Part shown: positions 1 to 64,000 of the stretch, piece after piece
Position numbering within the stretch: the first letter of the stretch is position 1
How the letters are laid out: every line of letters starts with the position of its first letter
Source of the DNA: Thermothelomyces thermophilus ATCC 42464
Lineage: Eukaryota; Ascomycota; Sordariomycetes; Sordariales; Chaetomiaceae
DNA length: 64,000 nucleotides
Direction: 5' to 3'
NCBI RefSeq assembly: GCF_000226095.1
Contig: NC_016472.1
Location: 1 to 64,000, forward strand
Program-made: the position numbers and the translations under genes
Notes under the pieces: generated by a model
The model's input: the letters and a program-made list of their open reading frames with translations, nothing else
Told to the model about the DNA's origin: nothing
Database searches by the model: none

Positions 1-124
1 CCCTAACCCTAACCCTAACCCTAACCCTAACCCTAACCCTAACCCTAACCCTAACCCTAACCCTAACCCTAACCCTAACCCTAACCCTAACCCTAACCCT
101 AACCCTAACCCTAACCCTAACCCT
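1..124. repeat. Telomere, (CCCTAA)n
   Basis: Twenty perfect tandem CCCTAA units followed by a partial CCCT. This is the C-rich strand read from the chromosome end inward, so position 1 is at or near a true left chromosome end. TTAGGG telomeres are usual in filamentous ascomycetes. There are no degenerate or subtelomeric satellite units between the array and unique sequence, so the junction at about 124/125 is sharp. Confidence 0.98.
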
Positions 125-125
125 T

Positions 126-356
126 GAGGAAGATCTAAAGCATCACGCCATTCCGTCCGCAAACGGTTTTGGCATTCCCATTCCCAAGTCGGGCGCTTCA
201 TCTCCGGGGATTACTTTCGCATCGGAAACGCATCCCTACGCTACCGACCTGCTGGCGTCAGTTAAGTCGACGCCTCACGAAAAACCAGCAGATAATAAAA
301 GTAGGTCGTCGTCGACAAGGCATTACCAAGAAGAGGAACCTGTAGCAAGCACTTGA
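126..356 (+). pseudogene. Open frame cut by the telomere (possible gene 3' end)
   Basis: A frame of 76 codons is open from the telomere junction to a TGA at 354-356, and it stays open back through the CCCTAA repeat. Its translation is rich in Ser, Pro, Lys and Glu (it ends QEEEPVAST), like the disordered tail of a longer protein. There is no start codon at the left edge. One reading is that a chromosome break inside a gene was healed by telomere addition. A chance open frame of this length is also possible. I do not recognise the protein. Confidence 0.35.
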
Positions 357-1380
357 TGGATATAGATGAAGAAAGATGCGAGGGGTTGTATAGTTAGAGC
401 GCCGCGGCCTGTTTCTCGCTATGAGGATATATGTCTACCACTCTTTTGGAGCTATCCTGCATATAGCTTTCGACAAACTACGCATGTCTTTAAAAAATAT
501 ACGAAGAGATGCGCCTCGATTCTCAAAGCACAGCTTTTACGCCGCATGCCTATAAAAGTCACATTGGTGGGCCCTAAGAGGGATATGCTGAGAGCGAATC
601 GATCAGTTACTCGCTACCTTAATCTTCGCTAACGGTGCCACTATCAATCATGGTGTTAGAAGACCAAGGCCACGGTACACGGTGACACGCTTGATAGAAG
701 CTTCCAATAGGCGACCTTTTTAGGTCCTCTCACCTAGCTCTAATTTGTTGTCAATGTTCGCAGTTCTGCTTAAGGTAATAGGCACTGCCGCGATCTATAG
801 AACAGCTCGCCCGCCCCCCCTCCCTAGAATTCCCTAACATTGGGCTGCACGTTAAGTCGCTATGTCTGCCCTGCCGTCAAATAGCACAGACCTATCTTCC
901 TGGCCGCTTGTCCATTCAGCAGTAGGGCACTGGCGACCGAGCTTTCGAGTTACAAGCGCCGCGACCTTCAACCCGTCACCGTCCCCGATTCGCGCGAAGG
1001 ATGGCAGCGATAGAGTGGAGTAGTTAAGTGAGCTGCAGTTTTGTGTGGTGGACTCACCACCTCCGTCGATTCACGCGCCGAATTTCCGCATGCCGCAAGA
1101 GCCCGTCACCTGATGCATAGGCCCCACCCCTCAATTTTCTAGTTAAGCGAAATCTCTCTCGAGAAGCCATCAACGACCAAGACTCTAAACCCTCATCAAG
1201 CGTTCCCTGATATTCGATTTCCGATTTGCACGCATTTTTCCTAAACTATTACCTTCCCTTCCATTTCACAACATTTTAGACAAAAGTAGGCCACCGAAGT
1301 TAAAACCATCAACATCACGACACCATAACACTCTTAATGAGTCTCGTTTTGCTGAGATAGAATTAAGGGGCAAGCTCAAG
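357..1380. other. Subtelomeric spacer without a supported gene
   Basis: About 1 kb of mixed-composition DNA. A small open frame of 88 codons at 366-632 (+) has no recognisable features and no good start context, so I do not call it. No tandem repeats and no helicase-type subtelomeric gene are visible. The last 100 bases before 1381 are A/C-rich and would serve as the leader of the next gene. Confidence 0.5.
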
Positions 1381-2142
1381 ATGGACCGCCTAAAAGACAT
1401 CCTGCTCTACATTTGGAACTTCCGCTATCTCCCTCTCAAATACCGGTGGTCTCTCATCAAATGGAGGCGCCGCCTCTTGCCGACGAGGAGTGGGCTCGGA
1501 CTTCGAAACGCACTGCGCAATGCCCGCTCACTCAAGAACCCGCCAGTACCACACCCTTACCTGTTCGTCCTCCGGCTCCTCTGGCCCTTCCCAACTTGGT
1601 ACTACCCGGCCGTGCTCCCGCCACCGCCGCGGGAAATCATGGCCAACCCACGCAGGGTCAGCTGCCAGGCCCGCGACCTGATCTATCTCCGCTCAATGCC
1701 GCTCTGGCGGGCGCGCGACACGCCACAACGGTCGTTTTATCGTCTATACGAGGCCCTTTGCGCCGCGGACGAGCACATGATTACCTATGAAACCGAGTAC
1801 TTCTGGCGCCAATCATCACCGCGCTGGGCCACGGCCAACATCCCGGACCCCCAGTGCGAAGACCTAGAGCAGTACGCTGTCATGGCCTCGTTGGCCGAGG
1901 TCTTGGTCAAGTCGTTCATGTGGCGTCTCGAACTCGGTCTGCGGCGCCATGATACAGCGATCATGAACCGCAACGTCGACCCTCCCCCGTTTGTGCCGGA
2001 GGTTTGCCCTTCGTGGACAGCCAAGGTGCCGCCATTGACGGAAAAACTTGCCATAGACCCGGAGGAGGCGGACAGGTACTTCGACAGCCCGTTCCACCAT
2101 CGTAACATCTACACGGCGACCGGCTCATTCTACACAGTCTGA
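1381..2142 (+). CDS. Hypothetical protein, 253 aa
   Basis: An uninterrupted frame of 253 codons from ATG at 1381, preceded by an A/C-rich leader. The N-terminal third is basic (a cluster of Arg/Lys around residues 22-50), followed by a Pro-rich hydrophobic stretch. The C-terminal half (from about residue 115) has the balanced composition of a globular domain with several Trp and acidic residues. An overlapping +3 frame at 1413-1790 also looks protein-like in its Pro/Ala-rich part, so the 5' half may be spliced or frameshifted relative to the 3' half. I do not recognise the family. The C-terminal half is the better-supported coding part. Confidence 0.5.
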   Translation: MDRLKDILLYIWNFRYLPLKYRWSLIKWRRRLLPTRSGLGLRNALRNARSLKNPPVPHPYLFVLRLLWPFPTWYYPAVLPPPPREIMANPRRVSCQARDLIYLRSMPLWRARDTPQRSFYRLYEALCAADEHMITYETEYFWRQSSPRWATANIPDPQCEDLEQYAVMASLAEVLVKSFMWRLELGLRRHDTAIMNRNVDPPPFVPEVCPSWTAKVPPLTEKLAIDPEEADRYFDSPFHHRNIYTATGSFYTV

Positions 2143-2285
2143 TGACAGGCTTGAAATTTCACTCATACCAGACGGCAGGCAAGATCCAGCTGGCTACTAC
2201 ATTCTCAGTGCATGCTGCGGCTACGCGCCAGCAATCAGGGACCTAGGCTAGGTAATGAGGGTGCGTCTCTGCCCGACTGACCCCA

Positions 2286-3118
2286 TTACTTGTCATCACA
2301 TTCTTCAACACCAGATCCACTCATCCTGGGGACCTCGATATTTCCACTTGCCAACTTCGGCATCCATATCATGTCAGCAACGCCCACCTCCCCATACACC
2401 CGCGCGTAGTAATCGGCGACCTCTTGGATGCTAGCATCTGTGGGAGGCACATCAAATCCGTTGAGGTTCAGCTCTCGAATGTATTGGAAGCTGAGCGGGG
2501 CCGCATTGCCGGCAGTCTGCTTGATCAGGCGGACGAGTGCGGCGGCGTCCGAGAGGTCGACGTTCTTCCATTTGCGACGGTCGTCGGCATGCGCAAGGCG
2601 GCGCATCTTACGCTCCAGCACCCAACTTAGGCACCCTGCGTAGATGACGAGGTTGGTGCCCTCGTAGACGGTGATACCCTGCTGCAAACATCTCCACCTG
2701 CTGGTTAAGCCAGTCTGGGGCGTACCCGCCCCTCTCTGCAACCTCCGAGACCGCGTTGTTAAATTCTTCGAGATAGTTATTCGGAGGACGCCGCAATGTT
2801 AGGGTCGAGCATGCAGTCGATGTCGTAGGACGCCTCTCGGTTGTGGCAGACGCGTACGGCGAGGGCGCCGCCGATCGAGATGAGCCGGATCGGCGCGACT
2901 AGCCTCTGGCTAGGCGACTGCCGGGTCATGGCCATCGCTCGCCGATGTCGACGTGGCTTCAGTGCGGTGCTGGCTACCGTAGGTGATTGTCCTTCGAGAT
3001 CATTACTGGCCTCCCATGCCTGCGGCAGAGAGCTGGTTCTGCTGCCGGCGTACGCGGCCTCCCTGTACACTGCCACCCTGTTTCGGTATACACTGTCTGT
3101 CTTATGTTTTAATAACAA
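2286..3118 (-). pseudogene. Broken nucleotidyltransferase-like gene
   Basis: Three minus-strand frames follow one another in the order of one protein. Around 2780-2900 the frame gives ISIGGALAVRV and, soon after, SYDIDCMLD. This resembles the GG...(S/T)xDxD active-site pattern of minimal nucleotidyltransferases. It then hits a stop, but the reading continues in the next frame (YLEEFNNAV...GGYAPDWLNQQVEMF), and after what looks like a small deletion near 2686 it continues in a third frame (GITVYEGTNLVIYAG...ERKMRRL...DAAALVRLI) to a stop at 2286. At least two frame changes mean the gene is probably dead, unless sequencing errors are responsible. Enzyme class is inferred from the motif only. 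The 5' part (2900-3118) is weak and may be noncoding. Confidence 0.6.
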
Positions 3119-3219
3119 CGATCCAAAGCTAGGCCCGGGTTATTTGGGTTCCTTTCATATTACCATTGCGCCAATGATCTCGATGAACCGATGAGCAAGG
3201 GCAACACTTCAAAGCCTTA

Positions 3220-3732
3220 TCAGACATCAGCCGCCTTGCCCTCAGACTCTCCCTCTAACTCTGAGTGCTTACCCTCTGAGTCATTTCCCTCCGAGTCCTC
3301 TCGCTCCGACGCAAACCACTTCCCAACCCCTGCCGTGGCAGCACCCACCACACCAACAGCCTGGATGGCCCCATTCACGACTGCGGCACCAGCTCCACCC
3401 GCACCTGCACACTGGAGAGTCGCAAACGCGCTCCCAGCAGCAACGTTCCCAATCATGCTCTGGACGCTAGCAGCAATTGAACCTGGATTTATTTAGAGAG
3501 GAACGTAAGTCAATAATGCCAATTCGTCTCCCAGCCGGTTGCCGACCAGAGCAGAAACTCGGAAGTCGACTGAGGGAGAACACGAACCTGCGGCGACACC
3601 TTTGGCTCCAAAGCCAATAGCGCCCAGTGCGGGGACAGCAACGATCTGAGGAGCCAGAACGAGCACGGCGACGCCCGCGACATATGCGGTTGTGCTCGGG
3701 TTGCTGGCTAGGAGCTTTGTCACTTTGTCCAT
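3220..3732 (-). CDS. ISG12/IFI6-family small membrane protein, two exons
   Basis: Spliced gene on the minus strand: exon 1 3732-3588, a 105-bp intron 3587-3483 (GTTCGT...CAG), exon 2 3482-3220; 135 aa. The junction is phase-consistent and rebuilds a continuous Gly/Ala-rich hydrophobic domain: AYVAGVAVLVLAPQIV, then GAIGFGAKGVAAG | SIAASVQSMIGNVAAGSAF, then ATLQCAGAGGAGA. This matches the ISG12 (IFI6/IFI27, 6-16) family, which is known in animals as interferon-induced mitochondrial or ER membrane proteins and is also widespread, with unknown role, in fungi. Two to three membrane-spanning helices are expected. The C-terminal tail is Ser/Glu-rich and disordered (EDSEGNDSEGKHSELEGE). The upstream minus frame at 3798-4001 is not needed for this protein. 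Confidence 0.8.
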
Positions 3733-3797
3733 TCGAGGTTGTTGTAGATGAATAGAATCTAGTTCGAAGAGTCGCGTTCAAAACAGTTACTCTAACG

Positions 3798-4001
3798 TTA
3801 TAGAATTGAAGTCAGGGAATGGGAGAAGAAAATACCTTGAGGAGAGGAAAAAGCGGGCTCGGTGGCACATTCCCGGCTGTAGGCCTCACCACAGCTTTGT
3901 GCCACCGTAGTTGCCGTTTGCGCGACCGTTTGCTCCGTAGTTTTCGGATTGCACAGATCCAAGCTTGGATACTTACATTGGCCACCGCTAAATGTATACA
4001 A
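3798..4001 (-). CDS. Possible small Cys-containing hypothetical ORF
   Basis: A 67-codon minus-strand frame with four cysteines in its first 50 residues (GGQCKYPSLDLC, SCGEAYSREC). There is no signal peptide at the present start, and a GTATTT donor-like site near 3834 could end an exon. It lies just 5' of the ISG12-family gene on the same strand. It may be a small secreted protein exon or chance, so support is weak. Confidence 0.2.
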   Translation of the reverse strand: MYTFSGGQCKYPSLDLCNPKTTEQTVAQTATTVAQSCGEAYSRECATEPAFSSPQGIFFSHSLTSIL

Positions 4002-4222
4002 ACTGGCTGGACTTCAGCTCACCAAAATCGTGTATGAGTGAAGGCGGCATGCTCCAGATCGTCCTTGCGTTTGCAGGCAACGCGTAGAATTAGACTGTCG
4101 GGGGGGATCCGGCTCGGAGACTCGTTGCCTGACTTTCGAGAAGCTTCCCGGGCATCAGACATGGTGGCAGGATTGCCACTTCCAGGTCCGATGGAGAATG
4201 AATTAATTTAGGATAACAACGC

Positions 4223-4381
4223 TCATGGCAATACCCGGCCGTCTCCAACCCGCACAGAATCCATTGCTCCCCCGCAACCTTCGACGGCCGTAGTTACAAA
4301 GCACGCGTCCGCTCTCTCCTTGATGTGATTACCCACGACACGGCAGACATTGATCTCGACTTTGCCTAAGTCTATAAACAT
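4223..4381 (-). CDS. Possible short ORF or gene remnant
   Basis: A 52-codon minus-strand frame starting MFIDLGKVEINVCRVVG with protein-like composition, ending at TGA 4223. The frame is also open upstream for about 12 codons. No family recognised. It sits between two other doubtful small frames in a stretch that looks like a decayed subtelomeric gene. Confidence 0.22.
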   Translation of the reverse strand: MFIDLGKVEINVCRVVGNHIKERADACFVTTAVEGCGGAMDSVRVGDGRVLP

Positions 4382-4504
4382 GCGTAACGGGCCGAGGCTG
4401 CCACTATTGATTGAAACACCTGGCCGCTGTCCGACGAGCTGTCAGAAAGAAATCTCTATCAATAATTACGCACCCCTTTCGCAATGTAGAGAAATCGTGT
4501 ATAT

Positions 4505-4717
4505 TTAAGCGATGAACGTGCTTTTTTTCGAAAGATGGTGTCCCCGACGGAGGTATTGTAGGAATCGCGATAAATCTCGCCTGGTCAGGTCCCTGAGCTT
4601 GCTTTCCCAGTTATTGACGGCATCGTTGGCGCAGAATTGCTTCCACTGCTCTCTAACTTTATCCACGGCTTCTTCTGTGAACATGTTCCTTCTTTTGTAC
4701 GCATTTTCTAAAGACAT
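4505..4717 (-). CDS. Small hypothetical protein, 70 aa
   Basis: Minus-strand frame of 70 codons, starting MSLENAYKRR and helical and charged throughout (EEAVDKVREQWKQF, LRDLTRRDLSRFLQYLR). The composition and helix pattern are more protein-like than the neighbouring frames. It could be a complete small protein or the first exon of a longer decayed gene. No domain recognised. The diverged LTR-like fragment lies about 150 bp upstream. Confidence 0.4.
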   Translation of the reverse strand: MSLENAYKRRNMFTEEAVDKVREQWKQFCANDAVNNWESKLRDLTRRDLSRFLQYLRRGHHLSKKSTFIA

Positions 4718-4871
4718 TGATTGGACGGGAAGAGATGTTTGTGTGCAGGAAGTAATTAAAGTTGAGGAGAGGCGGGCTGGGGAGGTAGTAGAGAGGTGAA
4801 AATGGGAAGAGCAGAAGAGGATCGAAGGGCACAGGCTTACTAGCAGGTGGATTGAAGGTCTGAAAGATGCC

Positions 4872-5001
4872 TTGTTAAGCTATCTACAAAAACAACGAGT
4901 GTATATTTATAGATAAAGGAAATGGCCAAAGCGTTCGTGAGCGTGCCACACGCTGTGGCTAGCGTGTGGCTAGCGCTCTAGAAGCTCTAGCGCTTCTGAC
5001 A
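4872..5001 (-). repeat. Diverged solo-LTR-like fragment related to the copia LTR
   Basis: The reverse complement of this stretch begins TGTCAGAAGC and goes on through a short hairpin (AGCGCTAGAGCTTC), a GCCACACGC block, the TTTATCTATAAATA box and TAGATAGCTTAACAAGGC, in the same order as the 215-bp LTRs at 7377 and 40390. Similarity fades left of about 4872 and may extend to about 4780. No internal element sequence or clear target duplication is seen. It is an old, isolated LTR relic of the copia family or a close relative, in the opposite orientation. Confidence 0.6.
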
Positions 5002-5329
5002 ACATGTCTTGGGGAAAGTCTGGGGATTTGTTCGCTTTCTAGGGGCTTTCTGCTTGGACACCTTTTGGCAGACAGCCTGGCCGCAATGCGTTAGCGACCG
5101 TTTTTCACATCGGAAGCCTGGATTGACCCTGCCAGTGCCGACAAGCCCACAGTGGCCAGAGGCATAGGTAAATGTGCGTGGGTGTGATGGAGATCGTGTT
5201 GAACGCGCTAATAGACGAGGCACACCCAGGCCATGATGGAATGACCCCGAATCATAAGGTATCCAATGCGGGAGGGCGGTTACATATTTGATCTAGGAGG
5301 GAAGTATAGGCGCCAAGTAAATATCCTCA

Positions 5330-6385
5330 TCATTCTCGATTGTTGAAGAACCCTCCTCTCCGAGCAGCCTCCGGTAGCTCGGCTGGCTGGCTCTTGCCTT
5401 CAGCGCTCGATCTCCACAGGATCTGAGCCTGTTCACACCATCGGAAATGTTCCAAAAAGGAATCTTGCGCATATACCTTGTCGCGAGCCTCGAATGCCCA
5501 TTTCTCACCCCTGGAGCCGATGATGTCTTTTTCGAGAGCGAGTTGACACCCAGCACACGACATTTCGTACTCGACTCTACCGGTTCGTCTATCATAATAA
5601 GGAAGTGCGCATGCCCCCATAAAGTTGAACTTTCGATTTCGTCCCCAGTTCGCCGGCTGTGCCTGCGCCGCCGCTGCATGTGGTTGCTGTCCGGAAACCA
5701 ATTTGGCCTGATGAACAGAGACAACCGTAATACGAGATTTGTGTACGGACTCCTCCATCGAATAGATGCCAGGTAAAGTTTTGAACGACCTCAGTCGTCC
5801 CAATTCGGCCTTGGTCAAGTGGAATTGCTTCCGGATACCGGCAAGGGTTTGCACTTGGGTTTCCAGAGCGCCTTGGAGGCATGCAAAACAGCATCGAGTC
5901 CAGGTCAGGAGGGATACGAACCCGCCAAATTCGCCGCAAAGAGTGCAAGCCTTGGTACACAGTGCGTGGTAAAAGTCGAGCAGAGAAATGCCGATGGCGA
6001 GTCGTGTTCGTAACAAGGCGCAGAGCAGGTTAAGTCCATGCGAGACCACCATCTGATATTGATGGAGAGAGTCTACAGTCTGTCTCGAACTGAGATTTAC
6101 TTGCCGAAAGTTGAAGAGAGAGCGTATGTCCAGATGTAATAATACGTCATGCAAGAGCTCGAGGGGTAGCCGACAGAGGGAGCCGAGTCCCGTGTCAGGA
6201 GTCCGCGGGAAGGGTGTTGCTATCGACGGACGAATGCCGACGTGTTCGCGAGGCGAGAACCATATAACGGAGCGACAGTAGTCTTTGCGATGGTAGGCAG
6301 CGGCTCGAACAATGGCGTCGGTCTGGTCCTCGCGGAAGCGGTATTCGGTGACGGAGCGATATCCACGAGGCAGAAAGGCAGCCAT
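5330..6385 (-). CDS. F-box protein, 351 aa
   Basis: A single long minus-strand frame of 351 codons with no intron needed. Residues about 70-110 form an F-box (LCRLPLELLHDVLLHLDIRS, then a FRQVN segment), the module that docks substrate receptors onto Skp1 in SCF ubiquitin ligases. Downstream is a Cys cluster (C147, C150, C165, C166, C169) and a later SCAGCQ pair near 280, an arrangement I recognise from a large fungal F-box family where these cysteines may bind zinc. The C-terminal part is aromatic and charged. F-box genes are expanded and fast-evolving in filamentous ascomycetes and common near chromosome ends. Substrate unknown. ATG at 6385 is the first in frame and gives the usual 65-70 residue lead before the F-box. 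Confidence 0.8.
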   Translation of the reverse strand: MAAFLPRGYRSVTEYRFREDQTDAIVRAAAYHRKDYCRSVIWFSPREHVGIRPSIATPFPRTPDTGLGSLCRLPLELLHDVLLHLDIRSLFNFRQVNLSSRQTVDSLHQYQMVVSHGLNLLCALLRTRLAIGISLLDFYHALCTKACTLCGEFGGFVSLLTWTRCCFACLQGALETQVQTLAGIRKQFHLTKAELGRLRSFKTLPGIYSMEESVHKSRITVVSVHQAKLVSGQQPHAAAAQAQPANWGRNRKFNFMGACALPYYDRRTGRVEYEMSCAGCQLALEKDIIGSRGEKWAFEARDKVYAQDSFLEHFRWCEQAQILWRSSAEGKSQPAELPEAARRGGFFNNRE

Positions 6386-7111
6386 TGCCGGCGTTTGTCG
6401 GTCCGCTTGAGTAAAAGAGAGGCGCGAATCTCAGTAGGCGTCGTTGGTAGGTGACGATCTGGACGATGGGGCGCTAGATCGCGTTTGTACTTGTTTGCCC
6501 CCTGTCATGGTATGGTCCGCGAGTCTCGTCGAACTTGACAGCGGCTGCTCGAAACGCAGACGTAGAGTGCCGCCCTCTCTGTATGGTGCTGCGTTTGGCT
6601 CGTCTCTGCAGCCCGGACGCGCCTGAGATTCCAATTCGGGGCAATACCAAGTTCAACTTCGGATACACCCACCTGGAGAAGGTCAAGAGGCTTTCCACTT
6701 GAGTGAATTCAGCGCCGTGCCGACACAGGCGACTCATTGGGGTCCGAGTGACCCAAGGGGGAGGCTAGCGGCAGAGGCACAAATTTCAGGCCCGCAGACG
6801 CGAGTAGCGTGCAGCACTTCGTGGAATGATGGAATGAGGGGAGAGATCGGTAGTGACAGCTGAGGGCAGGTGTCACAAGCATCGGAATGCGGTCGGGGTC
6901 GATAGGGCCGCGCTAGTGAGGCACGTGATTGGATGGCAAATCCAACGGGGTGGCTTTGACCATGTCCCCTCAACAACCTCCTTGTGCCACCGTATGCTCA
7001 GACATGTGACCAGTATGGGAACATGGAAGAGAATGTCCGCGGCCGGACAAGGCCACCGCCAAACCGTGTAGCAAACCAAAGCCGCCGACCAGCTACCCCG
7101 TACGCAGGCCA
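6386..7111. other. Spacer without a supported gene
   Basis: About 725 bases holding only overlapping short frames on both strands, none convincing. The left part should contain the promoter of the minus-strand F-box gene. The right part may hold the 3' end, or further exons, of the split host gene whose fragment ends at 7112. Confidence 0.5.
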
Positions 7112-7376
7112 CTATAGCCAATCAGCGGTTTTGTTCGATTCGCTCATCCTTGGGCTTCCCTGCCCGGGAACTAGCGTCTCTCGAGAACGTGATAGACAGA
7201 TGGCACTTTGGTTAGTTCTTCGTACCGTATTGGGTAGCAAACGCTCTAGATTCATCATGACCTGCTCGATAAATGTGCCAAAACCGTGAATGAAATCGTC
7301 ATCCTCGTCTGCCACAGACACTTTGGCGAATTCGGGCTTCTGCCAAACCTTAAGGGTCTAGATAATGTTCTCTAAT
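7112..7376 (-). pseudogene. 3' fragment of a host gene split by the copia insertion
   Basis: Minus-strand coding sequence that begins at the target-duplication base next to the 5' LTR. It reads KVWQKPEFAKVSVADEDDDF, then IHGFGTFIEQVMMNLERLLP, clearly protein-like. It is in frame with the fragment ending at 40605 once one CTAAT copy is discounted: the joint codons read GEL|ENII. An in-frame TAG at 7358-7360 is a CAG with one C-to-T change in a CpA context, the RIP preference, so it may be mutation leaking out of the repeat. A GTACGA donor at 7225 could end the exon; otherwise the frame runs to a stop at 7112. Function unknown. Confidence 0.65.
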
Positions 7377-7591
7377 TGTCAGAAGCTGTAGAGCTTCTAA
7401 GAGTATTAGCCACATACGTGCCACAGCGTATAAGGCGTCGTTGCCAACGCATTAGCCAGTTCCTTTGTCTATAAATATTAGTCGTTTTGTCTCCTTTATA
7501 GATAGTTTAATAAGGCACTATCTCCTTCGTATAGCCACCCACTACGGGCACTGCTTTCAACACTCTAGGAAGCTCATCACTACGTTCGGCA
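7377..7591 (+). repeat. 5' LTR of the copia element
   Basis: 215-bp repeat that pairs with 40390-40604. Both contain a near-palindromic AGAAGCTGTAGAGCTTCT at the start, a TTTGTCTATAAATATTAG TATA-like box and a common end at ...TTCGGCA. Differences between the two copies are mostly C/T and G/A transitions, as RIP would give. The following bases GTTATAAGCC are in the primer-binding-site position. Confidence 0.9.
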
Positions 7592-8707
7592 GTTATAAGC
7601 CTAGCGCCTTGACTACTCCTCTGCCGACGCATCTTCAATACTAATGGTAGCTTCTTTCTTCGGTTACGAACTCTCTTACCCTGCTTCTATACGCTTTCGA
7701 CGACACGTCCATTATATCCGAGATCCTAGTCAAGACTTCTACACGCCTTATAGGGCCTAGTTCCTAGAACTCGTGGTATATTAAACTGTAGTCGTAGGCT
7801 AAATTTGCTGGTATATAGGGATTTGTCGACCCTGATGGCGACCGTGAGCTAGATCTAGAAGTTCCGTAGCGCCTAACCTATAAGTAAGCTAGAGATAACC
7901 TTATCCTAGCTTCCTAGGAGCAGCTCTAAGAAGGATTGTTGCCCTCGATGTCTATAGATTTGATGCCTTCTGATGTAGCTATCGTAGCCAAATTCGTGTA
8001 ACTATAAGACTCCTTTTACAAAGATATTATATATATTATAGACGTTAGTAAGTAGATAGGATAGTTATAACGCTAGCTAGTATATACCGTGGATCCTAAA
8101 CTCTATAAAGCTATAAAAGTATATAGAAAGAAGGATATTAACCCTATTAAAGGGATTATCTAGGCGCTTTGCTCTATATTTACGCTATCTATTATAACGC
8201 TCTATATAATAGTTATAGTATAATATATAACTAGTCTTAATATAGCTAAGTGTTTAGGAGTCAATCTATAGCGCTAGATTTGTAACTTTAATGTTACCTT
8301 CTAATAAGCTATTTAATACGATATCTTAGAAGTATAGGGTATACGAGGACTTTATACCTTTCTTAATATTATTACTATACGTATCCTACTAACCTAGGTA
8401 GCGAATAAAAGAATAGAAATCGAGCTTGCTAATAGTATAGAATAGCTATTTCCGGAGCTTAGTACCCTTATTATAATAGCTAAAATCCCAATTAATAATA
8501 ACATATAACCTAAAGTCTCTTAGAAGTATAGAATCTTCTTAATAACTTATATACCAATACTTTCTATAGCTTAAAAGAGTAGTAAGGGGAGAGGTAGAGA
8601 CTTATATACTTAGTAATATAATATAAGATATCCCTATAAGTGTCTAAGATATCTATAGGATCTAGTAGACTATTACATATTTAAATAAGCTATCTATAGT
8701 AACGAGT
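7592..8707 (+). mobile_element. 5' body remnant of the copia element (gag side)
   Basis: About 1.1 kb of TA-rich sequence between the 5' LTR and the insertion point of element D. By position it is the leader and gag/protease side of the copia element. It is too decayed for me to recognise domains by eye. Confidence 0.6.
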
Positions 8708-9553
8708 TATAATGTGCTAGCCTTATAGCAACTATAGATAAGCGTATAATATTCTATTTAACTACCTTAGAGAGGAAAAAGAGAAAGAATATAAGAGTTA
8801 TATAGAGGGGCGCCTTTTAAGTGTATACGTTGTAACCTAGGTAGGGCCCGGTTAGGCTCTAGGTCGGGCCCTAACTAGGCCTTGGCCGCGTATCCACTAG
8901 ACGAGTTACGAATGAGCAATGAACGCTCCGCGGACCCGTAGGGCATAGGTAAGTAGGGCAGGGTAGGTCTGTTCCGTGCCTAGGTAAAGCCCGGGCATTA
9001 TCTAGCCTAGGTATAGCCTGGGCCTATAATATACCCCCCCTCTTTTTTTTTCACGGTCGCCAGGCCGACCTGCCCCGCATCGCGCCCTATATATCGGTCC
9101 TATAAGCAGGTTCCGTGCCTTCCTTTCTTTATCGCCATAATAATATGACCTATGTATACAATGGCGTATTATACGCGAACAGGTAGCTGTTCAAGTTCGG
9201 ATGAAACCCGTACCTCCTTCCCTTTGTTATTAGAATAACGCGATCCGCGCGTATAGTAGTAAGTCATGTATGTAATAAGTAGTCTACCTGAGCCTGGCGT
9301 GCTCCCCTATTGCCTTCCTCTTATACCTATAAATACCCCCTTTTTTTCCCTCCTCCTCTTAATTTTTTCTTACCTATAACTAACTCTCCTCTTCTATACC
9401 CTCTAACCGCCCCTGCCTCCTATAACTATACTTGCTACCTATACCCCTATTATACCCTTAAGTTTTTTTTTTTTTAGTATCTATCTAGTATATTGATAGC
9501 TATTAGTTTACTTAGTAATAGTAGTAATAGTTACTACTCTAGTAATGATAAAA

Positions 9554-9971
9554 TGTCACGGAAATATACATGTAGATGCCACCTAAGCCACCGGCACAGA
9601 CAGGCCAATCAAGCCAAAGGAACGAAAGGACCAATCACAACATAGGGAAGCACAGTGATCACTACGCTCACCAGTGATCAGGGTGATCATCACTATGCGA
9701 TCACTCACAATCACCGTGATCACAAGTGATCACTGGGATTATATATACATATAGATAGTCACTCATTAAAGTAGACTCTAGAAGTTTACCAGTGGTAACA
9801 ATTATAATCATAGTACTTATACTAAGCATTGCCGACTACTATGAGAGACAACTCTAATGTTATTATAAACCCTTTAGCTTCACCGAATCCCTTAGACGAC
9901 CTATGCCCTTGTCCGCTTTACCTACCTCCGTCTAGACCCTTTCAGAAGAAGTCTGAGTTAGGTTCGTTATA
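9554..9971 (+). repeat. 5' LTR of element A
   Basis: 418 bp, starting TGTCACGGAAATAT. The U3 part holds a cluster of GTGATCAC-type palindromes (about 9650-9735) followed by a TATATATA box near 9742. The end, ...TTCGTTATA, matches the other family LTRs allowing C-to-T decay. Partner: 24122-24539. Confidence 0.9.
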
Positions 9972-10993
9972 CGTTATTACCACTCCCTTTGTTCTATCAT
10001 GGTTTAGAACGGAGGTGACTTCGACCTCGACACCGATATAGCTACTGACGTCACGGCCGAACAACTGCTCGCCTAGCTTGGTCAACTCTAGTAGCGGATC
10101 TAGGAGTTAGACTAGAGAGATAAGGCTGCTTAAGCTTGAATCAAGGAACTTGAGAACGGCGAAAAGTATTTATAGAAATTGATTAACGAGGCTTACGCCA
10201 AAATTGAGACGCTTAAGGCTATTAAAGTAAGCTGTATCAAGATCGAACTACCTAGTAAATATAGAGGAACTAAGGAGGATCTTATAGGATTCCTAATAAA
10301 CCTCTAATCCTACTTTCGGCTTAATAATGATAAGTTTCCGGATGATAAAGCTAAAGTCCTTTATATAGCTATAAGATTAGAGGGCAAGGCACTTAGATAG
10401 TTCGAGCCTTTGTAGAATAACTATCTTACTAAGGAAGACGAAGACGACTGAGACGTGTTTATATAGGCAGTCTTCCGATCTTACGACCGTTTCGAAGAAG
10501 AGCTTTAGAAGGTTTTTGGCAATAAAGACGAGAAAATCTATATATAAGAAAGACTTGCCAATCTCCGACAGACTAAGTTAGTAGCCTCCTATACTATATA
10601 GTTTAGATAGGATATGTTTAAGTCTTAGCTTAACGACGAGGTATTGATATAATTGTTTTATAACGGCCTAAAGGAAAAGGTTAAAGACGAGCTATATAAG
10701 TATAATCAACCTAAGACTTTAGATAAATATATCGTATAGGCCATCAGAATCGATAATCGACTCTATATACGAGAGTAGTAGAAACGAGGTCAAACGAATG
10801 GAACCATGGTCAAGGCTAACGATAAGAAAAAGCGAACATACGCTAATACCTCGTATGGGATGTACCCTAGAGCTATAGATATAGACATAGCATAGAAGCA
10901 GGACCGGAAGAAGACGACTAAAGATAAGTCCAATGTTACCTACTATAACTATAGAAAGAAAGGGCACTATAAGCAAGAATGTTAAAGCCCGAA

Positions 10994-11411
10994 TGTGACG
11001 AACCCAACTCAGACTTCTTCTAAAAGGGTCCAGACGAAGGTAGATTGAGCGGAACAAGCGTACAGGTCGTCTAAGGGATTCGGTGAAGCCAAAGGGTTCA
11101 CAATAACACTAGAGTTACCTCTTATAGTAATTAGCAATGCTCGGTATAAGTACTGTGATTGTGATTGTTACCACTGGTGAACTCCCAGAGTCCTCTATAA
11201 CAAGTGACTATCTATATATATATATAATCCTAGTGATCACTCCTGATCACGGTGATCGTGAGTGATCGTATGGTGGTGATCACCCTGATCGCTGGTGAGC
11301 GTAGTGATCACTATACTTCCCATGTTGTAATTAGTCCTTCCGTTCCTTCGGCTTAATTGGCCCGTTTATGCCGGTGGCCTAGGCGGCATCTGTATACATA
11401 TTTCTGTGATA
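10994..11411 (-). repeat. 3' LTR of element B
   Basis: 418 bp in reverse orientation (reads TGTGACGAACCC at the left). It carries the same palindrome cluster (about 11,232-11,315) as the LTRs of A. A pyrimidine-rich stretch just right of it is the complement of the polypurine tract. Confidence 0.9.
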
Positions 11412-11520
11412 CGATGCCCTCCCTCCGAGGCTTTCGACCCGAAAGCCCTCTTTTTAGGCCGTTTCAAATAGCGCTAACATCCCTCGCGTTCCTTGTACGT
11501 GTTTTTCTCCTTAGTCCTCG

Positions 11521-12080
11521 TTGCCCTTCGTGCTGTCAATTATGCCGTCTAACGTGTGTAGATCCCTAGCGTCTATTCGTCGTGAGCGTTTAGCTCAGTT
11601 TATTTCTGATCACGGGTTCGTAGTGATGGCGTGTTCCTATTACATAGAGTATAACCGAGTGTATAAGATGATTGAAAAATCTCGTCGCTATAAGGCTTAC
11701 ATGCGTCAGGGTCGTGCTTACAATGGTTCTAGCGTTCTAGTTTCTTCTTGTAAGTTCCTGTTTTCTTGCGAGGGCACGTCTCTAATCGTAACGCAGTAGA
11801 TCATATTATACGCGAGCAACGTCGTTTGAAGGCTGAAGAGAAAGAGGCCGAAGCCTTGCTATAGGAATATCAATATAAAGCTTCTAAGGCGTTGGCCTGT
11901 CTGACTCGGGTTTGTAAATAACGAGAGTTCCTGGTAGAGAAGGGGGCGGACATGGTTATATAGGGTTTGTCGAATCTAGACGAATTGGAGGCGGTAGAAT
12001 AGTAGGAATCGGGGGCCGTCGTATAACTTAACGGTGGTATCGACGTTATTAACTAGGGCGCTGTTTTCGGTTCTATCCTA
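11521..12080 (+). other. Antisense open region in the 3' part of element B
   Basis: Plus-strand open frames lie opposite to the element's gag-pol direction, between the 3' LTR and the integrase end (for example 11521-11799). The translated composition is protein-like: basic, with a clustered array suggesting a former small metal-binding motif, then Glu-rich helical sequence. The same region at the same place in element C (about 31,550-32,080) is similar. It is therefore a conserved extra gene of the family, now decayed. Confidence 0.6.
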
Positions 12081-15000
12081 GGTTTGCCTTTAGCCGATCT
12101 AGGTTCTGCCGATAGAACTGTTCTAGTTTCTTAGGGCAGTTTAAATTCTTGACTAGTTCCTATGAGTTGTCTTTTAGTTTGAAATCAAGCTATTTAACTA
12201 AGTACTATAGTTCCCTATTAATAATATATAAATCTAGAATTTCTTTGATGTCCTATTCTTCCTCTTTGTCCTCTGCTTCGATATGTGTAGCAACCTTGGT
12301 GTTCTTTAGTGCTAGTTCAAGAAGTGAAATATAAAAAATATCTGTCTATAGGCATATAGATGACGGTAACGACAGTTAGTAGTTAGATGTCGAAATTCGT
12401 TCTTTGATAACGAAGGGTCTGACCTTCTTAAAGTCTAGCTTTATGCTTAGTCGTTTGGTTTGTAAGTTTCGTACGATCAGGTAGACTTTGTCTCCCCTCT
12501 CTAGGCAAGGTCCCTCGAGCCTGTGTTTGTCGTAGTAGTTCTTCATTCTGGTTTTGACAAACTCGAGTTCCTTCTTAAGCTTCTCGTATAGTGCGTATAT
12601 CTGTTCTGCTTTGACTGCTGCTCTTGGCACTGTGACCTCTGGTCCTTGCCTAAGGTCTGCTTTATATCTATAGTTCGCGAAGAATGGTGTGACTTTGGTC
12701 GTTTCTGTCGGCGTCGTGTTATAGGCGAGTTATACTGTTGGTAATAGTATGACCTAGTTGTCTTGCTGGTAATTGACGTAAGAGCAGAGGTATTGCTTAA
12801 TAACTTGGTTTAGTTACTCCGTTTGTCTATCGGTCTGCGGGTGATATGCTGTTAATAGCTTGCTATTGACGCCTAATTGTTGCATTAACGCTTGCTAGAA
12901 CTTCGATGTGAACTTGATATCTCTGTCGGTAATCTATTCTTGCGGCTAAGTATGTACTGATGTAACTTGCCGATAGATCACGTCTACTAGCTATTTAGCT
13001 ATCTAGGACTCCTTGTAGGGAAAGAAGTATACCTATTTAGTTAGGCGATCTACTATAGTAAGAATATTATTATAGATTACTCTTGTAGCCGTGTCCTTAG
13101 ATTCTGGCAGCTTCGTAATGAAGTCTATTGTAACTAAACTCTATGGTTTGTCAGCTGTTGGCAGTGGCTAAAGTAGCCTATACGGCTTGTGTCGTGCCGT
13201 TTTGCTTCGATTGCAGATGTCGTAGCTCCGTACGACTTCCTTAACTCGTGCCGTTAACTGTAGAAAGTCGTAGTGTCTCTTGACTTGTGTGATAGTCTTC
13301 GTAACTCCCTTATATCCTCCGAGTTTTGACTCGTAGAGTTCTCGAATCATTTGTAGCTGTTGGTCTTTGTCGTAGATATATGCTTTGCCTTGGTACTAGA
13401 GTTTCCTATCTTTCTCTTCTACTCCGTTAGGTATTACTAGTCCGGGTGCTACTTGATACTATGCCTCGTTAATCCTTTCCTCTTGAAAGATTGCGTAGCA
13501 TTCTAGGAACGAGTCAAGTAGATCATCTTCTACGGGTATCTGCATTTCATAATATAGTATTCTATCTATTCGTTCCTTGAACAACAGTGGTATTGTTCCC
13601 GTTTGTCCTTTTATATGATCCGTTCGTCGACTTAAAATGTCTGCTTATACGTTTTCTTTACCCTTCTTATAGCAGATCTTGAAGTTAAATTCTATAAGGA
13701 ATTCTGCCTATTGTATTTGTCGTCCGTTAAGTTCCTTTGTCGTCGTGAAGTATTACAAATTCTTATAATCTATATATACTTATATTGGTTTAATCGTACT
13801 ACTAAGGTATAGTCGCTATTCCTTGAAAGCTTTGATAATCGTAAGTAGTTCCTTGTTGTAAATCGGATAATTGAGACGTAGTCTATCGAGCTTCTTTAAA
13901 AAGAAGGCTATAGGATGTAGCTTCCCTTGTTCGTCTCGTTATCCTAATTGTCCTCCGATGGCGTAGTCTAAAGCGTCCGTTTCTACCTCAAATAGCTTCT
14001 TAGGGTCTGGTAGTACTAGTACTAGATCTTTAGTAATGGCGTTATAGATCTACGTAAATGCTTGCTTGTGTTGCTCTTCCTATTGGAATTTAGCATTCTT
14101 CTTAGTAAGTTCGTATAAAGGTCGTACGATCGCTCTAAAGTTCCTAATGAACATTCGGTAGAAGTTTGTAAATCTGATGAAGCTTCGTGCTTCCGTAACT
14201 AACGTTAGTTGTGGCTAATTCTTGATAGCTTTAACCTTTGAAAGTTCTATCCGGATTTCTCCTAGGGATATTTCGTATCCTAAAAAGACTGTCTTCCTGA
14301 CATGGAATTCGCTCTTTTCCTTGTTAACTAATAGCTTGTACGTGTATAGCGCGTCTAGCACTGCTATTACATGCTTCCGGTGTTTGTCTATCATCTTGGA
14401 GAAGATGAGTATATCGTCGAGATAATATACTATAAATTTGTCGAGAAAGGGTCAGATAGCTTGATCAATCAGGGCTTAGAATGTTACTAGCACGTTCGTA
14501 AGTCCGAATGGCATGACAAGGTACTCGTAGTAGCCATAAGGTATCCTAAAGGCCGTTTTCCACTCGTCGCCTTCTTTAATCTATATATAGTTATAGGCCG
14601 ATGGCAAGTCAAGATGTGTGAAATATTAGGCTCCTGCTAACTGATCTTGGAGCTGTGAGATTAGCGGTAATAGGTATCGGTTTTTCACGGTCTGTTCGTT
14701 AAGTTACCGATAGTCGACGTATAACCGTAGCTTTCCGTCTTTCTTAGGCACAAATAGGATTAGGTAGCCTGCTAGCGATGTCGACAGGCAGATATATTCT
14801 CTTTGAAGGTTCTCCTCTAAATATCGCTTAAGTTCTTTGTTCTATGTCTAGCTTATATAGTAGATCTTAAAGAACTTTAGTTATGCTCCTTCCTTAAGCT
14901 TGATCTTGTAATCCTATAGGCTGTGTTCTAGTAATCCTTCTAGATGTTTCGGTTCGAATGCTAGGTGTCCTTCGTATTCCTTCGGTACTTCCCTAGTCTT

Positions 15001-18000
15001 GTCTCGTCTCTCGGTTTTCTAATAGTATATAAACTTGGTTCTGTCTATAGCGATGCTAGCAATTTCTCCTGTCTTAACCTATTACTCTAATTATAGTGCT
15101 CCGTATTCGTCAACAGAGAGAACAGCTATCGGCGATTTAGCTCGTTCCTCCTATTGTAATATCGATGTCGTTATGCTGCCTCTTCTAGAGTCTATAGTGG
15201 TCTGCCTGCCACTGTCTGTCTCTTGTAGTAGATCCGTAGGACATGCCTTTCTCTGAGCATTGTCTGCTCGTGATCCTTGTATACTCCCTATCTCGTTAGT
15301 TAAATACGACTCCATTTAGGGTTATAGGTAGTTACTATTCTTCTAGCTAATGTCCAGGTTATAATCTTTATACTATAGTAACTCTAATATTATATCTTTG
15401 TCGTTACCTATATCTATAATGCTAAATACGACTACTATAGTCTTCCCTACTATAGTAATGTCGATCGGTTCGGTCTCTCTATATACCTATTGTATCAGAA
15501 ATGGCCCTTTGACTATGCCATGCTTTTGCTTTATTCTCTAGGGTATCTATAGCTGATTTACAAGCGTCGGTGAGATTAGGTTTATCTCTGCTCTACTATC
15601 TACTAGTGCGAGTATTTCGTGCTGTTTCTATTATGCTATTATCTATAGCCGCTTGTCTTGCCGCCATCGTCTAAAGATTGTAGCGATTTCCTATATTTCT
15701 GCCAGGAGGTCTTGGTATAGTGGTCTCTTACGCTAGTTCCTCTTATACTACGCTACCACTTGCCGCTATATAGGCATTAATGGTTTCCGGGCCCCTTGAA
15801 GGGCCCTAACCTGTTTTCTAGGTTAGTGCTGACCTCTCTAGTTGCTCGGCTAATAGCAGCTTTATTAATCATGCTCATTTCCGTAAGCTATTGGGTGCTT
15901 GCGGCTTCCTACTATTAGGTCTATTTTACTTTCCGTCATACGTGCTATAGCTTTATCTGAAGCTCCCGAATTCGCAATTTCTTTTCGTCCGTATAATAGA
16001 GGCAATCGTTGCTCTAGCACGAGTCTTATATATCTTGTCCGGTTCCGTAGTGCCTAGGCCAGGCTCGTTTTAGAACTATTATGATGCTTTCTAGATCGTG
16101 GGCTTCGATCTTCCAGAGCAATTCGGCCGCTCTGTTTCCTGTATCGTAGACCTATTCTATAGGGTACAAGCCTCTGTCCCTATTTTCCTGTCGGGTCGGC
16201 TAGTGATTATTTTCGAATTTGTCGTGGAAGTGATATTAGTATTCGTATGCTATACACTGGAACTAGGGCACTTGCGTATATGCCTTGTGTCGAGGGTGTA
16301 GTCACGTGGCATTGCCTAGGAGGTATTAGAATTCTTTCCCAAATCCTTCCCACTATATATAGGCCGTAGGTACTCTAATGCTAAGATAAGAGTGTTTCTT
16401 CTAGTAGCTTTCCTACATACGCTCGTCTTTCCTACGGTTTGCTTGTATAAACTAGTATTCTAGGTTCTATACATCATTACTAAGTTACTGGCTGTCAAGA
16501 TACTTAGTATAGCTATCGGGCCTATTATATGTCATAGGCTGTTCTCCTTTAATGGTTTCTACGATACGTTGGAGTTCCCTTATTTCGTCCCTTATCTTAA
16601 CGCTCTGCTAGGCAAGTCAAGTCAAGCGCCTATCCTATTCACGCAGTTCCATATTGAGTTAGAAAACTTCGTTATAGTACTATTCGATTCGTTCCTAGAG
16701 GAATAGAGCATTAGGTCTAGGTCTTTCAATTCCTTAGGTATCGGTTGTCTACGATCTATCTCGCCTCTACGTGACTATGAGACCCTACTGCCTCAAGGCT
16801 AGGAGAATCGAAACTGGCAGTGTATATTCTCTTGCCATGTCCTATTTGGCAAGACCTGTCTCTAGATCTATAGTGACTAGTTCGGAGTACGGTGCTTGTT
16901 CGTCTTTACCGTTGCCGTTGTGTCTGAGACTGTCTGTGTCATTGCCCTTATCTTTGTAGCTTATGGCCGCTACTTCGATGACGTCCTTAGTAGTTTTGTT
17001 AATAGTCGTAATTTCCTTTCTAAGGGTTAGTTTCCATTCTTTCTTTAGGCTCTGGCATTCTCGCTTATAGTGTCCTTTCTTTCTATAGTTATAGTAGGTA
17101 ATATTAGACTTGTCTTTAGCCGTCTTCTTCTAGTCTTACTTCTACATTATATCTATATCTATGGCTCTAAGGTATATCCTATATAAGGTACTGACGTATA
17201 CTTGCTTTTTCTTGTTATTGGCCTTAACTATAGTTCTATTCATTTGACCTCGTTTCTACTACTCTTATATATAGAGTCGATCATCGATCCTAATAGCCTG
17301 TGTAATATATTTATCTAGAGTCTTAGGCCGATTATACTTATATAGCTTGTCCTTAACCTTTTCCTTTAGGCCATTATAGAACAATTACATTAACGCCTTA
17401 TTATTAAGCTAAGACTTGAGTATGTCCTGTCTAAACTATATAGCGTAAGAGGCTACTAACTTAGTCTATTAGAGATTAGCAAGTCTTTCTTACATATAAA
17501 TCTTCTCGTCTTTGTCGCCAAAAACTTTCCGAAGCTCTTCTTCGAAACGGTCGTAAGATCAGAAGACTACCTATATAAATACGTCTCGTTCGTCTTCGTC
17601 TTCCTCAGTGAGATAGTCATTCTATATAGGCTCGAACTATCTAAGTGCCTTGCCCTCTAGTCTTGTAGCTATATAGAGGACTTTGGCTTTATCATCCGGA
17701 AACTTGTCATCATTAAGCCGGAAGTAGGATCAGAGGTTTATCAGGAATTCTACAAGATCTTCCTTAGTTCCTCCGTATTTACTAGGTAGTTCGATCTTGA
17801 TACGCTTCACTTTGGCGCCCTCGAGTGCCTTGATTTTGGCGTAGGCCTCGTTAACTAACTTCTACAAGTACTTTTCGCGGTTCTCGAGTTCCTTAATTCG
17901 AGCTTAAGCAGCCTTGTCTCTCTAGTCTAACTCCTAGATCTGCTGCTAGAATTGACCAAGCTAAGCGAGCAGCTGTTCGGCCGTAACGTTAGTAGCCATG

Positions 18001-18065
18001 TCGATATCAAGGTCGAAGTTACCTCCGTTCTGAACTATGATAGAACAAAGGGAGTAGTAATAATA

Positions 18066-18483
18066 TATGACGAACCTAACTTAGACTTCTTCTAAAAGGG
18101 TCTAGACGAAGGTAGATTAAGCGGAACAAGCGTACAGGTCGTCTAAGGGATTTGGTGAAGCTAAAGGGTTTATAATAACACTAGAGTTACCTCTTATAGT
18201 AATTAGTAATGCTTGGTATAAGTACTGTGATTGTGATTGTTACCATTGGTAAACTCCTAGAGTCCTCTATAACGAGTGACTATCTATATATATATATAAT
18301 CCTAGTGATTACTCCTAATCACGGTGATCGTAAGTGATCACATGGTGGTGATCACCCTGATCGCTAGTAAGCGTAGTGATCACTATACTTCCTATGTTGT
18401 AATTGGTCCTTCCGTTCCTTCGGCTTGATTGGCCTGTTTGTGCCGGTGGCCTAGGCGGCATCTACATGCATATTTCTGTGACA
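18066..18483 (-). repeat. 5' LTR of element B
   Basis: 418 bp, partner of 10994-11411. It contains the palindrome cluster at about 18,300-18,385. Confidence 0.9.
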
Positions 18484-21400
18484 CCGAAGAAAGAGTAGAA
18501 GCTAGTCCCTAGAAAAGAAATCATAGATATTAACGAAACCACTAAGAACGTCACCGAAATAGTAGCTACAAGCTACAAAGACAAGGACAGCAACACAGAC
18601 AGTTTCGGACACGATAGCAATAGAGAAGACAGACAAGTACTATACTCCGAACTAGTCGCTATAGACCTAGAGACAGGTCTTGCCAAATGGGATACGGCAG
18701 GAGAGTACGTACCGCTAATTTCGATTCTCCTAGCCTTAGGGCAGTAGGGTTTTATAGTTATATAGAGGTGGGATAGATCGTGGACGACCGACACCTAAGG
18801 AGTTGAAAGACCTAGACCTAATATTCTATTTCTCTAGGAACGAATTGAGCGGTACCGTAACGAAGTTTTCTAGCTCAATATGGAATTACGCGAATGGGAT
18901 GAACATTTGACTTAACTTGCCTAGTAGAGCGATAAGATGAGGGACGAGACGAGGGAACTCTGACATATCGTGGAAACCATTAAAGGAGAATAGCTTATGG
19001 TATATAATAGACCTGATAGTTACACCGAGTATTTTGACGATTAGCAACTTAGTAACGACGTACGGAACCTAGAATATTAGTTTATGCGCACGAACCACGG
19101 AAAAGACGAGCGTACGTAGGAAAGCTACTAGAAGAAATACTCCTACCTTAGCATTGGAGTACCTACAGTCTATATATAGTAGGAAGGATTTAGGAGAGAA
19201 TTCTAATACCTCTTAGGCAACGCTATATGACTATACTCTCGACACAAGGTATATACGCAAGTGCCCTGGTTTTAGTATATAGCATACGAATGCCGATACC
19301 ACTTCTGCGATAAATTCGAGAACAATCACTGGCCGACCTGACAAGGAAATGAGGATAGAAGCTTATACCCTGTGGAATGGGTTTATAATGTAGGAAATAG
19401 AGCGGCCGAATTGCTCTGGAAGATTGAAGACCGGAGTCTAGAAGGCATTATAATAGTTCTAAAACGGGCCTGGCCTAGGTACTATAGAATAGGACGAGAT
19501 ATATAGGACTTATACTAGAGTAACGATTGCTTTTATTACACGGACGAAAAGAAATTGCGAATTCGGGAGCTTTAGATAAAGCTATAGTACGTATAATGGA
19601 AAGTAGAACAGACCTAATGGTAGGAAACTGCAAGCACCTAATGGCTTATAGAGATAAGTATAATCGACGAAGCCACTACTAGCCGAATAACTAAAGAGGT
19701 CAGTACTAACCTAGGAAACAGGTTAGGACCCTTCAAGGGGCCCGAAAACTATTAACGCCCATATAGCGGCGAGTAGTAGCGTAGTATAGGAGGAACTGCC
19801 GTAAGAGACCACTATATCGAGACCTCCTGGCAGAAATATAGGAAGTCGCCGCGATCTTTAGACGACAACGGCAGGACAAGCGACTATAGATAATAGCATA
19901 ATGGAAATAGCACGAAATGCTCGTACTAGTAGATAGTAGAGTAGAGATGAACCTAATTTCGCCGACGCTTATAAATCAGCTACGGATACCCTAGAGAATG
20001 AAGCAGAAGCATGGCATAGTCAAAGGACCATTTCCGACGTAATAGGTACATAGGGAGACCGAACTGATTAATATCACTATAGCAGGGAAGACTATAGTAG
20101 TTATATTTAGTATTATAGACATAGGTGACAATAAAGACATGATATTAGGGTTACTATAGTATGAAGATTATGACCTAGACATTAGCTAGAAGAATGGTAG
20201 CTACCTATAACCCTAAATAGAGTCGTATTTGACTAGTAAGATAGGGAGCATACAAGGATCGCGAGTAGACGATGTCTAAGGGAAGGCATATCCTACGGAT
20301 CTACCGCAAGAGATAGGCAGTGGTAGACAGACTACTACAGACTCTAGAAGAAGCGGCAAAACGATAACGACATTATAACAGGAGGAATAAGCCGAACCGC
20401 CGATAGCTATTCTCTCCGTTGACAAATGCGGAGCATTGTAATTAGAGTAGTAAGTCGAGATAGGAGAAATTGCCAGTATTGCTATAGATAGAACCAAGTT
20501 CGCATACTATCAGAAAACCGAGAGGCGAGACAAGACTAGGGAAGTACCGAAGAAATACGAAGGACACCTAGCATTCGAACCGAAATATCTAGAAGGACTA
20601 CTAGAATACAGCCTATAGGATCATGAGATTAAGCTTAAGGAAGGAGTATAACTAAAGTTCTTCAAGATTTATTATATAAGCTAGACGTAGAACGAAGAAC
20701 TTAAGCGATATTTGGAGGAGGACCTTTAAAGAGGATATATCTGCCTGTCGACATCGCTAGTAGGCTACCTAATCCTGTTTATACCTAAGAAGGATAGAAA
20801 GCTATAGTTATATGTTGACTATTAGTAACTTAATAAACAGACTGTGAAAAACCGATACTCGTTACTACTGATCTTACGGCTCTGAGATTAGTTAGCAGGA
20901 GCCTAATATTTTACATGTCTTGACTTGCTATCGGCCTACAACTATATATAGATCAAAGAAAGCAACGAGTGGAAAACGGCCTTTAGGATACCCTATAGCT
21001 ACTACAAGTACCTTGTCATGCCATTTAGACTTACGAACACGCTAGCAACGTTCTAAGCCCTGATTAATCAAGCTATCCGACCCTTTCTCGACAAATTTGC
21101 AGTATATTATCTCGATAATATATTTATCTTTTCTAAGACGATAGACGAATACTAAAAGTATATAAGAGTAGTACTAGATGCGCTATACGCGTATAAGCTA
21201 TTAGTTAACAAGGAAAAGAGCAAATTCTATATTAGGAAGATAGTCTTTTTAGGATACGAGATATCCCTAGGACAAATTCGGATGGAACCTTTAAAGGTTA
21301 AAGCCATTAAGAATTGGCCACAACCGACGTCAGTTACGGAAGTACGAAGCTTTATCAGATTTATAAACTTCTACCAAATGTTTATTAGGAACTTTGGAGC

Positions 21401-24121
21401 GATCGTACGACCTTTGTACGAACTTATTAAGAAGAATACTAAATTCCAATAGGAAGAATAGTATAAGTAAGCATTTATATAGATCTATAACGCCATTACT
21501 AAAGACCTAGTACTAGTACTACTAGATCCTAAGAAACTATTTGAGGTAGAAACAGACGCTTCAGACTATATCATCAGAGAATAATTAGGATAACGAGACG
21601 GACAAGGAAAGCTATATCCTGTAGCCTTCTTTTCAAAGAAGCTCGATAGACCATGTCTCAATTATCCGATCTACGACAAGGAACTACTTACGATTGTCGA
21701 AGCTTTTAAGGAATAGCGACTATACCTCAGTAATACGATTAAACCGGTATAAGTGTATACAGATCACAAGAATTTATGATACTTCACGATAACGAAGGAG
21801 CTTAACGGATGGCAAATATAATAGGCAGAATTCCTTGCGGAATTCAACTTTGAGATCTGCTACAAAAAGGGCAAAGAGAACGTATAAGCGGATATCTTAA
21901 GCCGACGAACGGATTATACAAAAGGACGAACAGAAACAACACTACCATTGTTCAAGGAATAAGTAGATAGAACGCTACATCACGAAATGCAGACACCCGT
22001 AGAAGATGATCTACTCGACTCATTCCTAGAATGTTATACAATCTTTCGAGAAGAAAGGATCAATAAGACATAGTATTAAGTAATACCTAGACTACTAGTA
22101 CCTAACAGAGTCGAAGAAAGAGATGGGAAACTCTGGTACTAAGGCAAAGTATATATCTACAATAGGGATCAATAGCTATAAATGATTCGAGAACTCCACG
22201 AGTCGAAACTCGGAGGATATAAAGGAGTTACGAAAACTATCGTATAAGTCAAGAAATACTACGACTTTCCACAGTTAACGGCACAAGTCAAGGAAGTCGT
22301 ACGAAGCTACGACATCTACAACTAAAGCAAAACGGCACGATACAAGCCGTATAGGCTACTCTAGCCACTGCTAATACCTAACAAACCATAGAGTTTGGTC
22401 ACGATAGACTTTATCACGAAGCTGCTAGAATCCAAGGATACAGCCATAGGAGTGATCTACGATAATATCCTTACTATAGTAGATTGCCTGACTAAATGGG
22501 TATATTTCTTCCCCTATAAGGAGTCCTAGATAGCGGAACAGTTAGTAGACATGATCTATTGGCAAGTTACATCAGTGTATACTTAGCCATAAGAATAGAT
22601 CACCGATAGGGATACCAAGTTTGTATCGAAGTTCTGGTAAGCGTTAATGTAACGATTAGGCGTCAATAGCAAACTGTCAATGGCATATTACCCGTAGACC
22701 AACGGATAAATGGAGCGACTAAACCAAGTCGTCGAACAGTATCTACGTTCTTACGTTAACTACTAACAAGACGACTAGGTTATACTATTGCCAATAGTAT
22801 AACTTGCTTACAACATGACGCTGACGGAAATAACCAAGGTTATACCATTCTTCGCGAACTATAGATACAAAGCAGACCTTAGATAAGGACTAGAGGTTAT
22901 AGTACCGAGAGCAGTAGTCAAAGTAGAAAAAATGTATATACTATATAAAATGCTAAAAAAGGAACTCGAGTTTGTCAAGACCAGAATAAAGAATTACTAC
23001 GACAAACATAGACTCGAGGGACCTCGCCTAGAGGGGGGAGACAAAGTCTACCTGATCGTACGGAACTTACGAACCAAACGACTAAGCACAAAGCTAGACT
23101 TTAAGAAGGTCGGACCCTTCGTTATCAAAGAACGAATTTCGACATTTAACTACTGACTATTGCTATCGTCATCTATATGACTACAGATGGATGTTTTTCA
23201 TATTTTACTTCTCGAACTAGCACCGAAAAACGCCAAAGTCGCTATAAACATTGAAGCAAAAGACAAAGAGGAAGAATAGGACGTCAAAGAAATTCTAGAT
23301 TTATACATTATTAATAGGGAACTATAGTATCTGGTTAAATAGCTTAATTTTAGACTAAAAGACAGTTTATAGGAACTAGTTAAGAATCTAAATTACCCTA
23401 AGAAACTAGAGCAGTTCTACTAACAGAACCTAGATTAGCTAAAGGCAAACCTAGGACAGAACCGAAAACAGCGCCCTAGTTAACAACCTCGACGCCACCG
23501 CTAAATTATATAACGGCCCCCGATTCCTGCTATTCTACCGCCTCTAATTCGTCTAGATTCGACAAACCCCGTATAACCATATCTGCCCCCTTCTCTACTA
23601 GGAACTCTCGTTATTTACGAACCCAAGTCAGATAGGCTAATGCCTTAGACGCTTTATACTAATATTCCTATAGTAAGGCTTCGGCCTCTTTCTCTTTAGC
23701 CTTCAAATGACGTTGCTCGTATATAATACGATCTACTACGTAGTAATTAGAAGCGTACCCTCGCAAGGAAACAGGAACTTATAAGAAGTAACTAGAACGC
23801 TAGAACCATTATAAGCACGACCCTAATATATATAAGCCTCGTAACGACGAGATTTTTCAATCATCTTATATACTCGGTTATACTCTATATAATAGGAACA
23901 CGCTATCACTACAAACCTATGATCGGAAATAAACTAAGCTAAACGCTTACGACGAATAGACGCTAGGGATCTACGCGTGTTAGACGATATAATTGACAGT
24001 ACAAAGGGTAACAAGGGCTAAGGAGAAAGAACACGTACAAGGAACATAAGGAATGTTAACGCTATTTGAAACGGCCTAAAAAGAGGGCTTTCGGGTCGAA
24101 AGCCTCGGAGGGAGGACATCG

Positions 24122-24539
24122 TGTCACGGAAATATATATATAGATGCCACCTAAGCCACCGGCACAGATAGGCCAATCAAGCCGAAGGAACGAAAGGACT
24201 AATTACAACATGGGGAAGCACAGTGATCACTACGCTCACCAGTGATTAGGGTGATCATCACCATGCGATCACTTACAATCACCGTGATCACGAGTGATCA
24301 CTGGGATTATATATATATGTAGATAGTCACTCGTTATAGTGGACTCTGGGAGTTCACCAGTGGTAACAATCATAATCACAGTACTCATACTAAGTATTGC
24401 CAACTACTGTAAGAGATAACTCTTGTGTTGTTGTGAACCCTTTGGCTTTACCGAATCCCTTAGACGACCTACGCCCTTGTCCGCTTTACCTACCTCTGTC
24501 TAGACCCTTTTAGAAGAAGTCTGAGTTAGGTTTGTTATA
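24122..24539 (+). repeat. 3' LTR of element A
   Basis: 418 bp, partner of 9554-9971. It follows directly on the polypurine tract GGAGGGAGGACATCG and carries the palindrome cluster at about 24,220-24,305. Confidence 0.9.
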
Positions 24540-24544
24540 TAAAA

Positions 24545-25531
24545 ATAAAGATTATTATATAAGTTTTTCCTTTACCTATACTAATTTTAGCTATTATATA
24601 TATATATAAGGTATGGATTAACTCCTTATTTTATAATATAAGAATGTTAACCTCTCCCTTAATAGGTATACTATTAAGGGCGACTCCTCTAATAAGGAGT
24701 TTAAGCTATAACCTAAGAAGTAATAGTACTATCTACTATATATTAACCGACTTCTAAAAGGTAATAAGGTTAAGTATATCTAAGGTTAAGGCATTTCCTA
24801 TATAATATATTATGAAAGTTATAAGAGCTATATTTAAGATCTATAGCTCTAGGCTAATAACCCCTGCCTATATATAAGTATTAAGAAAATTATAGGTTAT
24901 TATAATACTAGCATCGCCCTTACCTCCCCTACTTACTATAAGACTACTAACTAAGGCGCCTATCGTACCATTCTAACGCCTAAGTTCTCCATACTAGTGC
25001 GTTCGTTCTCTATACTCTTCGAGGCTATCTAGTCTAACTATTTACCTAGATAGGCCGCCTTTGCCCCCGCCCTAGCCGCAAGTTCTCGTCATTCTAATAA
25101 TAACTTTGCCCTAATCGCTACCACCACTACCCCTAATACCCCTACCTATTATAGTAACATCGTCTAACCTACTACTAGCCCTAACCCTACCCTATAAGCT
25201 ACTAGGCAACTTATACACCACGCTATAGTATAGAACGACAGCATACTATGCTAGATATAGCATACAAACGAGAATATATTAACTTTAGTCGACATTAATG
25301 CTACCCTTGTCGCCTACATCCTAGGCACCCTGTCGCCCGCCTCCTACACCCGCTCGAGCGCCTCTACGCGCCCTGCACCCGTGCCGATTAACTTCGGCCG
25401 TTCCTACACCCGCCGCTCTTCCTCGCCCGTCGAGCGTATAGCACGCCTGGTCCGCGACCGCGATGACCCTACCTTCGCCGCCGTAACTATTATTTTAGAG
25501 GGGGAGGATAAGGAGGAGGAGGTCGTGGAAT
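24545..25531 (+). other. Antisense open region in the 3' part of element D
   Basis: D's polyprotein runs on the minus strand, yet the stretch up to about 25,531 has protein-like plus-strand sequence. The last 200 bases are GC-rich and clearly open, ending in an acidic tail (EGEDKEEEVVE). By position this is a third family with an extra gene antisense to pol near its 3' end. The upstream part is decayed. Confidence 0.5.
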
Positions 25532-28199
25532 AAGCGCGTCGTATGCTAATTAGTATATTTGTTTTATTTTTATAATTAGACTATCTCTATAGGCGCGTCT
25601 GTAATATGGTCGCGACGCGTCCGCGACGTGACCGTGATATGCCCGCTGCTCGTTTGCCCCGGGTTTACCTGCCTATATAAGAAATTTATATTATTTGCTT
25701 TTATACTCTCCCCTACCTCTTATTTGTAACTAGTCTATTATGGTAGTATATATCTCTTTACTCTTACTTAAACGTATTAAGCGCCTTAGTATTCTCTAGA
25801 TTCCCTAATAGTTCTTAAGTTAAGGTATTATATCCTCTTTATTTTACTAATATATTATATCAATTTCCTCTCCTCCTTATATTCCTAGTTATAAGGATCG
25901 CTTCTACTTTATATTCTTCCTATAGTAATCTTTTCTAGGAGAGTTTTAATATTAGATCTGGTTAGAAATCTAATATATATTATAAAGGTAGTAGGTTAGA
26001 TATAGTATACTTAATAAGATTAATATAAAAGGTAGGGTAAAGGCTATAGGGAATATCTAGAGTTACTATTAATAATATTAGTATTATAATTACTTTATAT
26101 TTAGCATTAACCTAGTTAAGTTTATAGCTAGGGTAGTTAGTCTTAATATTATATAAGGATAGCTATACTTTATCCCTTACTTTAAATCTCTTAGCTAGGT
26201 ATTAAGAACGATTAATATTTTCTTACTAACGTTATTATATATATATAATGGCAGCCTAGGTCTATTTTATACCTTCTCTTAAGTAATATAAGAAATTAGT
26301 AGCTCTTCCTCATAGGGTTAAGGTAGGAGCGTCCAATAGGTTAGCAAACTATATTAGGCTTATATTATAACTATAGAGGAGGTAGCTTATACTTATCCTA
26401 GTTACCATCAAGTCACGGTTATTAATTACAAGCTAATATATAGATAAATATTTAGGCTAGTCATATTAAGCAAAGGAAACTATAGTCTATAAGATAGTCT
26501 ATACCTCCTAATTTATACGTTCTATACCTCTATCTATCTATAGATAATAGGCTATTAATAGTAGCTACTCAATCCTAACAATCTTATAGAGAGTAGTCTA
26601 AAACTAGCTAAGCTAGTCTAAACCGCAATTAGTAATAATTTATATCGGAAATCTATAAAACTGCTACTATATGTCCTAGAACCAGAGCATGTATACCTCG
26701 GCTCCTATCGAGGATATAGCTTCGAGCTAGATATACTTTAACAGCCGGTCGGTGATCATTATAAGGTACTAGGGTAAATTCTCGTCTTATATAGGTCGGC
26801 GTCGTGTGAGCATGACTGGACAGCAAACCTACCCATAGACATGACCAAGTCGGCGCCTGAAACAACATTGAGGTCAGCAAAAAGATCGACTATAAAATCG
26901 ATAGAAATCTATTTCTAGAAGCAGTTAGCAATAGGTAGGGGCTAGAAGAGTCCTTATTATAGTTAACGTAAAACCTTAGCCCTTTAACATATATAATAGT
27001 TCCTTATAAACCTCTTTACGTCTAGAGATATAAAATCCTAATAGTAGTCCTATTAAAGCATTTTAAATAGCCTATTCCTCCCTAGGTAACCCGATATAAG
27101 GGAGTTATAGATATATTAAAGGATAGCAATAGTAAATAGTTCCTATATAGGGAGCTAAAGTCTACCCTAGAACTAGAGAGCACCCTATACGTTAAGGAAG
27201 TAATCTATAATCTAGGTCTATACTATATTCGCTTCCTTCGGAAATTTTCGGGCCCTATCCCAGACAGCCTAGAGCTAATATACGTAATATTTATCCTTAA
27301 TAACTCCCTTATCTTATAAGGCTACTAGCTATTTATCTATGAAAATGGTGCTCCCCTTCGATAGGTAAGATGCTTTAGATAACATCAAGGAATCTATTAT
27401 GTCTATCCGGATAATAGGGAGAAGTTATACTATATGTTATACGTCTTCGGGAAAGTCTTATTCGCGATAGGATAGGGCGTCGGGGTAGGACGCTTATAAC
27501 CTAGGTTGGTAATAGAGCTCAAAGTTAAAGAGGGAGAGTATCTCGGCCTATCAAGCTCACCGCTTACTGATTAAACAAGGCTAAGAAAAGTATTCAAGGT
27601 TTTTATAGTTAGTTAAGATCCAAAAGGGAGCTATAATACTATAAAGCTCGGCTGACTAGGCCTTTAGGTACGAGATAATTATAAGTAACTCCTTATTATG
27701 GATTATATGGTTTCATTCGGCTAGGATTAGTTTTATAGAGTAGTAGGCTATAGGGTATAGGACCCTATCTTCTCCTTACTAGAATAGGCACCCCCCTAAC
27801 GCCGTCCTGGAGCAATCTGCCTCGAATACCGTCTCCCGTTTAGGGTCCTATTATACAAGGACAGGTTCCAATATAAAAGCTATCTTAAAGGCGTTAAAGG
27901 CCTTCTATTCCTTAGTCCCCTACCAGAATAGGGTATTCTTATAGGTTAACTATATTAAGGGTTCTATCAGCCTAGAAAAGTTAGAGATGAAGTCTTAGTA
28001 GAAATTGGCAAACCCTAAGAAGCTTTACTCTCCCTAAACCTTCTATAGTGCCTTCTACTTATAGATGGCGGCTAGCTTTTCAGGGTCTAGGCAGACCTAG
28101 GCCCCTACCTCCATAATATAGCTAAGGTACTTGACTTCTTTTATAGCAAACACGTACTTCTTAAGATCTAATACAAGTCCTACTTTTTATAATCTTTAG

Positions 28200-28951
28200 A
28201 GTATATCCTTTACTCTCTTTATATAATCTTTCCTACTACCTGAAGTATGAACTAAGATATTATCAAGGTATACTATTATAAAGTCTCTAAGCATTAGGCT
28301 AAAAGCGTTATTAATATATCGTTAAAAGGTTATAGGTATGCCTATAAGTCTAAAGGAATAGACAAGCTACTTAAAGAGGCCGAACTAGGTCCGGAATACT
28401 ATCAAATGTTTGTAGCCCTCTACGATCCGGATATAGTAAAAGGCCGCCCGGATATCTAACTTTATAAACTACTTAGCTCTAGCTAGAGGGTAAAGCGTTT
28501 CCTTAATAAGTAGGAGGGGGTATCGATCTTACTTCGTAATCTTGTTTAGCGCTTGATAGTCGACATAGAACCTCTAACCTCTATCCGCTTTTTTTACTAA
28601 GAAGATAGGGGCAGCGGCCGAAGAGGAGCTAGCTCGGATCTATCCCTTATCTAGCAAGTTAACGACTTACTTTTAGACTTCTAATAAATAATCCTATGGT
28701 ATATTATAGAGAGGCCCCTAAGGGAGTTCAGAGATCTTTCCGTCTAGGCCCTCCTTTAATTTGATATAATGATCGGCCGTGCCGCGATGTAGGGGAAGTC
28801 TACTAGCTTTCTCCTTATTAAAGAGGTCGGCAAAGTTGTAAAGTTTATCTAGTAAGGTGACCTCTGACTCTGTATTAGGCCCTAATCGGGTACCCCTATT
28901 CCTTATACTTTCTCTATCAAATTGGTGTCTTGATTCTAAGATGGTTATCAT
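28200..28951 (-). mobile_element. Reverse transcriptase region of element D
   Basis: The minus strand carries a recognisable Ty3/gypsy reverse transcriptase segment. The N-terminal approach region is at 28,718-28,951, and the fingers and catalytic-core region lies towards 28,200. It is decayed. It fixes D's family and its minus orientation. Confidence 0.75.
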
Positions 28952-30694
28952 TTCCTAGATACTAGTAACTAGGAAGGTATCGGAAGTCTTCTTCTTCTAT
29001 ACCCTCTAAACTATGCCTATAAAGATTATACCTATAATTTAAGAGATTCCTATTTATCTTAACTATAAAGAGATCTTATAGATAAATAATCCTAGTTATA
29101 TCCCGATTTTAAGAATGCTTATATATATATCTAGTTTAACCTTCTAGTATCCTATCTATAGGAGACCTAATATAACGTCATATATGAGTCCTAGGACTAT
29201 ATAAAACGTAGCCTAACTCTCCTAGCTATTGATATCTATCGTAACATAGGCTATCTAAGTGATCTTCCGGTCCTATTATAGCCTAGTTATAGTCCTAAAG
29301 GTATATATAATAGGCAAACTAATCTACTTAATTCTAAGCTTCTAGTATATTCTTTCACTAATAACGCTATAGCTAGAACATCTACTATTTATTTAAGCGT
29401 TTACAAAGCTAGTAGAGTTAAAGAAGATTAGAATAAGAAAAGAAGGTCTATCTATTCTCTTATTAATTTCTATAAACTTATCTTCTAGGTAATTATAATC
29501 TTCTAGCCCCCTTACAAGACTTTACTCAGGGGCTACTCTTTTCCCTACTTACCGTCTCCTTCATTAGATAGGTCATCGTCTTCCTTCTAATCCTTAGCCT
29601 CTAAGGTATTAATGTCGGTTCTTAGCTAGTTCTACTATATTAGCCTTAAAGTAGGGGCAAAGTGACACTTAGTAATAAAGTAACCCTTCTACCTATACTA
29701 GATATACACTCCGGCTGCCTATTAGACTATATATACTTCCAGACTAACCTATTTCGCTTATAGGGCGTTACCCCTACATTTTCCTACCCTATCCTTATTA
29801 GGTCCCTTCCTCTATAGGTTAATACATGACAAGTTAATTCCAATTATCGGTATATCTCCTTCTATATCCTTCTCTCTCTATAGTTCAGGTGCTACCTACC
29901 GCCCCCATATCTACTAATACTTATTATTAAGCTAAAGAGCCTTAAGATCTATAGCAATCTTATAGTATTTCTCGACCGCTATCACGTAATTATTCTAGGG
30001 AATTCCTTGTCTAACCGCCATATATTTAAGTTTCGAAGAGAAGCATTATTATAATTTAATCAGGTATAGCTCGTCACTCCAAAGGAGACCGCCTGCCTTC
30101 GATAGCTTAGCCTTAAACCGAACAATAAAGGTAGTAAACAGTTCGTTATCTCTCTATCAAAGGAATTCTAGTTCTAACAAGGCTACCGTCTTCTTATAAA
30201 GGTTAGAGAAGATACTCTCAAAATATTAGAGGAACTCGGTCAGGTTATACCTAACTTTTAGGCCTATAGATTTATAGTAAGCTATAACTCGAGTCTATAC
30301 CTAGCGCGTAAGGTTTCCTTAGATAAAGACCTATTAGTCGTAATTAGAGCTAATAAAATCTCTATTAGCTACAAGGACGTATTCTATCATACTCTTCCAT
30401 ACTATAAAGAGTTCCTTTTTGCCGTCAAAAGGTTATCTAGTTAGGAGACGCTTCTGCTATAGCCGCTAAGCTTTAAGGGGCACCCTAGCCGACTTAGGGG
30501 TCAGGATAGGTTGGGTTTAGGATGCTTAGAGAGTATCGATCGTCGCGTTCTGCTATTCTACTGCTGCTTAAAGGGAGCGGACGAGCTCCTATAATTCCGC
30601 TAAGCCCGAGGGCCTATATGCCATTAGATCTGTTATAACTACGTTATCGATAACTCCCTTAGGGAGTTATTACCGGTAAAGAAGGTAGTCGAAA

Positions 30695-30981
30695 TGTAAT
30701 ATACTAGCCTTATAGTAACTGTAGATAAGCGTATAATATTCTATTTGACTACCTTAGAAAGGAAAAGGAAAAAGAATATAAGAGTTATATAGAGGGGCGC
30801 CTTTTAAGTGTATGCGTTATAACCTAGGTAGGGCCTGGTTAGGCTCTAGGTCAGGCCCTAACCAGGCCTTAGCCGCGTATCTACCGGACGAGTTACGAAC
30901 AAGTAACGAACGCTCCGCGGACCTATAGGGCGTAGGTAAGTAGGGCAGGGTAGGTCTGTTCTGTGCCCGGGTAAAGCCCCG
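30695..30981 (-). repeat. Truncated LTR of element D
   Basis: 287 bp matching 8708 to about 9,000 in the same order and orientation (CTAGCCTTATAG, GAGGGGCGCCTTTTAAGTG, GCTCCGCGGACC, GGGCAGGGTAGGTCTG). It stops exactly where element C's LTR begins. The rest of the LTR is not found on the far side of C. Confidence 0.8.
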
Positions 30982-31433
30982 TGTGACAAACCTAGCTTAG
31001 ACTTCTTCTGAAAGGGTTCAGACGAAGGTAGATTAAGTAGGACAAATAGGCAGGTCGTCTAAGGGATTTGGTAAAGCCAAAGGGTTTACAACAATACTAG
31101 AGTTATCTCTTACAATAATTAGCAATGCTTGGTATAAGTACTATAATTATAGGTTGCTATTACTAGTAAACTCCTAGAGTCTACTATAACGAGTAACTAT
31201 TTACATATATATATACTTCTGTCGATCGCTTATAGTCCCCTTCTATCCTGTCCTTAGATCGCCTTTAGTAGCTAGCTATCCTCTGCTATCTTTCCCTTTT
31301 AGCAATTGTTTGCCTGTAGTAGCCCGTGCTCTCTAGCGATCCTATGTTAACCTCGCTTCGTGCCCTTCTTGATTAGTGGCTTATTTAGCCTGCTATACCT
31401 TACTAGGTTGCGGTATATAGTTAGCTTATGATA
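30982..31433 (-). repeat. Left LTR of element C
   Basis: 452 bp starting TGTGACAAACCTAG. The first about 220 bp match the other family LTRs; the remainder (U3) is a different sequence without the GATC palindrome cluster. Confidence 0.8.
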
Positions 31434-34400
31434 CGATGCCCCCTCTTTAGGGCTTTCGACCCGAAAGCTTCTTATGACTTGTTTCAAATACCACTAACAC
31501 CCCCTTTTCCCTAGTAGGTAACGTCCTTCTTCTGTTAACTTCCTTTTGTTATAGCTGATCGTATTCCTAGGAATCGTCGTGATCTTAAACGCAAACGACA
31601 CGCTATTACTATCAAGATTAAGCAAGAGGGTTACAAGGTCACCATACCTTATAAGCGTTATTAGAATACAAAGCTACGAAAGCGTTATATAATAATAGAG
31701 GGTTTAAACAAGTGTTAAAATTATATTCGTATAGGTAAGAAGTATAGTAGTCTAAACATTATAGATACCTATAGGTTCCTCGTTATTTTCCTTCGTAGTC
31801 TTAGATTACTAACTATCTTAGTCCTTTCAAATTTATTAGAGTAGGAGAAGGTTTCGAGGGAGATTGCTAAGACCGAGGCATTACTTACTTAGACGCTAAG
31901 CCGTTTAAGTCGATTACGTCGTTTATAGCAATCCCTATACGATCGTAGTACCGAAGTTTTTCGTCGTAGCGTAGCTTGTCTAGAGGAGGAGGAAGAACTA
32001 GATACTCCTCCGCCGATATCGGAAATATAGACCCTTACGGGTTAGGCTTAGGCGTTAGGTGCTTTTAACGTGCTTGATTAAAGTCGATCGGGTTAGATCC
32101 TGGTCCTAATTCTAGCGGGTTCCCCTCTTTTTCTATCAGGGAATAGGCTTTAGAGCCGGTTCTTATAGCTAGTTAGGATTCCACCGGTAGAACTGCTCTA
32201 GTTTCTCAGGGCAATTTAGGTTCTTAACAGGTTTCTATAAGTTGTCTTCTAGTCTAAAATCAAGCCATTTGACTAGGTACTATAGTTCTCTATTAATAAT
32301 GCGTAAATCTAGAATTTCTTTAATGTCCTATTCTTCCTCTTCGTCCTCTGCTTCGATGTATATAGTAACCTTAGCGTTTTTTGGTACTATTTCAAGAAGT
32401 AAAATATGAAAAACATCTATCTGTAATTATATAGATGATAGTAATGATAGTTAGTAGTTAGATATCGAAATTTGTTCTTTAATAATAAAGGGTCTGACCT
32501 TCTTAAAGTCTAGCTTTGTACTTAGTCATTTAGTTTGTAAGTTTCGTACAATTGTAAGTTTTATACGATTAGGTAGACTTTGTCTCCCCTCTTTAGGCAA
32601 GGTCCCTTGAGCCTGTGTTTGTCATAGTAATTTTTCATTCTAGTCCTGATAAACTCGAGTTCCTTTTTAAGTTTCTCGTATAGTATATACATTTGTTCTA
32701 CTTTGACTACTGCTCTTGGCACTGTAACCTCTAGTCCTTGCCTAAGGTCTGCTTTATATCCATAGTTCGCAAAGAACGGTATAACTTTGGTCGTTTCCAT
32801 TGGCATTATATTATAAGCGAGTTATACTATTAGCAATAGTATAACCTAGTTATCTTGCTAGTAATTGACATAAGAACAGAGATACTACTCGATAACTTAG
32901 TTTAGTCGCTCCATTTATCTATCAGTCTACGGGTAATATACCATTAATAGCTTGCTATTAACACCTAATCGTTACATTAACGCTTGCTAGAACTTTAATA
33001 CAAACTTGGTATCTCTATTAGTAATCCATTCTTATAACTAAGCATATACTAATATAACTTGCTAATAGATTATATCTACTAGTTATTTAGCTATCTAGGA
33101 TTCTTTATAGGGGAAAAAGTATACTTATTTAGTTAGGCAATCTACTATAGTAAGGATATTATCATAGATCACTCCTATAGCTATATCCTTAGATTCTAGT
33201 AGCTTTGTAATAAAGTCTATTATGACTAAACTCTATAGTTTGTTAGCTATTAGCAGTAGCTAAAGTAGCCTATATAGCCTATATCGTGCCGTTTTGCTTC
33301 GATTGTAGATATCGTAGTTCCATACGACTTCCTTAACTCGTGTCATTAACTATAGAAAGTCGTAGTGTTTCTTGACTTATGCGACAGTCTTCGTGACTCC
33401 TTTGTATCCTCCGAGTTTCGACTTGTAGAGTTCTCGAATTATCCGTAGCTACTGATCTTTGTTATAGATATACGCTTTACCTCGGTACTAGAGTTTCCTA
33501 TCTCTTTCTTCTACTCCGTTAGGTACTAGTGGTCTAGGTATTACTTAATACTATATCTTATTAATCCTTTCTTCTCGAAAGATTATATAATATTCTAGGA
33601 ACGAGTTAAGTAGATTATCTTCTATAGGTATCTATATTTCATAATATAGCGTTCTATCTATTCGTTCCCTGAATAATGGTAGTATTATTTCCGTTTGTCC
33701 TTCCGTGTGATCCGTTCGTCGGCTTAAGATGTCTGCTCGTACGTTCTCTTTGCCCTTCTTATAGCGGATCTCAAAGTTAAATTCTACGAGGAATTCTACC
33801 TATTATATTTGTTATCTATTAAGCTCCTTCGTCGTTATAAAGTATTATAAATTCTTATAATCTATATATACTTATACTAGTTTAATCGTGCTACTAAGGT
33901 ATAGTCGCCATTCCTTAAAAGCTTCGACAATCACAAGTAGTTCCTTATCGTAGATTAGATAATTAAGATGTAGTCTATTAAGCTTCTTTAAAAAGAAGGC
34001 TATAGGATATAGCTTTCCTTATCTGTCTTGTTGTCCTAATTGTCCTCCGATAGCATAGTCTAAAGCGTCCGTTTCTACCTCGAATGGCTTCTTAGGGTTT
34101 GGTAGTACTAGTACTAGATCTTTAGTAATGGCGTCGCGGATTTACGTAAATGCTTACTTGTATTACTCTTCCTATTAGAATTTAGTATTCTTCTTAGTAA
34201 GTTCGTATAAAGGTTGTACGATCGCTCTAAAGTTCCTAATGAACATTTAGTAGAAGTTTATAAATCCGATAAAACTTTATACTCCTATAACTAACGTCGG
34301 TTATAGCTAATTCTTAATAGCTTTAACCTTTGAAGATTCTATCTAGATTTGTCCTAGGGATATTTTATATCCTAAAAAGACTATCTTCCTAATATAGAAT

Positions 34401-37400
34401 TTGCTCTTTTCCTTGTTAACTAATAGCTTGTACGTGTATAGTATGTCTAGTACTACTTTTATATACTTCTGGTGTTTGTCTATCGTCTTAGAGAAGATAA
34501 GTATGTCGTTAAGATAATATATCGCAAATTTGTTAAGAAAGGGTCGGATAGCTCGATTAATCAGGGCTTAGAACGTTACTAGCACGTTTGTAAGTCCGAA
34601 TGGCATGACGAGGTACTTATAGTGGCCATAGGGTGTCCTAAAGGCCGTTTTCCACTTGTTGCCTTCTTTGATCTGTATATAGTTGTAGGCCAATGGCAAG
34701 TCAAGACGCGTAAAATATTAGGCTCCTGCTAACTAATCTCGGAGCTATGAGATTAGTGGTAACGGGTATCGATTTTTCACGGTCTGTTCGTTAAGTTGCC
34801 GATAGTCAACGTATAACCGTAGCTTTCCGTCTTTCTTAGGCACAAATAGGATTGGGTAGCCTGCTGGCGATATCGACAGGCGGATATGTCCTCTTCGAAG
34901 GTTCTCCTCTAAATATCGCTTAAGTTCTTTGTTCTGTATCTAGCTCGTATAATAAATCTTAAAGAACTTTAGTCATGCTCCTTCCTTAAGCTTGATCTCA
35001 TGATCCTATAGGCTGTATTCTAGTAATCCTTCTAGATATTTCGGTTCGAATGCTAGGTATCCTTTATATTCCTTTGGTACTTCCCTAGTCTTGTCTCGTC
35101 TCTTAGTTTTCTAATAGTATATAAACTTAGTTCCGTCTATAGCGATACTAGCGATTTCTCCTATCTTAACCTACTACTCTAATTATAGTGCTCCGCATTT
35201 GTTAATAGAGAGAATAGCTATTAGCGATTTAGCTCGTTCTTCCTATTGTAATATCGATGTCATTATACCGCCTCTTCTAGAGTCTGTAGTAGTCTACCTG
35301 CTACTGTCCGTCTCTTACGGTAGATCTATAGGACATGCCTTTCTCTAAGCATCGTCCGCTCGCGATCCTTATACGCTCCCTATCTCGCTAGTCGAATACG
35401 ACTCCGTTTAGGGTCGTAGGTAGCTACTATTCTTCTAGCTAATGTCCAGGTTGTAATCTTCATGCCATAGTAACCCTAATATTATGTCTTTGTCGTTGCC
35501 TATGTCTACGATGTTAAATACGACTACTATAGTCTTCCCTGCTATAGTGATGTCGATCGGTTCGGTCTCTCTACGTACCTATTACGTCAGAAATGGCCCT
35601 TTGACTATGCTATGCTTCCACTGCATTCTCTAGGGTATCCGTAGCTAATTTATAAGCGTTGGCGAGATTAGGTTTATCTCTGCTCCACTGTCTACTAGTA
35701 CGAGCATTTCGTGCTATTTCCATTGTACTGTTATCTATAGCCGCTTGTCTTGCCGCCGTCGTCTAAAGATTGTGGCGATTTCCTATGTTTCTGCCAGGAG
35801 GTCTCGGTATAGTGGTCTCTTGCGCTAGTTCCTCCTATACTACGCTACCACTTGCCGCTACACGGGCGTTAATAGTTTCCAGGCCCCTCGAAGGGCCCTG
35901 ACCTGTTTCCTAGGTCAGTGCTAACCTCTCCGGTTGTTTGGCTAATAGCGGCTTCGTCAATCGTGCTCATTTCTATAAGCTATTAGGTACTTATAGCTTC
36001 CTACTATTAGGTCCGTTCTGCTTTCTATCGTACGTGCCATAGCTTCATCTAAAGCTCCCGAATTCGTAATTTCTTTTCGTCCACGTAATAAAGGTAATCG
36101 TTGCTCTAGCACGAGTCCTATATGTCTCGTCCGGTTCCGTAGTGCCTAGGCCAGGCTCGTTTTAGAACTATTATAATGCTTTCTAGATCGCGGGCTTCGA
36201 TCTTCTAAAGCAATTCGGCCGCTCTGTTTCCTACATCATAGACCTATTCTATAGGGTATAAGCCTCTGTCCCTGTTTTCCTATCGGGTCGGCTAGTGATT
36301 GTTTTCGAATTTGTCGCGGAAGTGACATCGGTATTTGTATGCCATACACTGGAACCAAGGCACTTGCACATGTGCCTCGTGTCAAGGGTATAGTCACGTG
36401 GCGTCGCCTAGGAGGTATTAGAATTCTTTCCCAAATCCTTCCTACTATATATAGGCCGTAGGTACTCTAATGCTAAGATAAGAGTGTTTCTTCTAGTAGC
36501 TTTCCTACATACGCTCGTCTTTCCTACGGTTCACTTATATAAACTAGTATTCTAGGTTCCGTACGTCGTTACTAAGTTACTGGCCGTCAAGATGCTTAGT
36601 ATAGCTATTAGGCCTATCATATATTATAGGCTGTTCTCCTTTAATAGTTTCCATAATATATCGGAGTTCCCTTATTTCGTCCCTTATCTTAACGCTCTAC
36701 TAGGCAAGTCGAGTCAAGTGCCTATCCTATTCGCGTAGTTCTATATTAAGTCAGAAAACTTCGTTACAGTACCATTCGATTCGTTCCTAGAGGAATAAAG
36801 CATTAGGTCTAGGTCTTTCGATTCCTTAGGTATCGGTTATCTACAATCCATCCCGCCTCTACATAACTATAAGACCCTATTGCCTCAAGGCTAGGAGAAT
36901 CGAAACTAGCGGTGTATATTCTCCTGCCATATCCCATTTAGCAAGACCTATCTCTAGATCTATAGTGACCAGTTCGGAGTACGGTGCTTGTTCGTCTTTA
37001 CCATTGCCGTCGTATCCGAGACTGTCCGTGTCACTGCCCTTATCTTTGTAGCTCGTGGCCGCTACTTCGATAACGTCCTTAGTGGTTTCGTCAATAATCG
37101 TAATTTCCTTTCTAGGGGTTAGTTTCTATTCTTTCTTCAGGCTCTAGCATTCTCGCTTATAGTGCCCTTTCTTTCTATAATTATAGTAGGTAACATTAGA
37201 CTTATCTTTAGCTATCTTCTTCTAGTCCTGCTTTTATATTATATCTATATCTATAGCTCTAGGGTACGTTCTATACGAGGTACTAACATACGCTCGCTTT
37301 TTCTTGTCATTAGCCTTAACCGTAGTTCCGTTCATTCGACCTCGTTTCTACTACTCTCGTGTGTAGAGTCGATCATCGATCCTAATAGCCTATACGATAT

Positions 37401-38157
37401 ATTTATCTAGAGTCTTAGGCCGATCATACTTATATAGCTCGTCCTTGACCTTTTCCTTCAGGCCATTATAGAACAATTGTATCAACGCCTTATCATTAAG
37501 CTAAGACTTAAGTATGTCCTATCTAAACTATATAGCATAGGAGGCTACTAACTTGGTCTATCGGAGATTAGCAAGTCTTTCTTACGTATAAATCTTCTTA
37601 TCTTTATCGCCAAAAACTTTCCAAAGCTCTTCTTCGAAACAGTCGTAAGATTAGAAAACTACCTACGTGAACGCGTCTCGTTCGTCTTCGTCTTCCTCAG
37701 TGAGGTAGTCATTCTATATAGGCTTAAACCATCTAAATGCCTTGCCCTCTAGTCTTATAGCTACGTAGAGGACTTTGGCTTTATCGTCTAGAAACTTGTC
37801 GTCATTGAGCCGGAAGTAGGATTAGAGGTTTGTCAGGAATCCTACAAGATCCTCCTTAGTTCCTCTATATTTACTAGGTAGTTCGATCTTAATACGCTTC
37901 GCTTTAGCGCCCTCGAGTGCCTCGATTTTAGCATAGGCCTCGTTAACCAACTTCTACAAGTACTTTTCGCGGTTCTCGAGTTCCTTGATTCGAGCTTGAG
38001 CAGCCTTGTCTCTCTAGTCTAACTCCTAGATCCGCTGCTAGAGTTGACTAAGCTAAGCGAGCAGCTGTTCGGCCGTGACGTTAGTAGCCATGTCGATGTC
38101 AAGGTCGAAGTTACCTCCGTTCTGAACTATAATAGAACAAAGGGAGTGGTAACAACA

Positions 38158-38604
38158 TATGACGAACCTAACTTAGACTTCTTCTAAAAAGGTCTAGACG
38201 AAGGTAGATTAAGCGGAACAAGCGTGTAGGTCGTCTGAGGGATTCGGTGAAGCCAAAGGGTTTATAACAACACTAGAGTTACCTCTTATAGTAATTAGCA
38301 ATGCTCGGTATAAGTATTGTGATTGTGATTGTTACTACTGGTAAACTCCTAGAGTCTACTATAACGAGTGACTGGCTAGCTATATATACATAATTGTCTG
38401 TCCCTCTTTAGTAGTTATTACTAATACCATTTCTCCTTTCACTCTGTGACTCCGTGTTGTCGACGGTGACATGTTATTATCACTAGTGAAGACCTTGGTC
38501 TTGGCGGTGATAATCTCCTGATTGGTCCGTCAAGTAATTGGCTGTCGGAATGTCCCGCGTCCTAGCTACAGCCTGCCAGGCCGTCTATGTGCTTATCCGT
38601 GACA
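38158..38604 (-). repeat. Right LTR of element C
   Basis: 447 bp starting TATGACGAACCTAA. The R-U5 side matches the family. The U3 side (about 38,385-38,604) differs both from that of the left LTR and from A/B, and ends CCGTGACA. Confidence 0.8.
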
Positions 38605-39300
38605 TTGTTAGATCGATCTTATACTACGTAGTTATACTATATCTAGACGTTATATACGTCTATTTAGTACTCTCTCGATACTTAACTAACCTAGAACTAG
38701 ATTACTTATTAAAGGTACGGCGAGTAGTAAGATATCCATTTAGGAGCTCTTGCCTGTTAATCTAATATAGAGGTAAGCAAGCGCTAAAAAGTCTAACGCT
38801 TATAATCGCTAGAGACGCTTTGTATATAGACAATCTAAATATATAGTATTCGTTATAAGGATATATCTTCTTCTTATTTAGAGGTCCTATTATATAGAAA
38901 GTGTCGCGCTAGGATATTATTATAACGTCAAGTATTAAAGTAGAACTTCTAATGCTCTCCCTTATAGTAAGAGGGGCTATAGCACTTAAAAGGCTATTTA
39001 CGGATATTGATCTTAAACTTAGGGAACCCTAGAACATCTACTATAACAATTAGCAAACTATTTGACTAATAATAGCTAAGAACGAACATATTAATACTTA
39101 TCTATAGTATATAGATATCTATAATATATAGTTATACCAGGAAGTAGTAAAAGGAACGTTTAAAGCTATATATTTACTAACTAGTTAGATATTAGCAGAT
39201 AGGCTTATTAAATAACTTAGCTAATAAGCCTTCGAGTGCTGGAGGGCTCTTCTTAATCTTTAAGATGTTAGTTATAGGCTTATATAACTAGGGGGTAGAA
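38605..39300 (+). mobile_element. Reverse transcriptase end and RNase H region of the copia element
   Basis: Plus-strand sequence that reads as the C-terminal part of a Ty1/copia polyprotein, including the RNase H core and the terminal segment near 39,150-39,280. It is decayed. It establishes the family and plus orientation of the outer element. Confidence 0.75.
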
Positions 39301-39339
39301 GATAAGTTAAATTTATCAAATAAAATACCGCCTAATACT

Positions 39340-40154
39340 CCCTATTTACTATTATTAGCCGTCGCTAGGATTAATAGCCTTACCCTTACCTTTATCCTAG
39401 CCAGGCGATGACGTAGTACCTAATATATCATCAGACGTGCTAACGTAAGCATTATAAGCCTCCTTGATCTTGCCTAACTAATAGAAGATATCATATACTA
39501 AGTAGGCAATCTTCGTAAAATATACGAGCTTAGCCTTGTCAAGCTCGTACTCCTCTATATTATCTACGCTAGCGCGTTTCAGGTCACTCCGAAGGACTAT
39601 ACGTAACTTCTTAAGATCCTATATATAACTATTAACGATTTACCTATATATTAGGAGTAGAGGTTTAGGATCTAGGGACTTATAAAAGCCTTAGCTCTAT
39701 CTAATAAAGCCTTCGTCAAATCCTTTACTAACCTAATATAAGAAGTAAGACTACCATTATAGTTAGTATAAGTATCGTAAGAGCTATTAGATATATAGGT
39801 AATTAGCGTATATTTCCTTATACTTATGGGAACTATAGGTATAATGGTAATAGCAAGAGCTAGCGCTAGAATAATTATAACATTTGCCAAAAGAACGTCT
39901 TACTAGAGCCGACTATATATATATTCTATAGGGCACCTTGTAAAGCTCGCTAGCTTTAATATCGCTATCTTTAGTCAGCTCGAACGATCCTAACGCGACT
40001 AGAACACTTATAGTTTAGAAGCTAGTTTAGAAGCTTTAGCACGCTTATACTTTCGAAGGGTTACGGGAGCAGGAGTCGACCTACTAGTAGTAGCAGTATT
40101 CGTAACAGGTATACCTGACAAGTTATCCGTTGATTCGAGTATAGGAGGCGTCAT
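39340..40154 (-). other. Antisense open region between copia pol and the 3' LTR
   Basis: About 0.8 kb between the end of pol and the polypurine tract has protein-like sequence on the minus strand, opposite to the element. A possible start at 40152-40154 is followed by a Thr/Ser/Pro-rich then basic segment, and further left come helical charged segments. The copia element thus also seems to have carried an extra antisense gene, now decayed. Function unknown. Confidence 0.45.
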
Positions 40155-40389
40155 CCTATTATTATTACAATTGAAATTGGTAATACTATCGCTACTATAA
40201 TTACAATAGCTATATTTAATCTATAGCTTTAAAGGAATTACTCTACTATACTTGACTCTTTTAGACTTCCGAATACGGAAGGCAGGCCCCTAAAGGAGCT
40301 ATTGAAGTAAGAGCGACAAAGGATATAATACCAAGAATAGTATTACTACAAAGCATAGTTAAACGACTATTGCCTTTAACTAGGGGGTG

Positions 40390-40604
40390 TGTCAGAAGCT
40401 ATAGAGCTTCTAAGAGTATTAGCTATATACGTGCCACAGTGTATAAGGCGTCGTTGCCAACGCATTGGCCAGTTCCTTTGTCTATAAATATTAGTCGTTT
40501 TGTCTCCTTTGTAGATAGTTTAACAAGGCACTGTCTCCTTCGTATAGCCACCTACTACGGGCACTGCTTTCAACGCTCCAGGAAGCTCATCACTGCGTTC
40601 GGTA
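40390..40604 (+). repeat. 3' LTR of the copia element
   Basis: 215 bp, partner of 7377-7591. It is preceded by AGGGGGTG and followed by the CTAAT target duplication. Confidence 0.9.
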
Positions 40605-41384
40605 CTAATTCTCCCCCCACGCCTTCCCAGTACAGCTTTTCGAGCTCAAAAAATAAAGCATCTTTTCCCGGTCTAATGAGTGCCCAAGGGCTATCGGTTG
40701 CTGCTGCTTCGATGACTTTCTTGTCCAAGAAAATATATGTCAGTGTTCTTAGGTACTTTTGGAATACACGGTAGATTGGATAGTGAAGAGAGCAATGGTA
40801 CCTAGGTACCTACCTGACGCATTCGGCGAGGCAATGATGGCAGATCCACCACCTGAGTCCCTTGCTCGACAACATTTCCTTACACTCGGGCAGGTGAGCA
40901 GATGCTTTGCTAACTGGGCAAGTTTTGTTCTGTCTATTGCCTCCGACTTTTCCCTGCGCTGGGCCGGCGTCATGGACGCACACATGCCGCATAAGCGTCT
41001 TGGTTTGCGCGCCCCCTGCCATCTCGACGTTGGTCTGCCTATCCCTAAGCGGGTATGGAAATCTGTGTTTCGCCAGCGCCGGGGGATGGCCTTGTGGGCT
41101 CCCCCGGAAGCAATAGATTGTGTAGAAGCACTTGGAGCAGCAAGGTCGGCAGCCGGTGAGGTGTTGGGATGCGAACGATGGTGCCACTGCCAACTTCGTT
41201 CCACAGTCCTACCGGACTGCTTAGCAACCAAGGCCGCACTGAGGGTTTTGCAGATCTGACCTACCGCGCATGTCTGGATCCCACATATGTCACAACTGGT
41301 TTTTGTGCTTTCCTAGCAGGTAGTCTTGCGGAGGTTCTCGAGTTGCTCCGGCACGATTGAACGCTCGCATCCAAAAAGGTCCAT
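40605..41384 (-). pseudogene. 5' part of a split host gene: Cys-rich putative zinc-binding protein
   Basis: Minus strand, likely three exons: 41384-41265, 41208-40814 and 40747-40605. The introns are 56 bp (GTAGGT...TAG, with a GCTAAG branch-like site) and 66 bp (GTAGGT...AAG). Phases agree at both joints. The start reads MDLFGCERSIVPEQLENLRK. The first joint makes CDICGIQTCADCG, a paired CxxC motif; later come GCRPCCSKC and LRWWICHHCLAEC, so a zinc-binding fold is likely. The last exon (WALIRPGKDALFFELEKLYW) ends at the copia target site and continues in frame at 7376. An in-frame TAG at 41313-41315 is again CAG with C-to-T. Alternatively that TAG is part of a short intron's acceptor. Family not recognised. 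Confidence 0.62.
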
Positions 41385-41627
41385 TCGCAGGTTCTTCGAG
41401 GGTTATTATACTACAGCATTCTCTTTTTCCTTTGTCTCGTTCTTATCTCTTTGCTTCTTGTAACCTTTCTTCTTTCCATTTTCTTGGTTCTTGTCCTTAT
41501 TTTTTTACTACTTTTTCCGTTTCCTTTTCCCATTTTCTTTTCATTCTTCTCTACCCTTTTCCTTCTCTTCTCCTTCCAAGCTCCAAAGGTATAATGCCCA
41601 ACGCGGCTTCTCTCTCTCTCTCTCCCC

Positions 41628-41705
41628 CACGTGGCTGTGATTCCGTCGCAAGAACCTGCCTTATTCGCCACCCGAGCCATCCTTCTTTGGCAGGTAACGC
41701 ACGTG
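41628..41705. promoter_or_regulatory. Two CACGTG boxes upstream of the acid phosphatase gene
   Basis: CACGTG at 41628-41633 and again at 41700-41705, about 450 and 380 bases before the phosphatase ATG. CACGTG is the core site of the bHLH phosphate-starvation activators (Pho4 in yeast, NUC-1 in Neurospora), which control secreted phosphatases. Binding here is inference, since other bHLH factors share the core. Confidence 0.45.
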
Positions 41706-41971
41706 CGGAGATTACCTGGTGGGGTTGGCCAAGCTTTCTCGGGAAAGTCCTTGGCATCCTGGATGATGGGCGTTCGCTTGCGGCAACCCATGTCGGATTC
41801 CGGCGACTTCAGCATTGATACCTACAAACTCCGTACTAGCAGTAGTATTTACAGATAAGGCCTAAGCCTCTCCCTCCAAGCTTCCCAGACGGCGGATGCT
41901 GGGCCGGAGCTAGGCCGGAGCTAGGCCGGCTATTGCACGGGCGAGCATACAAACTAACAGGGGCTGTCCAA

Positions 41972-41987
41972 TACTACGTAGTATAAA
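41972..41987 (+). promoter_or_regulatory. TATA box with overlapping palindrome, acid phosphatase promoter
   Basis: TATAAA at 41982-41987, about 95 bases before the ATG at 42080, a normal distance for a fungal core promoter. It overlaps the perfect 12-bp palindrome TACTACGTAGTA at 41972-41983. Confidence 0.5.
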
Positions 41988-42079
41988 GGCAACAACTCCG
42001 GACGGATTCCCTAGCGTTTCCCCGTATTAACTCGGAATCATTGTCGCCACGCCAATTCGCCTGACCACAACCGGCAGCC

Positions 42080-44195
42080 ATGAAGTCCACCGTCGCCTCG
42101 GCCACGGCACTGCTCTTGGCCCTGTCAGGTAGTCCGGGCGCCGCCAAACCGGTCGTCGACACGGCGTACCCCTACACGGGCCCCGACGTGCCGGTGGGTG
42201 ACTGGGTGAATCCAACGGTCAAGGGCTATGGGAAGGGGTTCCCGCGCCTGATCGAGCCACCTGCGGTCAAGCCGGCGAGCGCGAATCCCAGCAACAACAT
42301 CAATGTCATATCACTCTCGTACCTGCCCGGTGGCATCAACATCCACTTCCAGACCCCGTTTGGGCTTGGCGAGGCCCCGAGCGTGCTCTGGGGGACCCGG
42401 CCGGATAGGTTGTATAGAAGAGCCACGGGGACGAGCCATACGTAAGTCGGTGACGAGAGCCGGCCCAGGGGTGAGCTCTCGAGAGGCGAGCTGACGCGCT
42501 CCATTCGCCCATATTTAGATACGACCGGACACCGCCCTGCTCGGCCGCGGCGGTCACCCAGTGCAGCCAGTTCTTCCACGAAGTGCAGCTGCGCCACCTG
42601 AGGCCCGGCACCAGGTACTACTATCAGATCCAGGCGGCCAACGGCACCACGGAGTCCGGGGTGCTGAGCTTCGATACGGCACGGGCCGCCGGCGATCCGA
42701 CTCCCTACAGCATGGCCGTGCTGGCCGACATGGGCTACACCAACGCGGGTGGCACGTACAAGCAGGTGCTCCGTACGGTCGATGACGACGATGTCGCCTT
42801 TGTGTGGCACGGCGGCGACCTCTCGTACGCGGACGACTGGTTCTCGGGCATCCTGCCGTGCGCCGACGACTGGCCCGTCTGCTACAACGGCACGTCGACC
42901 CATCTTCCCGGCGCGGGTCCGGTGCCGGACGAGTACAAGACGCCCCTGCCGGCCGGCGAGATCCCTAACCAGGGCGGGCCGCTGGGGGGCGACATGAGTG
43001 TGCTGTACGAGTCCAACTGGGACCTGTGGCAGCAGTGGATGAACAAGATCACCAAGCGGGTGCCGTACATGGTCATGCCGGGTAACCACGAGGCCTCGTG
43101 CGCCGAGTTTGACGGGCCCGGCAACGTCCTGACGGCCTATCTCAACCACAACAAGGCGAACGCGACAGCGCCCCGGACGAACCTGACATACTACAGCTGT
43201 CCCGAGTCACAGCGGTGGGTTTGGTCTTTTGGGATGGATTCATCTTGGAAAGAAGGAACATGGCACTGACGGAGAGCCTTAGCAACTTCACAGCGTTCCA
43301 GCACCGCTTCCACATGCCAGGCGCCGAGACGGGTGGCGTTGGCAACTTCTGGTACTCGTTCGACTACGGCCTCGTGCACTTTATCGCCCTGGACGGCGAG
43401 ACGGACTACGCAAACAGTCCGCAAAAGCCGTTCGCGCGGGATCTGAAGCCTGGCGAGACGCATCCGACCCCGGGAGAGACGTCTGTGACGGATAGCGGGC
43501 CATTCGGCACCGTGAAGGGCAGCTACGACGACAACAAGGCGTACCAGCAGTACAAGTGGCTAGCCGCCGACCTGGCAAAGGTGGACCGCAGAAAGACGCC
43601 CTGGATCATTGCCATGAGCCATCGGCCCATGTACAGCTCCGAGGTATCGTCGTACCAGCCTCGGATCCGTGCCGCCTTCGAGGACCTGCTGTTGCAGCAC
43701 GGCGTGGATGTCTATCTGGCGGGCCACATCCATTGTAAGTCAGCGGCGCAACAAAGAGAACCCCCCCCCCTCCCCCTCCGTTTCCCCTCTTCTTTGCACA
43801 CTGAAGCGGGGTTCTGACTGGCGGTAGGGTACGAGCGGCTGTGGCCAATGGGGAGAAACGGCACCATCGACCGCAAGGCGATCGTGGATGACCACACCTA
43901 CATGACCAACCCGGGCAAGTCGATGACGCACCTCATCAACGGCATGGCGGGCAACATCGAGAGCCACAGCACGCTATCCGAAGACGAGATCCTCGACATC
44001 ACCGCCGTCGTAGACCAGGAGAACTACGGCTTCAACAAGCTGACGGTTCACAATGCCACCGCGCTCACCTGGACGTTTGTCCGCGGCGACGGCGGCATCG
44101 GGGACGAGCTGACTTTGATCAAGAAGAAGCCTGGCCGGAGGGGAGGAGGTGACTCGAAGCATCGCTACGGCGGCCCCGGCGTGCTTTTCCAGTAG
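42080..44195 (+). CDS. Secreted purple acid phosphatase, 625 aa, four exons
   Basis: Exons 42080-42441, 42519-43214, 43283-43734 and 43828-44195. All three introns (77, 68 and 93 bp) are GT...AG and phase-consistent, giving 625 aa. An N-terminal signal peptide (MKSTVASATALLLALSGSPG) implies secretion. Next comes a fibronectin-like N-terminal domain, then the metallophosphatase domain with the family metal ligands: DMGY (D191), GGDLSY (D221, Y224), GNHE (N310, H311), the AMSHRP block, and GHIHWYER (H501, H503), where the last is built across intron 3. These bind the Fe/metal pair that hydrolyses phosphate monoesters, including phytate in some members. The length fits plant-type fungal PAPs. 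A basic C-terminal tail follows. Activity is inferred from the motifs; the substrate is not known. Confidence 0.95.
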
Positions 44196-45906
44196 AGCTG
44201 GGGGAATCCGGAGATGCGTCTTGCTCGTCCAAGTGTTAGCCAAGTTCCACACAACGGCCATAATAGCCGCCAGTATGTGGATACTTTGCACATATTAGTA
44301 ACTTTAAAAAAATGTACATCTAATATTATGATTGTAAGAAGAGTTAATTACGCAAAGGGAACCGAGCTACGTTGTCGAGGACGGGTTAGAAATGAGGTTA
44401 AAAAACACTGCTATTTTGGGTTACTTGCCAGTTTTCAGTATAGGTCATTGGTAATTAACACTGCCATACCAGCGACATACTTTGCTAGTATTTTGTTCGG
44501 CATACAGCGAGTAAGTTTGGTAAGTTAGCATTAAGGGCTTGCCAGGGACCGATGTTACATCATAGAGCATATATATCGAGACGCTAAAACCCGGTGAGGT
44601 CGTGTCGACATCTCGGAGCTTTTAAGCGGTTGCTGTACGGAGTATCGCGATGTTTTATGTTCGAACATAAGGTATTTTTGTTATCAAGCCCAGCGTTTAG
44701 TCATCGGGACCAGGAAAGTTCCTGCGAGCCTGGATCACAGTCACGGCAAGCAGGAGCTCTTCGCGGGCGGGGAACAGCAGGGGGAAGCAGCAACACAGCG
44801 ATTCCAGCACAGGTAGGTGGGGCACTGCCCGCAGAGTAAGTCCGCACTCCGAGCACGACAAGGATTGATTTTTTCCGGATTCTCAAGCTGACGTCAACCA
44901 CACTATAGACGTCGGAGAGATCCAGAAGAAAAAGGGCCCCAGTTCTTGGGAAACAACATGCAGTCTGCACAGTATGAACGCTATCCTATCTTGGCGCGGC
45001 CAATTCGCCGACCTGGTCAGCCTCAGCGAGACCCACGAGGCGCTTCTGGGCCGCGGCCGCCTGCTGTCTCGCCGCCCCGCCGGCGGAGCAGGCCGCGGGA
45101 CCTGGCAGATGGCGTTCCAGGGTCCAGGTCTCTTATCACAACAAATTACGGGTTGGGGAAAAAAAGGCCCCCGGGGGGGGGGGGGAGGAGGCCAGCTCCG
45201 GGGTGAGGACTTGTCGCAAAAAAAAAAAAAAAAAAAAAAAATAGCAGATGGCCTTTGCTAGCTGCGATTCAAGAAGCTCCGCATTGAATCTTCTCGGGGC
45301 CCTCGTTTTCTGCATCGCGACGTGGTCCCCAACACCTACCACTTGGAGTTTTGGACGCCAACTCCGATTGGCCTTTCCGACCACTGGTGGATCTCGGAGC
45401 CCTCAAAGTGTCCCCAAATGTCATGGGATGCAACTCCGAGCAGGATAGTCGACGCAGATTCCAGCTCCAGTCGATAGGGAAAGCGATGCTTGAGTGGTCG
45501 AGGCGGGAGGGGTTGGGTCGCAACCGAGAGATGGGGCGAGAGAAACTCCGGAGACCGCTGGAAACACCATGGTGATGCCAGGATGTGGTATTTCGGGGCG
45601 AATCGCCGGCAATGCAGCCTGGGCCGAATGATGAGGGCCGCCATTGGAGATCGGTGATCTTGGGAGCCAGGAAGCGAGATCGTCTCGCACGCAAAGATGT
45701 GATGTGATGCAGCTGGGGTCGAACCTGGAACAGCTGAAGACGAGAAACTCCGGCATCTATCGACCATCAATGGGATCCAGCGTCTCTCTCCTCGTGGCTC
45801 TCGCATCCTTTATATATGATGGCGGGCACAGGGTCTCCATCGCGTCCCGGCGTCCATCCTTGCCAAGTGCAACCACACTATCGTCGACCTAGTTAGCTCA
45901 CCAGTC
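44196..45906. other. Long intergenic region with homopolymer runs
   Basis: 1.7 kb without a supported gene. The left part (44,300-44,600) is AT-rich. A G run (45173-45185) and a 24-base A run (45218-45241) lie close together. Opposed frames at 45269-45806 overlap each other and look like chance. TATATAT at 45811-45817, about 90 bases before the ATG at 45907, is a plausible core promoter for the next gene. Confidence 0.6.
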
Positions 45907-47508
45907 ATGGAGCCATCATCATTGCCCCCCATAGCAGAAATCCAGCAGGTTAGCCCTGCTCACGTCAGGATGCCGTCCACGTCGTCCTCGGAAACGGCCT
46001 ACACGACGGATGACTCGCCGAGGTCCAGCAAGACGCCGCATACGCGATCGTCCTCGTCGGCATCTGACATCTCGTACGTAAAAGAGAAGAAGCCCTCTCA
46101 CTCGCACTCGCCATCCAGCGCGTCCGCCGCGTCCGACACGTCAGTGACGCCCCTGGTTCGGGACAAGGAGAAGCGGGAGAGCTACTCGTCCGTCTGGTCC
46201 GACCTCGAGGCCCAGCGGGGAGAGATCGACGACTTCTCGCGCAAGCGCTTCGGCTTCCTCCGCTACACCATCCTCACCGTCTACCGCCGCCTGTTCAGCC
46301 TGGCCTTCATCGGCAACGCCATCGCCTTCGTCGTCCTCATGATCAAGGGCGCCGCCCCGCTGGACCTCGTCAATGCCTCGGCCGTCAACCTGGCCGTGTG
46401 TGGCCTCTGCCGGCACCCGCTCGTCATCAACGCCCTGTTCCTCACCTTCGGCGCCGTCCCGCGCTCGGCGCCCATGCGCCTGCGCCGGCTGGCCTGCAAG
46501 ATCTTCCACCTCGGCGGCGTCCACAGCGGCACCGGCGTGGCCTCGTGCGTCTGGTACATCGGCTTCGCCGCCACCTACACGTACCACTTCGAGGCCTCGC
46601 CTGCCTCCGTCGCCGTCCTGGTGCTCATCTGGCTCGTCCTGCTGCTGCTGCTGGCCATCATCGCCGTCGCCCACCCGGCCTTCCGCGTCCGGCACCACGA
46701 CTGGTTCGAGCTCACCCACCGCTTCTCCAACTGGGCCATCCTGGCCCTCTTCTGGGTCCTCCTCTTCCTGCTCGCAAACCAGGAGCCCTCGGTCTCGGCC
46801 TTCCTCGTCAACCTGCCCGCCTTCTGGATCCTCATCCTGCTGACCGCCGCCACCATCCACCCCTGGCTGCTCCTCCGCCGCGTGCCCGTCCGGGCCGAAC
46901 CGCTCTCGGCCCACGCCGTCCGCCTGCACTTCTCCCACGCCGCAGTCCGCTTCGGCCAGGGCATCAGCGTCGCCCGCCACCCGCTGGCCGACTGGCACAG
47001 CTTCGCCAGCTTCACCGACCAGTTCGACACGCCCGACACAAAGTTCTCCTGCCTCGTCTCCAAGGCGGGCGACTGGACCCGCCAGGCCATCGCCGACCCG
47101 CCCACCTACCTCTGGAAGCGCGGCGTGCCCACCTACGGCTTCGGCTACGTCTTCCGCATGTTCGACCGCATCATCGTCGTCACCACCGGCTCCGGCATCG
47201 GGCCCTGCCTGTCCTTCATCGAGGACGCCCACCGCCCCGCCATGCGCGTCGTCTGGCAGACCAAGAGCCCGCTCAAGACGTACGGCCAGCGCACCCTCGA
47301 CCTGGTCGCCAGGATGGACCCGGACCCCGTCGTCATCGACACCTCCATCTCCGGCCGCGTCGACATGCTCCCCATCGTCCTCAAGCTGTACAAGGACTTT
47401 GACGCCCAGGCCGTCTGCGTCATCAGCAACCCCGCCATGACCCGCAGCCTCGTCTACGGCCTCGAGACGAGGGGGATCGCCGCCTATGGGCCCATCTTTG
47501 ACAGCTAA
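45907..47508 (+). CDS. TmpA-like integral membrane flavoprotein, 533 aa
   Basis: Single-exon frame of 533 codons. Residues 1-105 are Ser-rich and disordered. From about 115 there are five or six hydrophobic spans (for example LAFIGNAIAFVVLMI, SVAVLVLIWLVLLLLLAIIA and WAILALFWVLLFLLAN), with His residues in and near them (RHPLV, HLGGVHSG, RVRHHDW, LTHRFSNW). The C-terminal about 200 residues resemble a ferredoxin-reductase-like nucleotide-binding module (VVTTGSGIGPCLSFI, then VISNPAMTRSLVYGLETRG). This is the architecture of Aspergillus nidulans TmpA, a membrane flavoprotein that acts in signalling for asexual development and is related to ferric-reductase-like and NRPS-like reductase proteins. 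Function here is inferred from that likeness. Third-position GC is very high, with no intron. Confidence 0.8.
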   Translation: MEPSSLPPIAEIQQVSPAHVRMPSTSSSETAYTTDDSPRSSKTPHTRSSSSASDISYVKEKKPSHSHSPSSASAASDTSVTPLVRDKEKRESYSSVWSDLEAQRGEIDDFSRKRFGFLRYTILTVYRRLFSLAFIGNAIAFVVLMIKGAAPLDLVNASAVNLAVCGLCRHPLVINALFLTFGAVPRSAPMRLRRLACKIFHLGGVHSGTGVASCVWYIGFAATYTYHFEASPASVAVLVLIWLVLLLLLAIIAVAHPAFRVRHHDWFELTHRFSNWAILALFWVLLFLLANQEPSVSAFLVNLPAFWILILLTAATIHPWLLLRRVPVRAEPLSAHAVRLHFSHAAVRFGQGISVARHPLADWHSFASFTDQFDTPDTKFSCLVSKAGDWTRQAIADPPTYLWKRGVPTYGFGYVFRMFDRIIVVTTGSGIGPCLSFIEDAHRPAMRVVWQTKSPLKTYGQRTLDLVARMDPDPVVIDTSISGRVDMLPIVLKLYKDFDAQAVCVISNPAMTRSLVYGLETRGIAAYGPIFDS

Positions 47509-48155
47509 TTAATTAATAGGCGGTGACACTAGATAATTTCGATTTCGGGTTTCCGGGATATTAGATCATTCGGGCACGCATAATTACGTCAAGGATACCT
47601 GCTTGGGTTGCTGGAGTTATTGATATTTTTTCTTTTCTTCATTACCTAACGTATATACCTTAGTTACGGAGTAATTACAGGGGTAAAAAAGGGTGAGGGG
47701 GTTCTGGGTTGGGCTAGCATCGTTTTTTTGTTGTCTCGGTCGCTGCTCTTTCGCGCGACCGCTGTTGTTGTTAGAGCATGGCCGCATGGAACTAGTGTAT
47801 AGGATATTAGATGTCCCGTGTCCTGGTGGCGCTGAATAAGGTTGTTCCTTAGACTTCTAGTAATCCCTCTTGGCTGCGTATTAACGATTTCGAATCAACT
47901 CCACCCTTCCATTCAACTCCACCACTTCGACGCCGAGTTCGCCAATTACTAATCACGGCTTGTCCCGCCCTTATAAACCACCCCTACTATGTAGTCTCTC
48001 CTCCGTTACGGACTCTTACCATCATCGACCCCCGATCGTGGTGCACAGGTAGTAAAACGTCGGGTCGCCTTAATTACCACCTCGCTATCAGCAGCCTGCC
48101 TAAGTAACCCCAATCATCATCTTTCTTCCAAGGGCTCTCTCTACCAGCAAATATT
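47509..48155. other. Intergenic region, 3' of tmpA-like gene and promoter of the next
   Basis: AT-richer spacer starting with TTAATTAATTAAT just after the stop codon. TATAAA at 47972-47977 lies about 180 bases before the ATG at 48156. No gene seen. Confidence 0.55.
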
Positions 48156-49091
48156 ATGACCACCACGGGCGAGTTCCGCTACCTCGACCCGGAGTCCATC
48201 TCGCCCGGCACCAAGCCGTGGTCCAAGGTCGACAGCGCCGCCACGTCCTTCCGGCTGGCCTCCCGCCGGCGCAGCGTGGCCAACATCCGCGACAGCCTCC
48301 GGCCCGACCAGCCGCTGCGGGGCAACTTCGGCACCGACATTGACGTGTCGGGCTTTGCCGTCTACCACGCGCCGGCCCGGGAGAAGACCTTCACCGACGA
48401 CGCGGCGGTGCGCGGCGGCTACTACGCCGAGGTCGAGGCGCTGCTGCGGGCCAAGCTGCCGGGCAAGGTCGCGCGGGTCGAGATCTTTGACCACACGATC
48501 CGCAAGCACGATCCGGCGTCGCCGCGCCAGCCGGTCCAGCAGGTGCACGTGGACCAGACGCCGGCGGCGGCCGAGGCGCGCGTGCGGCGCCACCTGCCCG
48601 CGGCCGAGGTGGACGGCCTGCTGGCGAGGCGGTTCCAGATCATCAACGTGTGGCGGCCCATCTCGCACCCGGCCGCCGACTTCCCCCTGGCCGTCGTCGA
48701 CTGGCGGACGACCAAGCGGGACGACCTGGTGCCCGTCGACCTGCTGTACCCGCTGCGCAACCGCACCATCGGGGACGCCAACGACGACCGCGGCAAGGAG
48801 GTCCTGCCGGACCCGGCCACGGCCGCCGGCACCGACGGCTACGAGGTCCGGGGGGAGACGTACGGGGTCCTGCCCAGCGACTCCCACAAGTTCTACTACG
48901 TCAAGGACTTGACCCCGGACGAGGCCTTGTTCATCAAGTGCTTCGACAGCTGGGGCGAGGGGTTGCCCGGCGGCAAAAAGGGCGTCGCCGCCCTGACGCC
49001 TCACACCGCCTTTATCGATCCCGCGACGCCCCCGGGGACCAAGGGCCGCGAGAGCATCGAGGTCCGCTGTCTGGTGTTCTACGACGAGTGA
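48156..49091 (+). CDS. AsaB/CmcJ (GA4 desaturase family) dioxygenase-like protein, 311 aa
   Basis: Single-exon frame of 311 codons. Layout matches the fungal family annotated as GA4 desaturase or AsaB, related to CmcJ-type Fe(II)/2-oxoglutarate oxygenases: an N-terminal FRYLDP start, then VQQVHVDQT (H131, D133) as the His-x-Asp metal pair, INVWRPI at about 163-169, and a late HKFYYVKDLTPDEALFIKCF block whose His (about 260) would be the third ligand. It ends RCLVFYDE, near the usual end of the family. Members hydroxylate or desaturate small molecules, often in secondary metabolism (asaB lies in an aspergillic acid cluster), but no cluster partners such as an NRPS or PKS are next to it here. 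Substrate unknown. Confidence 0.82.
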   Translation: MTTTGEFRYLDPESISPGTKPWSKVDSAATSFRLASRRRSVANIRDSLRPDQPLRGNFGTDIDVSGFAVYHAPAREKTFTDDAAVRGGYYAEVEALLRAKLPGKVARVEIFDHTIRKHDPASPRQPVQQVHVDQTPAAAEARVRRHLPAAEVDGLLARRFQIINVWRPISHPAADFPLAVVDWRTTKRDDLVPVDLLYPLRNRTIGDANDDRGKEVLPDPATAAGTDGYEVRGETYGVLPSDSHKFYYVKDLTPDEALFIKCFDSWGEGLPGGKKGVAALTPHTAFIDPATPPGTKGRESIEVRCLVFYDE

Positions 49092-50169
49092 GCTGTCTGG
49101 CGTTTCCGGAGCGGATGTGAAGAATAGGACGACACGTCAGTTCTTTGGATAGCTATAATTAGAGTCTTCACATTTGTTCTTCGAAATAATACCCTCCGCC
49201 CAAGCTGCAGCAAGGACGGAAAGTACCGGGCCACGAGCGCCCGCAGACAGGGCGCACACGCGCAGGCAATGCCGACGTTAATCTCGACGATGCTGACGAC
49301 CGGTTAGATGCTCCCGGGACTCCTGGGTCCGTCATGCATGCTCAAACAGAGACCCCACAAAGCCCGAGTGGCTGGAGCCCAAAGGGGTCAACCCCTGGAG
49401 CACGTAGACACCGATCGAGTGGAAGTGGGTTCGGATGGCCGATGATTGCCAAATTCAATATCACAACTCCGTCCCAGGTCACCAGGTACAGGGGCAAGCA
49501 TAAGTAATCTATAATATATCCTGTCGGAGGCCGACGTGCCTCTCATAGAACCCTAACCCCGAGTCCCGCCTAGAACAGTTTAAGGGTACCATCCGAGTCA
49601 GTCAAACGCAGCTTGAGAGAAGTCACACTCGGTTACAGCCAAATGAATTCAAACCTGGCAGACGTTCGAGTTGGCCCGACTACCACTACCTCTCAACCCT
49701 TGATCGCAAGGACGAATGACGAAACGACAGAAGCGCATGGGGCGTGGCTGGGGCGTGTCAGCCTTCTGTGGGCGTTATCATGCGGGCACGATTCAGCCTC
49801 GTCGTCCCCTGCGATGAGGCAGCCTGCTGCCGCCAACGGACCAATGAGACCCGAGTCGTAGATAGCACGGTGGCCGCGCTCCTGGCCACATTCCGGGCCG
49901 CGCGCTTGGTTGACTGAGCCACCCAGACAAAGCAAATCGTTGGTTTCTTAACGACGACGCAATCATTCTTAACCTCTCTAACTCCCAACATGGGGTTTCC
50001 CCGGCCTTCCGGGTATATTACTCTCATATGGTGGACGAGGAGTTTTTGGTTTTAACTAGGGTAACACCTAATTATTAAGTACTATTCCGTACGACCCTCG
50101 GCCAAAACCCCTTCCCCCTCCCCCGCACCAAAAAAAAAGCCCACCCACACCTAATAATTAAACATCACT
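49092..50169. other. Intergenic region
   Basis: About 1.1 kb. Small frames on both strands at 49,613-50,027 overlap and have no features. An A/C-rich leader precedes the ATG at 50170. I see no repeat or RNA gene. Confidence 0.55.
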
Positions 50170-51702
50170 ATGGCCCAGAACCAAGAGAAGGCGTTTCAAT
50201 GTCCCGCCTGCCCCGGTAAATCGTTTCTTACGGCTAAGGCCCTCCATGACCACTCCCTCATGAAGCAGCATTGGCATTGTCAGCAGTGCAGCCGATACTT
50301 TGCCACATCAGAAGCCCTCCAGCAACACAACGAGGACTCTAGCCAGCACAAGCAACCACCAAACAGGCCTAGGAAGCACCACGACCAGCCCCGCGCCGGG
50401 AAATCCTGGCCTTGCCAGCAATGCGACCGAACCTTCGGCACTCGGGAAGCCCTCGAACAACACAGGAGGGACTCTAAGGGACATGGGCAACACCGAGCCG
50501 CGCCAAACTGGACTCATCCCACGGCTGTTCTCGTGGCTGTCCCCGCCCGGGATGGCCCCCATACCGGCGCTATTGGCCCGACCGCCGCCGTCCCGGTACC
50601 TCTCACGCCGGAGCAGCAACTGTCGCTCCGTCGGGCGGCTCAGAGCTTGGCGGAACAGTCCGCCCTCGTCGCTACGCAGGAACCCCCCCGGCCGACCCCG
50701 CTCGTCCACCGCGGCATCACCTACACGACCCTGACTATCCCGGAGCAGATGGCCCTGCAATCCCTCCTCCTCCGCTCCTGCCACTCGCCAGCCCGCCTCG
50801 CCCTCGAGGGATACCCGCTCGCTGCCTCGGCCACATGCCGGACCACCACCCCGCCCCGGGACCCGTCATGCCCCAAGCGAGCGGCCGTGGTGCTCGATTG
50901 CGAGATGGCCGGCACCACGGACGGTGATCACGCCATCACCCTCTCCCTCGTCGACTTCTTCACGGGCGCCGCCCTCGTGCATGCCCTCGTCAAGCCCGCC
51001 AGCGGCATCAAGATCACCAACTGGCGCACGAACATCACGGGCGTTACCCCGGGCGCCATGGCCGTCGCCGTGGCGCGGGGCGAGGCCCTCCGCGGCCGGG
51101 ACGCGGCGACGGCCCGCCTGCTCGACTTCGTCGACGCCGACACCGTCGTGGTCGGCCACTCGGTCAAGTACGACCTGAAGGTGCTGGGGCTGGCGCACAA
51201 TCGAATCGTCGACTCGGCCATTCTCGCCGCCGAGGCCTCTGGGAGGTTTGGGAGCGGGGAGGACGGCAACAGCGGGGGGGGCCAAAAGGCCATCAAGCAA
51301 GGGGTTGCGCTCGAGAGGCTGTGTCGGGAGCTGACCGGAGTGCGCATCCGCGGAGGCGGCGGCGTGGCCGCCGGGCCCGGGGGGCGGTCCCAACACGACA
51401 GCTTGGAGGACGTGCTGGCGACGAGAGAGGTCGTCATCTGGTGTCTGACGCACCCGGTCGAGTTGCGAGCCTGGGCTGCGAAGAATTGGGAGGTCCAGGA
51501 CGGAGCCAAGGGCAATAAAGGAGGCGCAAAGGGGAGCAAAGGAGACAGGGACCGTACAACAAAGCACCGGCCCGAGTCTGTTGAAGATGATTTCGAGTGG
51601 GACGAGGACGACGATGACGATGACGATGGCGAGATGCTCCGGTGGGAGGACGTCATCGACTACGATACGTGGCCCAAGTCGCCCCCCGACTGGTCCGACT
51701 GA
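50170..51702 (+). CDS. C2H2 zinc-finger DEDDh exonuclease (REX/RNase T fold), 510 aa
   Basis: Single-exon frame of 510 codons. Three short C2H2-like fingers lie in the first 105 residues (CPACPGKSF, CQQCSRYFATSEALQQH and CQQCDRTFGTREALEQH), then a Pro-rich linker. The nuclease domain starts at about 238 with VVLDCEMAG (D243, E245), continues with VVGHSVKYDLKVL (the Asp near 336) and ends with HDSLEDVLAT (H409, D414), completing the DEDDh set for two-metal 3'-5' exonuclease chemistry. This matches the Rex4/ISG20-like RNA exonucleases, which act in rRNA and small-RNA processing; most carry few or no fingers, so the N-terminal array suggests RNA or DNA targeting. A low-complexity Gly insert lies at about 360-375, and the tail is acidic (EWDEDDDDDDDGEM). 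Exact substrate is unknown. Confidence 0.88.
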   Translation: MAQNQEKAFQCPACPGKSFLTAKALHDHSLMKQHWHCQQCSRYFATSEALQQHNEDSSQHKQPPNRPRKHHDQPRAGKSWPCQQCDRTFGTREALEQHRRDSKGHGQHRAAPNWTHPTAVLVAVPARDGPHTGAIGPTAAVPVPLTPEQQLSLRRAAQSLAEQSALVATQEPPRPTPLVHRGITYTTLTIPEQMALQSLLLRSCHSPARLALEGYPLAASATCRTTTPPRDPSCPKRAAVVLDCEMAGTTDGDHAITLSLVDFFTGAALVHALVKPASGIKITNWRTNITGVTPGAMAVAVARGEALRGRDAATARLLDFVDADTVVVGHSVKYDLKVLGLAHNRIVDSAILAAEASGRFGSGEDGNSGGGQKAIKQGVALERLCRELTGVRIRGGGGVAAGPGGRSQHDSLEDVLATREVVIWCLTHPVELRAWAAKNWEVQDGAKGNKGGAKGSKGDRDRTTKHRPESVEDDFEWDEDDDDDDDGEMLRWEDVIDYDTWPKSPPDWSD

Positions 51703-52693
51703 GCGCCAGAATCTGCAGACTATCTCGTCAGTGGATCGGTCATTATGTGTATTCAATCTGGTCAATTTCTTCCCTTATCTTGTCTTTCTCCATGCTTCTA
51801 TTGTTGAATCGCCGCACAGAAGTCGTCGTTGAATCTGAAGGAGGTACGGCATGCGGAAACAAGAAACAGGTAGTCTCCATGTCTTAAGTAGATAGGTATC
51901 CCAACCTTGTACACTGAGCCAAGCTCGCAAGTGTTGCTACAGTTTGGAAAGTTCCCACAATTACAGGCCTGAGAGCTCCTTGATGACCGAAAGAAGGAAA
52001 CTTACGAGAATGAATTGCTTTTCCTATAGAATATATTAAGTCATGAGAAAAATAGGGAAGGAGATAAAAAGCAAAGAACAAAGTCACGATATTGTATGTT
52101 AGTATCGATATATTGAAAAGTACTTAGTGAAGTTCTGTGGCCGGGTTTGGGCGCCCTTATAGCCTACCATCCTGGCCGTGGTTCCCTAATGGGAGTCGGT
52201 TCTCCGTTTTGGTTCCGATTAAGTTCTCTTCTTACGTTGATTATCGCGTGAAAAAAGAAAAAAATCAATGCGCCGCCAAGATTCTGCAAGGCCCGGGAAG
52301 CACGCCCGGCTACGGCAGCCTGCACGCGCCGACAGTTCCCTGCGGTCCGCCGCACAGTGTCTAAAACCCTGGGTTTAGGCAGTCAGCCCTGTTTCTCACA
52401 GGAGGCTGCCAAGGTTGGGGATGCCGCGAATTATTACCGAAAATGAACAACAGCTGCAACATGATTGGCGTCGAGAGTGGCGGGGATTCGCTTTCCCGCA
52501 CCCGCTTCCAATCCCGAACGTGCGGGCAACCCCTCGGGGGCTGCGGGGTAGAACGAGTGGGGCCTGAAATGACGAAATCCAAGGGCCGCGGCGTCAAGCG
52601 GACGGGATTCCGAGCTCAAAACCATCATCATCCCGGCCATGTGTATTTTCACCGTGAGCGACCTATTGCTTTCACAGATTACTAGAGCCCACC
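51703..52693. other. Intergenic region
   Basis: About 1 kb: an AT-rich 3' flank of the exonuclease gene (to about 52,130), then GC-richer promoter sequence of the dehydrogenase gene. No gene seen. The short frames on both strands are overlapping and featureless. Confidence 0.55.
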
Positions 52694-53820
52694 ATGTCTA
52701 GCCCGATCAAGGTCGCAGTTCTTGATGACTACCAGGGCATCTCGGAGCCCAAATTCAGGGCCCTGGACCCGGCCAAGTTCGAGGTGTCCTTCTTTAAGGA
52801 CACGCTCCGGCCTTACAATCACCCCGACACCCCGCAGGAGGTCAAGGATGAGCTGGTTGCCCGCCTGGAGCCGTTCACCGTGATCTGTACGTTGCTCTCC
52901 CCAATACCTTCTCTCGGGCGCTCCGACTGACCAACCCAGCCACGATGCGCGAGCGCACCCCCTTCACGGCCGAGCTGATCGCCCGCTTGCCCAACCTCAA
53001 ATTACTCCTCACCACGGGCAACCGCAACCGCGGGCTGGACCTCGACGCCTTTCAAGCGCGGGGCATCCCCGTTGCTGGCGCGGTGGACCGCAACAGTTCG
53101 GTCGGCTCCGAGTCGACGACCGAGCACTGCGTCGCCATGATCCTCGCGGCAGCCCGCAACATTGCCCAGGATGACCTCTCAGTCAAGACGGGAGGGTGGC
53201 AGACCGTGCCGGCGGTTGCGCTCGGGGGCAAGGTGTTTGGGACGGTGGGGCTTGGCCGACTGGGCACGGCGGTCGGACGCATCATGCACCTTGCGTTCGG
53301 GATGCGCGTGGTGGCGTGGAGCGAGAACTTGACGCAGGAGCGGGCGGACGAGAAGGCGCGGGAGGCCGGGCTGCCGGTGGAGGACGCACGGGGCGAGAAG
53401 ACGTTTAAGGTGGTGAGCAAGGAGGAGCTGTTCCGGACGGCCGACGTGGTGAGCCTGCAGCTGGTGCTGTCAGACCGGTCCAGGGGTTGTATCACAGCGA
53501 AGGACCTGGAGTTGATGAAGCCGACGGCCATCTTCGTCAACACCTCGAGGGGCCCCCTGGTGGTTGAGAAGGACCTGCTGGAGGTGTTGGAGCAGGGCAA
53601 GATCCGGGCGGCCGCGCTCGACGTGTTCGACTTGGAGCCGCTGCCGCTGGATAGCCGGTGGAGGACGACCAAGTGGGGGGAGGACGGCCGGAGCCGGGTG
53701 CTGCTGACGCCGCATATGGGCTATGTTGAGGAGGCGACTCTGAATGGATGGTACGACATGCAGGTAGAAAACCTGCTACGGTGGGAGAAGGGCGAGGAGC
53801 TGCTCCTCCGGCTTTGTTAG
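52694..53820 (+). CDS. D-isomer-specific 2-hydroxyacid dehydrogenase, 357 aa, two exons
   Basis: Exons 52694-52886 and 52940-53820. The 53-bp intron (GTACGT...CAG, with a CTGAC branch site) joins TVI|STMRERTPF in phase; total 357 aa. The NAD-binding Rossmann motif is VGLGRLGTAVGR at about 167-178. The family signature follows: LFRTADVVSLQL, then FVNTSRGPLVVEKDLL with the substrate-binding Arg, the LDVFDLEPLP acid segment and the catalytic His in LLTPHMGY (H323). It should reduce 2-keto acids to D-2-hydroxy acids or the reverse, probably in the cytosol; phosphoglycerate, glyoxylate and other substrates are all possible and the sequence does not decide. Length and order are typical, with no sign of decay. 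Confidence 0.92.
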
Positions 53821-54321
53821 CGGGGCCAAGGGAGGAATCCGTCTTTCTCACCAACTCAGCCATCTGGCATGAAGAATGGACAAGGTACCGGCAAGGTACC
53901 CGCAAGGTACCGGCATAACGGATGTCTGCAGGGACTAAACGAAATATGAGATTTTGATAGGCTTTGTCGCGGGACGTAGCCACTATCTAGTTGCTCGAGA
54001 ATGTGAAAGAAGGGAAAGAGGTCGAAGGTTGCTTGTTCGCGTTTGTGACTTCGTTCCTTCCTTATATGCGCAGCGCTGCCTTACCGCCCCTCCCTATTCA
54101 CTTTTCTCCCATCTATGAATCGCGTTGCCCACTGACAACCAGCAGCAAAATGAGATGTGAATCGCGGTTGCCAAACAAACGACCCGGTAATCACTACTCC
54201 AACCGAACCAGACCCTTTTTCAGTAACTCATCTACAAACCCAACGTTGCTTCCCTCACCACTCAACAACGCCAGGAAACTTACCGTTGCTCTGGCCTAAA
54301 CCAGAGCCGACACTTCTGCCC
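53821..54321. other. Intergenic region
   Basis: 500 bases between two plus-strand genes. It includes the tandem repeat noted at 53,880-53,914 and a pyrimidine-rich leader with many AACC/ACAA steps before the ATG at 54322. No gene seen. Confidence 0.5.
53880..53914. repeat. Three tandem 11-bp units (CAAGGTACCSG)
   Basis: CAAGGTACCGG, CAAGGTACCCG and CAAGGTACCGG in direct tandem, each holding the GGTACC palindrome, about 60 bases after the dehydrogenase stop codon. Probably a small slippage repeat. Confidence 0.7.
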
Positions 54322-55796
54322 ATGGATCGTCCGCAACCCAAGCAGGAACCTGATGGCCGTGTCTCACTTGCCTTGGTTCCGATGGCAAGGCGGGACCCCG
54401 GCCACCCACTGACACCGCTCCCATCCCAAAGAGTCAAACCGGAGCCTGAAGGTACTCTCTCGGCGCCCGACTGGACGCCGAGCTTCACTGACCGCCTAGC
54501 AGAGATCGCGAGGCCACGCGTCGATATATCCGGGGACTGGCCCGGGCAATCCTCCCGTATGTTCCCTAACACTATCCAGTTTCCTCTCCACTAACCTATC
54601 TAGTTGAAGAGGGCGAGATCCAGTCGACACCATTGCTGCACCGACCCCGCACACTTCATTCCCCAACCCAACGCTCGACCAGCAGTCGATCATCGACAAT
54701 GCGCTGTTATCACACCCACGCAGCCAGTTCACCCAACCAGAATAATGACCGTTTGAGTCAGGTATTGCACCGCTTGGAGACGCTGAGAAGGACAGCCCTT
54801 CGCGTCACAACTCATGCCGAGCCACCCGGTCCTGCTACCGCTCAACCACTCCAGCCTGGAGATTCTACGAGCACAGTCCCTTCCGCAGTGCAGACTCAGC
54901 AACGCCCGGCCGGCAGATCTATTTTGAAGGGCAGCTCTGTTCCCAGCGGCCGCTTCCCCCCCACTTTGCTGCAGCGACTGTCTGGGGAATGCCAGATTCG
55001 GCGCTTCAACCCGGTGTGGCTGATACGGAGGTCGGCGAACGGCCGAGTCATGTGCGACGTCAAGCTGCACAACCATGTCGTTGAAGCGGACTCGGACTTT
55101 GACCACACGCAAGCGGCAAAAATAGCGGTTGCCAAAAAGGCACTCAGCGTCGTGCAGTCGTGGCCTGTTGGTTGTTTTCCCCCGCCGCCTAGCCAGCAGA
55201 CCTCGGAGCCACCCAGGTCCGCGAACGCGCCGCCGCCTCGAACAGTTGGCACCGGGGGCTCGCGGGCGGTGCACGGACGCGGCCGGAGCCTCCTTGCCTT
55301 GAACCAAGAGGGAGGCTCTCAGACAATGGCGCCTGGGCTGGGAAGATCCGCGGCCACGGCCACGGAGCTGGATCGAGGAAGACGCGAGAACACGATGACG
55401 GCCGCCAGGGGTGATCGAGGGCGGGAGCAGGTTGAGCTGCTGGAGCATGTACGCCGGGTCATGGGCATCTCGGTGCCCGACACAACGAGGGACAATCCGG
55501 AAGCGGCTCGTGCCTTCCTGGAGGGCCTGGCCGTCGGCGCCCGCCTTGCCGGCGCCCGTGTTTCCGGGTTCTCCCTGAAAAGCCGCTCCAGATCGCCCCT
55601 CCGCTCCTCGCCAGAGGCGTACCGCGCCCGCTCACCCCTGGGCAGGAGCGGGCGGTTGAGTCCGCCTCCAGGACACCGCCGGAGGGTAAGTTATGGCAGC
55701 CCCAGAAACCGCTCTGAGCCCTGGCCCCCGCGTCCCACAGGTGGCCGCGGGGACAGGTGGGTTCATGATCGATACTACCCCGGAGGTTTCGAGTAA
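54322..55796 (+). CDS. dsRNA-binding-motif-like protein with Arg/Ser-rich C-terminus, 475 aa, two exons
   Basis: Exons 54322-54556 and 54604-55796; the 47-bp intron (GTATGT...TAG, with a CTAAC branch site) joins the frame as GQSS|LEEGEIQ. Total 475 aa. Residues 1-78 are Pro-rich with two KxEPxG-type repeats (PKQEPDG, VKPEPEG). Residues about 198-265 look like a dsRBM: PTLLQRLSGECQIRRFNPVW, a strand carrying CDVKLHNHVV, and the closing helix AAKIAVAKKALSVVQSW, which is the typical A-K-x-A-A-KxAL end of that fold. The C-terminus is Arg/Ser/Pro-rich (LKSRSRSPLRSSP) and ends RGDRWVHDRYYPGGFE. Likely nuclear and RNA-linked by composition; no catalytic domain. ATG 54157 is also in frame, but 54322 follows a better leader. 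Domain call is moderate. Confidence 0.72.
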
Positions 55797-56036
55797 GCTT
55801 GAGAAGGCAGTCCAACGGTGGATGATCAAACTTGAGCATCGGGAGACATGGAAACCTGTCAGAAGAGCACTGGCGTTGTTATCTGTGAATATGGTATTTA
55901 TGTATGTACGTAGACATCCGTCCTGCCACTGGGGTAGCATCCTGTGGGCTTTACTCGTGTGAAGCATACATCGTCATCTAGAACACAAAGCTGAGGCTCC
56001 TGGTGACTCAGACATGTTTCGCATCCCATCTAATTA

Positions 56037-56893
56037 TCACAGCTTACTCGGCATCCGGGTAGCTCCGTCCAACCGAATGACCACACCGTTCAGCATGATG
56101 TTCTCGATTGAGTGGCGGACGAGCGACGAAAACTCTTCGGGCTGTCCAGGTCGTAGGGGGAACTCCATGGCCTTATAGAGCCCTTTCCGCACAGTGTCAG
56201 ACAGCTGCGCCGTCATGTTGGACTCGAACATGCTGGGCGCAATGGTGACGACGCGGATGCCGAACCGGGACAGGTCCCGGGCCATGGGCAACGTCATGGC
56301 CGCCACGGCTCCTTTGCTGGCGGCATAGGCCACCTGGCCCATCTGCCCCTCGAAGGCGGCGGCGCTGGCCACCATGATGACCACACCCCGCTCGCCGTCG
56401 GAGCCTTCGGGAGGAGCGCCGGCCAGGTGCGGGAGGAACTGCCGGACCAGGTCGATGGTGCCGCGCAGATTGATGGACAGCACAAAGTCGACCGACTCGA
56501 GGGACACCGGGCGCAGCTTCTTGTCGAGGATGAGGCCCGGGTTGCCGACGCCGGCGGCGGGGATGATGCCGCCGAGGGGCTTGCCCGTCTCCTTGATCCA
56601 GGCGACGGCCGAGTCCACGGCCGACGCGATGCTGGAGGTGTCGGACACGTCGCAGGGCAGAAACTTAGCGGATGAGGGGCCCAGCTCGCTGACCAGGGAG
56701 GCGCCGAGTTCCTCGTTCATATCCAGAATCACGGCATTGCCTCCGGCTGCGCAGATGTCGCGGACGCAGGCACGGCCAAGGCCCGAGGCGCTGCGCGGAA
56801 AGAAAGTTAGCAAGGCAGGAATGAAGGGCCTCGTCGCGGGGTGGGACTCTCTTACCCGCCCGAGACGACAAATGTTCGCCCTTGAATCTTCAT
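56037..56893 (-). CDS. Short-chain dehydrogenase/reductase (HSD17B10-like), 263 aa, two exons
   Basis: Minus strand: exon 1 56893-56856, a 65-bp intron 56855-56791 (GTAAGA...CAG), exon 2 56790-56037; 263 aa. Splicing restores the coenzyme motif VVSGGASGLGRA at residues 9-20, so the shorter unspliced start at 56813 is wrong. Then come CDVSD, IIPAAGVG, the catalytic set S155 (VASAAAF) and YAASK (Y168, K172), and a late IRVVTIAPSMFES. Size and motifs match classical SDRs close to 3-hydroxyacyl-CoA dehydrogenase type 2 (17-beta-HSD10), a mitochondrial enzyme of branched-chain and fatty-acid breakdown. A targeting peptide is not obvious here. Substrate is uncertain. It lies tail to tail with the dsRBM-like gene. 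Confidence 0.9.
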
Positions 56894-57564
56894 CTTGGGC
56901 GGGTGATGGTGATTAACATCAATCCAATGGGAGCTGCAAGTCAAGCGATGCGCCCGGTTTGAGACATGGTGAGATGTGATGGGACGTCGAATGTCAGTTG
57001 TTCCGGGATGCTACGGGCCCCCACTGCCGAGGGCGGGAAGTGCCAGCAGTGCATGGGATGCCTCGGTTCCAAGTCGGACCCTGGTCAACCCCAGGTTGTG
57101 TAAATTACAAACAAGCGAGAATTACTCCGTACTCAGTACTCCATACGGAGGAGAAATTACGGTTCCGTACAGATACCTTACACAGCTAACTTTTCCGGAA
57201 TCCGTAGCACAGGCCCCTTATCAGTCGCATGGTGATTACCGCGCCGCATTGTTGGTTGGCTGCATGTTCACTATCGCGCATGGCAGACCCGTGCTTCTCG
57301 TGACGCAGGCCACCCCCGGCGGGCATCCCACTTTCGACTATTCCGCACACGAGCAACATCGCGACGACCGAAGAAGAGCAACCAGCATACACCGTTTCCA
57401 GCCACGCAGCAGGATACGCAGAAGAACTCGTAACTCGTGCAAGGCGCAAGATCGAGAGTCGTTTACGGAATCGACGCTGCATTCGCACAGCACAGCGCGG
57501 AACAAGCAATCGCCGACCGACCGACGAAAGACGACGTCGAATCCGATTGCTCGTTGGTCTCCGC
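56894..57564. other. Divergent promoter between the SDR and Rab genes
   Basis: 670 bases shared by two divergently transcribed genes. A 217-codon plus frame (56976-57629) crosses the Rab start and has no features, so it is not called. No clear TATA box; the last 200 bases are GA/CG-rich. Confidence 0.55.
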
Positions 57565-58723
<1,159 letters not shown>

Positions 58724-60082
58724 CCAGGTACGGCAGGCTCGGGAAGAGAGGGGGGAAAAGGGGGGGGAGAGGGGGGTTTGATGATACCACGTCTTTACCT
58801 AATGTTGGCCAGCTGGCCCTAGATATAATAATGGCAAGGAGGCTTGGGCATCGGGCCGGCCTCCGCGCGTCGAGTGAGGCGATAGAGCTGCTTCTAGCCA
58901 CCGTATAATGAGTTATTTCTCTCAAGCCCATAACAGGCCCGAAGACGATCGCGCGGCATCAGACCCAACGACCGGCTGAAGTTCGGAAACCTATCGGCAC
59001 GGTGGGCGGATTGCTACCAACATTGACTTGCTTATCGGGTACCGAACGCAGCGATCCCCCTGGGTTTAGTTAGCGCCGGGCAAGGTATGGCCGGAGCGAG
59101 AACGACCCGGATCCGCCAAACAAGTGGGTCGCGAGCTCTCTCATCTGAATTCGTCCGTTCTGTATCCCGTGTGTGTCCCGTATCTCCTCTGCTCTATCTT
59201 CTGGCTCTTCCTCCTTTTTGTTGATTTCTTACTTTCCTTGGTCGAGTCTCAACGTCCCTTTGTCTCCTACTAACAAACCGTTGGCGACCTGCGCGGCTAC
59301 GAATTGCGTATGTCAGGGTTGCATCGCCGCGCTTGAGAGCTTGGCATTTCCCAGATCGGTCGCGGAGAGCCTCCCTCCGAGGTACCGTCTCCACGCGACC
59401 GCGGCAGGGTAAAAACGTGTGCGAGAGAGCACCCTGTATCGTCTCCCGCGACTTACATTAGTACATCGTCACGGCCGGCAATCGAGAGGGAAAACGTGAT
59501 CTCGACTGCAAACAAGACCAAAAAAAACAGATAGAATAGGACTTGAAGCATCTAACCCCGCCGGGTCAATCGACAGACAGCAGGAGACAGTCTGACCGAG
59601 ACCGCAGCTTGAGACTTTGAAAGACAATGATGTATGTACGAGTACGGACGTAGTTGATAAGACATCCAACCCTGACAGGGTCCCGGTGTGGTACCTGTGG
59701 GGTTCCCGGGATCCCCAATTGGAGAAGGCGACGAATCGGGGCTCGAGGCCCCGCGGTCGTGAAGGTGTGCATCGGCAGCTCAAGCTCCAGCACCACATGT
59801 GCTTGCACTTGCATCCAATCCACGGAGCTGGCCAAGATGTGAATAACAACAGGAGATATAAGGCAGCGCCTGCGACGGCCGGCCGCTGCTGCCTGTGTCT
59901 TTTTCCCCCCCTCAACCAACGACGCCTCTTGCTGCCTCGGAGTCGAGCGCTGCGATACAGCACTCGTTCAGCACTTCGTTCTTTCCCGCAGCTCGCCAAA
60001 GTTCCCAGGCAACCACGCCATCTGCCCCTCCCCCTCCCCCTCCCACCCCCGGGCGTTCCTCGGGCAGCCGCCCGTCGTCATC
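58724..60082. other. Long intergenic region upstream of beta-mannosidase
   Basis: 1.36 kb. A G-rich tract (58,740-58,780) follows the Rab gene. Pyrimidine-rich segments and small featureless frames occupy 59,150-59,420. GATATAAGG at about 59,854-59,862 is a possible TATA box about 220 bases before the ATG. A C-rich tract (60,024-60,050) is part of the leader. No gene seen. Confidence 0.55.
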
Positions 60083-62739
60083 ATGGCACCCCGCGTTGTG
60101 ATCCCGCTCGACCAGAACTGGGAGTTCCGGCAGGCGGACAAGCCAGACTCCAAGTTCCTGCCCGTCAGCCACTTCCCGACTAACGTCCACCTCGACCTGC
60201 AACACCACGGCCTGATCCCGGACCCGTTCATCGGCAAGAATGAGCTCCTCGTCCAGTGGGTGGGCGAGGCGCAATGGACCTACAGGACCGTCTTCGCGGC
60301 GCCGCCGGTGCCCGAGGGCGCCAGGGCAGTAATCGCGTTCGACGGCCTCGACACTTTCGCGACCGTGGTGCTCAATGGCACCACCATCCTCGAGTCGGAC
60401 AACATGTTCCTCCCGCATCGCGTCGAAGTGACCTCGGTCCTGAAGGCCGAAGGTAACGAGCTCGTCATCACGTTTGACAGCGCCTACCTGCGGGGCTGCA
60501 AGCTGGTCGAGCAGCACCCGAACCACAAGTGGGGTTGCTGGAACGGCGACGTCTCGCGGCTGGCCGTGCGCAAGGCGCAGTACCACTGGGTGAGCCTCCC
60601 ACCTCCTCCCTCCCGCAGATGACCATCCGCCGTTCTCACCGTTCTCACCGATGCTGACTGAACTGTCCCATTACGCAGGGCTGGGATTGGGGCCCGACTC
60701 TCCTGACCTGCGGCCCCTGGCGGCCGGTCCACCTCGAGATATACGAGTCGCGCCTGTCCGATCTCTACGCCGAGACGGTCGTCGACAAGTCGCTGAAGCG
60801 GGCCAGCGTCAAGGTGACAGCAGTCGCAGAGCGCAGGGCGGACAGGGTGCGGTTCGACATCGCCCTCGACGGCCAGCAGGTGGCCACCGAGACAGCCGAG
60901 CTGGACGCCACGTCGGGCGAGGCTACCGTGTCGTTCCTCATCGACAGCCCCGCGCTGTGGTACCCGGTCCGCTATGGCAAGCAGCCGCTCTACGACATCC
61001 GGGCAACCCTGCTCGCCGGCGACGATGAGGTCGACACGCTCTCCAAGCGGATCGGCCTGCGCCGCGCCGAGCTGATCCAACGGCCACTGGAAGGCCAGCC
61101 AGGTACGAGCTTCTTCTTCGAGGTCAACAACATCCGCATCTACTGCGGCGGCAGCGACTGGATCCCTGCCGACAACTTCATCCCGCGTATCAGCCGTCGG
61201 CGCTACTATGACTGGGTCAGGCTGGTGGCCGAGGGCAACCAGTTCATGATCCGCGTCTGGGGCGGCGGCATCTACGAAGAGCAGGCCTTCTACGACGCTT
61301 GCGACGAGCTCGGCATCCTGGTCTGGCAGGACTTCATGTTCGGCTGCGGCAACTACCCGGCCTGGCCGGCCCTGCTCGAGTCCATCAGGCGCGAGGCCAC
61401 CGAGAACGTCAAGCGGCTGCGCCACCACCCCTCCATTGTCATCTGGGCCGGCAACAACGAGGACTACCAGTACCAGGAGTCGGAGGGCCTCACGTACGAC
61501 TACGCCAACAAGGACGCCGAGAGCTGGCTCAAGACCGACTTCCCGGCCCGCTACATCTACGAGAAGATCCTGGCCGACGTGTGCGCCGACCTGGTCCCCA
61601 GCACCCCCTACCACCCGGGCTCGCCCTGGGGCGCCGGGCTCAATACGCACGACGCCACCGTCGGCGACATCCATCAGTGGAACGTGTGGCACGGCACGCA
61701 GGAGAAGTGGCAGAACCTCGACCGGCTGGTCGGCCGGTTCGTGTCCGAGTTCGGCATGCAGGCCTTCCCGGCCGTCAAGACCATCGACGCCTACCTGCCC
61801 CTGGGCCGGGACGACCCGGACCGGTACCCGCAGTCGTCGACGGTCGACTTCCACAACAAGGCCGAGGGCCACGAGCGGCGCATCGCGCTGTACCTGGTCG
61901 AGAATCTGCGCTACGCGCCCGACCCGCTCGAGCACTTTGTCTACTGCACGCAGCTGATGCAGGGCGAGTGCCTGGCCTCGGCCTACCGCCTCTGGAAGCG
62001 CGAGTGGCGCGGACCCGGGCGCGAGTACTGCGGCGGCGCGCTGGTCTGGCAGACCAACGACTGCTGGCCCGTCACGAGCTGGAGCATCGTCGACTACTAC
62101 CTGCGCCCCAAGCTGGCCTACTTCACGGTCAAGCGCGAGATGGCGCCCGTGAGCATCGGCATCACGCGCAGGACGCACCTGCACCCGCGCGACCGGCACA
62201 CCCGAGTCAACGTGGACGTCAAGACGCAGATCGAGGTGTGGGCCAGCAACCTGACCCTCGAGGACTTGACGGTCGACTGCGTACTCAAGGCCTGGGACGT
62301 CGAGAGCGGCGAGGAGACCTTCTCCGAGACGGTGGCGGCGGCGCTGCTCCTGCGGGAGAACCGGTCGACCGAGATCGCCGCGCTGGACGTTCCCGTCCGG
62401 CAGAAGAACGTCGGGGAGGAGGGCCGGATCGTGGTGGCGGCCTATCTGGTCGACAAGGAGGGCAGGCAGATGGCCCGCTACGTCAACTGGCCCGAGCCGC
62501 TCAAGTACGTGCACCTGCAGAAGCCTCGGGCGCTCCGGGCGCAGCTGACTGCCGATTACTCGGCGGTCGAGGTCAGCGCCGAGGTGCCAGTCAAGGGCGT
62601 CGCGCTGGAGTGCGAGGATGACGGGGTCCGATTCGACGACAACCTGGTGGATATTGTGCCGGGCGAGGTGGTCACCATCGGCGTCAGCGGGGCGGGCAAG
62701 GACACCAAGATCGAGACGCGGTATCTGGACATGATCTAA
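60083..62739 (+). CDS. mndB: Beta-mannosidase B, GH2 family, 855 aa, two exons
   Basis: Exons 60083-60589 and 60679-62739; the 89-bp intron (GTGAGC...CAG) joins AQYHW|GWDWGP, a block highly typical of GH2 mannosidases. 855 aa, near the usual length of fungal MndB. N-terminal jelly-roll sugar-binding domain (to about 200), immunoglobulin-like domain, then the TIM barrel with IRVWGGGIYEE, the acid/base WAGNNEDYQY (E430) and the nucleophile VSEFGMQAFP (E526). No signal peptide, which fits the MndB type, thought to act inside the cell on mannobiose and short mannosides released from mannan; MndA types are secreted. The neighbouring xylitol dehydrogenase gene, convergent, also belongs to plant-polysaccharide sugar use. 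The 813-codon minus frame opposite is a GC-driven shadow. Confidence 0.94.
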
Positions 62740-63124
62740 TTTCCGGTTCTTCCGGAAGGGGAGTGGGGGAAGAGTTATATAGAAGGAGAAGAATAGGTAT
62801 CTAGACCAATTTATTACGACAGGTGGCTTTAGAAGAATGGACCGGAACGGCAGAAGGGACAAGAACGGGGAAACCCAAGGAACGATGAGGAAGCTCATTA
62901 CGAATGATGTTGGAGACATAAACAAAGTTCGATTATTGATCTCAATTATCTACGGCACTACCAAGAACCCGCCCCCCCCCCCCCCCCCCCGCATAGACGC
63001 CTAATAGATCATCCATATAAACCGACCGATCACCATGCATGCACACCGTTGAACGCCACGAGATGCAACCAAAGTATAAAAAGGTTAACGAAGAATTTTT
63101 TTTTTTGGGGAAAAAAAAAAATGC
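62740..63124. other. Convergent 3' region with homopolymer runs
   Basis: 385 bases between the convergent mannosidase and dehydrogenase genes. A run of 19 C (62972-62990), and a T run followed by GGGG and a long A run at about 63,097-63,121 right next to the dehydrogenase stop. Both 3' ends must fall here. No gene seen. Confidence 0.7.
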
Positions 63125-64000
63125 TCAGCAGCAGCCGGTGCTGCCGGTGACCGGGGCGGCCTTGAGCTTGTTCTCGTCGACGGTGGTGTCGATGGCCTTG
63201 TCGACCTTCTCGTTGGGGCCGGCGATGAGGATCTTGATGACCTGGCCCTCCTTGACCTTCTTGAAGGCCTGCTCGGCGTCGCGGAAGGGGACGACGCCGT
63301 TGATGAGGGCCTTGACGTCGACCTTGCCCGAGGCGACGAGGTCGATGGCGAGCTTGTAGTCGCCGCTGCCGTAGCGGAAGGAGCCGCGGGCGGTGACCTC
63401 CTTGAGGCAGAGGGCCATGATGGGGAAGGTGATGTCGGACTTGCCCATGCCGCCCTGGACGTAGGTGCCGCCCATGCGGACGACGTGCAGGGAGGTCTGG
63501 ATGGAGGGCTCGGCGCCCGAGGCGTCGATGACGGCGTCGGCGCCGTCGGGCAGGTCGGCGACGGCCAGCAGCTTGCGCGCGTTCTCCTCGGGCGAGACGC
63601 GCTGGGAGGCGTACGTGTGGGTGGCGGCGTAGGAGCGGGCAAAGTCGAGCTTGGACTGGACAATGTCGACCGAGACGACCTTGGTGGCGCCGAAGGAGCG
63701 GGCGACGGCGGCGCAGAGCAGGCCGACGGGCCCGGCGCCCATGACGACGACGCTCTGGCCGGGCTGGACGCGCGCCTGCTTGACGATGTGGACGGCGACG
63801 GCGAGGGGCTCGATCAGGGCGCCCTCCTGGGTGGACACGTTGTCGGGCAGCTTGTAGCAGAAGTCGACGGGGGCGACCCAGAAGCCGGTCAGGGTGCCGT
63901 CGTAGGGCGGGGTGGCAGCGAAGACCATGTCCGGACAGAGGTTGTAGTGGCCCGAGAGGCAGGCGGGGCAGCGGCGGCAGGGGTAGCCGGGCTCGAGGGC
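63125..64000 (-). CDS. xdhA: Xylitol/sorbitol dehydrogenase, zinc MDR family, 5' end outside the window
   Basis: Minus strand, 291 codons plus stop, open to the right edge, so about the first 70-90 residues and any 5' introns are missing. It starts inside the catalytic domain with the structural-zinc lobe PCRRCPACLSGHYNLC, then YDGTLTGFW, EPLAVAVHIVKQA with a catalytic-zinc-side Glu, and the NAD motif VVMGAGPVGLLCAAVA. Later VSVDIVQSKLDFA places an acidic residue after the second strand, as in NAD-preferring polyol dehydrogenases. The pattern fits fungal D-xylulose reductase (XDH), which oxidises xylitol to xylulose in pentose breakdown; sorbitol or L-arabinitol dehydrogenase are the alternatives. 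It ends GSTGCC, a slightly unusual tail. Confidence 0.88.
   Translation of the reverse strand, partial: ALEPGYPCRRCPACLSGHYNLCPDMVFAATPPYDGTLTGFWVAPVDFCYKLPDNVSTQEGALIEPLAVAVHIVKQARVQPGQSVVVMGAGPVGLLCAAVARSFGATKVVSVDIVQSKLDFARSYAATHTYASQRVSPEENARKLLAVADLPDGADAVIDASGAEPSIQTSLHVVRMGGTYVQGGMGKSDITFPIMALCLKEVTARGSFRYGSGDYKLAIDLVASGKVDVKALINGVVPFRDAEQAFKKVKEGQVIKILIAGPNEKVDKAIDTTVDENKLKAAPVTGSTGCC

Follow-up and report, generated by a model that had tools for sequence, protein, structure and literature searches.

A Copia element and nested LTR elements split a poorly conserved subtelomeric reading frame in Thermothelomyces thermophilus

Single-copy sequences split by nested transposons are known in fungi competent for repeat-induced point mutation (RIP). 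Among described elements, the LTR retrotransposon crapaud of Podospora anserina, a related fungus, shows RIP and has LTRs whose variants diverge in their 5' half, and the disparate ends found in 7 of 150 full copies are there ascribed to gene conversion or ectopic recombination (PMC10787394). The locus considered here lies within a window of 64,000 nucleotides that forms the left-hand end of the Thermothelomyces thermophilus contig C1. Two halves of a minus-strand reading frame lie 33 kb apart today, near one chromosome end, with the telomere repeats ending 7.3 kb away. No mention of the locus was found among the titles and abstract openings that literature searches listed.

The split site and its uninterrupted relative

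A perfect 5-bp target-site duplication, CTAAT, surrounds a Copia element at this locus (Table 1). The minus-strand frame ending DALFFELEKLYWEGVGGEL runs from 40662 up to the site and, on the other flank, a minus-strand frame starts from 7375 with LENII as its first residues, the phase being unbroken across the junction when CTAAT is counted once. A preliminary description of this DNA had proposed that both frames meet the Copia target site as parts of one continuous stretch, and had asked for an intact relative that crosses both flanks. Such a relative is found in P0001, a predicted protein of 171 amino acids from the sister species Thermothelomyces heterothallicus CBS 202.75, which reads straight through the junction. 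It spans the insertion site without a gap and holds both flanks in order, with only the codon of the target-site duplication common to both. Residues 95–113 agree with the 5' flank as far as the target-site duplication (19/19 residues) and residues 113–150 with the 3' flank (35/38), while residues 2–71 match the 5' piece at 89%. As far as this predicted protein shows, T. heterothallicus has no interruption at the site.

At the level of sequence, these data confirm that the split of one continuous stretch by the Copia element is real, and it is placed beyond chance because of P0001, not because of the frames. It is very unlikely that the flanks come from two different genes and agree only by chance in their phase and in the 5-mer on either side of the nest, given that both fall in one uninterrupted stretch of P0001 and that the target-site duplication is perfect; the two in-frame stops described below would suit such an arrangement, and nothing further was found in its favour.

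Table 1. Positions of the split frame and of the elements of the nest in the window.
Feature	Position	Strand	Observation
3' piece of split frame	7112..7376	-	1 in-frame stop; P0001 match
Target-site duplication CTAAT, left copy	7372..7376		read directly
Copia LTR, left	7377..7591	+	215 bp; 13 differences from right LTR
Copia internal part, left	7592..8707	+	matched by other Copia copies; RIP-like composition
LTR element D, in Copia, carries B and A	8708..30981		LTR parts 257/285 identical
Gypsy-type LTR element B, in D, broken by A	9554..24539	+	target-site duplication TAAAA on both sides
Gypsy-type LTR element A, in B	10994..18483	-	target-site duplication CCGAA on both sides
Gypsy-type element C	30982..38604	-	LTRs of subtypes X (left) and Y (right)
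Copia internal part, right	38605..40389	+	comparison with sister copies
Copia LTR, right	40390..40604	+	215 bp; genome matches
Target-site duplication CTAAT, right copy	40605..40609		read directly
5' piece of split frame	40605..41384	-	1 in-frame stop, in exon 1; P0001 matches
Proposed exons of 5' piece	41384–41265, 41208–40814, 40747–40605	-	phase, GT-AG
Proposed introns of 5' piece	41264–41209 (56 nt), 40813–40748 (66 nt)	-	GT-AG, phase-compatible

Coding signal of the interrupted frame

What was hit by the insertion is a separate matter. It is quite possible, if a little short of probable, that the site was interrupted as described but had at no time held a functional gene, with P0001 a spurious model of conserved intergenic subtelomeric DNA; such a reading is compatible with the insertion history and bears only on the nature of the target. 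P0001 is the single relative found among 5.8 billion proteins, searched twice with different length limits, and a Pfam scan of the four pieces of the split frame gave no family at E values up to 1, both of which speak for a spurious model. The P0001 model also uses different frames and splice sites. It begins after the CDICG/DCG motif, reads the RWWICHHC stretch in a different frame and, upstream of the junction, switches frame over a further stretch of about 22 residues. The paired CxxC motifs of the preliminary description are not kept in this predicted model, which starts past the first and has the second in another frame. The two phase-correct introns of that description can both be drawn, on the basis of phase and GT-AG alone, but neither is supported by P0001.

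Codon scores point the same way, the four pieces giving −0.02 to −0.17 bits per codon compared with 0.23 and 0.32, the two highest values among five held-out frames. Against a spurious model, however, the claimed frame has the top codon score among the stop-free frames in exons 2 and 3, and scores best in exon 1 even with the stop there. Of the frames of the 3' piece it contains the fewest stops (one) but ranks second by score. Third positions have the highest GC in exons 1 and 2 and in the 3' piece, though not in exon 3. The residues kept around the junction also count against a spurious model. The stop in exon 1 is a TAG upstream of the CDICG motif, and the second, also TAG, lies in the 3' piece five codons past the junction, opposite an ordinary residue of the P0001 model; the preliminary description did not mention the first and gave no more than a hint of the second. 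Frame length by itself says little: of 1000 dinucleotide shuffles of 40605–41384, 196 contain an open run as long as the second exon (132 codons) or longer, although only 13 attain the 187 codons of the longest run that this segment has across its six frames.

Searched against its own genome, each of the 5' and 3' pieces matched itself only, and the WW-C-C-EC motif, written as a DNA pattern to look for paralogues, matched only the window. With P0001 as query, the same genome yielded the four pieces in the window and a single match on contig C7 (25%, E 0.73), which was not taken for a paralogue, the DNA there suggesting no relative by eye. A family with a comparable RWW-C-C motif was considered for the split frame; it was not confirmed and is not claimed. 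A cysteine-rich, probably zinc-binding protein of about 300 amino acids, as had been suggested, is not established, with no Pfam family, a relative modelled at 171 residues, a coding signal that is weak and an in-frame stop to each side of the insertion. It would seem very unlikely that the insertion hit a young subtelomeric gene restricted to the genus, and that transcription of its 5' piece still runs on into the Copia LTR to give a truncated Cys-rich protein; were this true, the nest would have remodelled the gene rather than simply destroying it.

The Copia element and the nest within it

An LTR pair with a 5-bp target-site duplication is common to Copia and gypsy elements and is not class-specific. 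The class of the outer element, Copia as first described, is shown by RVT_2 in its sister copies, the window copy being without its middle. RVT_2 is present in the missing-middle region of 6/6 same-family copies examined and in the window has none of its 88 genome matches, about 3.6 kb that would hold it being absent between 8707 and 38605. The right LTR has at least 40 matches in its own genome (40 scored of 243 first-look candidates), and perfect 5-bp target-site duplications are seen at all seven Copia copies read, in the window and at six other pairs. Three fragments taken from two of the sister copies, scanned for an integrase ahead of the reverse transcriptase, matched no retroelement family in Pfam. 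A possible tRNA-derived primer site was also considered: the primer-site-like motif has eight genome matches, one of them inside a Copia copy examined, and the five that were scanned, at bacterial settings, gave no tRNA gene.

Three LTR elements, D, then B, then A, are nested inside one another within the Copia element. In A, on the minus strand, fragments of RVT_1 (1.3e-10) and Integrase_H2C2 (1.9e-10) lie above the Pfam cut-offs; SH3_Tf2-1 is below cut-off in A (9.5e-5) and just below it in B (9.7e-7), and RVT_1 in B is also below (0.051). A and B are classed as Ty3/gypsy (Tf2-like), B mainly because of its 85% identity to A. The target-site duplications of both are perfect. D appears gypsy-like by eye; one of two fragments scanned with Pfam gave no match and the other a chance match below cut-off to an unrelated family (E 0.034). 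Its left LTR starts at 8708 and its right LTR ends early, at about 30979–30981, and a copy with longer LTRs lies inside a sister Copia copy at about C7:3463.1–3470.3 kb.

The LTRs of one insertion are identical at the start. Those of C have little in common outside one half (79.5% identity over 404 aligned columns, with 34 transversions and 94 gap columns); between the two LTRs of A, B, D and Copia there are 0, 2, 0 and 0 transversions. In the copies typed elsewhere, both LTRs of a pair are of one subtype, X in two pairs and Y in one, and the 5-mers beside C are unlike, CCCCG and TTGTT. C is probably a recombinant, because its LTR subtypes are discordant, the flanking 5-mers differ and the Copia middle is gone. 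Both ends of C are exact LTR termini, which would suit an ordinary single insertion, the Copia middle having then been lost through an unrelated deletion; this reading is nevertheless unlikely in view of the transversions, the unlike 5-mers and the like pairing of X and Y in other copies. Recombination with deletion most likely removed the roughly 3.6 kb of Copia middle together with the end of an LTR.

A history of the following kind is very probable as a whole. Copia integrated into the single-copy minus-strand frame, duplicating CTAAT, followed by D into Copia, B into D and A into B, an order that the nesting shows, with target-site duplications for B and A. Two more gypsy-type copies with unlike LTR subtypes would have entered, one in the right LTR of D and one in Copia, and may then have recombined to give the hybrid C, with deletion of the intervening DNA including the Copia middle. 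That later insertions separated the halves had been recognised, and further LTR elements do lie inside; the probable recombination and deletion had been overlooked.

RIP, LTR divergence and comparison with described systems

RIP-like composition is found in the repeats and is absent from the single-copy flanks. The RIP composite index is −0.41 in the 3' piece and −0.59 in the 5' piece, with a maximum of 0.12 in 100-bp windows of the flanks up to 41404, and ranges from 0.66 to 1.3 in segments of the nest (1.2 in the left Copia internal part). The Copia LTRs have composite values of 0.91 and 0.97, although their substrate index, at 0.86, exceeds the limit usual for RIP. Leakage of RIP into the flanks was considered, and the negative composite indices of both pieces are against it. 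LTR divergence is 6.0% for Copia, 7.4% for A, 9.1% for B and 9.8% for D (partial), C being left out. Copia is thus the least diverged of the four pairs compared, though it is outermost and therefore the oldest. Dating by LTR divergence was rejected because transitions predominate, as RIP would give: they make up nearly all differences in the A, B and D pairs and all 13 in the 215 positions of the Copia pair. Where RIP acts, LTR divergence is a poor clock.

As in other splits known from RIP-competent fungi, a single-copy stretch has been cut by LTR elements and RIP-like composition is confined to the repeats; here, by comparison, the split frame has one known relative and lies close to the telomere repeats. 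A nest splitting a poorly conserved subtelomeric frame is expected where repeat-induced point mutation operates, and the locus is a new instance of an ordinary type of event. It nonetheless allows an empty site and its target duplication to be read from a single locus along with the order of nesting and a probable recombination, and it carries a warning for annotation, that the halves should neither be joined nor either of them called a gene. The outer element resembles fungal Copia retrotransposons (PMC5445492) in the RVT_2 of its sister copies, its 215-bp LTRs and its 5-bp target-site duplications; the window copy differs in having no middle and is placed as far as Copia, whose fungal clades include GalEa and FunCo1. 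As described for crapaud, the gypsy elements differ in one LTR half and C has discordant LTRs, whereas the recombination proposed here would also have taken a piece of the surrounding Copia element.

Interruption of a minus-strand frame

The outer Copia LTRs, which differ at 13 of 215 positions by transitions only, lie between the two pieces of a split frame. A minus-strand reading of the 5' flank gives three proposed exons separated by two proposed phase-compatible introns, and the third exon stays in frame up to the CTAAT duplication; the 3' flank has the same phase and carries the reading on past the junction. Each flank holds one in-frame TAG, and that in the 3' piece, which sits in a flank without RIP-like composition, is compatible with constraint having been lost after insertion, although it does not prove it.

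When a 132-residue piece of the 5' flank was searched against 5.8 billion proteins, a single one was recovered at E up to 1: P0001, an 'uncharacterized' predicted protein of 171 residues from T. heterothallicus CBS 202.75. In a second search, restricted to 0.55-1.75 times 297 residues (about 163-520 residues), P0001 was again the sole protein recovered at E up to 10 (14 candidates scored); as both searches require common 5-residue words, distant relatives may have escaped them. Residues 95-113 of P0001 are identical to the final 19 residues of the 5' flank, residue 113 corresponding to the codon within the duplicated CTAAT, and the 3' flank matches residues 113-150 at 35 of 38 positions, with the stop scored as a mismatch. 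Farther upstream, the 5' flank shows an 89% match to residues 2-71. Since P0001 matches both flanks around the junction, the sister species would have one continuous stretch, seen as this predicted protein, at the place that holds 33 kb of repeats in the window. Precise excision is not known for LTR elements, so the filled site is the derived state. That the frame was split is near certain. The preliminary description, which claimed one stretch split by a Copia insertion and looked to an intact relative covering both flanks, is thus borne out in its main claim by P0001, predicted to run across the junction uninterrupted.

Architecture and history of the nest

Elements of the nest were delimited by self-comparison and exact ends.

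Features of the nest and its surroundings
Feature	Position	Strand	TSD or adjoining sequence	Remark
F-box gene	5333-6430	-		open frame, ~5 kb from telomere repeats
3' flank	7112-7376	-
Outer Copia LTRs	7377-7591 and 40390-40604		CTAAT immediately outside each
Element D	8708 to about 30981			surrounds B; right LTR shortened
Element B	9554-24539		TAAAA	surrounds A
Element A	10994-18483		CCGAA
Element C	30982-38604
5' flank	40605-41384	-

The genome of the strain (38,744,216 bases, 7 contigs) holds at least 40 matches to the outer LTR (40 scored out of 243 first-look candidates), and six LTR pairs were fetched from those readable in that match list. All six copies have 5-bp TSDs and match PF07727 (RVT_2), read through stops, in the portion absent from the window copy. 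Where this portion was taken whole, in three of the fetched copies, its length is 3616, 3612 and 3611 bases; in two more it was taken in part. Of 88 RVT_2 matches across the genome, none falls in the window. By its sister copies, the outer element is Copia.

Several Copia LTR pairs in the genome are spaced at 21-22 kb (C6:13426/34997, C3:125860/147903, C3:4689898/4711777, C5:2696399/2717810 and also C6:2964777/2986013), and the first four, which were fetched, all hold two gypsy-type elements within Copia. Such double nesting of similar size may merit attention.

Element A contains RVT_1 and Integrase_H2C2 fragments above Pfam cut-offs and, like B, Tf2-like SH3 fragments below cut-off; A is therefore gypsy-type, as are B and C from their similarity to it. 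D looks gypsy-like by eye only, and two of its fragments gave no retroelement match in Pfam.

The LTRs of C are discordant. They align over 404 columns with 79.5% identity, 34 transversions and 94 gap columns, against 0 transversions in the pairs of A, D and Copia and 2 in B. The left LTR belongs to one subtype, X, which forms two like pairs in the fetched stretches (C3:127761/142560 and C3:131038/138196), whereas its right counterpart belongs to another, Y, which forms one (C3:4700478/4707635); other gypsy copies there have different LTRs or LTRs that match just partly. The flanking 5-mers also disagree, CCCCG lying in D's right LTR and TTGTT in Copia. C is probably a recombinant: most simply, an X element in D's LTR would have recombined with a Y element in Copia, deleting the intervening DNA. 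In crapaud of Podospora, LTR variation sits in the 5' half, and the disparate ends of 7 of 150 full copies are explained in that study (PMC10787394) by gene conversion or ectopic recombination. Later insertions had been held to part the halves; nested insertions are indeed present, but recombination and deletion were most likely involved on top of them.

All ten nest segments have a composite RIP index between 0.66 and 1.3. In the two flanks it is negative, at -0.41 and -0.59. According to a survey (PMC7882544), T. thermophila is one of the genomes in which RIP covers >10% of the assembly. The process behind the locus is an ordinary one, followed here in close detail.

Nature of the split frame

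The description of a probably zinc-binding protein of about 300 residues is not supported: Pfam gave no family for four pieces of the frame, and both cysteine motifs are absent from the P0001 model. The model starts downstream of the CDICG/DCG motif, and it lacks RWWICHHC because, between residue 71 and about residue 93, its frame on the strand differs from the one first proposed. Five window frames (1700 codons; two of the frames overlap in different phases) served to train a rough codon score, which was applied to segments whose ends fall within a few to about twenty bases of the proposed exon limits. The claimed frame scored -0.08, -0.02 and -0.11 bits per codon in exons 1 to 3 and -0.17 in the 3' piece; held-out frames (n=5) gave 0.23, 0.32, -0.08, 0.00 and -0.19, of which the last three may include non-genes. 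Among frames free of stops, the claimed one scores best in exons 2 and 3; in the 3' piece it has the fewest stops, yet another frame there, with six stops, scores higher at -0.14.

The window opens with 20.7 copies of CCCTAA (1-124) and is therefore a chromosome end. Close to the telomere lies a 317-residue open frame (1189-2142, plus strand) without a match in a Pfam scan, and at 4868-5002 (minus strand), 2.4 kb outside the nest towards the telomere, an inverted fragment of the outer Copia LTR, 74% identical. The F-box gene shows conservation striking for a subtelomere: among the matches listed, 119 other proteins are 67-91% identical to it, and these come from Sordariomycetes and some other fungi.

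Against the single relative recovered for the split frame stand 392 proteins (E up to 0.001, own entry counted) matching the neighbouring F-box gene. By Pfam, relatives and codon scores the split frame is thus fast-evolving, very restricted or no gene at all.
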